Assembly: GCA_001599355.1 (NCBI GenBank)
Contig: BCGQ01000001.1
Coordinates: 1,615,135-1,679,134, forward strand
From: Nakazawaea peltata
Taxonomy: Eukaryota; Ascomycota; Pichiomycetes; Alaninales; Pachysolenaceae
DNA: 64,000 nt
Reading direction: 5' to 3'
Position numbers and translations under genes: made by a program. The notes below the pieces were generated by a model. That model saw only the letters and a program-made list of their open reading frames with translations. It was not told where the DNA came from and ran no database searches. How positions within the stretch are numbered: position 1 is the stretch's first letter; every line of letters begins with the position of its first letter. Shown here one piece after another: positions 1-64,000 of the stretch.

Positions 1-735
1 AGATGCTATGATATGAGTGGCATTACCTTTCAGACCAAGATAATGAAGAAAGTTTCCTCCGTAAAGAACAATGAGTTTATGGAGTTGTGAGATATCAGGA
101 TCAGTTTTTCCATTGACATGTACCGTACAACCTCTGAAAATTGGGGGGTAGGTAAGACTCAGAGGTGATGAGGGTATTAGTGGAGTATCACATTTCAGTT
201 CCAGGGAATTGTTATTCATCTGAACTCTTCTTTTCAAATCCCATTCTCTATATTCTTCATCAGCAAGTTGTTGTTTCCTCTGTTTCTCTTTAAAATATGT
301 AGCATAATCACCAAACAGTATGCCCTTGTTGTCGTCACTGTCGTTTTCTGTTTCTGGGCCCTGGGATTCTATATCCTCGACCATTGGGTCCGCAATATTG
401 TTCTGTACAGCCAATGGAGTTTCACTATCATCATTATCATTCTTTATATTCTGAGAGCTTCTCTTTTGATTCTCCAAATCATCTCTTAAACTTGAGATAT
501 GTGTCCAATCACTAATTTTGTCGATATCAGTTTGAATTTCTTCAGCATCACACTCCGTATCGATATCAGTCACTATGGGTGGATCAGCTTCCAGGGGTCC
601 AGGTTGTCGTTTATGGTCTAGTTTATCCAGCTCTTTCTGGCGCTTTTTGTCCTGACTAAGTTTGTTAATAAATTGAAGAAGCTCCTCATCATCAAGTGAT
701 GTTATAAATGAGGAGGAAAACTCGGATCTATTCAT
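1..735 (-). CDS. REV1: REV1, DNA repair polymerase zeta partner / deoxycytidyl transferase (N-terminal 245 codons, rest outside window)
   Basis: The frame is open without a stop from an ATG at 735-733 to the window edge. Rev1 is a Y-family translesion polymerase that inserts dC opposite abasic sites and scaffolds polymerase zeta in the nucleus. Two stretches identify it. Near the N terminus is a short helix-like motif (SFITSLDDEELLQFINKLSQ) resembling the start of yeast Rev1. From about residue 199 a BRCT domain begins (IFRGCTVHVNG, then LHKLIVLYGGNFLHYL and THIIAS), which is the Rev1 BRCT signature. In between is an acidic linker with an FGDYATYF motif typical of the family. The polymerase and C-terminal domains lie beyond base 1. 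A short upstream frame overlaps the start. The gene is divergent from RSP5. Confidence 0.93.
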   Translation of the reverse strand, partial: MNRSEFSSSFITSLDDEELLQFINKLSQDKKRQKELDKLDHKRQPGPLEADPPIVTDIDTECDAEEIQTDIDKISDWTHISSLRDDLENQKRSSQNIKNDNDDSETPLAVQNNIADPMVEDIESQGPETENDSDDNKGILFGDYATYFKEKQRKQQLADEEYREWDLKRRVQMNNNSLELKCDTPLIPSSPLSLTYPPIFRGCTVHVNGKTDPDISQLHKLIVLYGGNFLHYLGLKGNATHIIAS

Positions 736-746
736 ATTGAAAGCAT
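732..746 (-). other. 4-codon upstream ORF overlapping the REV1 start
   Basis: An ATG at 746-744 opens ATG CTT TCA ATA TGA. Its stop at 734-732 overlaps the REV1 start codon as ATGA. If transcription starts upstream of 746, ribosomes would meet this frame first. Its presence is seen in the sequence; any regulatory effect is inference. Confidence 0.4.
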
Positions 747-1626
747 TTCTAGACAACGTGGAGATACGAAATGACGAAACTGATGGTAAATGCACCCCCA
801 TTCAAGTCATCGGTTAACTCGAGGGCGATTTTTCGCGTCCTCGAGCGATGAGCTAAACTTAGCATATTACGAATTAGTATGAAAATTCATTAGGAGCATA
901 TTTTAATACGAAATCGGAAGGTATTAACGATATTAGTAATGTGCTAAAAACGATTTTCGGAAGATGCCGCGTTAAGTAGTCGGTGTGCCGCAGTTTATTT
1001 GGGTTGCTGTACACGACCGGATTAGTAACAGGTGAATAAGAGAGGATTGAGGTGGATAAGAGCAAAGAAGGTGAATCTTGATCTCTTAATTCACACAGTC
1101 TCAGGAAGATAAATCTACAATGAACTCATTCCCATGCTCAGTTGCTGCAGCTTCTCACCTCCTTCCCTACCCTCTCCCCCCCCCCTCCTCTACCCCTCCG
1201 CCCTTCTGAATCAGCAAAATCTAAAAGAAACCGAGAGCGAAAAGGGAAAAATGACAAAAAATCAGTAATTGTTAGTCATTTTAGAGGGGTTGACAAGTAT
1301 AGAACAGGAAGCGCTGTAAGGAAGAAGTTTGATTTGTTTATTGATCCATCGAATCCCACTCTTAGGTCAGCATCATTAAACGGTTTAACGTCTTTTTAGC
1401 CCGTTTTCCACCCATTTATTTCATTTCTCTCACACTTTGCAAATCCTCAATACTACGAGCTTTAGATTCAGTATAAAGTCGGCTTCATATAGAAGTATTG
1501 TCGAGTTTTGTTTGATTGCAAGTGTCCAATTTGAAGTCCCGGATCATATTCACTAGTATTGATTTGCTACATTTGATTGTGTTATAGATTTATACACCCA
1601 AAAGGCCAACGCCACCACACCAAAAA
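736..1626. other. Intergenic region, divergent REV1 / RSP5 promoters
   Basis: The 891 bp lie between the two divergent starts. They contain a pyrimidine-rich stretch near 1155-1205 and AT-rich DNA just before RSP5. No TATA box of good quality, tRNA or conserved ORF was seen. The open frames here have no family resemblance. Confidence 0.7.
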
Positions 1627-3978
1627 ATGGCTCAACATAAAATCACCGTCAAATTAATCGGTGCCGAAGCATTGTATAAGCGGGATGTATTCAGATCTCC
1701 CGATCCATTCGCCGTATTGACCATCGATGGGTCTCAGACAAAAAGCACCACCGCCGCTAAGAGAACATTGAACCCTTTCTGGAATGAAACTTTTGAGTTC
1801 AATGCTAATGAGAATTCCATCTTGGTTATCCAAGTATTCGATCAGAAGAAGTTCAAGAAGAAGGATCAAGGTTTCCTTGGTGTCATCAACTTGAGAATTG
1901 GTCAAGTACTTGACTTTTCTTCCTTGGGTAATGTTGAAGAAACCACTACTGTCCCATTGAAAAGATCTAATGATAATTTGGAAGTGAGTGGTCAGTTAAT
2001 TTTGAGTCTTTCCACAGGTGGATCTTCCTCTACTGCTGGTGGATCCTCTGTGCTGGCATCTAATAGAGTTTCTAGTAGTAGCAGCTCTGTAGCACCGTCA
2101 GGTGCTCCATCTGGCAGACCTCCTTCAGGTGCCCCACCATCAGGAGCTCCTCCAACTTCAGAATCGTCTCTGTCAGCTTCCCTGGGCCTGGGAGCTCGTC
2201 AATATTCATCATTCGAAGATCAATTCGGTAGATTACCTCCTGGATTCGAGCGTCGTACCGATAACTTTGGTAGAACTTATTATGTCGACCACAATTCCAA
2301 AACAACTACTTGGAAGAGACCTTCATCGAGCCAATCTGAATCCGAAAGAGGCCAACTGAGAAGTAACGTCACAGAACTGGAAAGAATACAACATAGAGGT
2401 AGAACATTGCCTGGAGAAACTCCAACTTCTCCTGTTTCCCTGCCTCAATCCATCACAGTACAAACTTCTGGAGCTACTCCACTGGTGAATCCAAGTGTTG
2501 CTATGTCGATGGCTGCTTCCGGCTCTACAACTGCCGGTTTAGGTGAATTGCCATCTGGTTGGGAACAACGTTTGACTACCGAAGGAAGACCTTACTTTGT
2601 TGACCATAACACTAGAACAACCACATGGGTGGATCCACGTAGACAACAGTATATCCGTACAGTGGGACCAAATACCACAATACAGCAACAACCAGTATCA
2701 CAATTGGGTCCATTACCGTCCGGTTGGGAAATGCGTTTGACAAATACGCTGAGAGTCTACTTCGTCGATCATAATACCAAGACTACGACATGGGATGATC
2801 CTCGTTTGCCTTCCTCTTTGGATCAGAACGTTCCTCAGTATAAGCGTGACTTTAGAAGAAAGGTGATCTACTTCAGATCGCAACCTGCATTGAGAATTTT
2901 ACCAGGCCAGTGTCATATCAAGGTAAGAAGATCACATATCTTCGAGGACTCTTACCAAGAAATTATGAGACAGACTCCAGAGGACTTGAAGAAGCGTCTT
3001 ATGATCAAATTCGATGGAGAAGAAGGTTTGGATTACGGAGGAGTGTCTCGTGAGTTCTTCTTCTTACTTTCTCATGATATGTTCAATCCGTTCTACTGTC
3101 TTTTCGAGTACTCATCGCATGATAATTACACTTTACAAATCAACCCTAACTCTGGTGTGAACCCAGAGCATTTGAATTACTTCAAGTTCATTGGAAGAGT
3201 CGTTGGTTTGGGTGTATTCCATAGAAGATTCTTGGATCTGTTCTTTGTTGGTGCATTATATAAGATGATGTTGAGAAAGAAGGTTGTATTACAAGATATG
3301 GAAGGTGTGGATGCCGAATTCTACCGTTCGTTACAGTGGATTTTGGATAATGATATCACCGATATCTTGGAGTTGACCTTCAGTGCCGAGGATGAACGTT
3401 TCGGAGAGATTGTAACGATTGATTTAGTTGAAAACGGACGTAACATAGAAGTCACCGAAGAAAACAAACGTGAATATGTTGAGAAGATCACCGAATGGAA
3501 GATCTACGAGAGAGTCCAAGAACAATTCAAGCTGTTTATGGATGGATTCAACGAGTTGATTCCTCAAGATTTAGTAAACGTATTCGACGAAAGAGAATTG
3601 GAGTTGTTGATCGGAGGTTTGCTGGAGATCGATGTCGAAGATTGGAAGAAACATACCGATTACAGAGGATACCAAGAAAATGACGAGGTTATCCAATGGT
3701 TCTGGAGATGTATCAAAGAGTGGGATAGTGAACAAAAGGCCCGTTTGTTACAATTCACCACTGGTACCTCGAGAATCCCAGTCAATGGTTTCAAAGATTT
3801 ACAAGGTTCTGATGGACCAAGAAGATTCACTATTGAAAAGGCCGGTGAATCTAACCAATTACCAAAATCTCATACTTGTTTCAACAGAGTGGATTTACCA
3901 CCATACAAAGACTATGAGAGTTTGAAACAGAAGTTGACTTTGGCTGTTGAGGAAACCGTTGGTTTCGGTCAAGAGTGA
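1627..3978 (+). CDS. RSP5: RSP5, NEDD4-family HECT E3 ubiquitin ligase
   Basis: This 783-residue protein has the complete NEDD4 layout. An N-terminal C2 domain (about 5-125) binds membranes. A Ser/Pro/Gly-rich linker follows. Three WW domains bind PPxY motifs, starting near residues 203, 308 and 363. The HECT domain runs from about 420 to the end. The catalytic cysteine is C751 in the [16 protein letters not shown] motif. The yeast ortholog ubiquitinates plasma-membrane transporters through arrestin adaptors and also acts in endosomal sorting and lipid regulation. The length is close to the 809 residues of S. cerevisiae Rsp5. Codons 538, 636 and 666 are CTG where Rsp5 has alanine (LDAFF, FKAFMDG, GGIAEID), which is part of the evidence for CUG-Ala decoding. 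Confidence 0.97.
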
Positions 3979-4503
3979 GAAAGAAGAAAAGTGTCAAAAA
4001 TGAAAAAAAAATCTACATTAAGTTACGTTGGTATATCGTTAAATAAATTGTCTTTGCCTATCAAGACGTTCTGTACGGAGAGGGAAGTGGCTCAATCTAA
4101 GAATCTATACTTTAAACTATCGGCAACTCGGTGATCGATTCAGTTGTTCACTATGAACCGCAGTGCCTTGCACCGCCGTCTGATCTATTTCCGTTATTTT
4201 CGTTGATGCGAGGTCCTTCAAACTATCTATCTCCGTTAATCACGTAAAAATCTACATTTGTTAGTGAAGTAGTCTCTCGCATCTCGTTTAATTTTCCGAA
4301 GTATCTCCGCCGTTTAGTTCGTTCTGCTCAGCCTTAGCTCGGCGCTATTCTTTTCGCTGCAGTGTTGCGCATACAGAAAGCTTATTTGGAACTTAAAGTT
4401 GAGTCCCAAAGTTGAATTTGAGAACGAGGTTGGAAGAATATAAAAGGGGTGATGATGAGGGACATTTGAAATTGAACCACTCAGTTGAATAGATTTAGAA
4501 AGA
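3979..4503. promoter_or_regulatory. Promoter of first AIM2-like gene, with TATA box and CCG/CGG triplets
   Basis: This 525-bp gap carries TATAAAAGG at 4439-4447, 57-65 bp before the ATG. Upstream it is rich in CCG/CGG triplets (CGG at 4121 and 4129; CCG at 4158, 4173, 4176, 4191, 4232, 4296, 4307 and 4310), the half-site type bound by fungal zinc-cluster factors. The factor is unknown. No gene was seen. Confidence 0.5.
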
Positions 4504-5247
4504 ATGAGCGGAATCGGCCCTTGTTGCGCAAAGTACTCCTTCCACACTGGCACTCCTAAAGGAGAACATAAAGTTCTCTATGGATTGGATACGTATGTCC
4601 TGCACGGCTGTGATGCCGATGCCAAGAAAGTTATTGTTTGTTATACCGACATCCTTGGTAATAAGTTTAAGAACATGATGTTGTTGGCAGACAGATTAGC
4701 TGAGTTAGGTAAAGGTGAATACTTGGTAATTGTTCCTGATATCTTGAAAGGTGAGCCGTTCCCAAATGATGGAACTATCGATGTCTGGGAATGGTTTAAA
4801 GGTCATACTCCTGAAATCACCACTCCAATTGTTGAGAAATATATTGCTCAATTGAAGGAGGACTCTTCCCCAGAGTTTCTTGGTGCCATTGGATACTGTT
4901 TCGGTGGTACATATGTTGTCCAGGGAATTTCTTCTTCGAATATTCTTTACGATGCTGCTTGTATGGCTCATCCTGCATTACTCACTGACCCTGAATTTTC
5001 CAAAGATATTGTTCAACCATTTTGTATCTCTGCAGCTGAGAATGACCAGTTCTATCCAGCAGAGACCCGTCATGCTGTTGAACTGATCCTCAGCGAGAAA
5101 AAGGTTCCGTACCAATCTACTGTTTTCCAAGGAACTTCTCATGGTTACGCTGTTAAGGGAGACTATACAATTGAGGCCATTCTGTATGCAGCCAACAAGA
5201 CTCTGATTGACCACATTGCCTGGTTCGATCACTTCTCCAAGAAATAA
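4504..5247 (+). CDS. Dienelactone hydrolase family protein, Aim2-like, copy A
   Basis: This 247-residue alpha/beta hydrolase belongs to the dienelactone hydrolase (DLH) family and resembles S. cerevisiae Aim2 in length and motifs. The Cys-Asp-His triad is visible: C132 in GYCFGG, D181 in ENDQFYP and H213 in GTSHGYAVKGD. It is expected to be a soluble cytosolic hydrolase. The natural substrate of the yeast family is not established, and none can be inferred here. A paralog follows in the same direction 229 bp downstream, so this is a tandem duplication. The two copies have diverged strongly outside the motif blocks. Each has its own TATA box at the same distance from its start, so they are probably transcribed separately. 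Confidence 0.9.
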   Translation: MSGIGPCCAKYSFHTGTPKGEHKVLYGLDTYVLHGCDADAKKVIVCYTDILGNKFKNMMLLADRLAELGKGEYLVIVPDILKGEPFPNDGTIDVWEWFKGHTPEITTPIVEKYIAQLKEDSSPEFLGAIGYCFGGTYVVQGISSSNILYDAACMAHPALLTDPEFSKDIVQPFCISAAENDQFYPAETRHAVELILSEKKVPYQSTVFQGTSHGYAVKGDYTIEAILYAANKTLIDHIAWFDHFSKK

Positions 5248-5281
5248 AGCACTCAAATTTATTAATCGATGTAGATATCTT

Positions 5282-5417
5282 CGGCCCGTATCTCGGCATC
5301 TATCTCGGCTCGTGCGGCTCAAAATTATAAACCTTATTTGGGATCTGAAATCGCTACCGAACCCAATCTTTTCCTTTTTGCAGCAGATTCTAGAAAAGTT
5401 GTGGGAAAATATAAAAG
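5282..5417 (+). promoter_or_regulatory. CGG triplet array and TATA box before second AIM2-like gene
   Basis: CGG triplets start at 5282, 5294, 5306 and 5315. The first three form CGG-N9-CGG-N9-CGG on one strand. TATAAAAG lies at 5410-5417, about 60 bp before the ATG at 5477. The layout resembles the promoter of the first copy. It suggests a zinc-cluster regulator, but this is inference. Confidence 0.45.
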
Positions 5418-5476
5418 CCACAAAACTCGGCTCGACCCTTAAGTTTGAACAAACACAATTGAATACACTTAATAAC

Positions 5477-6190
5477 ATGTCCACTTGTTGCTTAGATTAC
5501 ACATTCCATGAAGGAACCCCAGTCGGTACTTGCGAAACCATCTTCGGCTTACCAAGTTATATCGTCGGACCAAAGGATTCAAAGAAGGTTATCGTCTTGA
5601 TGTCCGATATCTATGGTTACGATTTCAAGAACTTGGATTTGATCGCTGACAAATTCGCCCTGGAGGGTTACTATGTTTTGGTTCCAGATATTTTGGGAGG
5701 AGAAATTCTGGAAGAAGGTTGGGGTATGGACAAGTTATGGCCATATTTGCAAGCCAGAGAACCTTCTGTTACTAGACCAAAGGTTGAGAGTTACTTGAAG
5801 AAGGTTCGTGAAGAATTGAAGCCAACTTTTGTCGGTTCTGTCGGTTACTGTTTCGGTCTGAGATATACCTTGCAACAATTATCTAAAGACGGATTACTCG
5901 ATGCAGGAGCCATTGCGCACCCATCTTTAACCGAGGTTGAGGAGTACCTGCTGATTACTAAGCCATTACTTCTTTCTTGTGCTGAGATCGATACTGTTTT
6001 CAATGATGAATTGAGACTTAAGGCTACTGCTGCTGCTTTCCTGACCAAGGTTCCATTCCTTTACACTATGTTCAGTAACACTACTCATGGATTTGCTGTT
6101 AAGGGAGATTACTCTATTGATGAGGTTAAATTTGCTGGTCAAAAGGCATTGAAGGATCAAATTGAATGGTTCGCTAGATTTTCTAAATAA
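5477..6190 (+). CDS. Dienelactone hydrolase family protein, Aim2-like, copy B
   Basis: This 237-residue paralog of the upstream gene keeps the DLH triad: C125 in GYCFGL, D172 in AEIDTVF and H204 in NTTHGFAVKGD. The second Gly after the nucleophile motif in copy A is Leu here. This and several changes in the cap region suggest a different substrate preference. The start is the ATG at 5477, because it aligns with the start of copy A (MSTCC versus MSGIGPCC) and sits at the expected distance from the TATA box. The frame stays open further upstream, but that stretch overlaps the end of copy A and shows no similarity. It is a putative cytosolic hydrolase of unknown substrate. Confidence 0.9.
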   Translation: MSTCCLDYTFHEGTPVGTCETIFGLPSYIVGPKDSKKVIVLMSDIYGYDFKNLDLIADKFALEGYYVLVPDILGGEILEEGWGMDKLWPYLQAREPSVTRPKVESYLKKVREELKPTFVGSVGYCFGLRYTLQQLSKDGLLDAGAIAHPSLTEVEEYLLITKPLLLSCAEIDTVFNDELRLKATAAAFLTKVPFLYTMFSNTTHGFAVKGDYSIDEVKFAGQKALKDQIEWFARFSK

Positions 6191-6537
6191 GACAATGGAT
6201 TACTAAGGAAACACTAGATCTAAATCGAACAATTGTATTTAAGATAATGCACTCTAATCCGACCACCCCTAACCGTAGTGCATACAGCGCAGACCGCATT
6301 ACGTAATATAGTTCAGTTTGCCCCACATGTCCATTACGTAAGTTGGCCATACCTGCAACTACGGTAAACTACTTCCGATGAGCTCATAGCAACCGGAGAT
6401 AACATACCCAGATGAGCTATTCGGCAAGATCTCGAATGATATAAAAAGAGTCGAAATGACCCTCCACCCCAGTCATTAGTTATACATGCTCTACATCATT
6501 ACACCAACTATATCACCATAGACTTTTATCTTATACA
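6191..6537. promoter_or_regulatory. Convergent gap with promoter-like signals but no gene
   Basis: This 347-bp gap lies between two convergent genes and should hold only terminators. It nevertheless contains two TTACGTAA palindromes (6299-6306 and 6334-6341, the Yap/bZIP site type), several CGG/CCG triplets and a TATA-like TATAAAAAG at 6440-6448. After that there is only a 12-codon frame starting at 6486. See findings. Confidence 0.35.
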
Positions 6538-8787
6538 CTAATTCCACCTTATACCTCTATTGTACTCATTTGTTTGTCCCCTTCTTTGATCTTGTTGATA
6601 CCCTTGGTAGGAAGTATCTTCACGTGGACCATAAAATCCACGACCTGAGTTAGCTGTACTTCCTGATGAATTTGTACCACCCACGACACTTGTTGGTACC
6701 ACATAATTATTAGTACTATTTAATGAATCCCCCCTGTTTCTAGAGAAATCATCATTACTTTGAGCTACTAAATGCGAATATGGAGTCTCCTTCTGTAAAG
6801 TAGAATCATCATCAAGAGATGTCAATTGGTCGTTAGCACGACTATCAACCATCATGGAGTTTCTATCATGACCTCTCATAGCAGTAGCACCAAGAGCTGT
6901 CAATTCCAAATCGTTCAGTTTTTCACCTCCTTCGGTCTTTGGTAAGAATGACACTCTATCATCTTTCATTGGTTGGTATCTTGTATCTGGGTTCTTATAA
7001 ACGAACAGTAAGACACAAGTGACGATAGTGAAGATCAAAAGAACGAAACTGAAGATGGCATTTAAGACAAACAAAACCACAGCCATAACAGAAGAAACAA
7101 CGGCTGGTTGTCCAAAGATGTTGGAGAAGAAGACATAGAAAATAGAGTTCAACAAATTGACTGTAGCAATCAAGATATTGAAAACGTTAGTTCTCTTATC
7201 CATATATGGTTTCTTCCAACATAACAGGATGAAGTAAGCCAACTCAATGACAAATACAATAATCGATTGAGCCTTACCTTGAGATTGTAAAACGGCCACA
7301 AACAATGAGCGTAAGACTACATGGGCCAAAACTACGATAATCCACCAATACTTGTCGGCTCTGAATTGGACATAAAGGAATCCGAATCTGTTCAAGACTT
7401 TAGCATCTCCGAACAACAAATAAGCTGGGTTCTTGTATAATTTGATCGAAGATCTGGCGATGAAATATAATCTTACAGCAGCTTGGATCAACAAGCCGAG
7501 GAAAATGACTAAGAAACAAACAGCCACAACGACACAAGCAGCCGAATCTTGAACTGTTAACTCCCAGAAACATAATAAAGACACTTGAGGCAACAGTAAA
7601 AGAGCCAATCTGTATAAAACACCTTTGGTGACGGCAGACCAATGTTTACGGTACTCAGCATATTTTCCTTCACGCATGACTTTGGTACGGACTAACAACT
7701 CGACAATACCCTTGAATAAGAACAAAAGAACAAGGACAATGAACGAGAAGAAGATCAAGAAGATAAGACCTGTCAAGAAAATATTGGAAATCTCGATAGA
7801 GGCCTTATACAGAACTCTTTGGATACCTCTTAAGACAAGAATTTTAGAGTAGATACTTGAACTTGACTCGTCAGTAGTGTACAAATCTGAGTCATCCAAG
7901 TTGTCATCGTAATCGTAATCGCCTCTACGAACTAAACCACTGACAGCTTGAGTAAGTAAGTCTCTCTTTTGAACGGAAATACTTAATAAAGTCTTGTTCA
8001 AAAGAATGGCAGTAGATGAACCACCAGTGGCTTGAACGTACCAGTTTGAAATACTTTGGATTGTGTTGGACTTGATAATTCCTAAAGCCCAAACGAAATT
8101 TTGAGCCCAAGCTGCGGCAATTGGAGGTACTCTTGACACAGCCATCATTGAAGTAATAGCGAGACCTTGGAAGTAAATGAAAAGCGATAAGGAGTTGGAT
8201 GCAATATGAGCAGCAGTATTGGAGTGACCTACGATAGAAATGACACCGGATGCAATCAAACCCAAACCTGAAATAGCAGCAATAGGCCAAGCAGCATATT
8301 TGGTCTGAACTGTCTTACCGTTGGAAAGAATGGCCTCGACACAAGCCAATGGAGTGTCGGTGTCATTAACAGCATAACCAATGACTCTGACACGGGCATC
8401 TAAATCTGGAATAGTATAAGCAATACCAGGGATGATACTACTGATACTATCGGATAAAGTATACGAGGAATCAACCTCAATGTGACCAGAAGCCATAGGA
8501 CAAAGAGAGGAATAACCCAAGTCACAAAGAGCGATGTTCTCGGTCAAGATAGTGATACCGTAAACAATCAACTCAATATGAGCCTCGATATCAGCATTAA
8601 TAGTCGAGACAGCCGATATATCGAAATTGATCTTATTGTTGGACGGAGTATATTTGACATCGAAGAAAGAAGCAGTCAACTGGGAGTCGGACATACAAGT
8701 CAAAAGCGATGTTGCCGAGATATAATTCTCAGCGAGAGCGAGTCTCAACACAGAGATCAACAATATGATTCTCTGGAGTACTAACAT
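6538..8787 (-). CDS. FLC/TRP-like family polytopic membrane protein
   Basis: This 749-residue protein belongs to the fungal Flc family (Flc1-3 in S. cerevisiae, Pkd2/Trp proteins in S. pombe). The family is implicated in FAD transport into the ER, calcium homeostasis and cell-wall maintenance. The ATG at 8787 gives a clean signal peptide (MLVLQRIILLISVLRLALA); the frame extends five codons further only through a TTG. The N-terminal 19-165 region is the ML-like lumenal domain with paired cysteines. About nine membrane segments follow (TRP-like domain, roughly 170-600). A hydrophilic Ser/Asn/Asp-rich cytosolic tail ends the protein. A long loop with an acidic Asp/Tyr run sits near residue 295. 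Which paralog it matches best (Flc2 is most likely by length) cannot be decided by eye. Confidence 0.88.
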   Translation of the reverse strand: MLVLQRIILLISVLRLALAENYISATSLLTCMSDSQLTASFFDVKYTPSNNKINFDISAVSTINADIEAHIELIVYGITILTENIALCDLGYSSLCPMASGHIEVDSSYTLSDSISSIIPGIAYTIPDLDARVRVIGYAVNDTDTPLACVEAILSNGKTVQTKYAAWPIAAISGLGLIASGVISIVGHSNTAAHIASNSLSLFIYFQGLAITSMMAVSRVPPIAAAWAQNFVWALGIIKSNTIQSISNWYVQATGGSSTAILLNKTLLSISVQKRDLLTQAVSGLVRRGDYDYDDNLDDSDLYTTDESSSSIYSKILVLRGIQRVLYKASIEISNIFLTGLIFLIFFSFIVLVLLFLFKGIVELLVRTKVMREGKYAEYRKHWSAVTKGVLYRLALLLLPQVSLLCFWELTVQDSAACVVVAVCFLVIFLGLLIQAAVRLYFIARSSIKLYKNPAYLLFGDAKVLNRFGFLYVQFRADKYWWIIVVLAHVVLRSLFVAVLQSQGKAQSIIVFVIELAYFILLCWKKPYMDKRTNVFNILIATVNLLNSIFYVFFSNIFGQPAVVSSVMAVVLFVLNAIFSFVLLIFTIVTCVLLFVYKNPDTRYQPMKDDRVSFLPKTEGGEKLNDLELTALGATAMRGHDRNSMMVDSRANDQLTSLDDDSTLQKETPYSHLVAQSNDDFSRNRGDSLNSTNNYVVPTSVVGGTNSSGSTANSGRGFYGPREDTSYQGYQQDQRRGQTNEYNRGIRWN

Positions 8788-9832
8788 TGTGTGATATGGC
8801 AACGATCAACTCTGAATCGGTTTCTTCTAATAGCGTTTAGGTATATAAATAGAAGGAAAATTAGGGAAAAAAAAGGTTGTTGATCTGCCTTTTTTTACAG
8901 CGCAGAAAAAAAATTTTACTGGAAAGGGGCAGGACAAGGATTGAGGGGATGTATGAGACAGAGGAGGGTGAAGGAGGTTATGAGTACGTTGAGATGGAAA
9001 GTTGAGATGGAAAGTTGAGATAGGTAGTTAGATGAGAGGTTGGGATGGCTGTATGCGAGAAGTAGTTCTTTAGATCGATTTAATTTCCATCTCATATCTC
9101 TCTGTACTACCTCCATCATCTAGATCTTGCCCTAGGGCAAGGGCCTGTTTGTTTATCTATTACTATCAGCCCAATCTATGTACTAGCGAAAAGACAGATC
9201 ATACAGTACTTTTTGCGCCTACGTCATTTTTACTTTCTTTTTTTAACAACAGATTTGAGTGTCGGGGCAGGAAAGAAAAAGAAAAGAAATGTGAGAGAAG
9301 CATTAGAGAAGGGGATAATTATTATAGTACTATTAAGAGACTGTGAAGAGGGCTGTAAAGAGTATTGCATAGAGTGCTGTAAAGAATTATGGGCACGGGT
9401 TAGTTAATGGAGGTTCGTAAGATTCTGCTTGGTATCCCAGCGTAGTAAATCTACTCCTTCGGAAATCTTACTTTGGTAGGAAATGTGACTCTCTGTTGGC
9501 CCTACTCCTCACCTCTCCACACCTTTATAGTTCGCCTAGCTCCTTACCTCACACATTTAGTTCCTGCCTCTTCTTTTAGCGCGCTTTTCATTTCCACTTT
9601 TCTGTACACCGCCTTGTTCAGTAATACACGACCTTATTTGTGTGTACCACACTTTCGATATTTTTACACGACCTTCTCTGCCGATGGAAATCACCTTCAC
9701 TTTCTCCGATCATTATTATCAAATCTCTTATCTGTACGACTGCATTAATACCGGATGGTATATAAAGTCATCATGTCCATCAAATCTCTAAATCTTCTCT
9801 GTCATAGACCCTAAGTAATTCATCCTGTAGAC
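8788..9832. promoter_or_regulatory. Divergent promoter region FLC / carbamoylase homolog
   Basis: The 1045-bp gap contains a 13-bp near-tandem repeat (unit GTTGAGATGGAAA, about 8985-9020) and poly-A/T tracts near 8870-8915 on the FLC side. TATATAAAG at 9759-9767 stands 66-74 bp before the hydrolase start. No conserved ORF or RNA gene was recognised. Confidence 0.5.
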
Positions 9833-10798
9833 ATGGGAGTAAGACAATTCAAACTTGCTGGTGTCCAATTGGGACCTATTCGAAAGGCTACACCTAAACA
9901 GGAAACAGTTCAACGTTTATGTAAATTACTTAACCAGTGTGCAGACCAAGGATGTCTGTTGCTGGTATTCCCAGAATTGGCATTAACCTCTTTTTTTCCA
10001 AGATGGTACATTGAATCCGAAGAAGAAGTAGATTCGTACTGCGAAAAGGGGGATATCACCAAAGGGGCTTTAAAACCTCTCTTTGAGTTAGCAAAGGCCA
10101 GAAATATCGGATTCTGGATCGGATATGCCGAATTGACCGATGAAGGTAAAAGATTCAACGCTTCTGTTTTAGTAGACAATAAAGGACAAGTCGTTTCTAA
10201 ATACAGAAAAGCTCATTTACCCGGCTTTGACGAACCTACAGAAGGGATCCCCTTCCAGCAATTGGAAAAGAGATATTTCGAGTATGGAGACCTTGGTTTC
10301 CAGCTGGTCAGAACTAACCCGGAATGGATCGATAGTGTTGTTGGACAGTTAATTTGTAATGACCGCAGATGGCCAGAGGCTTGGAGATGCTACCTGTTAC
10401 AAGGAATGGATTTATGCCTCAACGGCTATAATACTGCAGCAAACGGGACCTCATTGTTCGGATCTAAAGAGAACAAAGAATTACGGATTTATCACAGTGA
10501 CTTGAGTACAAAATCAAATGCATACTTCAACAGTTGTTTTGCCGTCTCTGTGGCCAAATGTGGAGACGAAGATGGTCAAGGTTTGATTGGTGGTTCTTTA
10601 ATTGTAGATTGTAATGGGATTGTTTTAAGTCAAGCAAAGACTGAAGATGATGAGATCTTTACCGCAGATATCGATCTTGATGAACTGTTGAATGGTAAGA
10701 AGAAGATGTTTGATTTCTCTCGTCATAGAAGACCAGAATTTTATGGTAGATTAGTTGAGCAAAAGGGAAGTATTGAACTTCCACCATATTCAGGATAG
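9833..10798 (+). CDS. Nitrilase-superfamily amidohydrolase, N-carbamoyl-D-amino-acid hydrolase type
   Basis: This 321-residue protein closely resembles bacterial N-carbamoyl-D-amino-acid amidohydrolases (for example the Agrobacterium enzyme). Shared blocks are VFPELALTSFFPRW, KYRKAHLPG, FQQLEKRYFEYGDLGF and ICNDRRWPEAWR. The Glu-Lys-Cys triad is present as E48, K126 and C175. The bacterial enzymes hydrolyse N-carbamoyl-D-amino acids to the D-amino acid, CO2 and ammonia, and act in hydantoin degradation. Typical yeast nitrilases (Nit2, Nit3, Nta1) lack the DRRWPEAWR block. The gene has its own TATA box and host-like codon use. It may have entered a yeast ancestor by transfer from bacteria; this is inference. 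Activity on beta-ureidopropionate or another carbamoyl amide is an alternative. The protein is expected to be cytosolic, with no targeting signal. Confidence 0.88.
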   Translation: MGVRQFKLAGVQLGPIRKATPKQETVQRLCKLLNQCADQGCLLLVFPELALTSFFPRWYIESEEEVDSYCEKGDITKGALKPLFELAKARNIGFWIGYAELTDEGKRFNASVLVDNKGQVVSKYRKAHLPGFDEPTEGIPFQQLEKRYFEYGDLGFQLVRTNPEWIDSVVGQLICNDRRWPEAWRCYLLQGMDLCLNGYNTAANGTSLFGSKENKELRIYHSDLSTKSNAYFNSCFAVSVAKCGDEDGQGLIGGSLIVDCNGIVLSQAKTEDDEIFTADIDLDELLNGKKKMFDFSRHRRPEFYGRLVEQKGSIELPPYSG

Positions 10799-10856
10799 AT
10801 AGAGAATTAGATAGAGAATAAGATAGAGAATTAGATAGAGAATTAGATAGAGAATT
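10797..10856 (+). repeat. Five 12-bp tandem repeats overlapping the hydrolase stop codon
   Basis: The unit AGATAGAGAATT is repeated five times (copy 2 ends in TA). The first copy starts inside the TAG stop codon. It would lie in the 3' untranslated region. Confidence 0.9.
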
Positions 10857-11514
10857 TAATATTACTTGGTAATAGATTCTTATATAGAAGAATACTTCAA
10901 TGTAGTGGACCCCTCCTCCATCAAGTTATAAATGCGCTTTATCCCGAATTGATTGGCGCCTAGCCCTCTCGAGACCCTCTCCCTGCACCGCTTACCCCCT
11001 CTACAACCCTCTTCCCCCTACTAAGTTACCCCCCTCCCTTGGTCATCTCCACTCCTTTTCTTTAACCCCGGAAAAGAGGGTAGTGTGCATAACCAAAACT
11101 GTAACAATGCAGCAAAAATAACCCTTCCCCTCACTTCGGAGCCCTACTAAAAGTGGTGGGGTGCGGAATTGGGCAGGTTCAAAGGGTCAAAGACTGGGCG
11201 AACACTGGTCATTCAGCGTTAAGTTTAGCTTATTTGTGGTGGCCTCATTATGGCACCCACATTTTATTAGCCTACATTTTCCGTTCGATCACCCGAATTT
11301 CCAATACCAAGACTTGTCACTAGTCATCTGATGTGTCATGTTTCGTTCTTTTGCGCCGCTGCACCCCCAAAAAGCTGATTGATCGATCTACGCGTTACTC
11401 AACAAATCTTTGCTCTCACTATATATTTGAACCGTGGGGTAGATATAAATTCTGACGATTGGCCTTATCAATTTCTTTTCTATAATTAATTTAATTCTTC
11501 TAATTAAAATAAAT
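10857..11514. promoter_or_regulatory. ACS promoter region
   Basis: The 658 bp hold a C-rich block with runs of 4-6 C (about 10960-11045), GC-rich DNA to about 11200, then AT-rich DNA with TATATAT near 11420. A CSRE-like element was looked for, but only an imperfect match (near 11281-11295) was seen. No other gene was recognised. Confidence 0.5.
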
Positions 11515-13515
11515 ATGCCTCATCAAGAGAATCAGTATTTACATGAGAAGGCCATCCAGCCTCCACTGGGATTCTTGGAAAGACATCCCTCCAAACCTTT
11601 CCTTAAGAATTTCGATGAATACTTGTCCATGTACAAGGAGAGTATTGAGGACCCTGAAAAGTTCTTTGGTGACAAGGCTAGGGAGCTTTTGGATTGGACC
11701 TCTGAATTCACTCATAGTCGTTATCCAGCCAATGCTAATGGTTTCAACAAGGACACCTGTGATTCAGCTGCTTGGTTTTTGAACGGTCAGTTGAATGCAT
11801 CGTACAATTGTGTCGACAGACATGCCTTGCTGAACCCTGATAAGCCGGCTATTATATATGAGGCTGATGAACCTAATGAGGGCTCCATCATTACCTACGG
11901 TCAATTGTTGAAGGAGGTATGCCAAGTGCTGCAGATCTTGAAAGAATTGGGTGTCAAGAAAGGTGATACTGTTGCTGTCTACTTGCCTATGATCCCTGAA
12001 GCAATTACCACCTTGATGGCCATTGTCAGAATTGGTGCTATTCATTCTGTTGTATTTGCTGGATTCTCTTCTTCCTCTTTGAGAGACCGTATCAACGATG
12101 CTGACTCTAGAATTGTGATTACTGCTGATGAAAGTAAGCGTGGTGGAAAGATCATCGAGACCAAGAAGATCGTCGATGAGGCTTTAAAGAGTTGTCCTCA
12201 GGTAAGAAATGTCTTGATGTTGAAGAGAACTGGAAATTCCCATGTTCCTTTTGTCAAGGGAAGAGATTTGTGGTGGCATGAAGAGGTTGTTAAGTATACT
12301 CCATACACTCCTCCTGTTCCTGTCAGCTCTGAGGACCCATTGTTCCTTTTGTATACTTCTGGATCCACTGGTAAACCAAAGGGTATTCAACACACAACTC
12401 TGGGTTATTTGTTGGGTGCCTTATTGACCACCAAGTATGTATTTGACGTCCATCCAGAAGATATTTTATTCACTGCTGGAGATGTCGGTTGGATTACCGG
12501 TCATTCTTATGTAGTTTATGGTCCATTGTTGAACGGTGCGACTACTGTAGTCTTTGAAGGTACTCCTCTGTACCCAAATTACTCGAGATATTGGGATATT
12601 GTCGATAAATACAAGGTTTCTCAATTCTATGTCGCTCCAACTCTGTTAAGATTGTTGAAGAGAGCTGGAAGCAAGTTTGTTGCTAACCATGATTTGAGCT
12701 CGATCAGAACTTTGGGATCTGTCGGTGAACCAATTGCTCCTGAAGTTTGGGAATGGTACAACGAGAATGTGGGTAGAGGAAAGGCCCATATTTGTGATAC
12801 TTATTGGCAGACAGAGACTGGTTCTCATATTATCACGCCTTTAGCTGGTGTCACCCCAACTAAGCCTGGTTCTGCTTCCTTCCCATTCTTTGGAATTGAT
12901 GCTGTTATTTTGGATCCTGTTTCTGGAGAAGAATTGAAAGGTAACGATGTAGAAGGAGTCTTATGTGTCCGTAATCCATGGCCATCAATGGCCAGATCTG
13001 TCTGGAATGACTATAACAGATTTTTGGACACTTATTTGAGACCTTTCAAAGGTTATTATTTCACTGGAGATGGTGCCGCAAGAGACAAGGATGGATTCTA
13101 CTGGATTTTGGGTAGAGTTGACGATGTTGTCAATGTCAGTGGTCACAGATTATCCACGGCTGAAATTGAGAGTGCCTTGATCGAGCATGAGTTGGTAGCT
13201 GAAAGTGCCGTTGTTGGATTCCCAGATGAATTAACCGGTTCTGCAGTTGCTGCATTTGTCTCATTGAAAGATAAGTCTCAAAACTCCACAGAGGTCAAGA
13301 AAGAGTTGGTGTTGACTGTTAGAAAGGAAATCGGTCCATTTGCTGCTCCAAAATTGATTTTATTGGTTAATGACTTGCCAAAGACCAGAAGTGGTAAGAT
13401 TATGAGAAGAATTTTGAGAAAGATTTTGGCTGGTGAAGAAGATCAATTGGGAGATATCTCAACTTTGTCCAATCCAGAGGTTGTTGCTCATTTAATCGAG
13501 GTTGCTCACCAATAA
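11515..13515 (+). CDS. Acetyl-CoA synthetase (Acs1/Acs2 family)
   Basis: This 666-residue enzyme makes acetyl-CoA from acetate, ATP and CoA through acetyl-AMP. It supplies lipid synthesis and histone acetylation and supports growth on acetate. The adenylate-forming motif [11 protein letters not shown] lies at residues 280-290. The invariant WQTE motif is near 430, and the C-terminal domain carries the catalytic lysine K628 in TRSGKIMRR. The length is nearer to the cytosolic/nuclear Acs2 than to Acs1, and there is no N-terminal extension. Codons 296, 352 and 377 are CTG where the family has alanine (HTTAGYLL, TPAYP, PTALRL), strong support for CUG-Ala. Only one ACS gene is visible in this window, so the paralog type is left open. 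Confidence 0.97.
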
Positions 13516-15082
13516 CTCTAATTATTTATTTATGACGTACTAATTTCTTCTGTTTCAAAACTACTTTCTTGGAACTATTTTATGATATAAATCAATCTTT
13601 TTGTTTTTTGGACACTTGTTACTATGTAGGCACTGTAATGGTGTTAATTCCCCGTGCATACTCCATGATGAGAGAGCAAGAATTTTTGAAACATTTTCTC
13701 ATAGTGATCCATAAACGGTTAAAAATGCAAAGAAACCAAAAAGCAGGTGAAAAAAAGGGGATAAAAAATGGGAGGTTTGAAGAAATTACGAGGATCATAA
13801 AGTAGGGGAAATTTTAATTCTCAAAGAGATAGATAAGAAGCTGTCATCTGTTCCTTGGGGTAATTGAAGAATGAGTTGCCGACAGGTCCTCAACGGTACC
13901 AAGTCACTCCATGCTCTTTGATCAATCCTTGAATAGGGCGGGGTTTTCTATTTCCTAATTGGGACTAATTGTATCTCTTGAGCAAAATATCATTGACGTT
14001 TTTAGAAGTGGGAGAAAACCCGCCTAATGTGCTGGTGATGTACTGAGACATCGAAGAATGTCTGGTAAAAATTGGCCGAATACGGTTGTCAGTGTAGAAG
14101 ATTCTACAGCAATGCAGTGAGGATCCATTGAATAGGTAAATTGCTTGATGTACAAAAAGAGTCATTTCTAGCTAAGTAGGCACAGTTATTTTCTGAGGAG
14201 AAGTAATACCTTGTCTTGTTCGAGTTAAAATACAACTGAACGGTTCTTGTCATTCTATAATATGACCTTCTCATATATCATGATCTCGTAGCTCTTGTTT
14301 GTTTCTATTTACTTAACCACTCCATCCTAAGCTCCCCCACCCCTCTGACTCTCTCTCTCTCCTACTAAAATTCCTCTACAGTGAGAGAAAAAATAATGTT
14401 TCCTAATTGGGAATACAGTGTAAGTTCAGCCCAGCGCAGCTCTTTTGGGGATCTCGATATGCACTAAGAAAAGGGCCATTGATGGAGTGATCTTTAGCTG
14501 TATGGAGGGGCCTTGTTCCGTTTATGGGTAAAAAAAGATGGCTGGAGATCTTATTTCGACGAATTAGGTATAAAAATCAACTTCTTCGAAAATACACAAG
14601 CCCTGTAAGGTGTCCAGATACCTCGGTATGCATATCGATCGCAGGTCATTTGACTAATTAGGTAAAATTTTGACTTTAACCAGCCTTAAAGAGCCTATCA
14701 AATCGGGTTCTGGCAGGTTGGATTAATTTCCCAATTGCTGTCTTACACATAATCTTGGATAGAAAGAGTAAAACCGTTTGAAACCAGCTCCATAATTTTA
14801 GCGGTGTTCAATACAGGTTCCTGGTAGTCATTGTTTAAGTTTATCCATTTGAATTTCAAATTCTTTATAAATTAGGTACCTGCTGCACTCTCTTAAAATC
14901 TGAAAGGGGTTCAAGTGTTATACGTATTTTTGTTTTTACTATTGCCTTCAATTAAAGATTGATACCCAGGAGGCTATTTCTATTATCAAATTTAAGGTGT
15001 CTGGAAGAACCATTTGAGCAATTATTCAAGGTCAATTTTACTCACTTCAAAGATCATTTAAATTCACATTTGTTCTTCAAAA
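13516..15082. promoter_or_regulatory. Long promoter with Mcm1-type and Ace2-type sites before the WD40 gene
   Basis: The 1567-bp gap holds no conserved ORF. It has two Mcm1-like P-boxes, TTTCCTAATTGGGA, at 13951-13964 and 14399-14412. Two AACCAGC sites, matching the yeast Ace2/Swi5 core ACCAGC, lie at 14678-14685 and 14782-14789, 300-400 bp before the start. Further CCAGC cores occur near 14450 and, on the other strand, near 14540. The combination suggests expression at the M/G1 transition. Confidence 0.45.
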
Positions 15083-17200
15083 ATGGCTGACTACTTCTCT
15101 GACCAAAACTACAAGGCTATCTTAGGTGCTGCCAATTATCAAGAAAACTCTCAAAAGCATCATGAATCTCAACACAGAATTGACGATTTGGAAGAGTTAA
15201 GACAAAGAATTTTCAGCTATTCTGGTGAAGATCTGGAGACCTCTAAGTTACTGAATCTTCTGGATGAAAAGACCGAGATTTTGGATAAAGCCTGTGCTTT
15301 ACAAAGCAACGACCGTATCACATCTAACTATTGGAAAATCCCAGACAATGACTACAGTTACTTGACACTGTTGGCTCCACACAATGATAAACCATTTTTG
15401 CTGATCTCAAACTCTTCTGCTGAATCTAACTTGTTAATTTACGAATTAGATCCTGACTACAAGTTATTATCTCATCATCACAGTATTACACTCCCTGATA
15501 TTACATCATTGGCCTGGTTGGACTCGGTAAATGACTCCGATGTGGATCAAAGGGATGACGTAAACTTCTTAATGACTGGTCATTCCAAAGGAATTGCTCA
15601 TTTAACTATTATTCCTGAACCTGAAAACGAATCTTTCCAGAATGCTGAAATCATCAAAAGATTTAACCACACTAAACAATTACAGACAGAAGATTTGGAC
15701 AATGCTTCAGATTATATTATGAAGATGGAGGTCTCGCCAAGACGCTGGAAGTCTTGTAACTTAAACTCTTTATTCACTATTTACAAATCTAATGTTTTCA
15801 TGTGGGACTCTACCAGATCCAGAGCTCCAATATTGAAGCACAAGTCTGTTGGTATTAGAAGTTTCAATTCTTCCCCATGTAACGATGGTTTACTTGGTAT
15901 TTGTGGAGAATACGGTATCGCTATTCTTGATCTCAGAGCCCCAGACAACTCTCCAAGCATGTATGTACCAAACACTAACACCAAAAGTGTAGCCAATCAA
16001 ATCAAATGGTCTCCATTTGACTCCAATGTCTTAGCATCGGCCTACGAAGAGGATGGAGTTGTTCGTTTATGGGATGTTAGAATGACAAAGAGTTCTTTTG
16101 CTCGCTTGGAAGGTCACAAGGATATTGTTACTGCCATTGAGTGGTCTGAATCCCTGACTAATGATTTATTCAGTGCCTCGAAGGATGGAAATATTATCCA
16201 CTGGGATTTGAGTGATATCTCCAACTATAGTGAGATTGATGAGGAATTGAAATGTTGCATGAGAGCTGGGTTAGACTCACTCAATTTGGTCAATAACAAT
16301 GGAAGAATTGAGATGGTCAAAGACTTGGTTCATGCAAGACAATGTGGAACTCTGATCCCTCTGTCTACCAATGGAGTGGTCGATTTAATTAGCATTCAAA
16401 ATAACAAGATTTTGAGTATCGACGGATCTTCGTATTTGGGATTACATGACAAGAGCGTGGCTACGGAAGGAACAGATTCCAACTATGTCTTGAGTAGTGC
16501 TGGTGAACAACCAACTAATACTGACAGAATGATGGAAGATTTGTTGAACGAATTCTCTGCTGGAGGGGCCCAAGGTTCTCATCAAATCTTGAGGGGTAAC
16601 AGTACTAGCAGTAAAGGTACAGATGGTAGTGGAATTGTCGAACACTCATCTTTGGACTCTTCTTATAATGAGCCAAAGACTCCACCACCAAGAAATGCCA
16701 CATTTGCATACTCTCAAGACGGGAAGACCAATTCTTGTGAGACTTTGTTACCTTCCACAGGAGAAACCCCCCAAAATAATATAACCAATAACGAATCTCC
16801 TATTTCATTTGCTGATACTTTGGTTGCCATTGGAAACAGAAAGAGTGTGGTTCCAAAGAAACATTCACATTTTGAGACTCTTCCTTTGACTGAAGAAGAA
16901 TACCTGAATTCAAGTGCTGCCAAATTGCAAAACATCACTTTGAATAACCAATCTTCTTCTTCATCTTCGATCTCCAAAAAGAAGCACGAGAGCTTCTTTG
17001 CTAAGGCAGACGCTAAGCAGTTGATTAACAGATTGAGAGACATCTCAGGCTCTTCTGGAAGTTCCGGCAAGCACGGACATCAAGAGAGTGTAGGAAGTAC
17101 TCAATCAAACAAAGACTTGACTAACCTCGCTATTGAGGATGGCTTTACTTTCAAGCCTGTGTTCCCATTGAGTCTTAAGTCCAAGACTAAGGCAGCATGA
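15083..17200 (+). CDS. WD40-repeat protein, possibly Dse1-like
   Basis: This 705-residue protein has a helical N-terminal segment (residues 1-75), then WD40-type repeats over about 95-450. The clearest are SPFDSNVLASAYEEDGVVRLWDVR and LTNDLFSASKDGNIIHWDLS, each ending in a WD-like dipeptide. A long Ser/Asn/Thr-rich disordered region follows. The C terminus has a short conserved-looking helix (FFAKADAKQLINRLRD) and a final basic tail. No enzyme motif is present. The architecture, together with Ace2- and Mcm1-type sites in the unusually long promoter, fits a daughter-specific protein such as Dse1. I do not recognise the sequence firmly enough to give a symbol. It ends 63 bp from the convergent ARE-family gene. 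Confidence 0.6.
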   Translation: MADYFSDQNYKAILGAANYQENSQKHHESQHRIDDLEELRQRIFSYSGEDLETSKLLNLLDEKTEILDKACALQSNDRITSNYWKIPDNDYSYLTLLAPHNDKPFLLISNSSAESNLLIYELDPDYKLLSHHHSITLPDITSLAWLDSVNDSDVDQRDDVNFLMTGHSKGIAHLTIIPEPENESFQNAEIIKRFNHTKQLQTEDLDNASDYIMKMEVSPRRWKSCNLNSLFTIYKSNVFMWDSTRSRAPILKHKSVGIRSFNSSPCNDGLLGICGEYGIAILDLRAPDNSPSMYVPNTNTKSVANQIKWSPFDSNVLASAYEEDGVVRLWDVRMTKSSFARLEGHKDIVTAIEWSESLTNDLFSASKDGNIIHWDLSDISNYSEIDEELKCCMRAGLDSLNLVNNNGRIEMVKDLVHARQCGTLIPLSTNGVVDLISIQNNKILSIDGSSYLGLHDKSVATEGTDSNYVLSSAGEQPTNTDRMMEDLLNEFSAGGAQGSHQILRGNSTSSKGTDGSGIVEHSSLDSSYNEPKTPPPRNATFAYSQDGKTNSCETLLPSTGETPQNNITNNESPISFADTLVAIGNRKSVVPKKHSHFETLPLTEEEYLNSSAAKLQNITLNNQSSSSSSISKKKHESFFAKADAKQLINRLRDISGSSGSSGKHGHQESVGSTQSNKDLTNLAIEDGFTFKPVFPLSLKSKTKAA

Positions 17201-17263
17201 AAAGAACAAGTAATATACATTATAAGGACTATATACCGCAATATATACAAAGATACCCCCCAT

Positions 17264-19204
17264 TCACCTTCTAAAGTTGTAACTATAGGCGTAGTCATTC
17301 TTAGCACACCATGAAAGGTAGTAAAAGAGAACACAAAGGGGGTGACCTATAAAGAAAGTACACCAAAAGAGACAGTTACCAGTGAAACTTGTGTTGGTTT
17401 GACTGTCAGATTTTGATGATGAGCTTGAAGATGATGTTGATGAACCTTCGGTCATAAAAATCAAAGGAATTTGTAAAACTGTCGAAAGGAACAGAAGCCC
17501 TAACATATTATGGGTGGGGATCCCAATTACTAGCTCTACGACCACTGCACAAACCACGAATATGAGGATTTTGGTTTGATTTGATTTGTCATCTGGCAGT
17601 ATCAAGTGCCTTGTGATGAATGTGGTCAATGGTTTATTCCATCTCTCCCAATACGATGATATTGTGTCGACATTCCACCAATTGTAATAGAAATGTTTGT
17701 CACCAAATTTGGAGATCTCAGCAAGGATATTCAAAAAGTTATGGAAGAATGAAAAATACACTAAGAACCACATGGCTATAGAGATTGTAGATAATCTCAA
17801 GAGAGCTTCTAGCACTTTTATAGATCTGACTGTGGAAGAAACAGGGTGGCTGTCGACTAATAAAGACACAAGGCTCTCAAAAATTGGAAGGGCATAACTC
17901 ATGTTGAGGTACATTGTGAGAGTCAAAGCGAAGACTATTTCTGCAAATTTATGACAAATATATTTGTAGTTTGTAGTTTTCTCTGAGTTCATAGGATAAA
18001 CAGGTTGATATACCAAGGTGGGAAAGGTCCAGAACTGTAAGATGTTGGTCAAAGATACATTTTTTGGGTATTGACAAGTATCGTATGAATGGGGTAAAAA
18101 TGAGTTAAGAGCTTCAAGTTCTGCCGTTAAAGTAGAAGAAGGAGTCACTGAATTTTGGTTGACGGATTTCAAATACAATTCCTTAAGCTCTTTGTTAGTC
18201 AATGCATAAGACAACAACTTGAAAGAGACGATAACACTATGTAAAGTAACAGCAGTTCCCAAGAGACAATTGAATATACAATGATAAACGATGAGATTTG
18301 TAGCTAAGAGAAACAACCCAATATTTACCAGGTGCAATATAAGACTGAATGATGAAAGTTTGGCAGCTTTTTGTAAATCAACCATTTTAACCTGACGAAT
18401 ATCAGAGAAACTTTTCTTGGGTTTAAGCATCTTGGTAGAAGAAGTCAAATTGAGTAAGCGATGTAACTTTGATGAGGGTAATATACTATTGACGATTGTA
18501 TATTCAGTCAAAAATGAGAAACTGAAGCTGATAAACGAGAGAGCAAATGCAATACCACAGTAAACAAGATCCATATTATAAGTGATATACGTATTGAAAT
18601 AGTAAGTCACTGTAGAGAAGGTGACCTGATGCAGCAAATTAAGCATGACACGGAAATTCGTGATCACCATAACCATAAAAATCAAGTTACGGATCCCTGT
18701 AAATGAGACGACATTGTCTTGAGTATGAAATGTGCTTAATAATGAACGTCTGAATCTCAAATGAACAGGTCTAGTATGTCTATACCTACTAAAATCGGTG
18801 AATTTCTGGGAATTTGGCAGGTGAATAGTCTCGGGAACAGTATGGGCTCGTGTTCTACGGCGAATGCCCGCGTCATGATCATCAACGGCGCTAGAAATCG
18901 CGTCGTCCGGCGACGCATCAGACTCAAACACCTCATCATTTTGGTATCCCATACCTCCAGCCCCCTCTTTCACCATCATATCACTATAATCCTTGTACAC
19001 AGAATGGCGCTTCTTCTTATTGATCGACCTCAGCCTGTTGTGAGTCTTCGAACCCCCATGGTCAGGTACAGGAAGGGTCAAATCATTGTCGAGATCAATT
19101 GTATGGCGCCTATTTGAAAGTTGATAATCCTCTACTAATTTTTGCAACAGCCCATTGGGTTGCTTCTGAGAGATGTGTTTGATCTGGTTGAGCGAATGCT
19201 CCAT
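17264..19204 (-). CDS. ARE/ACAT-family MBOAT protein (sterol O-acyltransferase-like), catalytic His replaced
   Basis: This 646-residue protein from ATG 19204 has the layout of Are1/Are2, which esterify sterols with acyl-CoA in the ER for storage in lipid droplets. A hydrophilic N-terminal third is followed by about eight to nine membrane segments. Family motifs are present: YPKNVSLTNILQFWTFPTLVYQPVYP, FHNFLNILAEISKFGDKHFYYNWWN (FYxxWWN at 505-511) and the downstream YWERWNKPL...RH block. The invariant catalytic histidine normally sits in the membrane segment in a (V/F)HE(L/Y) motif. Here the segment reads VCAVVVELVIG, with V556 (codon GTA, 17539-17537) before the conserved Glu. Either the enzyme is inactive, or it has changed chemistry or become regulatory. 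An unusual Ser-run insertion follows near residue 590. A GTG-based extension upstream was not used. Confidence 0.8.
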   Translation of the reverse strand: MEHSLNQIKHISQKQPNGLLQKLVEDYQLSNRRHTIDLDNDLTLPVPDHGGSKTHNRLRSINKKKRHSVYKDYSDMMVKEGAGGMGYQNDEVFESDASPDDAISSAVDDHDAGIRRRTRAHTVPETIHLPNSQKFTDFSRYRHTRPVHLRFRRSLLSTFHTQDNVVSFTGIRNLIFMVMVITNFRVMLNLLHQVTFSTVTYYFNTYITYNMDLVYCGIAFALSFISFSFSFLTEYTIVNSILPSSKLHRLLNLTSSTKMLKPKKSFSDIRQVKMVDLQKAAKLSSFSLILHLVNIGLFLLATNLIVYHCIFNCLLGTAVTLHSVIVSFKLLSYALTNKELKELYLKSVNQNSVTPSSTLTAELEALNSFLPHSYDTCQYPKNVSLTNILQFWTFPTLVYQPVYPMNSEKTTNYKYICHKFAEIVFALTLTMYLNMSYALPIFESLVSLLVDSHPVSSTVRSIKVLEALLRLSTISIAMWFLVYFSFFHNFLNILAEISKFGDKHFYYNWWNVDTISSYWERWNKPLTTFITRHLILPDDKSNQTKILIFVVCAVVVELVIGIPTHNMLGLLFLSTVLQIPLIFMTEGSSTSSSSSSSKSDSQTNTSFTGNCLFWCTFFIGHPLCVLFYYLSWCAKNDYAYSYNFRR

Positions 19205-19694
19205 GGTTATCCAGTCCAACTGATCACTAGTCACTGTCGATCTTTATTAGTTTGAAAATAGAGGTTTATTTTTAATATGCGAAGGGGAAGCGCAGGTTAC
19301 TTAGATAGGAAATGATAGAGGCAGGGCGAGGCGAGGTAAACAGAGAGCAGAGAAGGGCAGGCAGGTGAGCGCAGAGGGGAGAGGAAGAGAGAAATTGTAA
19401 ATGGAGAGCAAAAGGGGGAGATGAGAGGGAACTGAGAGGGGTGTGAGCGAGGGGAGAGAAAGGGGAGAAAAGGGGAGAGAAGGGGAGAGAAGGGAAAAGA
19501 AGGGAGAGAGAAGGGAAAAGGAGTCTCTCTCAGAGGGGTTCACAAGAGGGGCAAACCAGATAGAGCTGGACTATTTCCAGCTGGACTCTGTCGACTGGCC
19601 GAACTGGAATGGTCTGTCAGACTACTGCTCCAGCACTCCCATCCTACACTTACATTATCTAATAAATTAATTTATCTATTATGCAATATGCTAT
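19205..19694. promoter_or_regulatory. Purine-rich promoter of the ARE-like gene with periodic G runs
   Basis: The 490 bp are strongly G/A-biased on the plus strand between 19310 and 19525. GGGG or GGG runs start at 19438, 19451, 19462, 19472, 19482, 19492, 19502 and 19513, so most are 10-11 bp apart. This is a G-quadruplex candidate. No gene was seen. Confidence 0.6.
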
Positions 19695-21746
19695 CTATTG
19701 ATACCCGTATTTCTCTTTGAGCATTTGCTCACGGGATTCTAACCACAAATCAGGATATAACATCGGAAGTTCATGTTTCACTCCCAATGGCATCTGTTCT
19801 GGGGCAATGCTTATCTCCTTATATCTAAATCTCGTAGCATGCTCAGTCATGTTATATTCTCTCCAAATTGTCTCTTCGTGACATGCTCCAATATATGTGG
19901 AGCCACCCTGCGCAAAGATATTCACATCCTCTTGAGGAACATACGAACACTTATCCTTTGGAACCCAAAGTCTTAAATGTTCATGATACTTATAATTGAA
20001 GAACTCTGTCACCAGGAGAACGTCACTGTAATCATGTTCGACAATATCCATAACTTTAGCCGGAATATAAGCCAATTTCCCTTCGAATAATGTTCTCCGT
20101 AGCGGCGAAATGTCCGAAATATGGTAGAATTTTCCCATACCGGAATTGAGGAAGTTGGCTCTGTTGTTTTCATCCGGGTATTTTTCTTTGATATCATCTG
20201 GAACATTTCCATTACCACTCATTACACCACTCAATTCGATATAGACACCAGTTTTGGTGTCTATGAAACGAGCATCGGGCAGCTCTGGAGACGCATTACC
20301 GTCATTATTTCTGGCACGCTCCATGAAATGTGGACTTACATCGACTATATAAGTGTTTGAATTTTCGGAAGGGTCGGTCACAATCATCGAATAATTGAAC
20401 GTAGTTGCAAGCTTCGACATCTCTCTGGCTGGTAATTCAAAATGTACGACGGTTTCCCATGGTAATACCATTCCATTTCTGGTCCAACCAAGAAGACTTT
20501 CTTGTGAGAGCCATGAAACAATCCCTAAATTATTGGCCATTTGTAAGAAAGCTCTGATTGTGTGGTGTAACAGGGCTCTATGTTCATGAATATTTAAAGT
20601 TCTCTTGAAAAATCTCCAATCGTAATTTGCCTCGAATTGGTTGTCATTTTGAAGAACCATAACGTTATGGAAATGTCTCTCTCCGGCTTGAGCCAGCAAT
20701 GACAGTTTCTTGGTCTTTTTCTTTTTAGGTGGTAATTCGAATTCTTGTAATGGTAATTCTGCGAAATCAATTTGAGCTCCATTTGGATCCGATAATTCTC
20801 TGCCCAATTCATTACTGATCTCATCAAGAATAGCTTGGGCTGTAATAGGTTGTTTAAGAATATCTTCTTCAGTGATCAAATTATCATCTTTACTGAACCT
20901 GTCGATTCTAGATTTGATAAATTCTCTTAATAATCCATTTTTGACAAGATCAGCTTTTTGATTGGTCTTAACGACGAACAGCAACTCTCCAACCAAGAAT
21001 ACAAGTTTACTTGGAATTGGAGCAACCAGATGTAAATAAGTCTTACCTCTTAACAGTAATCTGTACTCACTTTCGTATTCAGTAGCAGGAGATCCGAAAT
21101 GGAAATTCAATTCTTCAGGGTCTTTCGAAGGCAGATCGACACAACCAGGCCATTTGGTTCTTACGTTGGATCCAAGAACACCAGCAACGAAACAGTTTAA
21201 CTTTTCCCTAACTAATGGACCCAAATCGTTCATCTCGATCCAATCCAGCCAGTGGAATCCATACAAAGGTGGCTTGTTCTTACCGGACGACTTGGATTTC
21301 CGAAGATACTCTCTCACGGCATCTAAATAGACCAATTGAACAGATCTAAGATCGTTATTCTCTGACACATGTTTGAATGGCGCCGTTGGAAGCATGATAT
21401 CCGAGGCCCCATACTTATATTGCTCATATAATGGAGATGACGAAGTCGATGAGCCGGAGACGTCGGCTGCGTAATTGTAAATGTAAGATTCGACGGGATC
21501 AAAGCCGGATCCTAACTCATCTTGAGCTGAGTATGCCGAATAGTAGTCGTAAACCAAATAGAATGAGAGAACGTACATCATGGGGATGATGTATCTGGCA
21601 ATGAAGTTCTCATAATGATGAAACAGAGTGAAGATCTGTCGTATCAAACCTTTAGCATCGCTGCTATGAGGTTTTCCTGAAAGTCCACCGGGAAGAGTAT
21701 CGAAATCTGGTGAGCCCCTCTTGAAAGGGCGGAATTTCAACAACAT
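19695..21746 (-). CDS. Mnn4/LicD-family protein, putative mannosylphosphorylation factor, DxD motif absent
   Basis: This 683-residue type II membrane protein has a membrane anchor near residues 40-60 and a large lumenal part. Mnn4-type features are FHWLDWIEMNDL (near 170), the LicD block SWLSQESLLGWTRNGMVLPWE (near 412-431), RFIDTKTGVYIELSG, and SPLRRTLFEGKLAYIP. Yeast Mnn4 proteins are Golgi factors needed to add mannosylphosphate to glycans. In LicD enzymes the LPW is followed by an acidic DxDxD metal site. Here positions 431-435 read ETVVH. With YIDI also changed to YIEL, this copy may be catalytically dead or regulatory. The start is the ATG at 21746; the frame continues upstream only through a TTG. 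It lies head to tail with the ARE-like gene. Confidence 0.75.
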   Translation of the reverse strand: MLLKFRPFKRGSPDFDTLPGGLSGKPHSSDAKGLIRQIFTLFHHYENFIARYIIPMMYVLSFYLVYDYYSAYSAQDELGSGFDPVESYIYNYAADVSGSSTSSSPLYEQYKYGASDIMLPTAPFKHVSENNDLRSVQLVYLDAVREYLRKSKSSGKNKPPLYGFHWLDWIEMNDLGPLVREKLNCFVAGVLGSNVRTKWPGCVDLPSKDPEELNFHFGSPATEYESEYRLLLRGKTYLHLVAPIPSKLVFLVGELLFVVKTNQKADLVKNGLLREFIKSRIDRFSKDDNLITEEDILKQPITAQAILDEISNELGRELSDPNGAQIDFAELPLQEFELPPKKKKTKKLSLLAQAGERHFHNVMVLQNDNQFEANYDWRFFKRTLNIHEHRALLHHTIRAFLQMANNLGIVSWLSQESLLGWTRNGMVLPWETVVHFELPAREMSKLATTFNYSMIVTDPSENSNTYIVDVSPHFMERARNNDGNASPELPDARFIDTKTGVYIELSGVMSGNGNVPDDIKEKYPDENNRANFLNSGMGKFYHISDISPLRRTLFEGKLAYIPAKVMDIVEHDYSDVLLVTEFFNYKYHEHLRLWVPKDKCSYVPQEDVNIFAQGGSTYIGACHEETIWREYNMTEHATRFRYKEISIAPEQMPLGVKHELPMLYPDLWLESREQMLKEKYGYQ

Positions 21747-24000
21747 CGATGCTATAGCCCTCCACAATGTCAAAAGATCCCCGTCTAATACCTCACGGAC
21801 GTACCTACCTATATATATGTCCAGCTGTAAAATGATTCAGGTGGAATTTTTCTGATCCTGCAGATTTTTCCCGCTTTACGTTACTTACCAGATCTGGGAG
21901 TTTAATATGTGGCTCTGATACTATAACAAAGAGCGTCGTGCAGGAGAGATCTTGGGAGCGGAATCAGAGGGAACTGAGTGATGGGAGCGCGAGGTGCAGA
22001 GGTGTCAGAGAGAAAGATAGGCCGATGCTAACAGAAGGAGTGTACGGTGTTTATATAGAGTGCTCTAGAAGCAGTCTCAACTACAACTCTGAGACAACAA
22101 ATTATGCTTGGTCAGATCCAAAAATGCGTCTAGATTACTTGCAGTCGCAAACTGAAAAGAAACAAAAATTTTCTTCGTTTTTTGTTCAAAAGAATAGCTG
22201 ATATTCACCTGCATGCGTCGGGGGAATGCGTAGTGAAGAGGGAGGTTAGCGAGGGGGGAGGTTAGGGGATGTGAGAGATGAATGAATGGGGAAATGAGGT
22301 TGAGAGTAGGTTTACACTTAGGTTAAAGAGTTGTTCTGTCCTTTTCTGTTTTTGTTCCCTTTCCAAATACCTCAATGTCATCCTTCAACTCAAGATCCTA
22401 TCGCACTCTAATTTTATGACTTGACATATGATTGATAGCACCTGCTATTAATGAAAGAGGAAAAAAAAGAGACAACTCAAAGCGCAGGAGTGCTGGGATT
22501 TCTGTGCATAATTAAGCTAGGTAGCGAGAAGAAATAAATTGGATACGTCCCGCTTGAAATGAATCCAAGCCCAGGATTCTCATACTCCGAGCCTGGCTGC
22601 TTTTCAGGGCCATTATATGACTTCCTTGGGTTTATGATCGACGTTACAGGCTTAAACTTTCTGGCTGCGTGTTACTAGATCTAGGCACTGAAAAAGACTG
22701 GGGAGGGACCTAAATAGAGGGAAGAAAAAAAAAGAAAAAAAGTAAAAGAGGAAGCTGCAAAAAAAATAGCTTGAAATCTACCTGAAATACAGAGGACAAT
22801 AGAAGAGAACTGTACCTATTTTCACCCGGAAACCTGAAGAGCATAATTCCAGTGGAGTGGGGAACTCATCGCAGTTTTTGCTAATCCTGGATTATCGTCT
22901 GCTTGATCCTTGTTAAATAATGGCTACTGGTGATCTGTCGAGATTTTAAGTTAGTGTCTGACCCATACACAGTAAATCTTTTTTTGCTTGATCGCGCAGG
23001 ATATAATAGAGAGATGAAAAAAGCGAGGCAAAGCTAATCTAAGCAGATCTTTGTTGTTCGAGTACACGAGGTTTATGTTCTTACTGTGGTCATGAGACCA
23101 ATTTACAGGGTAGAGAATGTACCAGATCATCAAAAGAAAACATATACATGGTAGAAAAGTAGAGATTCTTCTGCAGATCCGGTAACAGACAAGGTAGTAC
23201 AAACTCCAACGTTGCACCCACAAGAACCGGAGCGACTAAAATTAATTAGCTCGCAATGGAAATTATGAGTGCTATGGAGAGAGACCACCCAATCTGTTGA
23301 ATTTTTATGAGGGCTTCGTTTACCACCGTTGTCTAGATGATGGCACAACTGTGGAGATAATTGCCCTGGTTGGTTCTTCAATGGTAAACCTTTATCATGA
23401 AAGTACCGTTAACATAGAGAGATTTGATAGTTAGTAACAAGTGAAGTGTAGAGGAGTAGCGAATGGGCTTAACGAGGGATTCAACTATAGATTAGACTAT
23501 GGATTCAACACAACTATTCAACAACTATTCAACGATGTAACTAACAGATGAATAATGAATCTCGTAGACATCCAGTTATATATTCTCCACCTCACCTCTT
23601 CTTTCATTCCACTACCCTTCACTTAAATCAAACAAGTGTTAGTCTTTTTATTTTCTCTTCTCTTTCTATTTTTCTCTATTTTTCGCTTCTCTTCTCTATT
23701 TTTCTCTACTGTTCTCTACTGTTCTCTGTCACTCTCACTGTAAGGAAAATTTTTCACACAAATTGTATCTATCTACACTACCTCAAAAGGTCGTGTATTT
23801 CCTACCATCCTCATGCAACTACTCCGTTCTCAGGCCCTGTTTCAAGCGATAAAGGTTCCTTAGCCGCTGGCGGGCGCTTGTTACCTCAATCGGATAAAAT
23901 TGGCCAACTTCCAAAAAGCTTGAAATATTTCTTTGCCTAATTTTCATTTTAGTCAAAGAGTTACTATATCAATTGAATTAGGTATTAATATAAATACATA
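21747..24000. other. 2.25-kb intergenic region, LYS9 and LicD-gene promoters
   Basis: This is the longest gap in the window. It has G-rich tracts (22215-22310), A-rich tracts (22720-22770) and a pyrimidine-rich stretch (23640-23740). The open frames at 21938-22201, 23130-23381 and 23548-23940 are low-complexity and match no family. No tRNA or recognisable spliceosomal RNA was found. A longer non-coding RNA cannot be excluded. Confidence 0.5.
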
Positions 24001-25489
24001 ATGGTCAAGTAAGTGGATCTTAGGACCTTGGATCGGCAGTAGATGGCTTTTGGCGGACCAATTGATACCAAATTGGCAACCAAATTGGATACAAAACTGG
24101 GCTCTTTTATGGGCGCTTGATCTAAATTTTCGATGACTCTTTACTAACAATGATCTCTATAGGCAAGTTCTTTTATTAGGTTCTGGTTTCGTCACCAAGC
24201 CAACCATTGACATTCTCGCTGCTACTGAGGGTGTCGAAGTCACCGTTGCCTGCAGAACTTTATCTGCTGCTCAAGCTTTGGCTGGTACTACTTCCAAGGC
24301 TATCTCTTTGGATGTTAACGACGAGACTGCTTTGGATGCTGCTGTTTCCCAAGCTGACGTTGTCATTTCTTTGATTCCATACATCTACCATGCTACCGTA
24401 GTTAAGAGTGGTATCAGATGTAAGACCAACGTTGTCACCACCTCTTACATCAACCCACAATTGCGTGAGTTGGAGCCAAAGATCAAGGAAGCTGGTATCG
24501 TTGTCATGAACGAGATTGGTTTGGACCCAGGTATCGACCACTTGTACGCTGTTAAGACCATCGATGAGGTCCACAAGGCCGGTGGTAAGATCAAGTCTTT
24601 CTTGTCTTACTGTGGTGGTTTGCCAGCTCCAGAGGACTCTGACAACCCATTGGGTTACAAGTTCTCTTGGTCTTCTAGAGGTGTTTTGTTAGCCTTGAGA
24701 AACGCTGCTTCTTACTATGAGAACGGTAAGTTGGTTAACATTGCTTCTCTGGACTTGATGGCCACTGCTAAGCCATACTTCATTTACCCAGGTTACTCTT
24801 TCGTTTGTTACCCTAACAGAGACTCTACTGTCTTCAAGGAATTGTACCAAATCCCAGAGCTGGAGACTGTTATTAGAGGTACTTTACGTTTCCAAGGTTT
24901 CCCAGAGTTCATTAAGGTCTTGGTTGACTTGAACTTCTTGAGTGATGAAGCTTCTCCAGTCTTTGAGAAGTCTTTGCCATGGAACGAAGCTTTGAAGGAA
25001 TTGATCGGTGCTCCATCTACTAAGGAGGCTGATTTGATCCTGACTATTGAGTCTAAGGCCACCTTCGTCTCTGAGGCTGATAAGGAAAGAATCATCAACG
25101 GTTTCAGATGGTTGGGATTGTTCTCTGACAAGCCAAACACCGCTCGTGGTAACCCATTGGACACCTTGTGTGCTACTTTGGAAGAGTTGATGCAATACGA
25201 GGAAGGTGAACGTGATATGGTTGTCTTGCAACACAAGTTCGGTATTGAGTGGGCTGACGGTAAGACCGAGACCAGAACTTCTACTTTGGTCGACTACGGT
25301 GTTCCAGGTGGTTACTCCTCCATGGCTAAGTTGGTTGGTGTTCCATGTGCTATTGCTGTTCAACAAGTCTTGGACGGTACTATCAGCACCCCAGGTTTAC
25401 AAGCTCCATACTCTCCAGAGATCAACGACCCAATCCTTAACGAGTTGAAGGACAAGTACGGTATCTTCTTGGTTGAGAAGACTTTGTAA
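24001..25489 (+). CDS. LYS9: LYS9, saccharopine dehydrogenase (NADP+, L-glutamate-forming), with one intron
   Basis: Exons are 24001-24008 and 24163-25489, giving 444 residues (S. cerevisiae Lys9 has 446). The first exon holds only ATG GTC AA. Splicing restores MVKQVLLLGSGFVTKP, the start of the Rossmann fold (GSGFV at 9-13), which aligns with yeast MGKNVLLLGSGFVAQP. The enzyme converts aminoadipate semialdehyde and glutamate to saccharopine in the cytosolic alpha-aminoadipate lysine pathway. Long blocks are nearly identical to yeast, for example MNEIGLDPGIDHLYAVKTIDEV and SFLSYCGGLPAPEDSDNPLG. Codon usage is the most strongly biased in the window (GGT, AAG, TTG), indicating high expression. 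CTG at 24860-24862 (PEAETVIRG) and in DLIAxI both stand where yeast has Ala. Confidence 0.97.
24009..24162 (+). other. LYS9 intron (154 nt)
   Basis: The donor is GTAAGT at 24009-24014, the branch point TACTAAC at 24142-24148, and the acceptor AG at 24161-24162, 15 nt after the branch A. Without splicing, the second codon is followed by AAG and then TAA, so splicing is required. The intron holds ACCAAATTGG twice (24067-24076, 24079-24088) and a related ACCAATTG at 24057-24064. Confidence 0.95.
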
Positions 25490-25641
25490 TTTAAGAGATA
25501 GAATCGATTAATTATCAGGTTATTTAGAAGTCTATGTAGGGATGTAGCTATACAGCCTCTGTATTTCCTATTTTGGTAGTATGTAAAAGATAACAGATAA
25601 ATTTCCTAATATGGTAGTTCTCTTTCTGGTAATCAAATCTA

Positions 25642-26439
25642 ATGCCAGCTAAACTTTTATTAAGAACTCAGAGTAGTTATCAAGGAGTGAGAAGAGGTGA
25701 AACAGGGATAATGTTGGGGAGTAATCATCATCAACAGGTGCCTGTTGCGTCATCTGGAGCAGAGACAAAGAAGTTTTGGTCCAAGATCAAGCAAAGTTCC
25801 AAAGGTTTCTCATCATCTTTCGGTAATCTCTCCTTACACTCAGAGCATGATGGTAGTACGGAGACTGATACTTTAGTTCATAAGGCGCTTGTCAATTATT
25901 ATGCTCAGAAGGGAGCTCAGCCTCCTGATTGGCTTGGTGTTCCAAAACAACAACTGCCACGTCCAGTTGAAAATGAAAATTATTCGCCATATCAACCTAG
26001 ACAGAGTTCTGCCCCACCAAGAGACCAGCAAATTCAAAATGTTTCGAGACCTTCAACGGCCAGGACGCCAATTGCAGCAAGAAGACCAGTTGAAAACAGT
26101 AAATATTCCTTGAGTGATATATATTCAAAATCTTCAGCTGCCTCTTCACAATCCTCTCAAACCACCAGATCATATTCGTCTTCTTCAAGAAGCACTTCAA
26201 GAGGAGATACGGCGATGAACTATGGAGGAGCCTCCAACGTTACAAGTCTGCGAGGTGATAATTACGGTGCTGTTATGAACTCAGCATCAGTCTCATCAGG
26301 TTCTTCTAACAGGTTAAAAGAAAGAGCCCAAAGCCAAAACAAACTGTCATATTCTTCGGGAGCAGGCTCCTACGATCAGCCATCTTCCACAAATAGCACC
26401 ACCCAAAACACATCCACACCTATTTGGAGAAGAAATTAA
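25642..26439 (+). CDS. MSO1: MSO1, Sec1-binding exocytosis protein
   Basis: This 265-residue protein carries the Mso1 Sec1-binding region at about residues 45-99: FWSKIKQSSKGFSSSFGNL, then an acidic DGSTETDTLVHKALVNYYA and PPDWLG. Mso1 binds Sec1 and membranes at sites of exocytosis and supports SNARE assembly, also in prospore membrane formation. The rest is Ser/Gln/Asn-rich and probably disordered, with a short C-terminal motif TPIWRRN typical of the family end. Compared with S. cerevisiae Mso1 (210 residues) it has about 44 extra residues before the Sec1-binding helix; M24 is an alternative start. It sits 152 bp downstream of LYS9 on the same strand. Confidence 0.87.
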   Translation: MPAKLLLRTQSSYQGVRRGETGIMLGSNHHQQVPVASSGAETKKFWSKIKQSSKGFSSSFGNLSLHSEHDGSTETDTLVHKALVNYYAQKGAQPPDWLGVPKQQLPRPVENENYSPYQPRQSSAPPRDQQIQNVSRPSTARTPIAARRPVENSKYSLSDIYSKSSAASSQSSQTTRSYSSSSRSTSRGDTAMNYGGASNVTSLRGDNYGAVMNSASVSSGSSNRLKERAQSQNKLSYSSGAGSYDQPSSTNSTTQNTSTPIWRRN

Positions 26440-27288
26440 CCAATACAAATTTGTCCAAATATCAGTGCCACTCCGTAGTCATGTAGTATCTCTTCCTAGT
26501 TTAGCTCTAATTAAGAAATTGTACTGATCAGTAAATAATGTTTCACCCTTTGTGGATATCAAATCAATATCAATTTTTGTCTTTGATTTCTCGATGAGGA
26601 CAAAAAGAGTATCGTCACAAACATTGATGGTGTAGACCTTTTTGGCAAGATTGTGTTCTGGGTAAGATAAGACCCAGATTTGTGCTATTTCTTGAATCCC
26701 CTCCTTCTCGCCACCCCCTTGCTACCCCCAATCCTCACCGCCCCTGCTACCTCCCACCCTCCATCGCCTCCATCCCCTTCCTCCCCCTTCTCGATCTGAT
26801 CAGATCAGCGCACCTTAAAAAAAATTTCCCCATACTAATCCCGATTTGGAAAAAAAAAAGGGGTCTTAAAGTGCTACGTCTTAAGTTGAAATATCTATGC
26901 CCAAAAAGAGGTTAGGTAGTTGTTTCAGTGGATTGGTGGGATGAATTAAGACACAGGTGGCATTTAATGATCTCAAGTGGGAGAAATTAAGCTGTATGAG
27001 GTGGTAAAAAGAAGGTATTATATATATGGGACCTCCTGGCCTCTGCTTCTGGATGCTGAAGACACCTGATCGAGATATCGAGAGCCATCAAGTCCATTCT
27101 AATATTTAATAGAAATTCAGAGAACTCATCTCAAGCTTAGCAGCTCTCCCTAACCGTTGCCTTATACTCCCAACTACATCAAAACCCCCCAACGATACCT
27201 TTCCATTTTTTTAGGCACCCTTTCCCTCGACCTCACAAAGCCAGCCTACTGCTCATCTTTAAACTGTTGAAACCAATTTAACACTAAG
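26440..27288. promoter_or_regulatory. Promoter region of the SANT gene with a C-rich tract
   Basis: The 849-bp gap contains a pyrimidine tract with seven or more CCC-CCCCC runs between 26698 and 26792, then A-runs at 26818 and 26850, and TATATATAT near 27019. No conserved ORF or RNA was found. Confidence 0.5.
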
Positions 27289-28503
27289 ATGATGACCCCT
27301 TCAGAAAGAAAATCAACCGCCAACAGACTTCCATCGATTTCCAATCTTTTGGGACTGCTGCCATGGAGTGGCCCACCTCCTCAAACCCCACCACATTCAA
27401 ATGCTGCTCGCCATACTACTAGGCTGAACAGTGAGCCACATGGCGTCATTCTCTCTGCAAACATGTACATGGTTTCGCAGAATGTTCCAGCATACCCTTC
27501 AAATATGCGCGTTCACCCTCAGCTTCTTCAAACTTCTTCTCTTGGGGTCTCCCCAACTTCTTCATCGTCTTCTTCTACACCAGGATTTTCTCCAACGGGC
27601 CCTAAACCGGCTCATACTAACTCTTATCAAAGGACAACTGAATTTCAGTCACATGAATCGTTTGTTAACAAGAAGGGTGGCACTCGGATTGATTTGGACA
27701 GAAGAGATTCTGTCATCTCCAACTCCAACTCACATCCCCCATTTTTGAACTATCCGAACATGGGTAACAATTACAAAATTGTTTCCAATCCAAATGTTCC
27801 AACCAGCAAAGATAGTTTTGTCACTCCGACTAGTAGCCCTTCTTCTTCCAAACTGATGGTTGAATCAGATTTCTCTACTCCTTTAACAGAGGTCAAGTCC
27901 AGAAGTAAGTCAAAGATTCAAGGGATGCAAACCTTTCAAAGCAACCAGAGCAAGAGAATTCAAAAATACCGTAACATCAAGGGCGAAAAGAAGATGAAAC
28001 GGTGGACTAAAGAGGAAGATAATATTATTATCTACCAAAAAGAAGTCTTGAAGAGAAGCTGGAAAGATATTGAGGCATTGCTTGAGTCCAAACATAGCTG
28101 GCAGCTGATTCAGATGAGATATCTCAGATGCCATAAGACTAGAAATCAGTCTTGGAATTACTCAGATGTCGAAAAATTGAGCCTGACTATCAGGGAGGAC
28201 TTCCGTAATAGATTCAAAAGAATTCAAGCTGAAATGGGTGAAGAATTCAATTCTCATGCCATAGTTGCCCAGATTAATAAAATGGTTAGCTCTTCTAACA
28301 ATCAACTCTTGAGATTCTACTCTACTTTGAGTAACACGGCAGTTTCTGGGGAAGCTTCAGTTCAGTCACCTTCCTCTCCAGTTGTCGTTTCTGCTTTGGG
28401 TCCTCCATTAAACACCGAAGATGATAATGTTTCTTCATCTCGCAGCTCCATCTCTTCTTCGAATGCAGACGAAGTTGAGGTTGTAAGTGTCGATGACGAG
28501 TGA
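27289..28503 (+). CDS. SANT/Myb-like DNA-binding protein, unassigned
   Basis: This 404-residue protein has a single recognisable domain at about residues 237-285. It is a Myb/SANT helix-turn-helix (KRWTKEEDNIIIYQKEVLKRSW, then DIEALL and a third helix WQLIQMRYLRCHK), with tryptophans at the usual spacing. The N-terminal 230 residues are Ser/Pro/Asn-rich and the C-terminal tail ends in an acidic stretch. The domain resembles fungal single-SANT regulators such as Dot6/Tod6 in general form. I cannot assign an ortholog. It is probably a nuclear transcription factor. Two ATGs in tandem open the frame, and the first was chosen. A long C-rich promoter precedes it, and an Mcm1/ECB-type site lies 162 bp after its stop. 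Confidence 0.65.
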   Translation: MMTPSERKSTANRLPSISNLLGLLPWSGPPPQTPPHSNAARHTTRLNSEPHGVILSANMYMVSQNVPAYPSNMRVHPQLLQTSSLGVSPTSSSSSSTPGFSPTGPKPAHTNSYQRTTEFQSHESFVNKKGGTRIDLDRRDSVISNSNSHPPFLNYPNMGNNYKIVSNPNVPTSKDSFVTPTSSPSSSKLMVESDFSTPLTEVKSRSKSKIQGMQTFQSNQSKRIQKYRNIKGEKKMKRWTKEEDNIIIYQKEVLKRSWKDIEALLESKHSWQLIQMRYLRCHKTRNQSWNYSDVEKLSLTIREDFRNRFKRIQAEMGEEFNSHAIVAQINKMVSSSNNQLLRFYSTLSNTAVSGEASVQSPSSPVVVSALGPPLNTEDDNVSSSRSSISSSNADEVEVVSVDDE

Positions 28504-28664
28504 GCACGATCTCGCTACCAAAGTCTTTTTTTTTTCAAAACATGGCCTCATAGCCTCTTTAGTCTTCTCTATCTCTACTATACTTCTACACCGATCTATC
28601 TACTCTGAATTGGATAACTCTATACATCTTATAACCCCCTTCGTAGACGTAGCATTTTATCAAA

Positions 28665-28680
28665 TTTCCCAATTAGGAAA
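28665..28680. promoter_or_regulatory. Early-cell-cycle-box-like Mcm1 site before ATP12
   Basis: The 16-mer TTTCCCAATTAGGAAA fits the yeast ECB/Mcm1 consensus TTTCCCnnTnAGGAAA at every fixed position. It lies 100 bp before the ATP12 start. Confidence 0.5.
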
Positions 28681-28779
28681 CTGGATCTCGCTTAGCTTGA
28701 AAAATTCGAGGAAGTGAAAAATCGGTGGATGAGGGCGCTTGAGGTGTATTGAAGAGAAGGTATAAGTAGAAATTTGAAG

Positions 28780-29769
28780 ATGTTGGGTCATTTAAGATCT
28801 TCAAGTTTGAATAGAAGTGTTATTGGTTCCAGAACATGGGGTCTCCAAGTCCAAAAAACCGCTTTAAGAAGGACCTATGCTAGCTCATCTTCAGCAGCAG
28901 CAAGAGTAGTCGAGCACAACACACCAACGGAGACCAACCGTTTGGAGAAGACTATGACCAAATTCTGGGAGAAAGTGGGACTTGAAGAGAAGAAAGACGT
29001 TTTCGAAGTCCAGTTGGATGGTAAAACCATGAAAACTCCCTTGGGTCATAAATTAACAGTACCTCTGGCTAAGAAAACCTTGGCTTATTTGGTAGCCAAT
29101 GAGTGGAGAAATGTCCCTACCTTATCTGTGAGAGCCCATTCGTTGCCTTTGACCTCATTAACAGCCAGAGCTATTGATTTGGAACTGTCCATCGGAAGTG
29201 AGGATCCAGATATTATCGCCAAAGTAGGAAGAATCGACGATATCAAGGAGCATTTATTGCGTTATCTTGACACTGACACTTTATTGGTGTTCTCTCCAGC
29301 TAGTGACTGTGATGGGGAGTTAAGACCAGCCCAAGAGAAACTTTACAGACCTATTATTCTGTCACTTGAGAATTACTTGGCTTCATCTACTGGTCTGTCT
29401 GAGCCTGTCCAGTTGTCTTATCTCGATTGTGAAATCGCCATGATGGGTAACACCCAGACTGAGGCTACTAGAGAAGTCCTGAGAAAATGGTTACACTCCC
29501 TTGATATCTGGCAACTTGTTGCATTTGAGAAAGTGGTATTGACTGCCAAGTCGTTCTTGTGTGGAGTAGCCATCATCAGAATGCATGATACCTCGATCGA
29601 ATTGCCAGATGAAGAGATCTTGGACGTCGAAGATATTGCCAGAGCTGCTACTTTGGAGACTATCTACCAGACTGAAAGATGGGGTGAGGTTGAAGACACC
29701 CATGACGTTGATAAAGTCGATGTTAGAAGAAACTTGGCTGCTGCTTCCTTGGTTGTTTATAATGCCTAG
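28780..29769 (+). CDS. ATP12: ATP12, assembly factor for the F1 sector of mitochondrial ATP synthase
   Basis: The 329-residue protein is encoded from the ATG at 28780; an in-frame TTG lies two codons upstream and was not used. The N terminus is a basic, Ser-rich mitochondrial presequence (MLGHLRSSSLNRS...RRTYASSSS). The mature part has the ATP12 chaperone fold, with FWEKVGLEEKKDVFEVQLDGK, KTPLGHKLTVP and the C-terminal SLDIWQLVAFEKVVLTAKSFL block, all characteristic. Atp12 binds the F1 alpha subunit in the matrix before alpha-beta hexamer assembly. The length is close to the yeast protein (325). It is convergent with the DH-like gene, with 74 bp between stops. Confidence 0.95.
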   Translation: MLGHLRSSSLNRSVIGSRTWGLQVQKTALRRTYASSSSAAARVVEHNTPTETNRLEKTMTKFWEKVGLEEKKDVFEVQLDGKTMKTPLGHKLTVPLAKKTLAYLVANEWRNVPTLSVRAHSLPLTSLTARAIDLELSIGSEDPDIIAKVGRIDDIKEHLLRYLDTDTLLVFSPASDCDGELRPAQEKLYRPIILSLENYLASSTGLSEPVQLSYLDCEIAMMGNTQTEATREVLRKWLHSLDIWQLVAFEKVVLTAKSFLCGVAIIRMHDTSIELPDEEILDVEDIARAATLETIYQTERWGEVEDTHDVDKVDVRRNLAAASLVVYNA

Positions 29770-29843
29770 GGTATAAATATGATCGTTTTATCATGGACCT
29801 GTCTATAAAGTAAAAGAAATGCAATTGAATTATGTGTATATAC

Positions 29844-32800
29844 TTAGGATTTTGAAATGATCTCGTAGAAGCCGTCGGCAAATTTCTTGCCCTTGAATTC
29901 CAACATGTACTCGCAAACTTCATCTCCTGTCTCTTCGACCAAACTCAATAAGACACCAGCTTTGCCAACTCTGAGGACATGCTGTTTTTTGAGAACACTA
30001 TCGAGAGAGATCTCTGGGATTTTGAGATGGAAGACACTAGGAGTTGGTTCGAGAGCAAACAATTCCAATGGTGAGATTGCTTTAGGAGTCCATTTTGCTT
30101 CTATTTTCTCGTGGATTCTTATAGTCAGGGAGAAAAGAAGTAACAAACTTGGGACAAAAGCCGTTGGAGATGCAGGTTTGGAGCTTCCGTTAACTGGTAA
30201 GCTCAAATCAACAGCTGAAGAAGGGGGTGTGAAATATAACTCATCTACAGGAGTAGAGACGGAACTTGATCCTGGAGACAAATGGAGAAGAGCCGAAGCT
30301 GAAGCTGAGCCTCCAATCTTCGGTTTACCCAAAGTTAAAATATCATCAGCTAAGTTATTATTGATGATAGAAGTCATCGAATTGAACAGAGTCTTAGAAG
30401 CCAATGAGTTTGTGGATGAAAATGAGGACCCGTTGATTGAACTACTTAATGACGACATTGAGTCTTGAGCACTCAAACGGGTGAAATCACGTTTGGCCAA
30501 TTCAAATGATCTCGACAAACGTTCAGTTTCTGCACCCAGAGGACATCTGATCAAGAAGCTACGATTAACCTTGGAGTCTTCCAACAGAGGTCCATTAATA
30601 TGGATATCCAAAGCGTTGGCTCTCCGGATCGATGTCTCGTTGGAAATAGGTAATAAAACCAAGATTTTCTCCGAGTTATCGGTCTCATTGCCCATTAAAA
30701 ATCCTCCATCTTCGTTGACAAGAACATTAATTGAAAGTTTTTGACCTCCTACAATTTCCCATTTGTTAGTGTTCCAAACAGAAACCCTGCCTACGAAGCT
30801 ACAAAGATTTCTGGAGTTCAGGAATCTGGACTTCTTCTCTGGTGAAAGCTCTACAGTTGGGGATTCAACTTCAGGAATAGCAAAAGGTGAAGGAACAGCA
30901 GATCCCGGTGTTAATAAACTTTTCACCTCTTGGGATTCAGAATTGTTAATGATAGAAGTGTTAATTGTGAGCTTATTGATGTTCCTGTTACTCTTGGCCT
31001 TTGTAATTGTCTCAACCGTGGTCAAAGTAGTATTGGAGGAGTTAATTTGTGGGTTCATTAACACAGGATGGTTGTTTATAGGTTCTGGATCTTGTGGTTT
31101 CTCTTGTGGTTTGACCTTAAGACTTTCATCCTTCTTTTTGAAACCAAAGACACTGAAAATAGATTTTCTTCTTTGTCTTTTTTGGATTGGTTGTTGTTTG
31201 GTATGATCAGCAAATGCCATTCCACCATCATTAGCAAGTTTTTCTATATCTAAAGTTCCCATCAGAGGAGAAGAAGTTATTGATTTTGAAGATTCTGCTG
31301 TAGATTCTTCTGTAGGTTCTTCTGTAGGTACAGATTCTTGGACTGAATCTTGAGATTCTGTCTTTTCAGTGGCAGTTGGAGAATTCATGATAAAGAGGCC
31401 ACCTTCAGTTTGTGTTGCTTCATTTGATGTCTCTTCAGTCATCTCTTCAGGCATCTCTTCAACTACAGCTACTTCTGGAGATTGAATCAGAATTGAACTA
31501 ACCTCTTCTTCCTTCTGTTTAAGTGAAGCTCTAACATCACTAGAAGAAACATTGGCATGCGACGATAATTTCTTGAACATCAGCATTCTATAAGTATGTT
31601 TCTCCTTAGGCTTCTCATCAGAAGTAGCTTTAGAAACTATATTGGTCTTATCCAGTAAAGCTGGACGAGGTCTAACTGTAGGAACCACCTTCAGAGGAGA
31701 TCCTAACATGGAATTTTCTTGGTCCTCCAAAGATCCGAGAGTAATCGGGATGGACAGATCCAAAGGTTTGGATTTACGTAATGAAGTAACCTGTTTTTGA
31801 GGTGTGAATGGCTGACCAAGACTAATACCTAAACCAGTGTTACCATTTTTCAATGAGGCCAAGGATTTATGAGTCTCTGTGAATCCAGAATTAGGGATAC
31901 TCTCCAAAGAAAATAATCTATGCAAAATTGAGTTCCAAGTTATCTGTTGATGTGGATCCTCAAAAGTCAATGTAAGAATGATATCAGGGCTTTGAGGGTC
32001 AGCAGATAATGGTATTAATTGGATTTCATTATCAGATCCGAGATCCAGTGCCTGGTTTTGATAAAATCTGAGCTCATTCATACGGAATGGGGGGAACATT
32101 AAAGATCTTCCTGTCTCTTCGACAGAACAGATGGCAATACTGTTAACTTTATTGATATTGTTCGAGTTATTCATCAAGTGCAGGAACCCATTGGAGCAAG
32201 AGATGTCTCTTAAAGCGAAAATTTCAACCTCGCAGTTATATTTGCCGACTTTTTGAGGGTGAATCAAGCTAATTTGGAAGAAATCTCTCAGTAAGATGTC
32301 CGAGACCTTGAATGAAGCGGCAGTTGGTTTTAAAGTATCCAAATCCTGAACATCAGAAAATAATATCGAATCTTGATCGACTCTTGTCCTCTCTTGTTCA
32401 TCCTTCTTTCTAGCCGACAGAAGCAGTTGACTGAATTTTTCATAAATGTTGTTAAGAGTGTTGGCAGTGGTTAAATCTAAATTGGGCGAGTTTTGTAATT
32501 TTGAAATAGCCTTAGAAAGGTATCTTATCCTTACCAAAGGTCTTCTCTTTAAAAAGATCTCCCTCTGAGGTTGGTCTCTCTCATAATGATAATTGTCTAT
32601 ATACTCTTCATATAAGGAGATGACCTCAGCTAACCAGGTCAAGAACAAAGGAGAAGTCAAGACAGAGGCATTTGCATCGGTCGCAGAAGGGGGTAAGATA
32701 CGTTGCTTCAAATGGAGATGAGCACTCGTAATTGAGGAAGTGATATTTCGAAGTCTATTATTGATCGAAATATCCCTCTGAAGAGAGGTAGATGTCAAAG

Positions 32801-32921
32801 TAGTGTTGTAATGGCAACATGCAACAAGTGCAGACATCTCCTTCAAATAAACATTTTCTGATTGCAAGAGGTCTTGCAATAAGTCAGTTCCCGATACCAT
32901 GGTTGAAGGGTAGCTCGACAT
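29844..32921 (-). CDS. Large DH-like (Dbl homology) protein with PH-like segments, candidate Rho-GEF type
   Basis: The 1025-residue protein has an N-terminal helical region (about 10-190) that looks like a DH domain: LLQDLLQSENVYLKEMSAL at the start, then FLTWLAEVISLYEEY and a final long helix. A PH-like stretch follows at about 215-350 (FKVSDILLRDFFQISLIHP... TWNSILHRLF). The middle is Ser/Glu/Thr-rich and probably disordered. Two further beta-rich segments near 700-810 and 920-1025 (VFHLKIPEISLDSVLKK... CEYMLEFKGKKFADGFYEII) look like PH-type folds. Such layouts occur in fungal Rho-family exchange factors and polarity proteins, but no catalytic signature can be confirmed by eye and I do not recognise an ortholog. 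A 1.15-kb upstream region may be its promoter. Confidence 0.55.
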   Translation of the reverse strand: MSSYPSTMVSGTDLLQDLLQSENVYLKEMSALVACCHYNTTLTSTSLQRDISINNRLRNITSSITSAHLHLKQRILPPSATDANASVLTSPLFLTWLAEVISLYEEYIDNYHYERDQPQREIFLKRRPLVRIRYLSKAISKLQNSPNLDLTTANTLNNIYEKFSQLLLSARKKDEQERTRVDQDSILFSDVQDLDTLKPTAASFKVSDILLRDFFQISLIHPQKVGKYNCEVEIFALRDISCSNGFLHLMNNSNNINKVNSIAICSVEETGRSLMFPPFRMNELRFYQNQALDLGSDNEIQLIPLSADPQSPDIILTLTFEDPHQQITWNSILHRLFSLESIPNSGFTETHKSLASLKNGNTGLGISLGQPFTPQKQVTSLRKSKPLDLSIPITLGSLEDQENSMLGSPLKVVPTVRPRPALLDKTNIVSKATSDEKPKEKHTYRMLMFKKLSSHANVSSSDVRASLKQKEEEVSSILIQSPEVAVVEEMPEEMTEETSNEATQTEGGLFIMNSPTATEKTESQDSVQESVPTEEPTEESTAESSKSITSSPLMGTLDIEKLANDGGMAFADHTKQQPIQKRQRRKSIFSVFGFKKKDESLKVKPQEKPQDPEPINNHPVLMNPQINSSNTTLTTVETITKAKSNRNINKLTINTSIINNSESQEVKSLLTPGSAVPSPFAIPEVESPTVELSPEKKSRFLNSRNLCSFVGRVSVWNTNKWEIVGGQKLSINVLVNEDGGFLMGNETDNSEKILVLLPISNETSIRRANALDIHINGPLLEDSKVNRSFLIRCPLGAETERLSRSFELAKRDFTRLSAQDSMSSLSSSINGSSFSSTNSLASKTLFNSMTSIINNNLADDILTLGKPKIGGSASASALLHLSPGSSSVSTPVDELYFTPPSSAVDLSLPVNGSSKPASPTAFVPSLLLLFSLTIRIHEKIEAKWTPKAISPLELFALEPTPSVFHLKIPEISLDSVLKKQHVLRVGKAGVLLSLVEETGDEVCEYMLEFKGKKFADGFYEIISKS

Positions 32922-34075
32922 GCTAGCTGTGGTGGTCGGTAGAGCCTCAAACTTAGATGATTATATACAAGCTTGTATAAAAAAATTCACGAAACATCCA
33001 CAAGCTTGCTGCCCACCTTGACACTATAAGGTCAATATCTCATGCAGATAGACCCGATGCATCTCTTTCCCCTTGAGTCGCTAAAAGTAGTAACAAAAAC
33101 ACGAACGCAGTGAAAAAAAAGGGATAACGCGCGAACTTTTCACATCTTCGCGATGGGGGTAAACGCGTTATCTGAGCAGATTATGAAGAGATGGCGTTCT
33201 AGACCTTGCAGGAAGGAGCGGCAGTGAAGGGGAGCTCGGCAGTAGTTTGTACAATGGAGGTTAACGGTTGTTTGGGTCTTGGGGAGTGATAGTATGTGGG
33301 TTGGATAGTGTGGTTTTGTTATTGTTTTGTATTTGTGTTGGTGAAAAGTGACAGCAGTTAGGTAAAGTATTGGCATAATATTGGCATATTTTTGGCATTG
33401 TATGGCATAGCATTGGCGTTAATTGTTTGGTAGACTGATCGTAATAGCAGCAGGCTCGGTAAGTAGGCTGGTTGGTAGGCTTGGCCAGTTAGTGTATGGC
33501 TGAGTTGATTGGGTGGGCTGGTGTGTCGGTGCAAAGCTTGGTGTGTAAAATTATAGTCCTACCAAGTATGGCTTAGTACGTAAATTGCTCAACTAAAATA
33601 CGCTAGTCTAAAAATAGTTGAATGGAGTTGGTGAGAAGGGTTGGTGAATAGTGGGTAAGTGGAACTAATTTAGTGGCCAAGGAGTTGGAGATATGAGTGC
33701 GTAAGAGTATCAATTTTGAGTGATCGATTAAAAATTCTGAACATCCTTTGATCAAGTTCTTTCTTATCTGTCTCTCTTTTATCTGTCTCTTCCTATAATA
33801 TTTGTGTGATATAAAACATATATTACTAAATGGATGAGATTAAATAGAATACCCGAAAGTAGACAAGTCACTATTTTTCAACCACTACCTCTTTCCTATT
33901 CAACTTCTTTGAACTCAAATTCCAGCCCTTAATCCCTACCTTAAATCCCAACTACTCCCCTTCACAACTTCTATCCCTTCCAATTCACCTAACCCCCTTT
34001 TCATTATTATTAATTTGCTAAGTTTCTACACAATATCGTAATTTGCTCATTGAATCTATTCATTATATAAAGGGC
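32922..34075. other. Intergenic region upstream of the DH-like gene
   Basis: The 1154 bp hold G/T-rich DNA (33220-33560) with repeated TTGGCAT words between 33368 and 33415 and many TGG/GGT words. An AT-rich part with TATA-like sequences follows near 33800. No conserved gene was recognised. Part of it is the 3' region of OST2. Confidence 0.5.
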
Positions 34076-34540
34076 TCAGTTGATGAAGTGATAGACGATG
34101 AAATGCAATATCAAACTACCAAAGATGAAATCTCCTACAGCCCTCTCCTTACTCACAGTTGGGAACATGGAAATATTATAAGTTTGCAATCTCAAACTCA
34201 CAGTCAATACGAATTGAGCAACGGTCGAAATGAACCCTCCAAGGAAAGCATTGAAGGGGAAGTTACCGATCAAGAGACAGTATACAAATTGCAATGCTCC
34301 TAACAGTACCAAAAAAGTCAAGAAATAGTCAATCAACTTGAGTTGTGGATCTTTCTCCAAGTCCTTGAGGTATGTGTTGTATGAAGTGCTCATCGAATTT
34401 GACAATTCTTGGATTAAAGACAGGGACGACAGCAGGGCACTGGAGGTGACGGAGCTCAGTTTGGCAGTTGATGTGTCTTTTCCCTTGGCTTTCTGTACAA
34501 CATTTTGGGCTGCCTTAGCAGCAGCGTCTTTCTTAACCAT
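34076..34540 (-). CDS. OST2: OST2 (DAD1), subunit of oligosaccharyltransferase
   Basis: The 154-residue membrane protein is the DAD1/Ost2 subunit of the ER oligosaccharyltransferase, which transfers the N-glycan to nascent proteins. Diagnostic features are KLIDYFLTFLVLLGALQFVYCLL, NFPFNAFLGGF, QFVLTVSLRLQ and the invariant C-terminal ending SLILHFIVYHFIN. Three membrane segments are predicted. An N-terminal Lys/Ala/Ser-rich extension of about 45 residues makes it longer than yeast Ost2 (130). The start is the ATG at 34540. It is divergent from OCA1 with a shared promoter of 319 bp. Confidence 0.95.
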   Translation of the reverse strand: MVKKDAAAKAAQNVVQKAKGKDTSTAKLSSVTSSALLSSLSLIQELSNSMSTSYNTYLKDLEKDPQLKLIDYFLTFLVLLGALQFVYCLLIGNFPFNAFLGGFISTVAQFVLTVSLRLQTYNISMFPTVSKERAVGDFIFGSLILHFIVYHFIN

Positions 34541-34859
34541 TTTTCTAGTCTTTAGTATCGATAGAATATCAGTGATCAGTTCTATGACTAGGGTTAAACG
34601 CTGTGGGATTTTCGGATTTTCAGATTTAACACGTTTTTTTTCTTTTGCTGGGGCTGGTGAGGGAAAGTGAGAAATTGGTGGGGCGCGGGCAGAAATCGGG
34701 TAGAACTTGAGCAGAAGTTGGGCAGAGCGCGCGAGGAATCCAGGCAGAGAACCTGGCGGAGAACGGGCAGAACATACGCAGAAGAATCTCCTTCCTTAAA
34801 TTTCAAAAAATTATATTAACCATTAAGAGATTCATTTACCGATTAATCAATCAATCAAG
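34541..34859. promoter_or_regulatory. Divergent OST2 / OCA1 promoter
   Basis: The 319 bp include a region with GGGCAG / GGCAGA words (34680-34760) and AT-rich DNA just before OCA1 with repeated AATCAATC. No clear TATA box was seen. Confidence 0.4.
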
Positions 34860-35483
34860 ATGCTGAAAGATAAACTGGCACCTGTAGGTGAAGATGTGGT
34901 GACGATTCATCTGTTACCTGATAATACTGTGACTAATACATCGGAGGAGTCCAGGGTGATATCCAATCCTCCAGAGTTCAGAATTGTGCCGCCGTTGAAT
35001 TTCTGTCCTGTCGAGAGATTTCTCTACCGGTCTGGACAACCATCGACTATCAACCACAGTTTTTTACTCGAGTTGAACTTGAAGTCTGTGATATGGCTTC
35101 TGATTGAGGACCCTCAAGATCATTTCTTGAAATTCATCGACGATAATGATATCAATTTCTTCTACAATCTTGGTTTCAACCATATGGATAGCAATTCTTG
35201 GGACGGATTATCGGAGCATTCGATCAAACAGCTGTTGGAAATCTTGGCAGACAAACGAAACTATCCTTTGTTGATTTGTTGTGGTATGGGTAGACACAGA
35301 ACAGGTACCGTTGTTGGGTGTCTTAGGAAGTTACAAGGCTGGAACTTGGCTAGTGTCAGTGAAGAATATAGAAGATTCACCGGTAATAGAGGTGGACGTA
35401 TCTTAGTCGAACTTTTGATCGAACTGTTCGACGTGAATAGTGTCAAGATAGATAAAGAACATGCTCCAGAATGGCTTCTATGA
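34860..35483 (+). CDS. OCA1: OCA1, atypical protein-tyrosine-phosphatase-like protein
   Basis: This 207-residue protein matches yeast Oca1 of the Siw14/Oca family (Oca1, 2, 4, 6, Siw14). The complex is linked to oxidant-induced cell-cycle arrest and inositol pyrophosphate turnover. The P-loop CGMGRHRTG is intact, with nucleophile C141 and R147 in the CX5R pattern. The Oca1-specific downstream block [21 protein letters not shown] and [15 protein letters not shown] is almost unchanged. An FLYRSGQPS motif near 57 is also typical. It is cytosolic, with no membrane segment. It is slightly shorter than the S. cerevisiae protein (238) at the N terminus. Confidence 0.95.
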
Positions 35484-35543
35484 GCCAACTACATCCGACT
35501 TTCAAAATAAAACTATTTATATACAAGATAAATGTTAACTAAT

Positions 35544-36035
35544 TCATTTCCCGTTCTTCCTTTGCTCGACAAATTCTTTATATTTCTCCCTTAACTTCTC
35601 TTTCTGTCTCTCTTCATAGGCTTGCTTGGCAATGGTAGCTGTCATTTGACTGTGTCTGCGGACACTATTACACTGTTCCCAACCGAAAATGCTTCCTATG
35701 AAGAAGCCTCCGTAGGCCCAGTTGACAGCTTTATTCACATTTTTATGATAAAAGAACATGATTGTACCAAATGCAGCCATCAGGGTGAATCCACTGATAC
35801 CGGCTTCTCTGAAACAAGGGATTTGGATCAAATTTGTGAATTTGAAATCCTCCATACTTATGTCTTTTAACAGCTGGGAAATGCTTGGTTTTGGCGGTTG
35901 GGCAGTTTGAGGTTTGGCAGGGTCATCGAATTTAGGAGGGAGGTCTTCCAAAAACTGTTGATTTTGAGACAGGAGGGGTTCAGGGGACTTAGATTCGGCG
36001 GAATCTGCCTTCTTTCTGCTGAATGGCCATACCAT
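35544..36035 (-). CDS. COX20: COX20, chaperone for cytochrome c oxidase subunit 2
   Basis: The 163-residue protein is read from the ATG at 36035 (MVWPFSRKK). A longer frame upstream uses only a TTG and encodes no conserved sequence. Two membrane segments (about 83-103 and 109-127) are linked by a short HKNVNKAVNW loop. They are followed by the family motif GWEQCNSVRRH and a charged helical tail rich in Glu, Lys and Arg. Cox20 is an inner-membrane protein that binds Cox2 during processing and delivery of copper to its site. It is convergent with OCA1 (60 bp between stops) and divergent from the AVT transporter. Confidence 0.9.
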   Translation of the reverse strand: MVWPFSRKKADSAESKSPEPLLSQNQQFLEDLPPKFDDPAKPQTAQPPKPSISQLLKDISMEDFKFTNLIQIPCFREAGISGFTLMAAFGTIMFFYHKNVNKAVNWAYGGFFIGSIFGWEQCNSVRRHSQMTATIAKQAYEERQKEKLREKYKEFVEQRKNGK

Positions 36036-36460
36036 GATATAGTGGAGGTTCTTATAGGAAGGGGGCCTTTGGTGTGATGAGGTGATAAAATTTTTATAGT
36101 TAACCAAAGCGAGCAAAAAATTAATAATTATAAGGAATTTAGCTTGAAAGTAGTGCAAGGGCAGTTTTCTTCAAATGGAAAAGATCGAGATTGTAAGCGA
36201 TTCCGGCGTCTGCCCATGGAAACCGCCGAAATATTTGATGCGCACTAGTGGAGGGAGAAGAGTAATACCAAATACACAATTTTTTGCCCCTCGCTTCTCG
36301 ATATTTGCCCCATTCCTGCCCTCTTATCATTTCCGCGCCGTCTCCTCTCTGTTGTACGGCAGGCAAAAACAAGCCCACCTCAACAGATAGAATTTAAACC
36401 AGTTATCGCCTCACTTAAAGTCAGCTGAACACCACATCCAAGCATAATTCGTGATTACCT
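36036..36460. promoter_or_regulatory. Divergent COX20 / AVT promoter
   Basis: The 425 bp include AT-rich DNA near 36090-36135 on the COX20 side and mixed DNA on the AVT side. A short open frame at 36175-36390 has no resemblance to a known protein. Confidence 0.4.
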
Positions 36461-38581
36461 ATGCGTGGGAAATCCGATTCACCGACCCCTGAACCTCTGA
36501 CTGGTGAAGGTTCAGACGTTTCTTCATCATCTTCTTCGCCTTCCGTTAGCGCCAATGGCACTACCAAAGAGACGATTAAGATCCCAAAGAGTTCCACCAA
36601 GAAAGAGTCTCCAATTTCTTCATATTTGAATTTGGGTGGTGGTCAAATATCTCCTTCAAGCAATAGTTATGGGTCAGCCGATCATAGGAGAAGAGCCTCC
36701 ATGCTGAAATTAGCTGGGTCTCCCATCTCATCCACTCTGGGAGCCTTGTCATCGTCTGTTCAAGATAATAACCGTGGAAGATCGTTAATGAGGGCATCTT
36801 TCATCCAAAGTTCAAGACACGGATCGTTCGCTGCCTCATATACACCTTCGACTCGTATGAATAACGGTGTCCCAGGCTCCTCAGCATTGGCTCCATCCTC
36901 TACCAATAACAATGAAGATGTATTTGACAGTGATGTATCATCACTGCTATCATTTGGGATCAATAATGACGATCCAGGCTTATTCAAAGCTGTTTCTAAG
37001 CATTTGGTCACCTCAGATGACCCATTAACTTTACAAGGTGGTGATATCACCAGAGATTTATACAGATTGGATTCGCCTACTAAATCTCTTCAAAGAAGGA
37101 AGTCGATTTCTTCGATGGATCCAGAACATATCAGGAAGTATTCCACTGCTAGTAATATCAATGTTCCTGGAGGATTCAGAAGAGAGTTTATTGTTCGTAA
37201 GATTAATCAAGAACGCAAGAAATATGGTCATACTTTAACCCAGCCAACTTTTCTTACTAAGAATTTTGTCGAATTTCTTTCGATTTATGGACATTTTGCA
37301 GGTGAAGATTTGGAAGATGAAGATTTCATGGCATGCGATTATGATCAAGATGAGTCTCTGCTTGATGAAGAGACTCCATTGATACCGAGAAGAGCTCCAG
37401 GTCTGGGAAGACCAAGAGGAACTCTGTCGGTTCTCAAATCGTTCTTAATTTTATTGAAAGGATTCGTAGGAACAGGTATTTTGTTCTTGCCAAAGCTGTT
37501 CTACAATGGAGGATTATTATTCTCGATTTTGACTTTATTGTTCTTTGGAATCTTATCATTCTGGTGTTATTTAATCCTTGTTCAAACTAAGATCGCTACT
37601 AACGTAGTATCATTTGGAGATATTGGGTCAAAATTATATGGAGGTTGGATGAAACAATTGATTTTACTGAGTATCGTCTTATCACAGATTGGATTTGTGG
37701 CTCTGTATATTGTTTTCACGGGTGAAAACATTCATGCTTTCGTCGCTAACGTATTCCATGTAGATATCCCATTGAATATCTTGGTCACCATTCAAGTCAT
37801 ATTCTTTACACCATTATCTTTGATCAGGAACATCACCAAGCTTTCCTTAGCTGCATTATTGGCCAATATCTTTATCCTCTTCGGGTTATGTGTCATTATT
37901 TATTTCACCACATTGGAACTTGTCTCCAATGGTATCGGGCCTAATATCATTTTATTTAACAAGGACTCATTCTCCTTATTTATTGGTGTTGCAATCTTCG
38001 CATTTGAAGGTATTGGATTAATCATCCCTGTACAAGAGTCTATGAGAAATCCAGAGAAGTTCCCGTTGGTTTTATTACTTGTAATTGCCTGCTGTTCTAC
38101 ACTTTTCATTCTCGTTGGAACTCTTTGTTACTCGACATTTGGTGATACAGTTCAGACGGTGATTATTTTGAATTTACCACAGACTTCATTCCTCGTCAAT
38201 TCGATCCAATTCTTCTACGCTTTACTGATTTTATTATCGGCTCCATTACAGTTATTCCCTGCTATCAAAATCATCGAAAATAAGGTGTTTACAAGGAGTG
38301 GGAAACATAATTCTTCTGTGAAATGGCGTAAAAATTGCATGAGAGTACTGATGGTGATCATGACTGGAGTTATAGCATATTATGGATCGGACAATTTGGA
38401 TAAATTTGTCTCTTTCGTCGGTTGTTTCGCCTGTATCCCTCTTGTCTACATGTATCCTCCAATGTTGCACTATAAAAGTGTTGCTGTTGGGTCATTTTGG
38501 ATGCGGACTTTGGATATCGTAATGACTGTATTGGGAGGATGTGCAATGTGTTATACTTCATATCAAATTTTATTCGGATAA
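36461..38581 (+). CDS. Vacuolar amino-acid exporter of the AVT3/AVT4 type (AAAP family)
   Basis: This 706-residue transporter has a hydrophilic, Ser-rich N-terminal half (about 1-320) and then about eleven membrane segments. The first carries the AAAP signature SFLILLKGFVGTGILFLPK and NGG. FAFEGIGLIIPVQESMRNPEKFP is the conserved middle motif. Yeast Avt3 and Avt4 export neutral or basic amino acids from the vacuole to the cytosol and are needed when nitrogen is scarce. The length fits Avt4 (713) and Avt3 (692); which one cannot be decided by eye. An EEETPLIPRR-like acidic dileucine motif before the first helix could be a vacuolar sorting signal. Confidence 0.9.
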   Translation: MRGKSDSPTPEPLTGEGSDVSSSSSSPSVSANGTTKETIKIPKSSTKKESPISSYLNLGGGQISPSSNSYGSADHRRRASMLKLAGSPISSTLGALSSSVQDNNRGRSLMRASFIQSSRHGSFAASYTPSTRMNNGVPGSSALAPSSTNNNEDVFDSDVSSLLSFGINNDDPGLFKAVSKHLVTSDDPLTLQGGDITRDLYRLDSPTKSLQRRKSISSMDPEHIRKYSTASNINVPGGFRREFIVRKINQERKKYGHTLTQPTFLTKNFVEFLSIYGHFAGEDLEDEDFMACDYDQDESLLDEETPLIPRRAPGLGRPRGTLSVLKSFLILLKGFVGTGILFLPKLFYNGGLLFSILTLLFFGILSFWCYLILVQTKIATNVVSFGDIGSKLYGGWMKQLILLSIVLSQIGFVALYIVFTGENIHAFVANVFHVDIPLNILVTIQVIFFTPLSLIRNITKLSLAALLANIFILFGLCVIIYFTTLELVSNGIGPNIILFNKDSFSLFIGVAIFAFEGIGLIIPVQESMRNPEKFPLVLLLVIACCSTLFILVGTLCYSTFGDTVQTVIILNLPQTSFLVNSIQFFYALLILLSAPLQLFPAIKIIENKVFTRSGKHNSSVKWRKNCMRVLMVIMTGVIAYYGSDNLDKFVSFVGCFACIPLVYMYPPMLHYKSVAVGSFWMRTLDIVMTVLGGCAMCYTSYQILFG

Positions 38582-38802
38582 GCATTACTTCAAGTATTTC
38601 TCACTGGTTCCTAACTGTTTCCTCACATTATATAGATATTAATAAAAAGGTAGTGTGCGGATCAATTTTGTAGCCAATCGACGAGCGCGTTCCGGCCCAA
38701 GTAATTTTTTAGGCGGGAGGATTGAGCGGAAAATTGAGAAAATTCCTAGCAAAAAAATCACCACCAGGCGGGCAATTGGTGGGAAATTTTAGAGTAGCGT
38801 GA

Positions 38803-38838
38803 AGAGGCAGTTTAAGAGGCAGTTTAAGAGTCAGTTAA
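38803..38838 (+). repeat. Three 12-bp tandem repeats before the MICOS gene
   Basis: The unit AGAGGCAGTTTA is present twice exactly and once with changes. The array ends 34 bp before the ATG at 38873 and is probably in the 5' leader. Confidence 0.8.
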
Positions 38839-38872
38839 AAGGCTAAGTGAGATCGCAAACACCCAATTAACC

Positions 38873-39508
38873 ATGCTGAAAAGAGGATTCTACGAAGATG
38901 ATGAAGTCACTGTGACCGAACCAGGATTAAATTCCCCAATTAGTCCAGAACTCGAAACTAAAGAGTCGATCAAAACAGGTGAAGGTGTGTCTATTTTGAA
39001 TGGGATGGCTATCCGTGCACCAAGTGTAGTAAATGAGTGGATGAAACAACTGAGACTTTATGTTTATGAGAAGACTGTGTTGTTAGAGAATGAAGTGTCT
39101 ACTTCGACTACTCTGGTCAAGAATGAGACTGCTAATTTACAAGCCAAATATTACGATATTGTTCGTGAACCATTGTTGCCTAGTTTGATTTATATCTTGA
39201 CAGGAGCTTTGACCGGATCAATTTTACTGAAGAATAGACTGCTACCATGGAGATTTTTGAGTCCTGTCGTATTTGGAGGTGTTGTCTTCCTGTATTCTAT
39301 GCCAAAATCGTTTGATCAAACCCTGAAAATAGTGGAAGAATATGAGAAACAGTTCCCTCAAGTTTATAATGGACATCAGGATTTCAAAAAAGAGATCCAA
39401 TCCATTTGTGATCAAGTTTGTAACTACAAGGAGCAACTGAACAATGAGTTGATCCAATCTGTTGGCCGTGCTAGAAAATATTTGAAGGACGTATTAGACA
39501 AGAAATAG
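38873..39508 (+). CDS. MICOS subunit of the Mic26/Mic27 (ApoO) family
   Basis: This 211-residue protein has the ApoO-family layout. A helical, intermembrane-space N-terminal part is followed by two close membrane segments (about 103-118 and 124-143: PSLIYILTGALTGSILL and RFLSPVVFGGVVFLYSMP). A helical C-terminal tail with charged residues ends it. MICOS forms cristae junctions in the mitochondrial inner membrane, and Mic26/27 stabilise Mic10 oligomers. The length is near Mic26 (233) and Mic27 (234) of yeast. The exact paralog is undecided. Its stop lies 40 bp from the stop of the convergent PIN2 gene. Confidence 0.82.
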   Translation: MLKRGFYEDDEVTVTEPGLNSPISPELETKESIKTGEGVSILNGMAIRAPSVVNEWMKQLRLYVYEKTVLLENEVSTSTTLVKNETANLQAKYYDIVREPLLPSLIYILTGALTGSILLKNRLLPWRFLSPVVFGGVVFLYSMPKSFDQTLKIVEEYEKQFPQVYNGHQDFKKEIQSICDQVCNYKEQLNNELIQSVGRARKYLKDVLDKK

Positions 39509-39548
39509 ATCGATATCATAAAAACAAAATAAACATTCATTATAGTAT

Positions 39549-40100
39549 TTAGAAGTAGGTATTCTGACCTCTGTAGTTTGAGTTATGGTTTTGATTATGA
39601 GGGGAGGAGTTGTAATATTCAGAAGCCGAGTTTCCAGCTGGGATTCCATCATCATCGGTGTCACGAACGTAACCATATTGAGGTTGAGCCTGATACAGCT
39701 GAGGTGGGGCCTGATACGAATAAACGGGCAGCTGCTGTTGAGGACGTGGATACATATTTGGATTATTATAAGGGTCATTTTTACCTGGTTTCTCCGATTG
39801 GACTTCTCTTCCACGGTAACCACCACCACGACAACAACATCCACAGAACAAAGCTCTACAGCAGTTGAGCCCACAGCAGATACAATTGATGATACTAGAA
39901 ATGATCCAGAAACAGAATAAAACAGCTAAAACAATTCCCACAATGGCAACGATTTTGCATACCTTGTTGTCCATACAGGTGTCCCAACTCTTGAACGAGT
40001 CGGCTGTTGAAGTTATATCGGAGGTTACCGATCTCTTTTCCCAGATTTTACTCAGGAGATCTCTGGGGCATAATTCAGATGTGGTTGATGGGATATACAT
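39549..40100 (-). CDS. PIN2: PIN2, exomer-dependent plasma-membrane/TGN protein
   Basis: The 183-residue single-pass protein contains the Pin2 core SFKSWDTCMDNKVCKIVAIVGIVLA, nearly identical to yeast. A juxtamembrane cysteine-rich run follows (CICCGLNCCRALFCGCCC), a likely palmitoylation patch. The tail is Gln/Asn/Tyr/Pro-rich and prion-like in composition, which in yeast Pin2 mediates retention in the trans-Golgi network. The protein has no N-terminal signal peptide; the single segment acts as signal anchor. The start is the ATG at 40100; the frame continues upstream through TTG without conservation. It is shorter than yeast Pin2 (282). Confidence 0.85.
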   Translation of the reverse strand: MYIPSTTSELCPRDLLSKIWEKRSVTSDITSTADSFKSWDTCMDNKVCKIVAIVGIVLAVLFCFWIISSIINCICCGLNCCRALFCGCCCRGGGYRGREVQSEKPGKNDPYNNPNMYPRPQQQLPVYSYQAPPQLYQAQPQYGYVRDTDDDGIPAGNSASEYYNSSPHNQNHNSNYRGQNTYF

Positions 40101-40964
40101 TGTGCAATTATCTGAGTAAGAAATGGAAGCAGCACCAGGGGTAGTGGAAATATATATATAATTATAGATCTGCCGGCTTATCAATGGGGATCAAGTTTGG
40201 GCCAAGCCGCGTTTAATGCGCGTGAGAGCTTGTGCCTCGTTTGTATTTTTAGAAGTAGGGCAGGAATTGAGGGGCAGGGCAGGAGCGCAGAGGTGTAGGG
40301 GGGTAAGGGGAGAGGAGGGGAGGGTAATGGAGAGAGGGTAATGGATAGAGACTCTGAGTGGATAGAGAGTGGGTAGAGAGATCAGGATCTTGATATGATA
40401 TGGATCTAGTTGATTAGTTACTGTTGTATTTCAACACCTAGGCAGTGTCCCCTCTGTTTCTCAGGTGGTCATTTTGTAGTAGCGGATTATTGTTTTTGAC
40501 TACTGCGCATTGTGGTACCTAGGGCAAAAGCCGAGAAAAGGAGGCAGGAAAAATCTGCTTTTGTGCCCGTAGTGTGTGCAACGAGGCATAGCAGAAAAAG
40601 AGGCTAAATTAGGTGGAAAATAAGGCTGAATAAGACCAAATGATGACATTGACAGGATTATGTGATAAATAGATGATCATGAAATCTAGGGTCAGTTCAT
40701 GTTTGTTATCTGTTAGTCAATTAAATCCAAATTCATAACTGTTACATCTTAATTCTTAACTGTATTCTTAAATCATGGTATCTTACAGCCCCAGTTTCCT
40801 CACCCAAAAGTAGCACAAATATTCATAATTCGCTAGTCGTGTACTCCCAATTTCCTACGCACCAAAATTCAGCCCGCTTTCCCTCGAATTAATGCTGTTC
40901 TTTAAAGTGTCGTTGATAAAGATTGGCAATTAGATCAATCAATTCATCAAATTCAGATTGGAAA
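40101..40964. promoter_or_regulatory. Divergent PIN2 / ARP3 promoter region
   Basis: The 864 bp contain a TATATATATA run near 40151-40160, on the PIN2 side. A G-rich tract (40255-40385) has runs of GGGG, GGGGGG and repeated GGGTAATGGA / GTGGATAGAGA words. No conserved ORF or RNA was seen. Confidence 0.45.
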
Positions 40965-42471
40965 ATGGCTAGTATCAACACTCCGGCCGTTGTCATGGGT
41001 AAGTAACCAATTTAATTGGATGAATGAGCGGTGGAATATGTGTTTTGGAGGGTGGCCAGTTGTCTCTGGCACGGCCAATGCCGGCAGTCCCGGGCGGCAG
41101 TCGATTGATCCATCCATTGAAACATGATCCGACCTTCATCATCTCCCAATGATCTCGTATATACTAACAATACCTCAATAGACAAGTAAGTTGCCTTAAA
41201 TTTCCCCTCAATTATCACCATATATATACTAACAAATATCTTATAGCGGTACTGGATTAACCAAGTTAGGGTTTGCAGGAAATGACTCGCCATCGTGGGT
41301 TTTCCCAACGGCGATCTCCACCAGAGTTCCAGGATCCTCCACGAAATCATCCACTTCCACATCTCTGTCGAATCATGTGGGAATCAAGAGAGGAATGGAA
41401 GATTTGGATTTCTTCATAGGTGAGGAGGCTTTGGAGCTGGCGAAGGGTCCTTCTTATTCGTTACATTATCCAATTAGACATGGTCAGATTGAGAATTGGG
41501 ATCATATGGAAAGATTTTGGGAAAATTCGATCTTCAAGTACTTGAAATGTGAGCCTGAAGATCATTACTTTCTTTTGACTGAGCCACCTTTAAACCCTCC
41601 AGAAAATAGAGAGAACACTGCTGAAATTATGTTTGAAAGTTTCAATTGTGCCGGATTGTATATTGCCGTCCAAGCAGTTTTGGCATTGGCTCTGTCATGG
41701 ACCTCATCTAAAGTACAGGACAGATCGTTGACAGGAACTGTCATTGATTCAGGAGATGGTGTTACTCACGTTATTCCTGTTGCTGAAGGTTATGTTATTG
41801 GGTCGGCTATCAAAAATATCCCAATTGCCGGTAGAGATATTACTTTGTTCATTCAAACATTGCTTAGAGAGCGTGGTGAATTGGATACTTCGTTGAGTAC
41901 AGCCGAGAAAATTAAGCAAGAGTTCTGTTATGTCTGTCCAGATATTGTGAAGGAGTTCAGCAAGTTTGACTCTCACCCAGATAAGTTTGCTCAATATATG
42001 GTTGAGACCGTGAGGGGTCCTGTCAAGGTTGATGTTGGATATGAAAGATTTTTGGCTCCAGAGATCTTCTTTAACCCAGAAATTTGTTCATCTGACTTCT
42101 TGACTCCTTTGCCAGAAGTAGTCGATGACGTGATTCAACAATCTCCAATCGATGTTAGAAAGAATTTGTACAGAAATATTGTATTAAGTGGTGGATCTAC
42201 TATGTTCAAGGACTTTGGTAGAAGATTACAGAGAGATATTAAGACAATGGTCAATGAGAGAGTACAACTGAGTGAGCAATTGAGTGGAGCCAAATCATCG
42301 GGTGTTGAAGTACAGGTTATTAGTCACAAGAGACAAAGACATGCTGTATGGTTTGGAGGATCTCTTTTGGCACAAACCGGAGAATTCAAGAGTTACTGTC
42401 ACACTAAGCAAGACTATGATGAGTATGGACCAAATATTGTTAGAAATTTCTCATTATTTGGAGTACCATAA
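40965..42471 (+). CDS. ARP3: ARP3, Arp2/3 complex subunit, three exons including a 4-nt micro-exon
   Basis: Exons are 40965-40998, 41182-41185 and 41247-42471. Joined they give 420 residues. The first exon ends ...VVM plus G, the second supplies ACAA, and the third begins C GGT ACT. Together they spell [22 protein letters not shown], identical in pattern to yeast Arp3. The rest has the actin fold and the Arp3-specific blocks [35 protein letters not shown] and [26 protein letters not shown]. Arp3 is a core of the complex that nucleates branched actin in endocytic patches. CTG at 41692-41694 stands where yeast has Ala (ALAASWTSSK). The loop after residue 40 is shorter than in S. cerevisiae (449 residues). 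Confidence 0.96.
40999..41181 (+). other. ARP3 intron 1 (183 nt)
   Basis: GTAAGT donor at 40999-41004, TACTAAC at 41162-41168 and acceptor AG at 41180-41181, 14 nt after the branch A. It interrupts the codon for Asp after the first base. Confidence 0.92.
41182..41185 (+). other. ARP3 micro-exon, 4 nt (ACAA)
   Basis: It is bounded by AG on the left and GTAAGT on the right. It supplies bases 2-3 of an Asp codon and bases 1-2 of an Asn codon. Skipping it shifts the frame, and with it the conserved DNGTG nucleotide-binding loop is complete. Confidence 0.9.
41186..41246 (+). other. ARP3 intron 2 (61 nt)
   Basis: GTAAGT donor at 41186-41191, TACTAAC at 41227-41233 and acceptor AG at 41245-41246, 14 nt after the branch A. 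Confidence 0.92.
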
Positions 42472-42759
42472 GTGGGTTAGTAATAAAATGATTAGATGTA
42501 GTGATTGTAGGAGTGTAGAGGTACGAAATAATAGTCACTTCGTGGCTTGGGTCCTCCTCTACATAAGTCTCTCCATAAAAACCACACCATATAAATCACC
42601 TCATATAAATCCCCAATAAGTAATAAATTGCTCTGAAAATTACAGGAAAGTAGTGTAAATAACACAAAAAACAATACAGTTGGAAAGGCTGTTTGAAAGG
42701 TGGTTTTGAAAGCACTTGAAGGTATCAGGAGTTGGTGAAACAGGTGATTGTGGTGGAAT

Positions 42760-45700
42760 ATGTCACAATTGCACACACAAGGACCAACTGCGGCTACACC
42801 GCCGTTCATAATTGATAGTTATACCCTCGATAAGATCTTTCTAGGGTTGAAATCAAAGAATGCTTTACAACGGAGCCGGGCGGCGGTCGAGTTGAAGCAG
42901 GATTTGGTATCGTTCACTAGAGATTGTACATCGGCAGATCAGATATCCCGTTACAACAATGATATCAACAAGAGGATATACGATTGTATCAAGAGCAATT
43001 CTACTGACGAGAGGATGGGAGGTTTACTGCTGTTGAATGCTCTTCTTGAGCTTAATGATGAGGAAGAGTACACTTTACAGACCAGTGTGACCTCTTCTGT
43101 GGAGGAAAACACCAATAAATATAAGATGTCCAGATATGGGACGTATCTCCGGCATGCGATCCCCTCACAGGACGTTGAGGTCATGAGATACGCTGCTCAA
43201 ATTTTGGGTAAACTTGCACTTCCTGGGGGTACACTTACTGCTGAGTTTGTTGAATTCGAGATAAAGAGATCATTAGAGTGGCTTTTAAATGATAAACAGG
43301 AGCTTCGTAAGCATGCTGCTGTCTTAGTTATTTCATCATTACTGTTAAATGCTCCGACTTTGGTTTATGGGTACATGGATGTGGTGTTGAATTCCATTTG
43401 GATCACTCTTAGGGACCCAAATCAGAATATTAGAGAGGATACTGCCGTCACCTTACGTAACTGTCTCACTATTGTGTATAATAGAGATGCTAAGCTGAAG
43501 AAAGAGTGGTTTAATAAGCTCTACAAGGAAGCTTGTTCGATTTTTGAAGGTTCTTCGAGTTCTGGTTCTGGCGCTATTTCTGGAAGTAGCAGCAGTGGAA
43601 GTAACAGTAACGGAGCTGCTTGGGCTAATAAATCCGTAGAGGACATTCATGGATCACTTTTGTGTCTTCGGGAGCTTGTTTCGAAGAAAACTTCCCTTCT
43701 CAATGATAAAATTGATGAGATATTTGAGAACTTAATGCGTCTTAAAGATCACAGGTCATTTATAGTCAGAAAAGAGATCTCTTTGATCATTCCAAAACTT
43801 GCCAAAATTAACCAAAGTCGTTTCATCGATAAGTATTTACATAGAGTCTTATTATTCTATTTGTCTCAATTGAAGCTTGGAAGAGATAAGGCCTTCATTT
43901 TCACTGCAATTGGTGCCATTTCCACAGAGGTGGGTGGACATATCACGACCTACCTCGATGGTATTATGCTGAGTATCAGAGAAACATTAGTATCCCGTGG
44001 AAGTGGTAAGAACAGAAGAGAGAATGAGATTCTGTGTTTCGAGTGTCTTTCTCAGCTTGCTGCTGCCATTGGAGCTTCTCTTACAAAGTTCCTTCATTCT
44101 CATCAAATTTTACGTCTGATATTTAAAAGCCCAATCAGCGATCATTTTATTGACCTTCTCAAAGTTCTCATCGAGAATCTCCCTTCATTGGAGCCTCTTA
44201 TTTTGGAGAAGTTGATCAATATTGTAAGTTTATGTTTGAGTGGACATGAATTCCAGTCACCTGGGTCTCCTGGAACGAAGAAACCTATGAGCCATGTTCA
44301 GGCCCATAATTACAGATCTGCTATGGTTGCTAAAGATCCTTCATGGGGTGCTGCTAGTGGGACCAGCTCTTTGACTAGTCTTGTATGGAGTTCTCAAGCT
44401 CCTGCTAGTGCCCTGGATGAAGCTGATGTAACGATCATTCTCCAGCTGTTTAAGATTCTTAGCACCTTCTCATTCCAGAAATACTCTCTCATGGAGTTCA
44501 TTAAATCGACAATTATCAACTACATTGACCATGATAATGCCGATGTGAGATTACAAACATCGTTGACATTATGTAGAATAGCTGTTCGTGATCCGTTATG
44601 TTTCCAACACTCGGAGAACTCATTGAATACCGTGAGTGAGATCCTTGATAAGTTCCTTACTGTTTCAATTACCGATCCAGTCAGTGAACTTAGATATGAA
44701 GTGTTATGTCTGCTTGGAGAAGAGTTTGATCCTCAACTTTCACAGGCTGATAATGTCAGGTTATTATTCATTGCGTTGAATGACGAGAGTTTCAAGATCC
44801 GTCAGGTTGCAATGCAGATCATAGGTCGTCTTTCCTCCTTAAACCCGGCCTATATTGTACCATCATTGAAGAAGACACTTGTACAACTTTTAACTGATCT
44901 TGAATACGGAGGTCATAATTCAAGAAAGAAGGAGGAGAGTGCCGTATTGTTGGCATTATTGATCAGTTCATCCAAAGAGATGACTCGTCCTTATGTGAAA
45001 CCAATTCTTGATGTACTTATCCCTAAGGTTGAGCAGTCTACCTCGGTGGCCGTGGCTTCTTGTGCCATTAGAGCTATTGGGGAGTTGGCTGTAGTTGGAG
45101 GTGAAGACTTGAAACCATTCATCCCAAGATTAATGCCGTTATTGTTGGAGACATTTGAAGATCAAAGTTCCAGTATGAAAAGAGACTCATCTCTTAAACT
45201 GTTAGGCCAATTGGCTAGTTCTTCTGGATATGTTATTCAACCGTTATTGGATTATCCACAATTGTTAGGGATGTTAGTCAACATTCTCAGGACTGAAAGT
45301 TCGGCTAATATCCGCAGAGAAACTGTTAAAGTATTGGGAATATTGGGTCTGTTGGATCCATACAAGCATAGAGAAGTGGAAAGAAACAATAAAAATGGAG
45401 TGGCATCTGGAAACTCCAATTCCAGTGCTACTAATGAGCTCGGTTCTACCGCTGTGCTGAATTCAAGCACAGCTTTGTCCTCTAACACTCATAATACTCC
45501 TCTTCCCGAGACAAAATCTCTTAAAATGACTGAGAATTCTCCATCGATTGATATTGCTCTTCTTATGCAAGGAATGTCTCCATCTAGTGAAGAATACTAT
45601 CCTACTGTGGTATTCCATACACTTCTCAAGATGCTCAAAGACCCATCGCTCGGCCTGCACCACACTGCTATTATCCAACTGATCATGTACATTTTCCAGA

Positions 45701-48700
45701 CTCTAGGGTTAAGATGTGTATCTTTCTTGAGCCAGATCATCCCTGGAATCATCAATGTAATGTACACATGTTCTTCTACTATGGTTGAGTTTTACTTCCA
45801 ACAGTTAGGAATTCTTGTCGGCACTGTCAAACAGCACATCAGACCTTTCCTTAAGGACTTCTTCAAGGTAATTTCCGATTTCTTCAATGTCCAGAGTGTC
45901 CAGGTCACTATTATTGGGTTAATAGAGAACATTTCCAGAGCATTGGGCGGAGAGTTCAAACTCTATATTGCCGATGTGTTGACTTTACTTGTTGACGTAC
46001 TTGAGACTGATAGAACTGCTTCAAGAGCTGTTTCAATGAGGGTTTTAAGTGCTGTTGTAGTGTTTGGTAATAGCATCGAACTTTATATGCATTTGGTGGT
46101 TCCTCAGATCGTCAAACTTTTTGAAAATGCTCCAATGCCGCTTCGTAAACTGGCTGTGGAGACCATTGGTAAGATTTCAAGGAACGTAGCTTTGAACGAG
46201 ATGCTGTCTAGGATTATTCAGCCTATAGTAAGAATATTACAGGAGGACACAAGTGCTACTGGAACTGAACTGCTTAAGAGAAGTTGTATGAACACGGTTT
46301 GTTTGTTATTGGTCCAGATGGGAAGTGAATTCTCAGTGTTCATTCCAGTAATTAATAAGCTGCTTGTTAAGAAAAGAATGCTGTCTACGATATATGATCA
46401 ACTTGTTAGCAAATTATTGAGTGGAGAACCACTCCCACAGAGTCTTGTCCTTGCTGGAGATGGAGATTCTACCGAAAGTGAGCCTCATGAAATTGATCCT
46501 TCAGCTAAAAAGTTGCCTGTTAATCAACAGCTGTTGAAAAGTGCATGGGATGCCACTCAAAAGCGTACTAAAGAGGATTGGCAAGAGTGGATTCGTAGAT
46601 TCAGTGTAGAACTTTTGAAAGAAACCCCATCACATCTGCTTCGAGCTTGTGCCTCACTTGCCTCGGTTTATTATCCGCTTCTGAAAGAGTTATTCAATGC
46701 CAGTTTTGCCAGTTGTTGGGGAGAATTGTATTCACAAAACCAAGAGAGTTTGATTCAATCACTTTGTATTGCTCTTTCTTCTCCGAATAACACTCCTGAG
46801 ATTCATCAGACTCTTCTTAATCTTGCCGAGTTCATGGAACATGATGATAAACCATTACCTATTAGAATCACCACGTTGGGTCAATATGCTCAAAGATGTC
46901 ATGCCTATGCCAAGCTGCTTCATTATAAAGAGCTTGAGTTTATGCAAGAACCATCTACTCCTACCATTGAGCCTTTGATTAGTATCAATAACCAATTACA
47001 ACAAGAAGATGCTGCTATTGGAATCTTAAAACATGCTCAACAGCATCATGATCTCCAACTTAAAGAGACATGGTTTGAGAAGTTGGGTCGTTGGGAAGAT
47101 GCTCTTGCTGCTTATTCTCAAAGAGAACAACAGCTTGCCCAACAACCGGGAAGTGTACTGCTGCTCCAGAGCAGTGAAGCAATGGAGATCACAATGGGTA
47201 AAATGCGTTGTCTTCATGCTTTAGGAGAATGGGAACAACTTTCGGAGCTTCTGCAAGAGAAATGGCTCAATTCTTCAAGTGAAGTCAAACGAGCTATTGC
47301 TCCTCTTGCACTGGCTTCTTCTTGGGGATTAGGCCAGTGGGATCGTATGGATAAGTATATTGGAGTGATGAAACTTGATTCTCCAGATAGGGCTTTCTTT
47401 AATGCTGTTCTTTGTCTTCACCGTAACAATTTTGAAGAGCTGTCCGATCATATTTTGAGAGCTAGAGACTTCCTTGTTACAGAGATAACTGCTCTTGTCA
47501 GCGAGTCTTATAATCGTGCTTATAACGTGATTGTCCGTGTGCAAATGCTTGCTGAGTTGGAGGAGATCATTAGATACAAATGTTATCCTCAAGGATCTGA
47601 ACAAAGAGTGGTTATGAGAAAGACTTGGAACAGAAGATTGCTTGGATCACAAAAGAACGTTGATATTTGGCAGAGAATGTTGAAGGTAAGGGCTCTCGTA
47701 GTGAATCCTAAACAAGATATGGAGCTGTGGATCAAGTTTGCCAACTTATGTCGTAAGAGTGGCAGATTGGGACTTGCTGAGAAGTCGTTGAGTGCATTGT
47801 TGGATGATGGAGGACCAGATAAACAGGGTCAATCGAAGCTGTCACCACAAGTGGTTTATGCCCAATTGAAATATATGTGGCTGACGGGTCAATGTCGGGA
47901 GCTGCTTGGTCACTTGGTTGACTTCACTTCTAAATTGTCAAGTGATTTAGGATTGAATGAGAACGAGCTGATTGCTCAGCCATTACCAACCGATGTTCCT
48001 GGAGCTCCAAAACATGTCAGAGAATACACTAAGTTGTTGCTGAGATGTTATTTGAAGCAGGGTGAATGGAAGGTTAAGTTGACCGACAATTGGCGCGAAC
48101 AAGAGCTGGAAGGTATCTTGGGATCGTTCTTGTTGGCTACTCACTTTGATTCCGGATGGTACAAGCTGTGGCATAACTGGGCTTTGGCCAATTTCGAGGT
48201 AATATCTCTGTATGGAGCTGGCGCTGGAGGTGCTGGAGTATCTGCTGCAGAAAATGGATCTACTGATGGATACATTGAAGGAGAGCATAATGGGGATTCG
48301 AACGGAATTTCCGGCTCTGCTGAGACCTCTTCAGAGACTCCTTCCGACCTTATCCAACACTATGTCATCCCTGCAATCAAGGGATTCTTCCATTCGATCT
48401 CCCTTTCTGAGGCAAATTCACTTCAAGATACTCTTCGTCTTCTTACTCTTTGGTTCAAATTTGGAGGGATTCCTCAAACTGCTCAGCTGATCCACGATGG
48501 ATTTGCTATGGTTAAGATCGATACTTGGCTTGAGGTCATTCCGCAATTGATTTCAAGAATTCACCAACCAAACCCTGTTGTTTCGAGATCACTTCTTGGT
48601 CTTCTTACTGATCTTGGTAAGGCTCATCCACAACTGCTTGTTTACCCTCTCTTTGTTGCGATCAAGTCTGATTCTGTTTCTCGTCAAAGGGCTGCTTTGA

Positions 48701-50328
48701 CCATTATCGACAAGATGAGAATACATAATGCCACTCTTGTTGATCAGGCAGAGCTTGTAAGTAATGAGTTGATTAGAGTAGCCGTTCTTTGGCACGAGAT
48801 GTGGTATGAGGGACTTGAAGATGCTTCTAGATTGTATTTCGGTGAACATAACACTGAGAAGATGTTTAGTGTATTAGAGCCTTTGCATGCCATGCTTGAG
48901 AGAGGTCCAGAAACACTCAGAGAAGTTTCTTTCCTGAATAGTTTCGGGCGCGAGTTGAAAGATGCTCATGAATGGGTTCTTAATTACCGTCGTACGAAGG
49001 ATGTTGCCAATCTTAACCAACTGTGGGATATCTATTACAGTGTATTCCGTAGAATCAGCAGACAATTGCCACAATTACAGACATTGGAGTTACAGTATGT
49101 ATCTCCTAAGCTTTTGGAGGCTCATGATTTGGAGTTGGCTGTTCCTGGTACTTATCATGCTGGAGGATCGGCCACTGTCCGTATTGCTAGTTTCGATCCA
49201 ACATTTACGGTGATCTCTTCCAAACAAAGACCAAGAAAACTGAGTCTTAAGGGATCTGATGGAGTTCATTATCAATATGCTTTGAAGAGTCATGAAGATA
49301 TCAGACAAGATTCTTTGGTTATGCAATTGTTTGGGCTTGTTAATACTTTGTTACTCAACGATGGGGAATGTTTCAAGAGACATTTGGATATTCAACAGTT
49401 CCCTGCTACTCCACTTTCACCAAAATGTGGTCTTTTGGGATGGGTTCCTAACTCTGACACTTTCCATGTGTTGATTCGTGAGTATAGAGAAGCACGTAAG
49501 ATCATCTTGAATATCGAGCATCGTATTATGTTACAAATGGCCCCAGATTATGACACTTTAACCTTATTACAAAAAGTGGAAGTATTCACTCATGCCTTGG
49601 ACAACACCCGAGGTCAAGATTTATACAAAGTACTTTGGTTGAAATCACGGTCTTCTGAAGCTTGGCTTGATCGTAGAACAACTTATACCAGATCTCTTGC
49701 AGTAATGAGTATGGTGGGTTATATCTTAGGACTTGGAGATAGACACCCTTCCAACTTAATGATGGACAGAATCACAGGTAAAGTAGTTCATATCGATTTT
49801 GGAGATTGTTTCGAGCTGGCTATTTTAAGAGAGAAATACCCAGAAAAGGTACCTTTCAGATTGACTAGAATGCTTAGTTATGCTATGGAGGTTAGTGGAA
49901 TTGAAGGGTCCTACCGTATCACTTGTGAACACGTTATGAGAGTCTTGAGAGATAACAAGGAATCGTTGATGGCTATTTTGGAAGCCTTTGCCTACGATCC
50001 ATTAATCAATTGGGGGTTCGATTTCCCTATTAACCAGGTTGCGGAGCTGACAGGATACCAATTCGTGTCGGTAAATCCTGCTGAGTTGTTGAGAACTGGA
50101 CAAGTTGACGGACTGGAAGCCGCCAAGATGGAATTGCAGTATAAGCTGGAGTTAAGAAATGCTCGTGCCGCCTTGGTTTTGAAGAGAATTAGCGACAAAC
50201 TTACCGGAAATGATTTCAAGAGATGCAGAGAGTTGGATGTTCCTCATCAAGTTGAGAGATTGATCCAACAACTGACATCGGTTGAGAACTTATGTCAACA
50301 TTATATTGGATGGTGCTCTTTCTGGTAG
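42760..50328 (+). CDS. TOR, phosphatidylinositol-kinase-related Ser/Thr kinase
   Basis: This 2522-residue protein has the full TOR layout: HEAT repeats over the N-terminal half, a FAT domain (about 1350-1900), the FRB domain (about 2010-2115), the kinase domain (about 2150-2440) and a C-terminal FATC (LCQHYIGWCSFW). The kinase motifs GLGDRHPSN (D2327) and HIDFGD (D2346) are intact. The FRB serine S2023, whose mutation gives rapamycin resistance in yeast, is present, so sensitivity is expected. TOR complexes control growth, autophagy and, for Tor2-type kinases, actin. Two low-complexity insertions occur near residues 265-285 and 1825-1870. CTG stands at Ala positions of Tor in NQAWDIYY, CFEAAILREK, WYKAWHNW and LARCYLKQGEW. 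The start is the ATG at 42760. TOR1/TOR2 identity is open. Confidence 0.98.
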   Translation: MSQLHTQGPTAATPPFIIDSYTLDKIFLGLKSKNALQRSRAAVELKQDLVSFTRDCTSADQISRYNNDINKRIYDCIKSNSTDERMGGLLLLNALLELNDEEEYTLQTSVTSSVEENTNKYKMSRYGTYLRHAIPSQDVEVMRYAAQILGKLALPGGTLTAEFVEFEIKRSLEWLLNDKQELRKHAAVLVISSLLLNAPTLVYGYMDVVLNSIWITLRDPNQNIREDTAVTLRNCLTIVYNRDAKLKKEWFNKLYKEACSIFEGSSSSGSGAISGSSSSGSNSNGAAWANKSVEDIHGSLLCLRELVSKKTSLLNDKIDEIFENLMRLKDHRSFIVRKEISLIIPKLAKINQSRFIDKYLHRVLLFYLSQLKLGRDKAFIFTAIGAISTEVGGHITTYLDGIMLSIRETLVSRGSGKNRRENEILCFECLSQLAAAIGASLTKFLHSHQILRLIFKSPISDHFIDLLKVLIENLPSLEPLILEKLINIVSLCLSGHEFQSPGSPGTKKPMSHVQAHNYRSAMVAKDPSWGAASGTSSLTSLVWSSQAPASALDEADVTIILQLFKILSTFSFQKYSLMEFIKSTIINYIDHDNADVRLQTSLTLCRIAVRDPLCFQHSENSLNTVSEILDKFLTVSITDPVSELRYEVLCLLGEEFDPQLSQADNVRLLFIALNDESFKIRQVAMQIIGRLSSLNPAYIVPSLKKTLVQLLTDLEYGGHNSRKKEESAVLLALLISSSKEMTRPYVKPILDVLIPKVEQSTSVAVASCAIRAIGELAVVGGEDLKPFIPRLMPLLLETFEDQSSSMKRDSSLKLLGQLASSSGYVIQPLLDYPQLLGMLVNILRTESSANIRRETVKVLGILGLLDPYKHREVERNNKNGVASGNSNSSATNELGSTAVLNSSTALSSNTHNTPLPETKSLKMTENSPSIDIALLMQGMSPSSEEYYPTVVFHTLLKMLKDPSLGLHHTAIIQLIMYIFQTLGLRCVSFLSQIIPGIINVMYTCSSTMVEFYFQQLGILVGTVKQHIRPFLKDFFKVISDFFNVQSVQVTIIGLIENISRALGGEFKLYIADVLTLLVDVLETDRTASRAVSMRVLSAVVVFGNSIELYMHLVVPQIVKLFENAPMPLRKLAVETIGKISRNVALNEMLSRIIQPIVRILQEDTSATGTELLKRSCMNTVCLLLVQMGSEFSVFIPVINKLLVKKRMLSTIYDQLVSKLLSGEPLPQSLVLAGDGDSTESEPHEIDPSAKKLPVNQQLLKSAWDATQKRTKEDWQEWIRRFSVELLKETPSHLLRACASLASVYYPLLKELFNASFASCWGELYSQNQESLIQSLCIALSSPNNTPEIHQTLLNLAEFMEHDDKPLPIRITTLGQYAQRCHAYAKLLHYKELEFMQEPSTPTIEPLISINNQLQQEDAAIGILKHAQQHHDLQLKETWFEKLGRWEDALAAYSQREQQLAQQPGSVLLLQSSEAMEITMGKMRCLHALGEWEQLSELLQEKWLNSSSEVKRAIAPLALASSWGLGQWDRMDKYIGVMKLDSPDRAFFNAVLCLHRNNFEELSDHILRARDFLVTEITALVSESYNRAYNVIVRVQMLAELEEIIRYKCYPQGSEQRVVMRKTWNRRLLGSQKNVDIWQRMLKVRALVVNPKQDMELWIKFANLCRKSGRLGLAEKSLSALLDDGGPDKQGQSKLSPQVVYAQLKYMWLTGQCRELLGHLVDFTSKLSSDLGLNENELIAQPLPTDVPGAPKHVREYTKLLLRCYLKQGEWKVKLTDNWREQELEGILGSFLLATHFDSGWYKLWHNWALANFEVISLYGAGAGGAGVSAAENGSTDGYIEGEHNGDSNGISGSAETSSETPSDLIQHYVIPAIKGFFHSISLSEANSLQDTLRLLTLWFKFGGIPQTAQLIHDGFAMVKIDTWLEVIPQLISRIHQPNPVVSRSLLGLLTDLGKAHPQLLVYPLFVAIKSDSVSRQRAALTIIDKMRIHNATLVDQAELVSNELIRVAVLWHEMWYEGLEDASRLYFGEHNTEKMFSVLEPLHAMLERGPETLREVSFLNSFGRELKDAHEWVLNYRRTKDVANLNQLWDIYYSVFRRISRQLPQLQTLELQYVSPKLLEAHDLELAVPGTYHAGGSATVRIASFDPTFTVISSKQRPRKLSLKGSDGVHYQYALKSHEDIRQDSLVMQLFGLVNTLLLNDGECFKRHLDIQQFPATPLSPKCGLLGWVPNSDTFHVLIREYREARKIILNIEHRIMLQMAPDYDTLTLLQKVEVFTHALDNTRGQDLYKVLWLKSRSSEAWLDRRTTYTRSLAVMSMVGYILGLGDRHPSNLMMDRITGKVVHIDFGDCFELAILREKYPEKVPFRLTRMLSYAMEVSGIEGSYRITCEHVMRVLRDNKESLMAILEAFAYDPLINWGFDFPINQVAELTGYQFVSVNPAELLRTGQVDGLEAAKMELQYKLELRNARAALVLKRISDKLTGNDFKRCRELDVPHQVERLIQQLTSVENLCQHYIGWCSFW

Positions 50329-50604
50329 TACAAAGTGAAGTAGATAGTGAAGTAGATGAATATAATTATGTTTATAAAGAGATAGTAGCTGTATTTATAT
50401 CGTTGGGAATCGTCTGAACCCCTCCTTTTTGGAATATACACATTTGAATTGATAAAGGGGTGACCTTGTACATAATTGAATCAAATTTCATGCATGTCCT
50501 TAAACTTTAAATTGGTTTGATTATGCACAAGATCTGGGAAGGTGCAGGTATTGGATACCAAATTTGATGAAAAGGGTGATGAGATACACAGAGAATTGGG
50601 GTGA

Positions 50605-51111
50605 TCATTGATTCCTCACGATTTCTTTCCACTTTTCTAGTAATTCATGCTTTTCTAAAGGCTCAATATCCTCATTGAAGTATTTGTGGTTCAAAACTTT
50701 TGAAATATAGAGTTCTTCAAGCAGGAGATGATATTTTTCAGCAGAGGATTGTCTTTGCTCAGAATTAGTTCCAGGTGACACCAGATCAAAGTTTAGAGCT
50801 GCAAGAATTTGGCCAACTTCGAGTCCTAAAGAGCTTCCATTGCGATAACCGTCATCGAATCCTGCTTGAGTGGCTTTCAGTCTCAGCAGAGCCAATCCCA
50901 GAATATACCCATGTTTTGCATGCTCTCTTCGAAGAGCCAAAGTTTCTACATTGCCTGTTTCCGGACGTTCATCTCCAAATATGTCATCTTTATCGACGTT
51001 AGCAGGAGTGAAATGTTCTTCGTCACCATCGGAATCCCATACCCCGTCAAAATCGTCATTTTCTCGTACTTTTTGCCGTTTCAGACATGAACAATCTCCG
51101 CCACAAGCCAT
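50605..51111 (-). CDS. YAE1: YAE1, deca-GX3 adaptor for Rli1 Fe-S cluster loading
   Basis: The 168-residue protein from ATG 51111 carries the deca-GX3 helix pair around GYILGLALLRLKATQAGFDDGYRNGSSLGLEVGQILAAL, where glycines recur every four residues. This is diagnostic of Yae1 (Lto1 has a related repeat). Yae1 and Lto1 form an adaptor that brings the cytosolic Fe-S assembly machinery to the ribosome-recycling ATPase Rli1. The N terminus is Cys- and Asp-rich (ACGGDCSCL). The gene is divergent from WHI2, and its promoter contains two palindromes. A longer frame upstream would need a GTG start. Confidence 0.88.
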   Translation of the reverse strand: MACGGDCSCLKRQKVRENDDFDGVWDSDGDEEHFTPANVDKDDIFGDERPETGNVETLALRREHAKHGYILGLALLRLKATQAGFDDGYRNGSSLGLEVGQILAALNFDLVSPGTNSEQRQSSAEKYHLLLEELYISKVLNHKYFNEDIEPLEKHELLEKWKEIVRNQ

Positions 51112-51468
51112 ATTCACGCTGTTCAGCCTCTCTACTCGCTACGGTAGCCATTCAAAGACCGCTCTGACTAATCTGCCTCATCGCTTCGAAGCAAAAAATT
51201 AATCTTCTCCGTAACGGAGAAGAGTTTTCGTAAATTACCAGCAAATTGTTTAAACTTTTTCGCGGTTTTGAGAAAATTTTCTCAACTAAAAAAATACAAG
51301 CCTTGACAGATACCGCAACCCAATACCAGTGCAGTACAGGGCGGTTAATCTGTGGTCAATCCATCAGTTAAGTGACTATATTAGACGACATAAATTTACG
51401 CATCGATTGATTGGAGGTGCTGGTAACCACCAATAGACAATAGTAGGACAAGAGTAACAGCAAACGTC
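51112..51468. promoter_or_regulatory. Divergent YAE1 / WHI2 promoter with two perfect palindromes
   Basis: A 21-bp palindrome (10+1+10) spans 51203-51223, centred on CCGTAACGG. An 18-bp palindrome spans 51268-51285, with an AAAATTTT core like the RRPE element of ribosome-biogenesis genes. A block at 51198-51218 recurs with one mismatch before PPS1. Confidence 0.6.
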
Positions 51469-52539
51469 ATGTCAATCGCTCCAGAAAGTATTATTACACA
51501 GGTGCAGGCAGGTGTTCCGCAGACGGACCTTGTTTACGAACAAACTCTGGAAGACATGAACACGGAAATTAAGTTGAATATTCGTGGTGAGTCTTTTACT
51601 ATTACTCGTGACGAGTTGATGGCTTTACCGGAGAGTATATTGTTATGTCTTTTCCCTAATGGAGTGTTTGTGGATATGAATGGCAATGTTATCACTAATT
51701 TAACTGAAGATGATATTGTTTATGTGAATTTTCCACCTGAATGTTTCCAATATATCGTTAGTTTTTTTGGGGAGACTGCGCTGCAAGTGCCTCACGATGA
51801 GGACCACGAATATTATGACGTAAATGACTCCGATATCTTACTTGAGAAACCGGCTATCATTGTCTTAAGGGAGGATTTAGACTATTATTGTATCCCACCA
51901 ATCAGCGGAATCTCGGCAGCTGATATGAAGCAAATTAAAATCAAGACCGGAGATTATTTGAGCAGTTGTACCAAGATTTTTGACGGATTAGGTTATAGTC
52001 CGGGTAAGACTTTAGGTCCTGCAGAGCAGCATTTATTAGATATGTTGTGTTCCTCTGGTTACTCAGTTGAGAGCAATTGGGGTCATAGATCTAGAGAACC
52101 AGATAAAGCTATTGTAAGTTCCTTGGCATTAGTACGTTTAAAGCATCCCGATGCACCTGAAGTGTCGTCATCTGCCAGTTCGACTTCTGTTCTGCAGCAA
52201 AGTGCCTCAGATGTGCATTCGAATGGAGAGTCCGAGAGCGGGGAACGTCATGGAAGGTCAAGATCTAGATCTCGTTCAAGAAGCTCGAGATTACCACCAT
52301 TTGGTCGTTCTCGTTCTCGTTCCAAGAAGAGAGATAACACCGTTGCTACGAAGTTGTTGTTGTTCTGGAGAAAACCAGCTCGTAAATGTTGGTGGTCTAA
52401 TGAGCTGTTTGATGTCAAGTTACTCGACGTACTGATCACCGATCCGACTACCGGTAAGAAGATTGTCCAGGATATGGTTGTTAAGGTACACATCAGACGT
52501 GTTTGGACATTGGAGCTTTCGGTGATAGGAGTACAATAA
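51469..52539 (+). CDS. WHI2: WHI2, BTB-domain regulator of stress response and TORC1
   Basis: This 356-residue protein matches Whi2. The N-terminal BTB/KCTD-like domain contains KLNIRGESFTITRDELMALPESILLCLFPNGVF and the conserved NFPPECFQYI. Then come EKPAIIVLREDLDYYCIPP, LGPAEQHLLDMLCSSGY and the C-terminal LLLFWRKPARKCWW...HIRRVWTLELSVIG. An RS-rich linker (about 260-290) joins the two parts. With Psr1/Psr2 phosphatases Whi2 activates Msn2-dependent stress genes and dampens TORC1 when amino acids, especially leucine, are low. It is shorter than the yeast protein (486) because the low-complexity linkers are reduced. The TOR gene lies 1.1 kb upstream. Confidence 0.95.
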   Translation: MSIAPESIITQVQAGVPQTDLVYEQTLEDMNTEIKLNIRGESFTITRDELMALPESILLCLFPNGVFVDMNGNVITNLTEDDIVYVNFPPECFQYIVSFFGETALQVPHDEDHEYYDVNDSDILLEKPAIIVLREDLDYYCIPPISGISAADMKQIKIKTGDYLSSCTKIFDGLGYSPGKTLGPAEQHLLDMLCSSGYSVESNWGHRSREPDKAIVSSLALVRLKHPDAPEVSSSASSTSVLQQSASDVHSNGESESGERHGRSRSRSRSRSSRLPPFGRSRSRSKKRDNTVATKLLLFWRKPARKCWWSNELFDVKLLDVLITDPTTGKKIVQDMVVKVHIRRVWTLELSVIGVQ

Positions 52540-52589
52540 GTAGAGAAGTAATAGCATTAATATTTATCTGAAGGATTGTAGAGGGGTAG

Positions 52590-52645
52590 ATTGTGAAGGA
52601 GGTGCATAAAGGGGTGAATTGTAAAGGAGATGCATAAAGAGGCTA
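52590..52645 (+). repeat. Two imperfect 28-bp tandem repeats between WHI2 and ERS1
   Basis: The unit spans 52590-52617 and repeats at 52618-52645 with several substitutions, sharing AGG, TGCATAAA and GG blocks. It lies in the convergent 3' region. Confidence 0.75.
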
Positions 52646-52751
52646 TAAAGTTCTTTAAATAATAAAGGGGGAATAAAGTTCAATTAGATATAAAGGGGCT
52701 ACAAAGTTTAATTAATAACCAATATCATGCATTATAATAATAAATAGTTAA

Positions 52752-53669
52752 TTATTTAAGAGACCTCTCTGATTCGCGACGGGAGATCCTTCCTTGCTTC
52801 TGTTGTTCCTCCTCATCTTCAATTGAACCGTATCTGACACTATCAATATCACCAATGGTCTCTTCTTCATCTTCTCTAATACGAGGTGGACCATCAATAC
52901 TAGAATCACTGGCATTGTAATACCAATAGTAATGTTGGAGGAAGAACAAGACGTTGGCACATAATGCCTCGACACTCAACAAGAATTTAGGCAAGTTTTT
53001 GAACATGTTCTTCATGTTGTGACTAATGTAGGCGTCCAAGGCCAATTGGGTCAAAGAAAGACTACCACCAGCAGTGTCTAAATAGATGATCAGAATAGGC
53101 CAATAACGAGTTGATTTCCTGCGGTAGTTATATGATAATTGACCATAATTCTTAAGAACAGACATGAGGATTTTGAGCAAACCGAGCCATTCGAGAAGAT
53201 CTAACCAACGGAAACCCAGCGAATCATTGGTACCCACGATGTAACCTGCGAGACACAGAATAACCACAGCCATTGTCAGAATGGTAGTTCTGGCAAATTT
53301 GGAAAGAACTTGCTCAGGATTCTTCTTATAAGTCTTTGGTCTATACAGTTGCGATAAGGTCAACAGATTAACCGCCAAACCATGAAGAGCAAAGATGAAA
53401 TCATTGACCTTGATAAGAGGTAAACGTGGAGTTTCATCAGTCGGGAGCGTATACTTATCACTAAACTCTTGACGAATATATGGACTGAATACAAGACAAC
53501 CAAAATACAGCGTGTAGAAAATGTAACCGATGAAGTTGAAGTAGAGGAAATCGATAGAAAGCCCCTGAACACTGCGGAGCTTCATATTGGTCAATACTGG
53601 TGGCCAGAAGCCACAACTCCAGATCAAAGTATATGAATACCCGATGAATGTAGAGATTTCCTGAAGCAT
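52752..53669 (-). CDS. ERS1: ERS1, cystinosin-family PQ-loop cystine transporter
   Basis: This 305-residue protein has seven predicted membrane segments and the PQ-loop layout of cystinosin. The first loop motif WPPVLTNMKLRSVQGLSIDFLYFNFIGYIFYTLY aligns with cystinosin, where Pro-Gln is here Pro-Pro. The second repeat lies near residues 185-220 (KSTRYWPILIIYLDTAGGSLSLTQLALD). A cytosolic Glu/Asp-rich tail ends the protein. Yeast Ers1 is a vacuolar/endosomal protein thought to move cystine out with protons. The gene is divergent from MCY1, a cysteine synthase, over a 247-bp promoter, which fits a shared sulfur-amino-acid role. Confidence 0.85.
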   Translation of the reverse strand: MLQEISTFIGYSYTLIWSCGFWPPVLTNMKLRSVQGLSIDFLYFNFIGYIFYTLYFGCLVFSPYIRQEFSDKYTLPTDETPRLPLIKVNDFIFALHGLAVNLLTLSQLYRPKTYKKNPEQVLSKFARTTILTMAVVILCLAGYIVGTNDSLGFRWLDLLEWLGLLKILMSVLKNYGQLSYNYRRKSTRYWPILIIYLDTAGGSLSLTQLALDAYISHNMKNMFKNLPKFLLSVEALCANVLFFLQHYYWYYNASDSSIDGPPRIREDEEETIGDIDSVRYGSIEDEEEQQKQGRISRRESERSLK

Positions 53670-53916
53670 CTTATTAACCTGCTTATGTTTCCCTATACTT
53701 CAAGACTTGCCCCAAATATATAGTACGGCTTCATCCTGATAAGCAATATATTTGCCGATCGGGAAAAGATCGGGTATCAGAGCTTATCATCCGTTGGTAA
53801 ATCGCTCATTGAGCGATTTACGAATACGGAATTTGATCACGTGACATCGCGTGCAAAACTCGAGTCTGCTTCGATTTTGGTTAAATTTCAAAGTCAGATT
53901 GAAGGTAGTTTAGTTG
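53670..53916. promoter_or_regulatory. Divergent ERS1 / MCY1 promoter with TCACGTGA and a 23-bp palindrome
   Basis: CACGTG lies at 53848-53853 inside TCACGTGA, the yeast Cbf1 site type used with Met4 in sulfur-amino-acid genes. A perfect 23-bp palindrome (11+1+11) spans 53808-53830, with arms TAAATCGCTCA. Both are between the two starts. Confidence 0.6.
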
Positions 53917-55047
53917 ATGAAAGTTAAGATGCTTTCACGTATTCAAGTTAAAAGAGTTGTCCAGAATGGACTGAGAGCCAGTACTCGTATGCAATCAACT
54001 TTAAAAGTCCCATTTGTGCCTTTAGTTGCCGAGGGAGGATTTGCTGATGCCATTGGTAACACTCCATTGGTTAAGATCAACCGTTTATCGAAGGAATTGG
54101 GTAGAAATATCTGGGGAAAAGCCGAATGGATGAATCCAGGTGGATCTGTTAAGGACAGAGCTGCACTTTTCATGATTCAAAAAGCTGAGGAACGTGGTTT
54201 AATCAAGGAAGGTGCCACTATCGTCGAAGGAACAGCTGGTAATACTGGTATTGGATTGGCTCATGTATGTCGTGCTAGAGGATACAAGTGTGTTATTTAC
54301 ATGCCAAATACTCAAGCTCCATCTAAGATTGAGTTATTGAAGTTGCTCGGCGCTGAGGTTTACCCTGTCCCAGTTGTCCCATACGATGATCCTATGAACT
54401 TCAACCACCAAGCCAAACGTCATGCTGAAAGTTTACCTAACGCTTACTGGACGAACCAATTTGATAACTTGGACAACAGACAAGCCCATATTGAGACTAC
54501 TGGACCTGAAATCTGGGCTCAATTGAACGGTCAAGTCGACGCTTTCACTTGTTCTACCGGTACCGGAGGTACTTTTGCTGGTATCACCAGATACTTGAAG
54601 GAGATCTCAAATGGTCGTGTATTATCCATTGTAGCTGATCCTCCAGGATCTTGTGTCTACTCTTATGTCAAATCTAAAGGTGAATCTCTTGCCAGAGAAG
54701 GGGGTTCGTTCACCGAGGGAATCGGACAAGGAAGAATTACCAACAACAATGCTCAAGACATTGATAGTGCTGATGATGCCGTCAGAGTTCCAGATTCCGA
54801 GTCGATTAAGATGGTCTACAGATTATTGGATGAAGAAGGAATCTACGTAGGAGGTACTTCTGCCTTGAATGTTGTAGCAGCAGCTGAAGTAGCGAAGGCT
54901 TTACCTGAGGGATCTAATGTGGTTACCATTTTGGCCGATTCTTCTCATAAATATGCCGACAGAGTCTTCTCGAAGAAATGGTTGGAATCCAAGAACCTTT
55001 ACGATGCTATTCCTGAGCATTTGAAGAAGTATATTTCATTGGAGTAA
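53917..55047 (+). CDS. MCY1: MCY1, mitochondrial cysteine synthase-like PLP enzyme
   Basis: The 376-residue protein begins with a basic presequence ([24 protein letters not shown]) pointing to mitochondria. ATG 53917 and ATG 53929 are both plausible starts. The fold-type II PLP core follows, with [13 protein letters not shown], the PLP lysine in [10 protein letters not shown], the substrate loop [15 protein letters not shown] and the phosphate-binding [10 protein letters not shown]. These match yeast Mcy1 (YGR012W, 393 residues), an outer-membrane-associated cysteine synthase homolog. The reaction would be O-acetylserine plus sulfide giving cysteine. Its stop is only 4 bp from the stop of the convergent PPS1 gene. 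Confidence 0.92.
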
Positions 55048-55051
55048 ATAA

Positions 55052-58000
55052 TCAATGACTAATATAAGCTTTATTTAAATTGTAGATCTCTTTACAGAGA
55101 ACATTCCAATCGACTTCTCTTATCCATTTATGATTATTGGTAATTAAGGTGTTTTCGAGGGGAGTATCGTAGCGATATTCGACTGGAGGAGCCGGATTTT
55201 CCGATATAAATTCCATAACATCATCTTCATCATCAGAAACGAGTACTGCTGTTTTTGAAGAGGTCTTGATACCTGTTGTGGAGGTTTCTTTGACTCTAAA
55301 TGAGAAGAAATTAGTATCGATATTATTATCGGGAGTTGAAGAAATGCTTGTAGATAAAGAGGAGCGGGAAAATGAGTTCTTCCCAGGGGGACCTGAGGTT
55401 GAAAAGAGGGAGTTGAAACTTTCACGGTCTCTTACGTTTCCCAGCATTTCATCTGTGAGCCCAGCAAGTCTTATACGATTTCTTTCCTTCACTACGTTCT
55501 CTTCCCATTTGAAAAGCTCGTAGGTGAGCTTCAAATTAGGCTGGATAATCACATTAAGACGACGAACCCGAACGAAAAGATATGCTCTGATGAGACTTAC
55601 ATTCAATCTATGCATTACTTCGGCAATACAAACAGTTGCGGATCTGGAAACTCCAACTTGACAATGAACTAATGTCTTTTCTCCCTTATCGTAGCCTTCT
55701 TCTATGAACAGAAGGGCATCTTTGAGGGTATTAGTGAGAGTTCCGATTCCGTCATCGTTGATATTGGTGATATGCATCACAGAAGTCACATGACAAAGAT
55801 CTTTAATGGTGGGGTCGGAGCTACGAGGTTCTACGAGGTCGAATATTTCACAACCTGTCTGAGTGGTCCTTACGGTGAAATCATAGTCTGATAACCAACC
55901 AAGCCGTTCACCTACGGAAACGATCCTGGTTATATCTAAAGCTCTAAGGACGTCTAAATCACTAGCATGACCTAAAGAGCCAAGATAAAGATGAGGAAGA
56001 ATACGAGAAGGTAAAGACCCGTAGACACGGGAAAAGCAGCCATTCAACAGTGATTGTGGGACCCCCAGATCTTCGTCTAAAGATTCATCCGAATCACTAT
56101 CATCATAAGAGTCATCAAGGATACGGAAGAAGGCATTTTGATCGATTTTCTTAGGGATGAAGATCGATAACATCATGTCTTTGTCGATTATATCCAAACG
56201 AGGTTCAAATACGTAGCCTTCTCTGAGAGGAGAACAACGACAGAGAAATTTCTGGATCTTGTCGAGGAAAATATAGTCACTTTTGAAGATGAAGAAAGGT
56301 CTGCCATGAGTAGAATGAAGTTGAGAGATGGCTTCGTCTACGGAGATGTTTTGGGAGTAGATGAGGAAACAAAGTCCAAGGAGAGAACTCTCACTATAAC
56401 CATCTTGACAATAAATGAGCCCACTGAAATTTGATTGGGAGGAGTTTTCGAGATACGGCCCGCCGCATCTGAAATATAAAAGCTTGCAAAGGTTGACTAT
56501 ACTTGAGATATGATCTTCTTTGAGGTCACCAATGGCCACTGAACCTGAAGGAGGGAATTCTATATGGATAGTTTCATAATAATCATCGATAGAGTGGACT
56601 AAATAGTCATGGAGTTCAACTAAGGATGGGAATTTGGCTCCCTCACAACAGTCGACGAATAATCTCCAATATTTCTTAGGTTTGTTGAAGAGAAGCAGTT
56701 CCACACCGATGAGGTTTGGATCTGCCGAGTCTAATTCGTCCAGGGTTACAGTCGTGATGGTATTAGAAGGACTACAGTACAATGGGATGGCGTTTTGAGT
56801 GGGTTGGAGTTGATGAGAAGGTGGTTGTTCGATCAATGGGTGTCTTTTCTCAGCTTCATAACTGTATTTGGATTGGAAAAGTTCGAAATCTGATCTATTC
56901 CCATACCAGACGTCACGAACAACATGAGTAGCCGACGACATCTTACCTATTTCGAGTCTTTCTTTGTATAAAGTATTCATGCTCCAATCTTTGAACATTT
57001 GTTCACAGTAGATCGAGGTGTCGGCTTGGAATTCGTCAAGAGTCATTGGTCTAATGGAGACGAGTCGGTCAGCATCGAGGTCGATGTTGTAATTATCGAG
57101 GATGAAGACATTGTAATGGAGTGAAGGTATCTCTGGGAGGGTATGTTGTTGTTTGATTTGGGCTATTTTAAGTAATCTCAGTAGTGATTTGCAAGCACAC
57201 GAACCGGGCTTATTGAAACAATACACGACAAAGTCGGACACATGACTGATTTTACTGGTTTGGATGTGGAAGTTACGAAGGCTTATACCATTGGGAGGAT
57301 CGAGGTCATGGAAAATCGGAAGCAATTGAAGCCGAATACAGTCTTCGACTATGAGGTCTTTGTTCAAATTAGGGGATTCCTCTATTTTGAGAGAGGTGAA
57401 GAGGGAATCTATGGTAGAGTTGAGGACAGATTCATTGAAATTGAGAGATTTCAAGACGTCTTCAGCATCTATTGAGCCTTTAAGGAAACCTGAACTTGTT
57501 AGATATGGGGCTTCTAAAGGACAAGACCTTATTAGAGTGAGGAAACGGGCTTTATCTACAGGCAGACGAACCGAATCGAGTCCACTAGCTTCCCTTGTAT
57601 GTGAGAGGAACTTCCGTTGAGCAAAATTGGACCTGTGAAGTCCATGAAGCCATGGGAACATATCATTGACGTCAGGAAGATCTTGTTGGTAATAATAATT
57701 GATCAGTTTGACGAATTGCAGACTTGTGAGATGACGGATGTTATGAGTGAAATGCTTAAGACTCTCTGTGAAGGGAGATGGGTGTTGAAGAGAATAGATA
57801 CCTTTAGATTCTAGACGGGGATGACCTGTAGCGGTGACAGGGAGCAGCGGCAGTGGTACCGATGTGGTGATTGACGTCACTTCTTGGTATTTAGCTCTGA
57901 ATTTATCCCTAGTATCGGTCGATGTCGAACTGCTTGAACGTTTACAACCTTTCTTAGTGTTTGACAGTATGAATTTTGGCTTGACAGCGTCTGAGATAGT

Positions 58001-58303
58001 ATTATTACCAGCAAATGGTTGTACTTTGAAGATGGTATCGGCAGTAGAAGCTGCAACGGCAGCAGCAGTATCAGAAGCAACAGAAGCCGCAGCAGCAGCA
58101 GGATCTGCAATGGTAGCAGTAGTGGCGGGAACGGCAGCGGCAGCAGAAAAACTGCCCTCAAAAGTTCTGCCCCCTTCCATTTTAAAAGGCTGCCCCTTAA
58201 GCGATTCGGAAGTCTTGTCCCTTATCTCCTTATCGTTATCAAAAGCAGCCGACTCGGTCTGACTAAGAGAAGTCGTCTGTGATTGGGACGGTGAAACACT
58301 CAT
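55052..58303 (-). CDS. PPS1: PPS1, dual-specificity protein phosphatase
   Basis: This 1083-residue protein ends in a dual-specificity phosphatase domain. The P-loop is HCQVGVSRSAT with C881, and the domain is preceded by HLYLGSLGHASDLDVLRALDITRIVSVGE. Upstream lies a second phosphatase-like domain around residues 575-680, typical of Pps1, where it is inactive. The N-terminal 150 residues are Ala/Ser/Thr-rich and disordered. Yeast Pps1 (807 residues) acts in S-phase control. The extra length comes from the N-terminal part and the acidic tail. The start is the ATG at 58303; a TTG-based extension was rejected. Its promoter has a 21-nt block shared with YAE1. Confidence 0.88.
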   Translation of the reverse strand: MSVSPSQSQTTSLSQTESAAFDNDKEIRDKTSESLKGQPFKMEGGRTFEGSFSAAAAVPATTATIADPAAAAASVASDTAAAVAASTADTIFKVQPFAGNNTISDAVKPKFILSNTKKGCKRSSSSTSTDTRDKFRAKYQEVTSITTSVPLPLLPVTATGHPRLESKGIYSLQHPSPFTESLKHFTHNIRHLTSLQFVKLINYYYQQDLPDVNDMFPWLHGLHRSNFAQRKFLSHTREASGLDSVRLPVDKARFLTLIRSCPLEAPYLTSSGFLKGSIDAEDVLKSLNFNESVLNSTIDSLFTSLKIEESPNLNKDLIVEDCIRLQLLPIFHDLDPPNGISLRNFHIQTSKISHVSDFVVYCFNKPGSCACKSLLRLLKIAQIKQQHTLPEIPSLHYNVFILDNYNIDLDADRLVSIRPMTLDEFQADTSIYCEQMFKDWSMNTLYKERLEIGKMSSATHVVRDVWYGNRSDFELFQSKYSYEAEKRHPLIEQPPSHQLQPTQNAIPLYCSPSNTITTVTLDELDSADPNLIGVELLLFNKPKKYWRLFVDCCEGAKFPSLVELHDYLVHSIDDYYETIHIEFPPSGSVAIGDLKEDHISSIVNLCKLLYFRCGGPYLENSSQSNFSGLIYCQDGYSESSLLGLCFLIYSQNISVDEAISQLHSTHGRPFFIFKSDYIFLDKIQKFLCRCSPLREGYVFEPRLDIIDKDMMLSIFIPKKIDQNAFFRILDDSYDDSDSDESLDEDLGVPQSLLNGCFSRVYGSLPSRILPHLYLGSLGHASDLDVLRALDITRIVSVGERLGWLSDYDFTVRTTQTGCEIFDLVEPRSSDPTIKDLCHVTSVMHITNINDDGIGTLTNTLKDALLFIEEGYDKGEKTLVHCQVGVSRSATVCIAEVMHRLNVSLIRAYLFVRVRRLNVIIQPNLKLTYELFKWEENVVKERNRIRLAGLTDEMLGNVRDRESFNSLFSTSGPPGKNSFSRSSLSTSISSTPDNNIDTNFFSFRVKETSTTGIKTSSKTAVLVSDDEDDVMEFISENPAPPVEYRYDTPLENTLITNNHKWIREVDWNVLCKEIYNLNKAYISH

Positions 58304-58681
58304 TCTCAGTTCCAACAAAGTGTTACACAAAGTTTCAACACACTATAATGGTCTCAAAACTTCCCTTTAATATATCGAATTATTAATCTTCTCCGTCACG
58401 GAAACTAATCTTCTCCAGCTCTAAAATCTTCTCCTCCTTCCCGCCTGATCTTGTTTTTTTTTCCTTTGTTTTGTGTGTGAGCTTATGCAGAAATAATTTC
58501 CTAAAGGGGTAATGCAGCTGGCGCTAATTGAGGGCATAAACGGTGATTTCGCTGATACGATGTGCACGACCTTTTGAAAGGTTATGAGCCCACGATAGGG
58601 GTTAGAGGGGTTAGAGAAATGTTAGAGGGAGGTCAGAGAGGGGTCCTACAAGTGTTTCATCTATATTATATTCATGCAATA
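58304..58681. promoter_or_regulatory. PPS1 promoter and UTP18 3' region
   Basis: The block ATTAATCTTCTCCGTCACGGA at 58382-58402 differs by one base from the block before YAE1. Further TCTTCTCC half-sites follow at about 58408 and 58427. Near UTP18, G-rich repeats of GGGGTTAGA type occur (58598-58645). Confidence 0.5.
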
Positions 58682-60325
58682 CTAATAATGGTTCAATCTC
58701 CATAAGGTGACCTTTCCCAGTTCATTTCCAACACATAATAACTCCTTGTTAGGACTGAAACAACAAGCCGTCACTTTACCCAAAGGAGTTCCACTGGTTG
58801 GCCAATTGGAGAATACTTTGAAGCTTGGGAGATGTACGATACGTAAGGCATCTCTTTTAGCTCTACTTGCAATACATAACATTTGACCATCTGGAGAGAA
58901 CAGTAAACTGGAAATCGTCGTTACTAAATTCTCAATTACTCCTACAGGTTTTTTGTTATTTTTCTTGGAGGTACGATCATAAATGTTAACGATTCCTACG
59001 TTATTACCGATCAGGATCCATTTGTTGTTGATTCCTCCAATCTTGACTTTAGTGATTCCAACTCCCGAGTCATCTTTCCATTTTCCGAGAATCTTTTCAC
59101 TGTGTACGTTCCATTCCCAAACGTCTCCACTTGAGTTGACAGCGACCAAAATGACTTCTTTGGAGTCAGGGTTTACACTGAAATCGATATCTACTAAAGT
59201 TCCTTCAATTTTAAATCCTTTGATCCAAACTCCTGTTGAACCATTTAAGATATTAATCCACCCGGAATTACCCATCAATCCGATGTAAGCTCCATCACTT
59301 GACACTTTGAAATTCTCAAACGATCTTTGAGTTGACTCATGACCGTACATTCTGGATACTTTCTCCAATTCTCCGGTATGGATATCCCATTTGTACATGA
59401 ATTTACGTCTTCCTCCCGCATAGATCTTATCAGAACTTTGGAAAGAAGCAGATTGGATTGGTGAATTTCTCAAATGCAATGAGGTGACAAAATTGTTCAG
59501 TTTTCCATCGATATGATACACTCTGAGAGTTCTATCGTAGCCTCCTGTAAGCAATAATGGTTGTGTAGGATGGAAAGAGAGTGCTTGGATCAGAGACTTC
59601 GATATTCTTCTATAATTGGCGTCCTTTAACCTAGCAATATCCAACTTGTTGGAAGGTAATAATTTGAATGCTGATTGTGTTTTGAGGGAATGAGATTGGT
59701 TGGTTTCGAGGAACTTTAATAAAGCATTTGAGCTATTAACTGAACTGTGATCATCTTCATTATCGTCCTCACCTTCTTCATCTTCACTTTCAATATGGTC
59801 GGCCCATTCAGGTCTTTGATATATCTTGACAAATTGAGCTCTTAATCTATTCACATAACTTTTACCTGATATTATTGTTTCTGTGTCGTGACGCCTCAAT
59901 TTTTTCAACTTGTCCGAGGAATAAAGAGATATATCAATCTTTTCATCATCTGAATCATGCCAAGCAGCATCATCTTCGGACTCAGACTCTGATTCTGTCA
60001 TGGACTCACCTTCTTCAGAGGCTTCTTCATTTTCAGAATCAACGTCCATCTCATCCAGATTCCCGTCATCTACAAAATAAAGCATATCATCTTGCATCCC
60101 TTCCACCAATTTATCGTCATCGCTATCTGAATCATGCTCTCCTTCACTGGCAGATGATACGCCGTCCACTTCTTCTTCACTTGAATAGTCGTATAAATTA
60201 TCAATCTTCTTTAAGTTGGTCTCAAATCCTTTGATATCACCGAAAACGAGTTTTTCCAACTCCAATTCCTCTTCATCCTTCGGAGGAATCACAATATCTC
60301 CCTTTTCAACCAAAGCCGGCGCCAT
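58682..60325 (-). CDS. UTP18: UTP18, WD40 component of the small-subunit processome
   Basis: This 547-residue protein matches Utp18 (594 in yeast). The N terminus contains ELEKLVFGD and an acidic region with many Glu/Asp runs, then WADHIESEDEE. The WD40 propeller begins near residue 235 with HPTQPLLLTGGYDRTLRVYHIDGK. Also typical are YAGGRRKFMYKWDIHTGELEKVSRMYGHE and the C-terminal CFSPNKELLCVGNELGKVTLWRLNHY. Utp18 belongs to the UTP-B subcomplex, acts in the nucleolus in 18S rRNA maturation, and recruits Mtr4 through an arch-interaction motif. Its promoter has the ribosome-biogenesis elements described next. Confidence 0.95.
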   Translation of the reverse strand: MAPALVEKGDIVIPPKDEEELELEKLVFGDIKGFETNLKKIDNLYDYSSEEEVDGVSSASEGEHDSDSDDDKLVEGMQDDMLYFVDDGNLDEMDVDSENEEASEEGESMTESESESEDDAAWHDSDDEKIDISLYSSDKLKKLRRHDTETIISGKSYVNRLRAQFVKIYQRPEWADHIESEDEEGEDDNEDDHSSVNSSNALLKFLETNQSHSLKTQSAFKLLPSNKLDIARLKDANYRRISKSLIQALSFHPTQPLLLTGGYDRTLRVYHIDGKLNNFVTSLHLRNSPIQSASFQSSDKIYAGGRRKFMYKWDIHTGELEKVSRMYGHESTQRSFENFKVSSDGAYIGLMGNSGWINILNGSTGVWIKGFKIEGTLVDIDFSVNPDSKEVILVAVNSSGDVWEWNVHSEKILGKWKDDSGVGITKVKIGGINNKWILIGNNVGIVNIYDRTSKKNNKKPVGVIENLVTTISSLLFSPDGQMLCIASRAKRDALRIVHLPSFKVFSNWPTSGTPLGKVTACCFSPNKELLCVGNELGKVTLWRLNHY

Positions 60326-60540
60326 CTCTCTTGATATCTGACCTTTTTCAACAGCTCATCTGTCTCATCGAGGGGGTTTTCTTAGAAGGTGAAAAAAAAT
60401 TTTTTAGGAGAAATTTTTTTCTTGGGATTTTTGGCGATTGTGCACGACTTTGGTTAAATTGGAGAAAAAAATGAAAAAGGAGAAATGAAAAGGGCAAGAA
60501 GGAGACCCCTTTACAGGATACGGAGACCCCTTTAAGCAAG
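60326..60540. promoter_or_regulatory. Divergent UTP18 / COA3 promoter with PAC- and RRPE-like elements
   Basis: On the UTP18 side, CTCATCG (the PAC core, reverse of CGATGAG) lies at 60364-60370. The block A8T6 at 60392-60405 fits the RRPE element. These two elements mark yeast ribosome-biogenesis genes, which fits UTP18. Confidence 0.55.
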
Positions 60541-60966
60541 ATGAGATCGTCATTTATCAGATTAGCGTAAGTTTGTGCATGAGGGAAGTAGATGGAGATT
60601 AAGTTTGAACTTTGTTCTAGTCAGTGACTAGTCTTGGACAGACTAAGACTAATTCGTTTGCTTCGGTCTTTGCTTTTGGCATATGATCATACTAACTCCC
60701 TTTATAGAAGAGGTGACCCATACTTCAACAGTTACAATTTCACCATGACCCCTCTGATGTTGAGGGCCAGAAGACCTTACTTCTGGAAAAATCTGTCTCT
60801 GTTTGTTGTTCTTTCAGCTATCTCTTTGAGTGTATATGTCTACACTTTCTCATTCTTAACCCAGGATGACTTCGGAGATATTCCAATTCCTCCAGTCAGT
60901 GATGAAGATTTGGCTAAGTTGCAGAAGGATTATAAGGAAGGTAAGATTTTGAGTAAGAAGGATTAG
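60541..60966 (+). CDS. COA3: COA3, cytochrome oxidase assembly factor, two exons
   Basis: Exons are 60541-60566 and 60708-60966. Joined they give 94 residues starting MRSSFIRLARGDPYFNSYNF. The intronless frame in this region has no ATG before the conserved part. The core TPxMLRARRPYFWKN, one membrane segment (about residues 37-57), and DIPIPPVSDEDLAKLQKDY match yeast Coa3 (85 residues). Coa3 is an inner-membrane protein that binds newly made Cox1 with Cox14 and limits Mss51-dependent Cox1 translation. CTG at 60754-60756 falls on the Ala of the TPAMIRAR motif. The gene shares a 215-bp divergent promoter with UTP18. Confidence 0.92.
60567..60707 (+). other. COA3 intron (141 nt)
   Basis: GTAAGT donor at 60567-60572, TACTAAC at 60690-60696 and acceptor AG at 60706-60707, 12 nt after the branch A. 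Confidence 0.92.
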
Positions 60967-61216
60967 GTCTGAAGTGGTCGTGTATATAGATCCAAGGTTA
61001 GTTATGCGATAAATATTTATTTCTTGGTAAGATTGATGTAGAGAGTGGAGGAGAGAGTAGAAGCGACGTGGTTCGTGGTTGGCTAGATGGCCGTTAAGCG
61101 ATCTGCGATCGGTTCAACGTCTGCTCTGCGCAGGTCTTTAAGTAACTAACTCATCCGATTTGTTATTATCATGCATTAAATTAAATAGTTGTGTAGCGTC
61201 TCAATTCGGGATCTCG

Positions 61217-62659
61217 CTAACTTCTTGGCGGGATTCCTAACTCTCTAAGAAGGTCAGAGTGGTCTCTGTGTCTCTGAAGGTTGTCTATAGAGGTATCTTG
61301 TTGTGTGGGAGTCTCAAAATCAAATTCCATATCAGGGATATCAAGAGCCAGCTCTTCTTCACTTGAATAATCGTTCTCTGTCACAATGTCATCACCCTTC
61401 ACAACATCATTAGGTAAACCAGCAGGTCCGTCAGACTTCAGGGTAACCATGCACGCAGGTGGTAACCTCAGAACCGAGCTGGAATCAGAAGCCTTGCGCG
61501 AGCCCATTGAATCCTCCCGAATAGCGAAAGAGGAAACACTGCCTTGAGGTCTTGGCAGATATGTCCGGGTATAAGAATATGGGAGCTGGTTTTCGCTTGC
61601 AAATGGATTCAGGGTAGCTGCAGGAGCCATTAAATTCGTAGTGCTGTTAGTAGTGAAAGTAATATCTGAATTCTGTCTATCCACAGGTCTCTTGTGGAAC
61701 AGAACTGTAGAATAAGGTTGGGTAACAGTGGATTGAGAGTCATTGAATGGGTTATGGAGAGGAGGCCCAGCAAATGGATCCTCTCCTTGTTTTTCTTCGT
61801 CATCAACTTTCGGAAGGCGAGGATATACATTATCCTGTTTGTTCTCTTCGCGAACTTGAGCCAAAGATTTCGTATGTTTGACTTTCATGAATTTCTGAAT
61901 ACATTGATTAATTTTTATGCAACAGTATTGTTTTAAACCTTTCTTAAACCCATACTCATACTTAATTCTATGCAGAAGAGGCAAATATAAGAGACATGCA
62001 AATAAGAATTTGACGAAGAAAATGAACCAAATGATAAAAGAGAATGTCATTACCGATAAAATGACAGCTTCGGTACGGTTAGTGCTAGCAATTTCCTTGA
62101 TAACGGTGATCATTGAACTATTGAATTTCAAGATCTTGAATAATGTGATCCCATTTATCACTTGTCTAGGAGTATCACACAATAACAACACTTGACAATT
62201 TTGTAGTGTAAAAAATGTGAATATCGCAAGATAATTAAAGAAATTGTCCGAGGAGATCTCGTTGTAAACGCAAAAATATTTGTATGATCTGACTGACTTC
62301 ATGAACATTGCACCTGTGTTGATATAAGTTAACGAAACATTATTGGTGAGGTACAGGACTATCAGTTTGAATAACAAATAGGCGTAAAATACTATCGATA
62401 GCAGGATACATCCAAAGAATAACCACTTGCAAATACTGTAGGAGATGAAAGGTTGGACATCTGAGGACCAAGTATTGAAGACAATTAACTTAATCAGCGT
62501 ATAAACATCAGAACCAACAAACAGTAACTTTAAAATCAGCCCTCCCCATAACACCAAATAAGACACCAAAGTTCCAAAGCGATAGTTAAGAAAACAGTCG
62601 ACATTGATCTGATCGAAAGTATTGTGGTCTATCTGCCACTCCCAACTGTTCGACAACAT
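61217..62659 (-). CDS. KCH1: KCH1-family low-affinity potassium channel activator
   Basis: This 480-residue protein resembles Kch1 (YJR054W) and Prm6/Kch2, plasma-membrane proteins that promote potassium influx during the pheromone and calcium stress response. The N terminus (SWEWQIDHNTFDQINVDCFLNYRF) and VSDVYTLIKLIVFNTWSSD-like block align with yeast. Also conserved are KWLFFGCILLSIV, SLTYINTGA, KYFCVYNEI, DTPRQVINGITL and TNRTEAVILSVMTFSFIIWFIFFVKFL. Four to five membrane segments occupy residues 25-245. The C-terminal half is cytosolic and Ser/Asn-rich. Which of the two yeast paralogs it matches is undecided, since duplication may be specific to Saccharomyces relatives. Confidence 0.88.
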   Translation of the reverse strand: MLSNSWEWQIDHNTFDQINVDCFLNYRFGTLVSYLVLWGGLILKLLFVGSDVYTLIKLIVFNTWSSDVQPFISYSICKWLFFGCILLSIVFYAYLLFKLIVLYLTNNVSLTYINTGAMFMKSVRSYKYFCVYNEISSDNFFNYLAIFTFFTLQNCQVLLLCDTPRQVINGITLFKILKFNSSMITVIKEIASTNRTEAVILSVMTFSFIIWFIFFVKFLFACLLYLPLLHRIKYEYGFKKGLKQYCCIKINQCIQKFMKVKHTKSLAQVREENKQDNVYPRLPKVDDEEKQGEDPFAGPPLHNPFNDSQSTVTQPYSTVLFHKRPVDRQNSDITFTTNSTTNLMAPAATLNPFASENQLPYSYTRTYLPRPQGSVSSFAIREDSMGSRKASDSSSVLRLPPACMVTLKSDGPAGLPNDVVKGDDIVTENDYSSEEELALDIPDMEFDFETPTQQDTSIDNLQRHRDHSDLLRELGIPPRS

Positions 62660-64000
62660 GATATTGTACTAAACAAACCAGTTAGACCTTCGCTTGACTG
62701 ATGTTTTTATAAAATATTTGATCTAGCGCTGATATCTGGAAATATGTTTCAGATCAGTTACGTAATAAATAAAAAGCTGCTATTTTTAAAGCATCTAGAT
62801 TTTCCCTGCAAAAATAAGGGACGCGTTTGAGAGTAAAAGGGGTTATTGGAGAGCAAAACATTAAGTTTGGCGAGTCTCGAATAAGCATCAAAGTGCAGAA
62901 AATAAGTTTAGGAGATTGGATCCATTGCAGAGCAAAAAATTAGTCTTGTAGGCGTATTATATGTGCACCATATTAGTACCATATTTGCACCGTATTGTAA
63001 CAAAGTCAAATTTATTGCAGTAGTGAATTAATAACACCTTCTCCCTACCGGCATCTGTTTGATAATTGAAGTTTTGAAAATTAAGACCCCCCTTAATGAT
63101 TGGCGCCGCAAGACAACCAGAAAAGCCCATATCGAGATCTTCTGAACATAAAAGAGAAATTATCAATTGTCTTGAATAGAAATAAATAATAATAAAAACA
63201 GTTTAAGGCAAACATCATAACATGCTTCTCGTTAACAGAACCCATAGTGTCGATCCAGCTTTTTAATTTTTAGCTTGTGCGTGCACTAAATGTCGTCTAA
63301 TATGTATATGTACACATATTACTTGTGACCGGGTTCATACCTCCCTTTTACAAATTGGCTTAACCATGTCTTACGAAAAACTCTTCCTGCATACAAAATT
63401 TTGACGATTTGAGGCCATGAGTCTCCCAGCATAGCCGGGATATTTTATTCAGATCGTCGAGAACATCCTCTAGAGATATTCGAGTCTCGCCCACCTTTTA
63501 TCTCGATGACTAACACCCTACCTCGAAGACTGCTGTTGATATTCCGTGATGGTTAGTTAGTTTATACAGCTCTATTGTTAGGAAAAGGTAGCGAGAACCT
63601 AGTCTTGAATCTTGATCCATGCACCACATGGAAAAGCTAATATTAGAGGAATGTTATGCATAGCGAACCAGTATGTGACCTTTTGTTGGGCCAGGCGAAT
63701 GGTCCTTCGGATTTATTGGAGCAGGCTGTACGAAAAAGTCTTCCGTAGTCCGATTTGGTCCAAGACTTTTTTGAGAAAAACAGCGAATACAAGGCGTCGC
63801 TAAGCATAAAAGTACATCGGGATAACGCAACTTCAATGTGTATTCGGTGATGTAACTCTTCGAGAAAAGTATCTCCGGAGAGGGGCTATTCATCAAGACC
63901 GAAAATCAAAGGGGAAGAACATGGGAAAGACGTACAAGGTGGGAAAAATCGTACGATGGTGCACTCAAGAGCATAATTAGATCATACAGCAGCTATGTAG
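62660..64000. other. Intergenic region to the window edge, no recognisable gene
   Basis: The first 200 bp are the KCH1 promoter, with a TTACGTAA palindrome at 62758-62765, 100 bp before the start. From 63200 on the DNA is of mixed composition. Several interrupted frames of 40-80 codons on the minus strand (63370-63900) look slightly protein-like but match no family I know. A promoter for a gene beyond 64000 or a decayed gene are both possible. Confidence 0.4.

Follow-up and report, generated by a model that had tools for sequence, protein, structure and literature searches.

CUG is very probably read as alanine in a yeast nuclear genome: alignment, domain-score and tRNA evidence

The genome examined here very probably decodes CUG as alanine rather than leucine, that is, according to NCBI nuclear code table 26, and it contains a transfer RNA suited to the task; we put the probability of this reading at about 0.98. 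The assignment follows from a tally of alignments, from Pfam scores and from a CAG-anticodon tRNA with alanine elements. The alanine meaning of CUG is real but not new, as the same code, table 26, is already in print for Pachysolen, Nakazawaea and Peterozyma (PMC5951914), the clade of CUG-Ala yeasts to which the code and the tRNA would assign the host. Table 26 is the one to use for translating its proteins, as the standard table turns every CTG into a false leucine.

The window is the whole 64,000-nucleotide stretch of DNA that was analysed. Its genes and their CTG codons are as follows:

1627..62659, no strand assigned: 30 protein-coding ORFs with 241 CTG codons (15.7 per 1000)

In a set of 154 ORFs, CTG amounts to 19.7 per 1000 codons. 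When read as alanine, it accounts for 241 of the 1064 alanine codons of the 30 window genes. Its share of alanine codons per gene gave rho -0.20 (p 0.32) against TTG bias in 27 of the 30. CTA is almost absent from the codon usage.

Sense of CTG in aligned genes

The earlier note had based the reassignment on 13 CTG codons, said to fall on invariant alanines in six genes. All 13 positions do carry an in-frame CTG of the gene named:

3238..3240, + strand: RSP5 CTG; the RSP5 chains shown carry Ala, ITCH/NEDD4-like chains Thr/Gly
3532..3534, + strand: RSP5 CTG; Ala in 5/5 chains shown
3622..3624, + strand: RSP5 CTG; the RSP5 chains shown carry Ala, ITCH/NEDD4-like chains Gln/Gly
12400..12402, + strand: acetyl-CoA synthetase CTG; Ala in 5/5 chains shown
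12568..12570, + strand: acetyl-CoA synthetase CTG; Ala in 5/5 chains shown
12643..12645, + strand: acetyl-CoA synthetase CTG; Ala in 5/5 chains shown
24860..24862, + strand: LYS9 CTG; Ala in 4/5 chains shown, Ser in the distant 3abi (E 7.5e-5)
41692..41694, + strand: ARP3 CTG; Ala in 5/5 ARP3 chains shown
48040..48042, + strand: TOR CTG; Ala in 2/2 TOR2 and 2/2 mTOR chains shown
48166..48168, + strand: TOR CTG (WYKAWHNW); Ala in 4/4 chains shown
49021..49023, + strand: TOR CTG (NQAWDIYY); Ala in 4/4 chains shown
49816..49818, + strand: TOR CTG (CFEAAILREK); Ala in TOR2 6emk, Val in mTOR, 5fvm not included
60754..60756, + strand: COA3 CTG; residue 4, just before the Pfam match (residues 5-45) and without an aligned residue

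At all 12 cited sites within aligned regions, the nearest reference chain (PDB) has alanine. The word 'invariant' is justified at nine of these 12, where every chain shown has alanine bar 3abi at LYS9; it is too strong at 3238, 3622 and 49816 because other chains carry Thr/Gly, Gln/Gly and Val there, respectively. Two of the quoted motifs need correction: the sequence reads GGLAEID, not GGIAEID, in RSP5, and TPAMLRAR, not TPAMIRAR, in COA3.

As these 13 codons had been chosen from the 241 CTGs of the 30 window genes, the count was extended to all CTGs lying within the aligned stretches of five of the six cited genes and, beyond the window, of an SLA2 fragment. (One MAT alpha1 match adjoins SLA2.) In the five window genes, alanine stands opposite 22 of 32 CTGs, and neither leucine nor serine occurs. 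With the SLA2 fragment, the count becomes 37 of 58 for alanine (binomial p = 1e-28 against an alanine background of 7.0%), one for leucine and one for serine; residues other than alanine lie opposite 21 of the 58. Three further TOR CTGs, outside the tally and read by eye, face Glu, Glu and Asn, bringing the window genes to 22 of 35. Genuine alanine codons serve as a control in the same alignments: GCN is opposite alanine in 111 of 155 cases, a frequency similar to that of CTG (Fisher p 0.32). When all 20 residues were compared by likelihood as the meaning of CTG, alanine scored +83.2 bits, ahead of Cys, the second, at -14.7, Ser at -30.5 and Leu at -184.6.

Pfam main domains were also scored with CTG as alanine, leucine or serine, and results are given for 15 of the 30 window genes. 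Alanine outscores leucine in all 15 (+130.5 bits) and serine in 13 (+51.6 bits). A subset of 10 genes that the earlier note had not cited, summed by hand, behaves likewise, alanine being ahead of leucine in 10 of 10 (+63.1 bits) and of serine in eight of 10 (+17.7 bits). The exceptions are small. Serine leads alanine by 0.6 bits in ATP12 and by 0.7 bits in a gene with an ApoO domain, and for the C2 domain of RSP5 leucine leads by 0.1 bit. Leucine is also preferred, by 0.2 to 1.5 bits, in three weak and mutually overlapping families in a tyrosine phosphatase, which were excluded from the sums.

The CAG-anticodon tRNA and the leucine tRNA set

One tRNA gene with a CAG anticodon was found, outside the window:

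G000:C4:81426-81498, + strand: CAG-anticodon tRNA

The gene is followed by poly-T. Its product would be short-armed, with variable loop AGGTC, G3:U70 and A73. By these elements, read from the gene sequence, it is classed as an alanine tRNA; among 26 tRNA types compared, G3:U70 is limited to this tRNA and two ordinary alanine tRNAs. The earlier note had named two results that would speak against CUG as alanine, CTG columns dominated by leucine or serine and a CAG-anticodon tRNA with leucine identity elements. Both checks were run: the aligned columns are mostly alanine, and the sole tRNA found with a CAG anticodon combines G3:U70 and A73 with the lack of a long variable arm. The note's reading of CUG is supported.

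Eight leucine tRNA genes were found, five with CAA, two with TAA and one with AAG anticodons. The absences reported here rest on pattern searches, because the general tRNA search scored just 63 of 608 candidates. Neither tRNA-Leu(CAG) nor tRNA-Ser(CAG) appeared in 81 anticodon/T-loop pattern matches, 35 of which were also scanned by ARAGORN, and no tRNA-Leu(CAG) was present among eight Leu-type D-arm sites. Pattern searches did not find tRNA-Leu(UAG) either, there being no TAG anticodon among the eight leucine genes.

A simple mechanism can be proposed. Carrying the AlaRS determinant G3:U70 together with A73, the CAG tRNA would be charged with alanine and would then decode CUG. The two tRNAs able to give leucine at this codon, tRNA-Leu(CAG) and tRNA-Leu(UAG), would have gone from the CUN box, leaving tRNA-Leu(AAG), presumably as IAG, to read CUU and CUC as well as CUA, which is hardly used. 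The combination of high CTG use, conserved alanine sites included, with an apparent absence of tRNA-Leu(UAG) makes this genome useful for the study of code evolution; that absence could test whether loss of the U34 leucine tRNA from the CUN box fixes a reassigned CUG.

The published origin of the CUG-Ala tRNA is a tRNA-Ala with a mutated anticodon (PMC5951914). The body of the present CAG tRNA resembles tRNA-Val(UAC) as much as it resembles tRNA-Ala: 15 sites are common only with Val(UAC) and 14 only with Ala(AGC), and the division of the two kinds of site between its arms gives a Fisher p of 0.066. The anticodon of tRNA-Val(CAC) differs from CAG by one base. Genes for tRNA-Val(CAC) and tRNA-Val(AAC) were not found in the genome; a Val(CAC) called by ARAGORN in L120 is read here as tRNA-Leu(CAA) with an intron. 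A speculative and rather unlikely history is that the gene, instead of arising by a simple anticodon change in tRNA-Ala, is a remodelled or mosaic one, in which the D arm and anticodon stem are of valine type and the variable loop, T arm and acceptor (G3:U70) of alanine type; its source may have been tRNA-Val(CAC). Loss of tRNA-Leu(UAG) would then have locked the code, leaving CUG unambiguous and CUA rare.

Other readings of CUG and related codes

The best of the alternatives is that CUG is mostly alanine yet measurably ambiguous with leucine. It arises because yeast LeuRS recognizes three bases that the CAG tRNA carries, A35, G37 and A73: A35 and A73 favour this enzyme according to an excerpt of PMC8629427, and G37 does so according to excerpts of PMC5951914 and PMC8645108, in which G37 is blamed for the low leucylation of the Candida albicans tRNA-Ser(CAG). 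Against this, ambiguity should disfavour a codon that meets alanine about as often as GCN does, and the excerpt of PMC8645108 gives alanine at >99% of CUG in P. tannophilus and calls a report of 10% leucine mistaken. Such ambiguity appears improbable here.

Serine, as in the CUG-Ser1 and CUG-Ser2 yeasts with the alanine sites due to chance, is far less credible still. Serine and alanine are interchangeable at small-residue sites, and serine is marginally ahead in two of the 15 Pfam-scored genes, but it lies opposite one of 58 aligned CTGs, against 124 of 203 for serine codons in the same alignments. Three serine tRNAs compared have C3:G70, G73 and long variable arms, whereas a short arm, G3:U70 and A73 mark the one CAG tRNA that was found.

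The standard code, with the cited sites as lucky picks, has the least chance of all: ARAGORN labels the CAG tRNA 'Leu', from its anticodon, but leucine faces one of 58 aligned CTGs against 240 of 289 for other leucine codons in the same alignments, and trails alanine in 15 of 15 Pfam-scored genes; pattern searches found no long-armed tRNA-Leu(CAG).

An orthologue-free context test, in which neighbouring residues predict the meaning of CTG (1140 sites in 154 ORFs, 30 of them from the window), ranked Lys, Gln, Pro and, fourth, Leu at the top, with Ala outside the eight shown. It was set aside because it returned the correct residue for just three of 12 control codons, GCA, TCT and TCA, failing for GCT, GCC, CTT, CTC, TTG, TTA, ACT, GGT and GTT. 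A search with PF03175 for killer-plasmid DNA polymerases, after the killer-plasmid hypothesis of PMC5951914, gave no match, and its controls gave none either.

Among known systems, the CUG-Ser2 clade (Ascoidea, Saccharomycopsis) also reassigned CUG through a new CAG tRNA, but it inserts serine, and tRNA-Leu(CAG) is retained in four of the five species studied (PMC5951914), with none found here. In the CUG-Ser1 clade (Candida), CUG likewise left leucine by way of a new CAG tRNA, and CUA is under-represented there too (from an excerpt of PMC6701816); serine is inserted and the new tRNA derives from tRNA-Ser (PMC5951914). The present genome shows neither CTG predominantly opposite serine nor a long-armed tRNA-Ser(CAG), the marks of these two clades. 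In this genome, pattern searches found no tRNA-Leu(CAG). Membership of the CUG-Ala code of the order Alaninales is contradicted by none of its features, and it shares with that code both CTG at alanine sites and a CAG-anticodon tRNA with alanine elements.

Codons and genes of the window

The window (G000:C1:1615135-1679134, in a genome assembled as 11 contigs totalling 11.63 Mb; GC 40.7%) contains, among other genes, RSP5, acetyl-CoA synthetase (ACS), LYS9, ARP3 and TOR, named by Pfam and structure-sequence matches. The earlier note had read 13 CTG codons as falling on alanine sites, and all 13 are CTG and in frame when checked on the sequence. They were picked out of 241 CTGs in 30 window genes, and counts independent of this choice of sites were therefore made. 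On the alignment tally, the Pfam scores and a CAG-anticodon tRNA with alanine elements, its interpretation is correct: CUG is, as judged from sequence, read as alanine in this genome. Some gene models in the window deserve comment:

24506-25489: listed LYS9 ORF, starting at an internal Met aligned to residue 140 of chain 2axq
23500-24506 (+): LYS9 frame extending upstream beyond a likely intron (GTANGT 24009, TACTAAC 24142)
41000-41395 (+): ARP3 frame extending upstream beyond a likely intron (GTANGT 41186, TACTAAC 41227); relative to chain 3dwl, some 68 N-terminal residues are missing from the listed ORF
4504-6190 (+): two adjoining dienelactone hydrolase genes on the same strand

Pfam profiles were run on all 30 genes translated with CUG as Ala (NCBI table 26), and on 15 of them also with CUG as Leu (table 1) and Ser (table 12), these 15 being chosen from a list of domains and CTGs before any Leu or Ser score was known. 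Over 23 main-domain rows, Ala outscores Leu by 130.5 bits, with all 15 genes in agreement, and Ser by 51.6 bits in 13 of 15, the exceptions being ATP12 (0.6 bits for Ser) and an ApoO-domain gene (0.7 bits). Row by row, one of the 23 prefers Leu to Ala (C2, 0.1 bit) and one is tied. The 10 genes that the earlier note had not named give, summed by hand, +63.1 bits over Leu (10/10) and +17.7 over Ser (8/10). Weaker overlapping families were excluded from the sums; three of these, matched by the tyrosine phosphatase, prefer Leu by 0.2 to 1.5 bits.

Residues opposite CTG in alignments

Alignments against sequences of solved structures covered the C-terminal 1009 residues of TOR (its first 1513 lie outside), the C-terminal 417 of RSP5, the ACS, LYS9 and ARP3 ORFs, and a fragment of SLA2 from outside the window. 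CTGs were counted by script against one reference per protein, in each case presumably a yeast chain. The five window proteins all belong to genes that the earlier note had itself named, and the SLA2 fragment was chosen after its translation proved rich in CTG and Ala. This fragment, of 349 codons with 29 CTGs, lies at L123 (G000:C4 near 145775), where a match to MAT alpha1 adjoins SLA2; this contig also carries the CAG tRNA. There are 74 CTGs in all, 45 in the complete RSP5 ORF, the C-terminal section of TOR and the other three ORFs and 29 in SLA2, and 58 of them were tallied (32 window, 26 SLA2). The others are eight in the unsubmitted part of RSP5, one in ACS before the aligned region, three in SLA2 opposite gaps and four at the TOR end, three of which, read by eye, stand opposite Glu, Glu and Asn.

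The tally proposed in the earlier note is dominated by alanine. Against the single reference per protein, 22 of the 32 window CTGs stand opposite Ala and none opposite Leu or Ser (TOR 11/17, RSP5 4/4, ACS 4/5, LYS9 2/3, ARP3 1/3); the SLA2 fragment gives Ala 15/26, Leu 1 and Ser 1, making 37/58 for Ala together. In the same alignments, GCN codons match Ala at 111/155, other Leu codons match Leu at 240/289 and Ser codons match Ser at 124/203. CTG and GCN do not differ detectably in their agreement with Ala (Fisher p 0.32). Scoring each possible meaning of CTG by emission frequencies taken from the remaining codons gives +83.2 bits for Ala; the runner-up is Cys at -14.7, with Ser at -30.5 and Leu at -184.6. 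A test on neighbouring residues alone placed Lys, Gln, Pro and Leu at the top for CTG, not Ala; it was set aside because only 3 of 12 control codons were recovered.

A tRNA with anticodon CAG

Within the window, ARAGORN detects no tRNA gene. Across the genome, a pattern of CAG anticodon followed by T loop gave 81 matches (reversed pattern 53), two of them tRNA-like by eye; ARAGORN analysis of 35 of these sites agrees. The second proved to be tRNA-Leu(AAG), whose anticodon stem had fitted the pattern. The first is the CAG tRNA:

G000:C4:81426-81498 (+): tRNA with anticodon CAG
L097 1..1131 (-): adjoining gene, by eye resembling an exo-beta-1,3-glucanase (EXG1-like)

A genome BLAST with the CAG tRNA hit nothing but the query at E values as high as 10. 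The tRNA carries G3:U70 and A73; its variable loop, AGGTC, is short, and a poly-T tail follows. The G3:U70 pair directs AlaRS, and among 26 tRNA types compared, CAG included, it is common only to this tRNA and two ordinary Ala tRNAs; the comparison leaves out intron-bearing Lys, Trp and Ser(TGA), and several further tRNA types escaped the searches altogether. The search that the earlier note had called for yields one CAG tRNA with an alanine element, which also carries A35, G37 and A73, described as LeuRS elements in PMC8629427 and PMC5951914. Some leucylation is conceivable because these three are present. In P. tannophilus, according to PMC8645108, alanine is placed at CUG at >99%, and a report of 10% Leu was mistaken.

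The body of the CAG tRNA has a mixed look. Its closest match, when identity is taken over the longer length, is Val(UAC) (52/74), followed by Ala(AGC) at 49/73, Ala(UGC) at 48 and Leu(AAG) at 53/82. The D arm (17/20) and anticodon stem (9/14) lean to Val(UAC), Ala(AGC) matching at 13 and 6; the acceptor (11/15) and the variable loop with T arm (19/22) lean to Ala(AGC), Val(UAC) matching at 9 and 16. This split is not significant (Fisher p 0.066), and the arm comparison, made on sequence, does not overturn the origin from tRNA-Ala by anticodon mutation stated in PMC5951914.

The rest of the CUN box and known codes

A search for Leu D arms with up to three mismatches, which would miss D arms of other length, gave eight sites, with anticodons CAA (five), TAA (two) and AAG (one) and none with CAG or TAG. 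One of the five, L120 (G000:C7:154352), is by eye an intron-bearing tRNA-Leu(CAA), which ARAGORN labels tRNA-Val(CAC) with intron. TAG was also sought with two patterns, the first matching 16 sites (30 when reversed) and the second 15 (control 10). By eye no tRNA-Leu is among them, and three sites of the first set are tRNA-Ser(AGA). BLAST of tRNA-Leu(AAG) against the genome returned only itself. tRNA-Leu(UAG) is likely absent from the genome, and only likely because a general tRNA search scored 63 of its 608 candidates. CTA occurs at 1.0 per 1000 codons in window genes and 1.6 over 154 ORFs (stop-to-stop, at least 150 codons, possibly with false ones), against 15.7 and 19.7 for CTG. Of the titles and abstract openings listed, with subscription papers and supplements out of reach, none dealt with tRNA-Leu(UAG) in CUG-Ala yeasts; PMC6701816 reports CUA under-represented in CUG-Ser clades and leaves the CUG-Ala clade out.

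The CUG-Ala code is already known. PMC5951914 gives it for Pachysolen, Nakazawaea and Peterozyma, all placed by NCBI taxonomy in the Pachysolenaceae, Alaninales. Three leads invite follow-up: tRNA-Leu(UAG) appears to have been lost, the CAG tRNA looks mixed, and CTG is used heavily. PMC5951914 describes CUG as relatively rare in code-changed clades and tending to avoid well conserved sites. The contrast is with that general statement and not with measured usage in other species: CTG here provides 241 of the 1064 Ala codons in window genes and outnumbers GCC (217).
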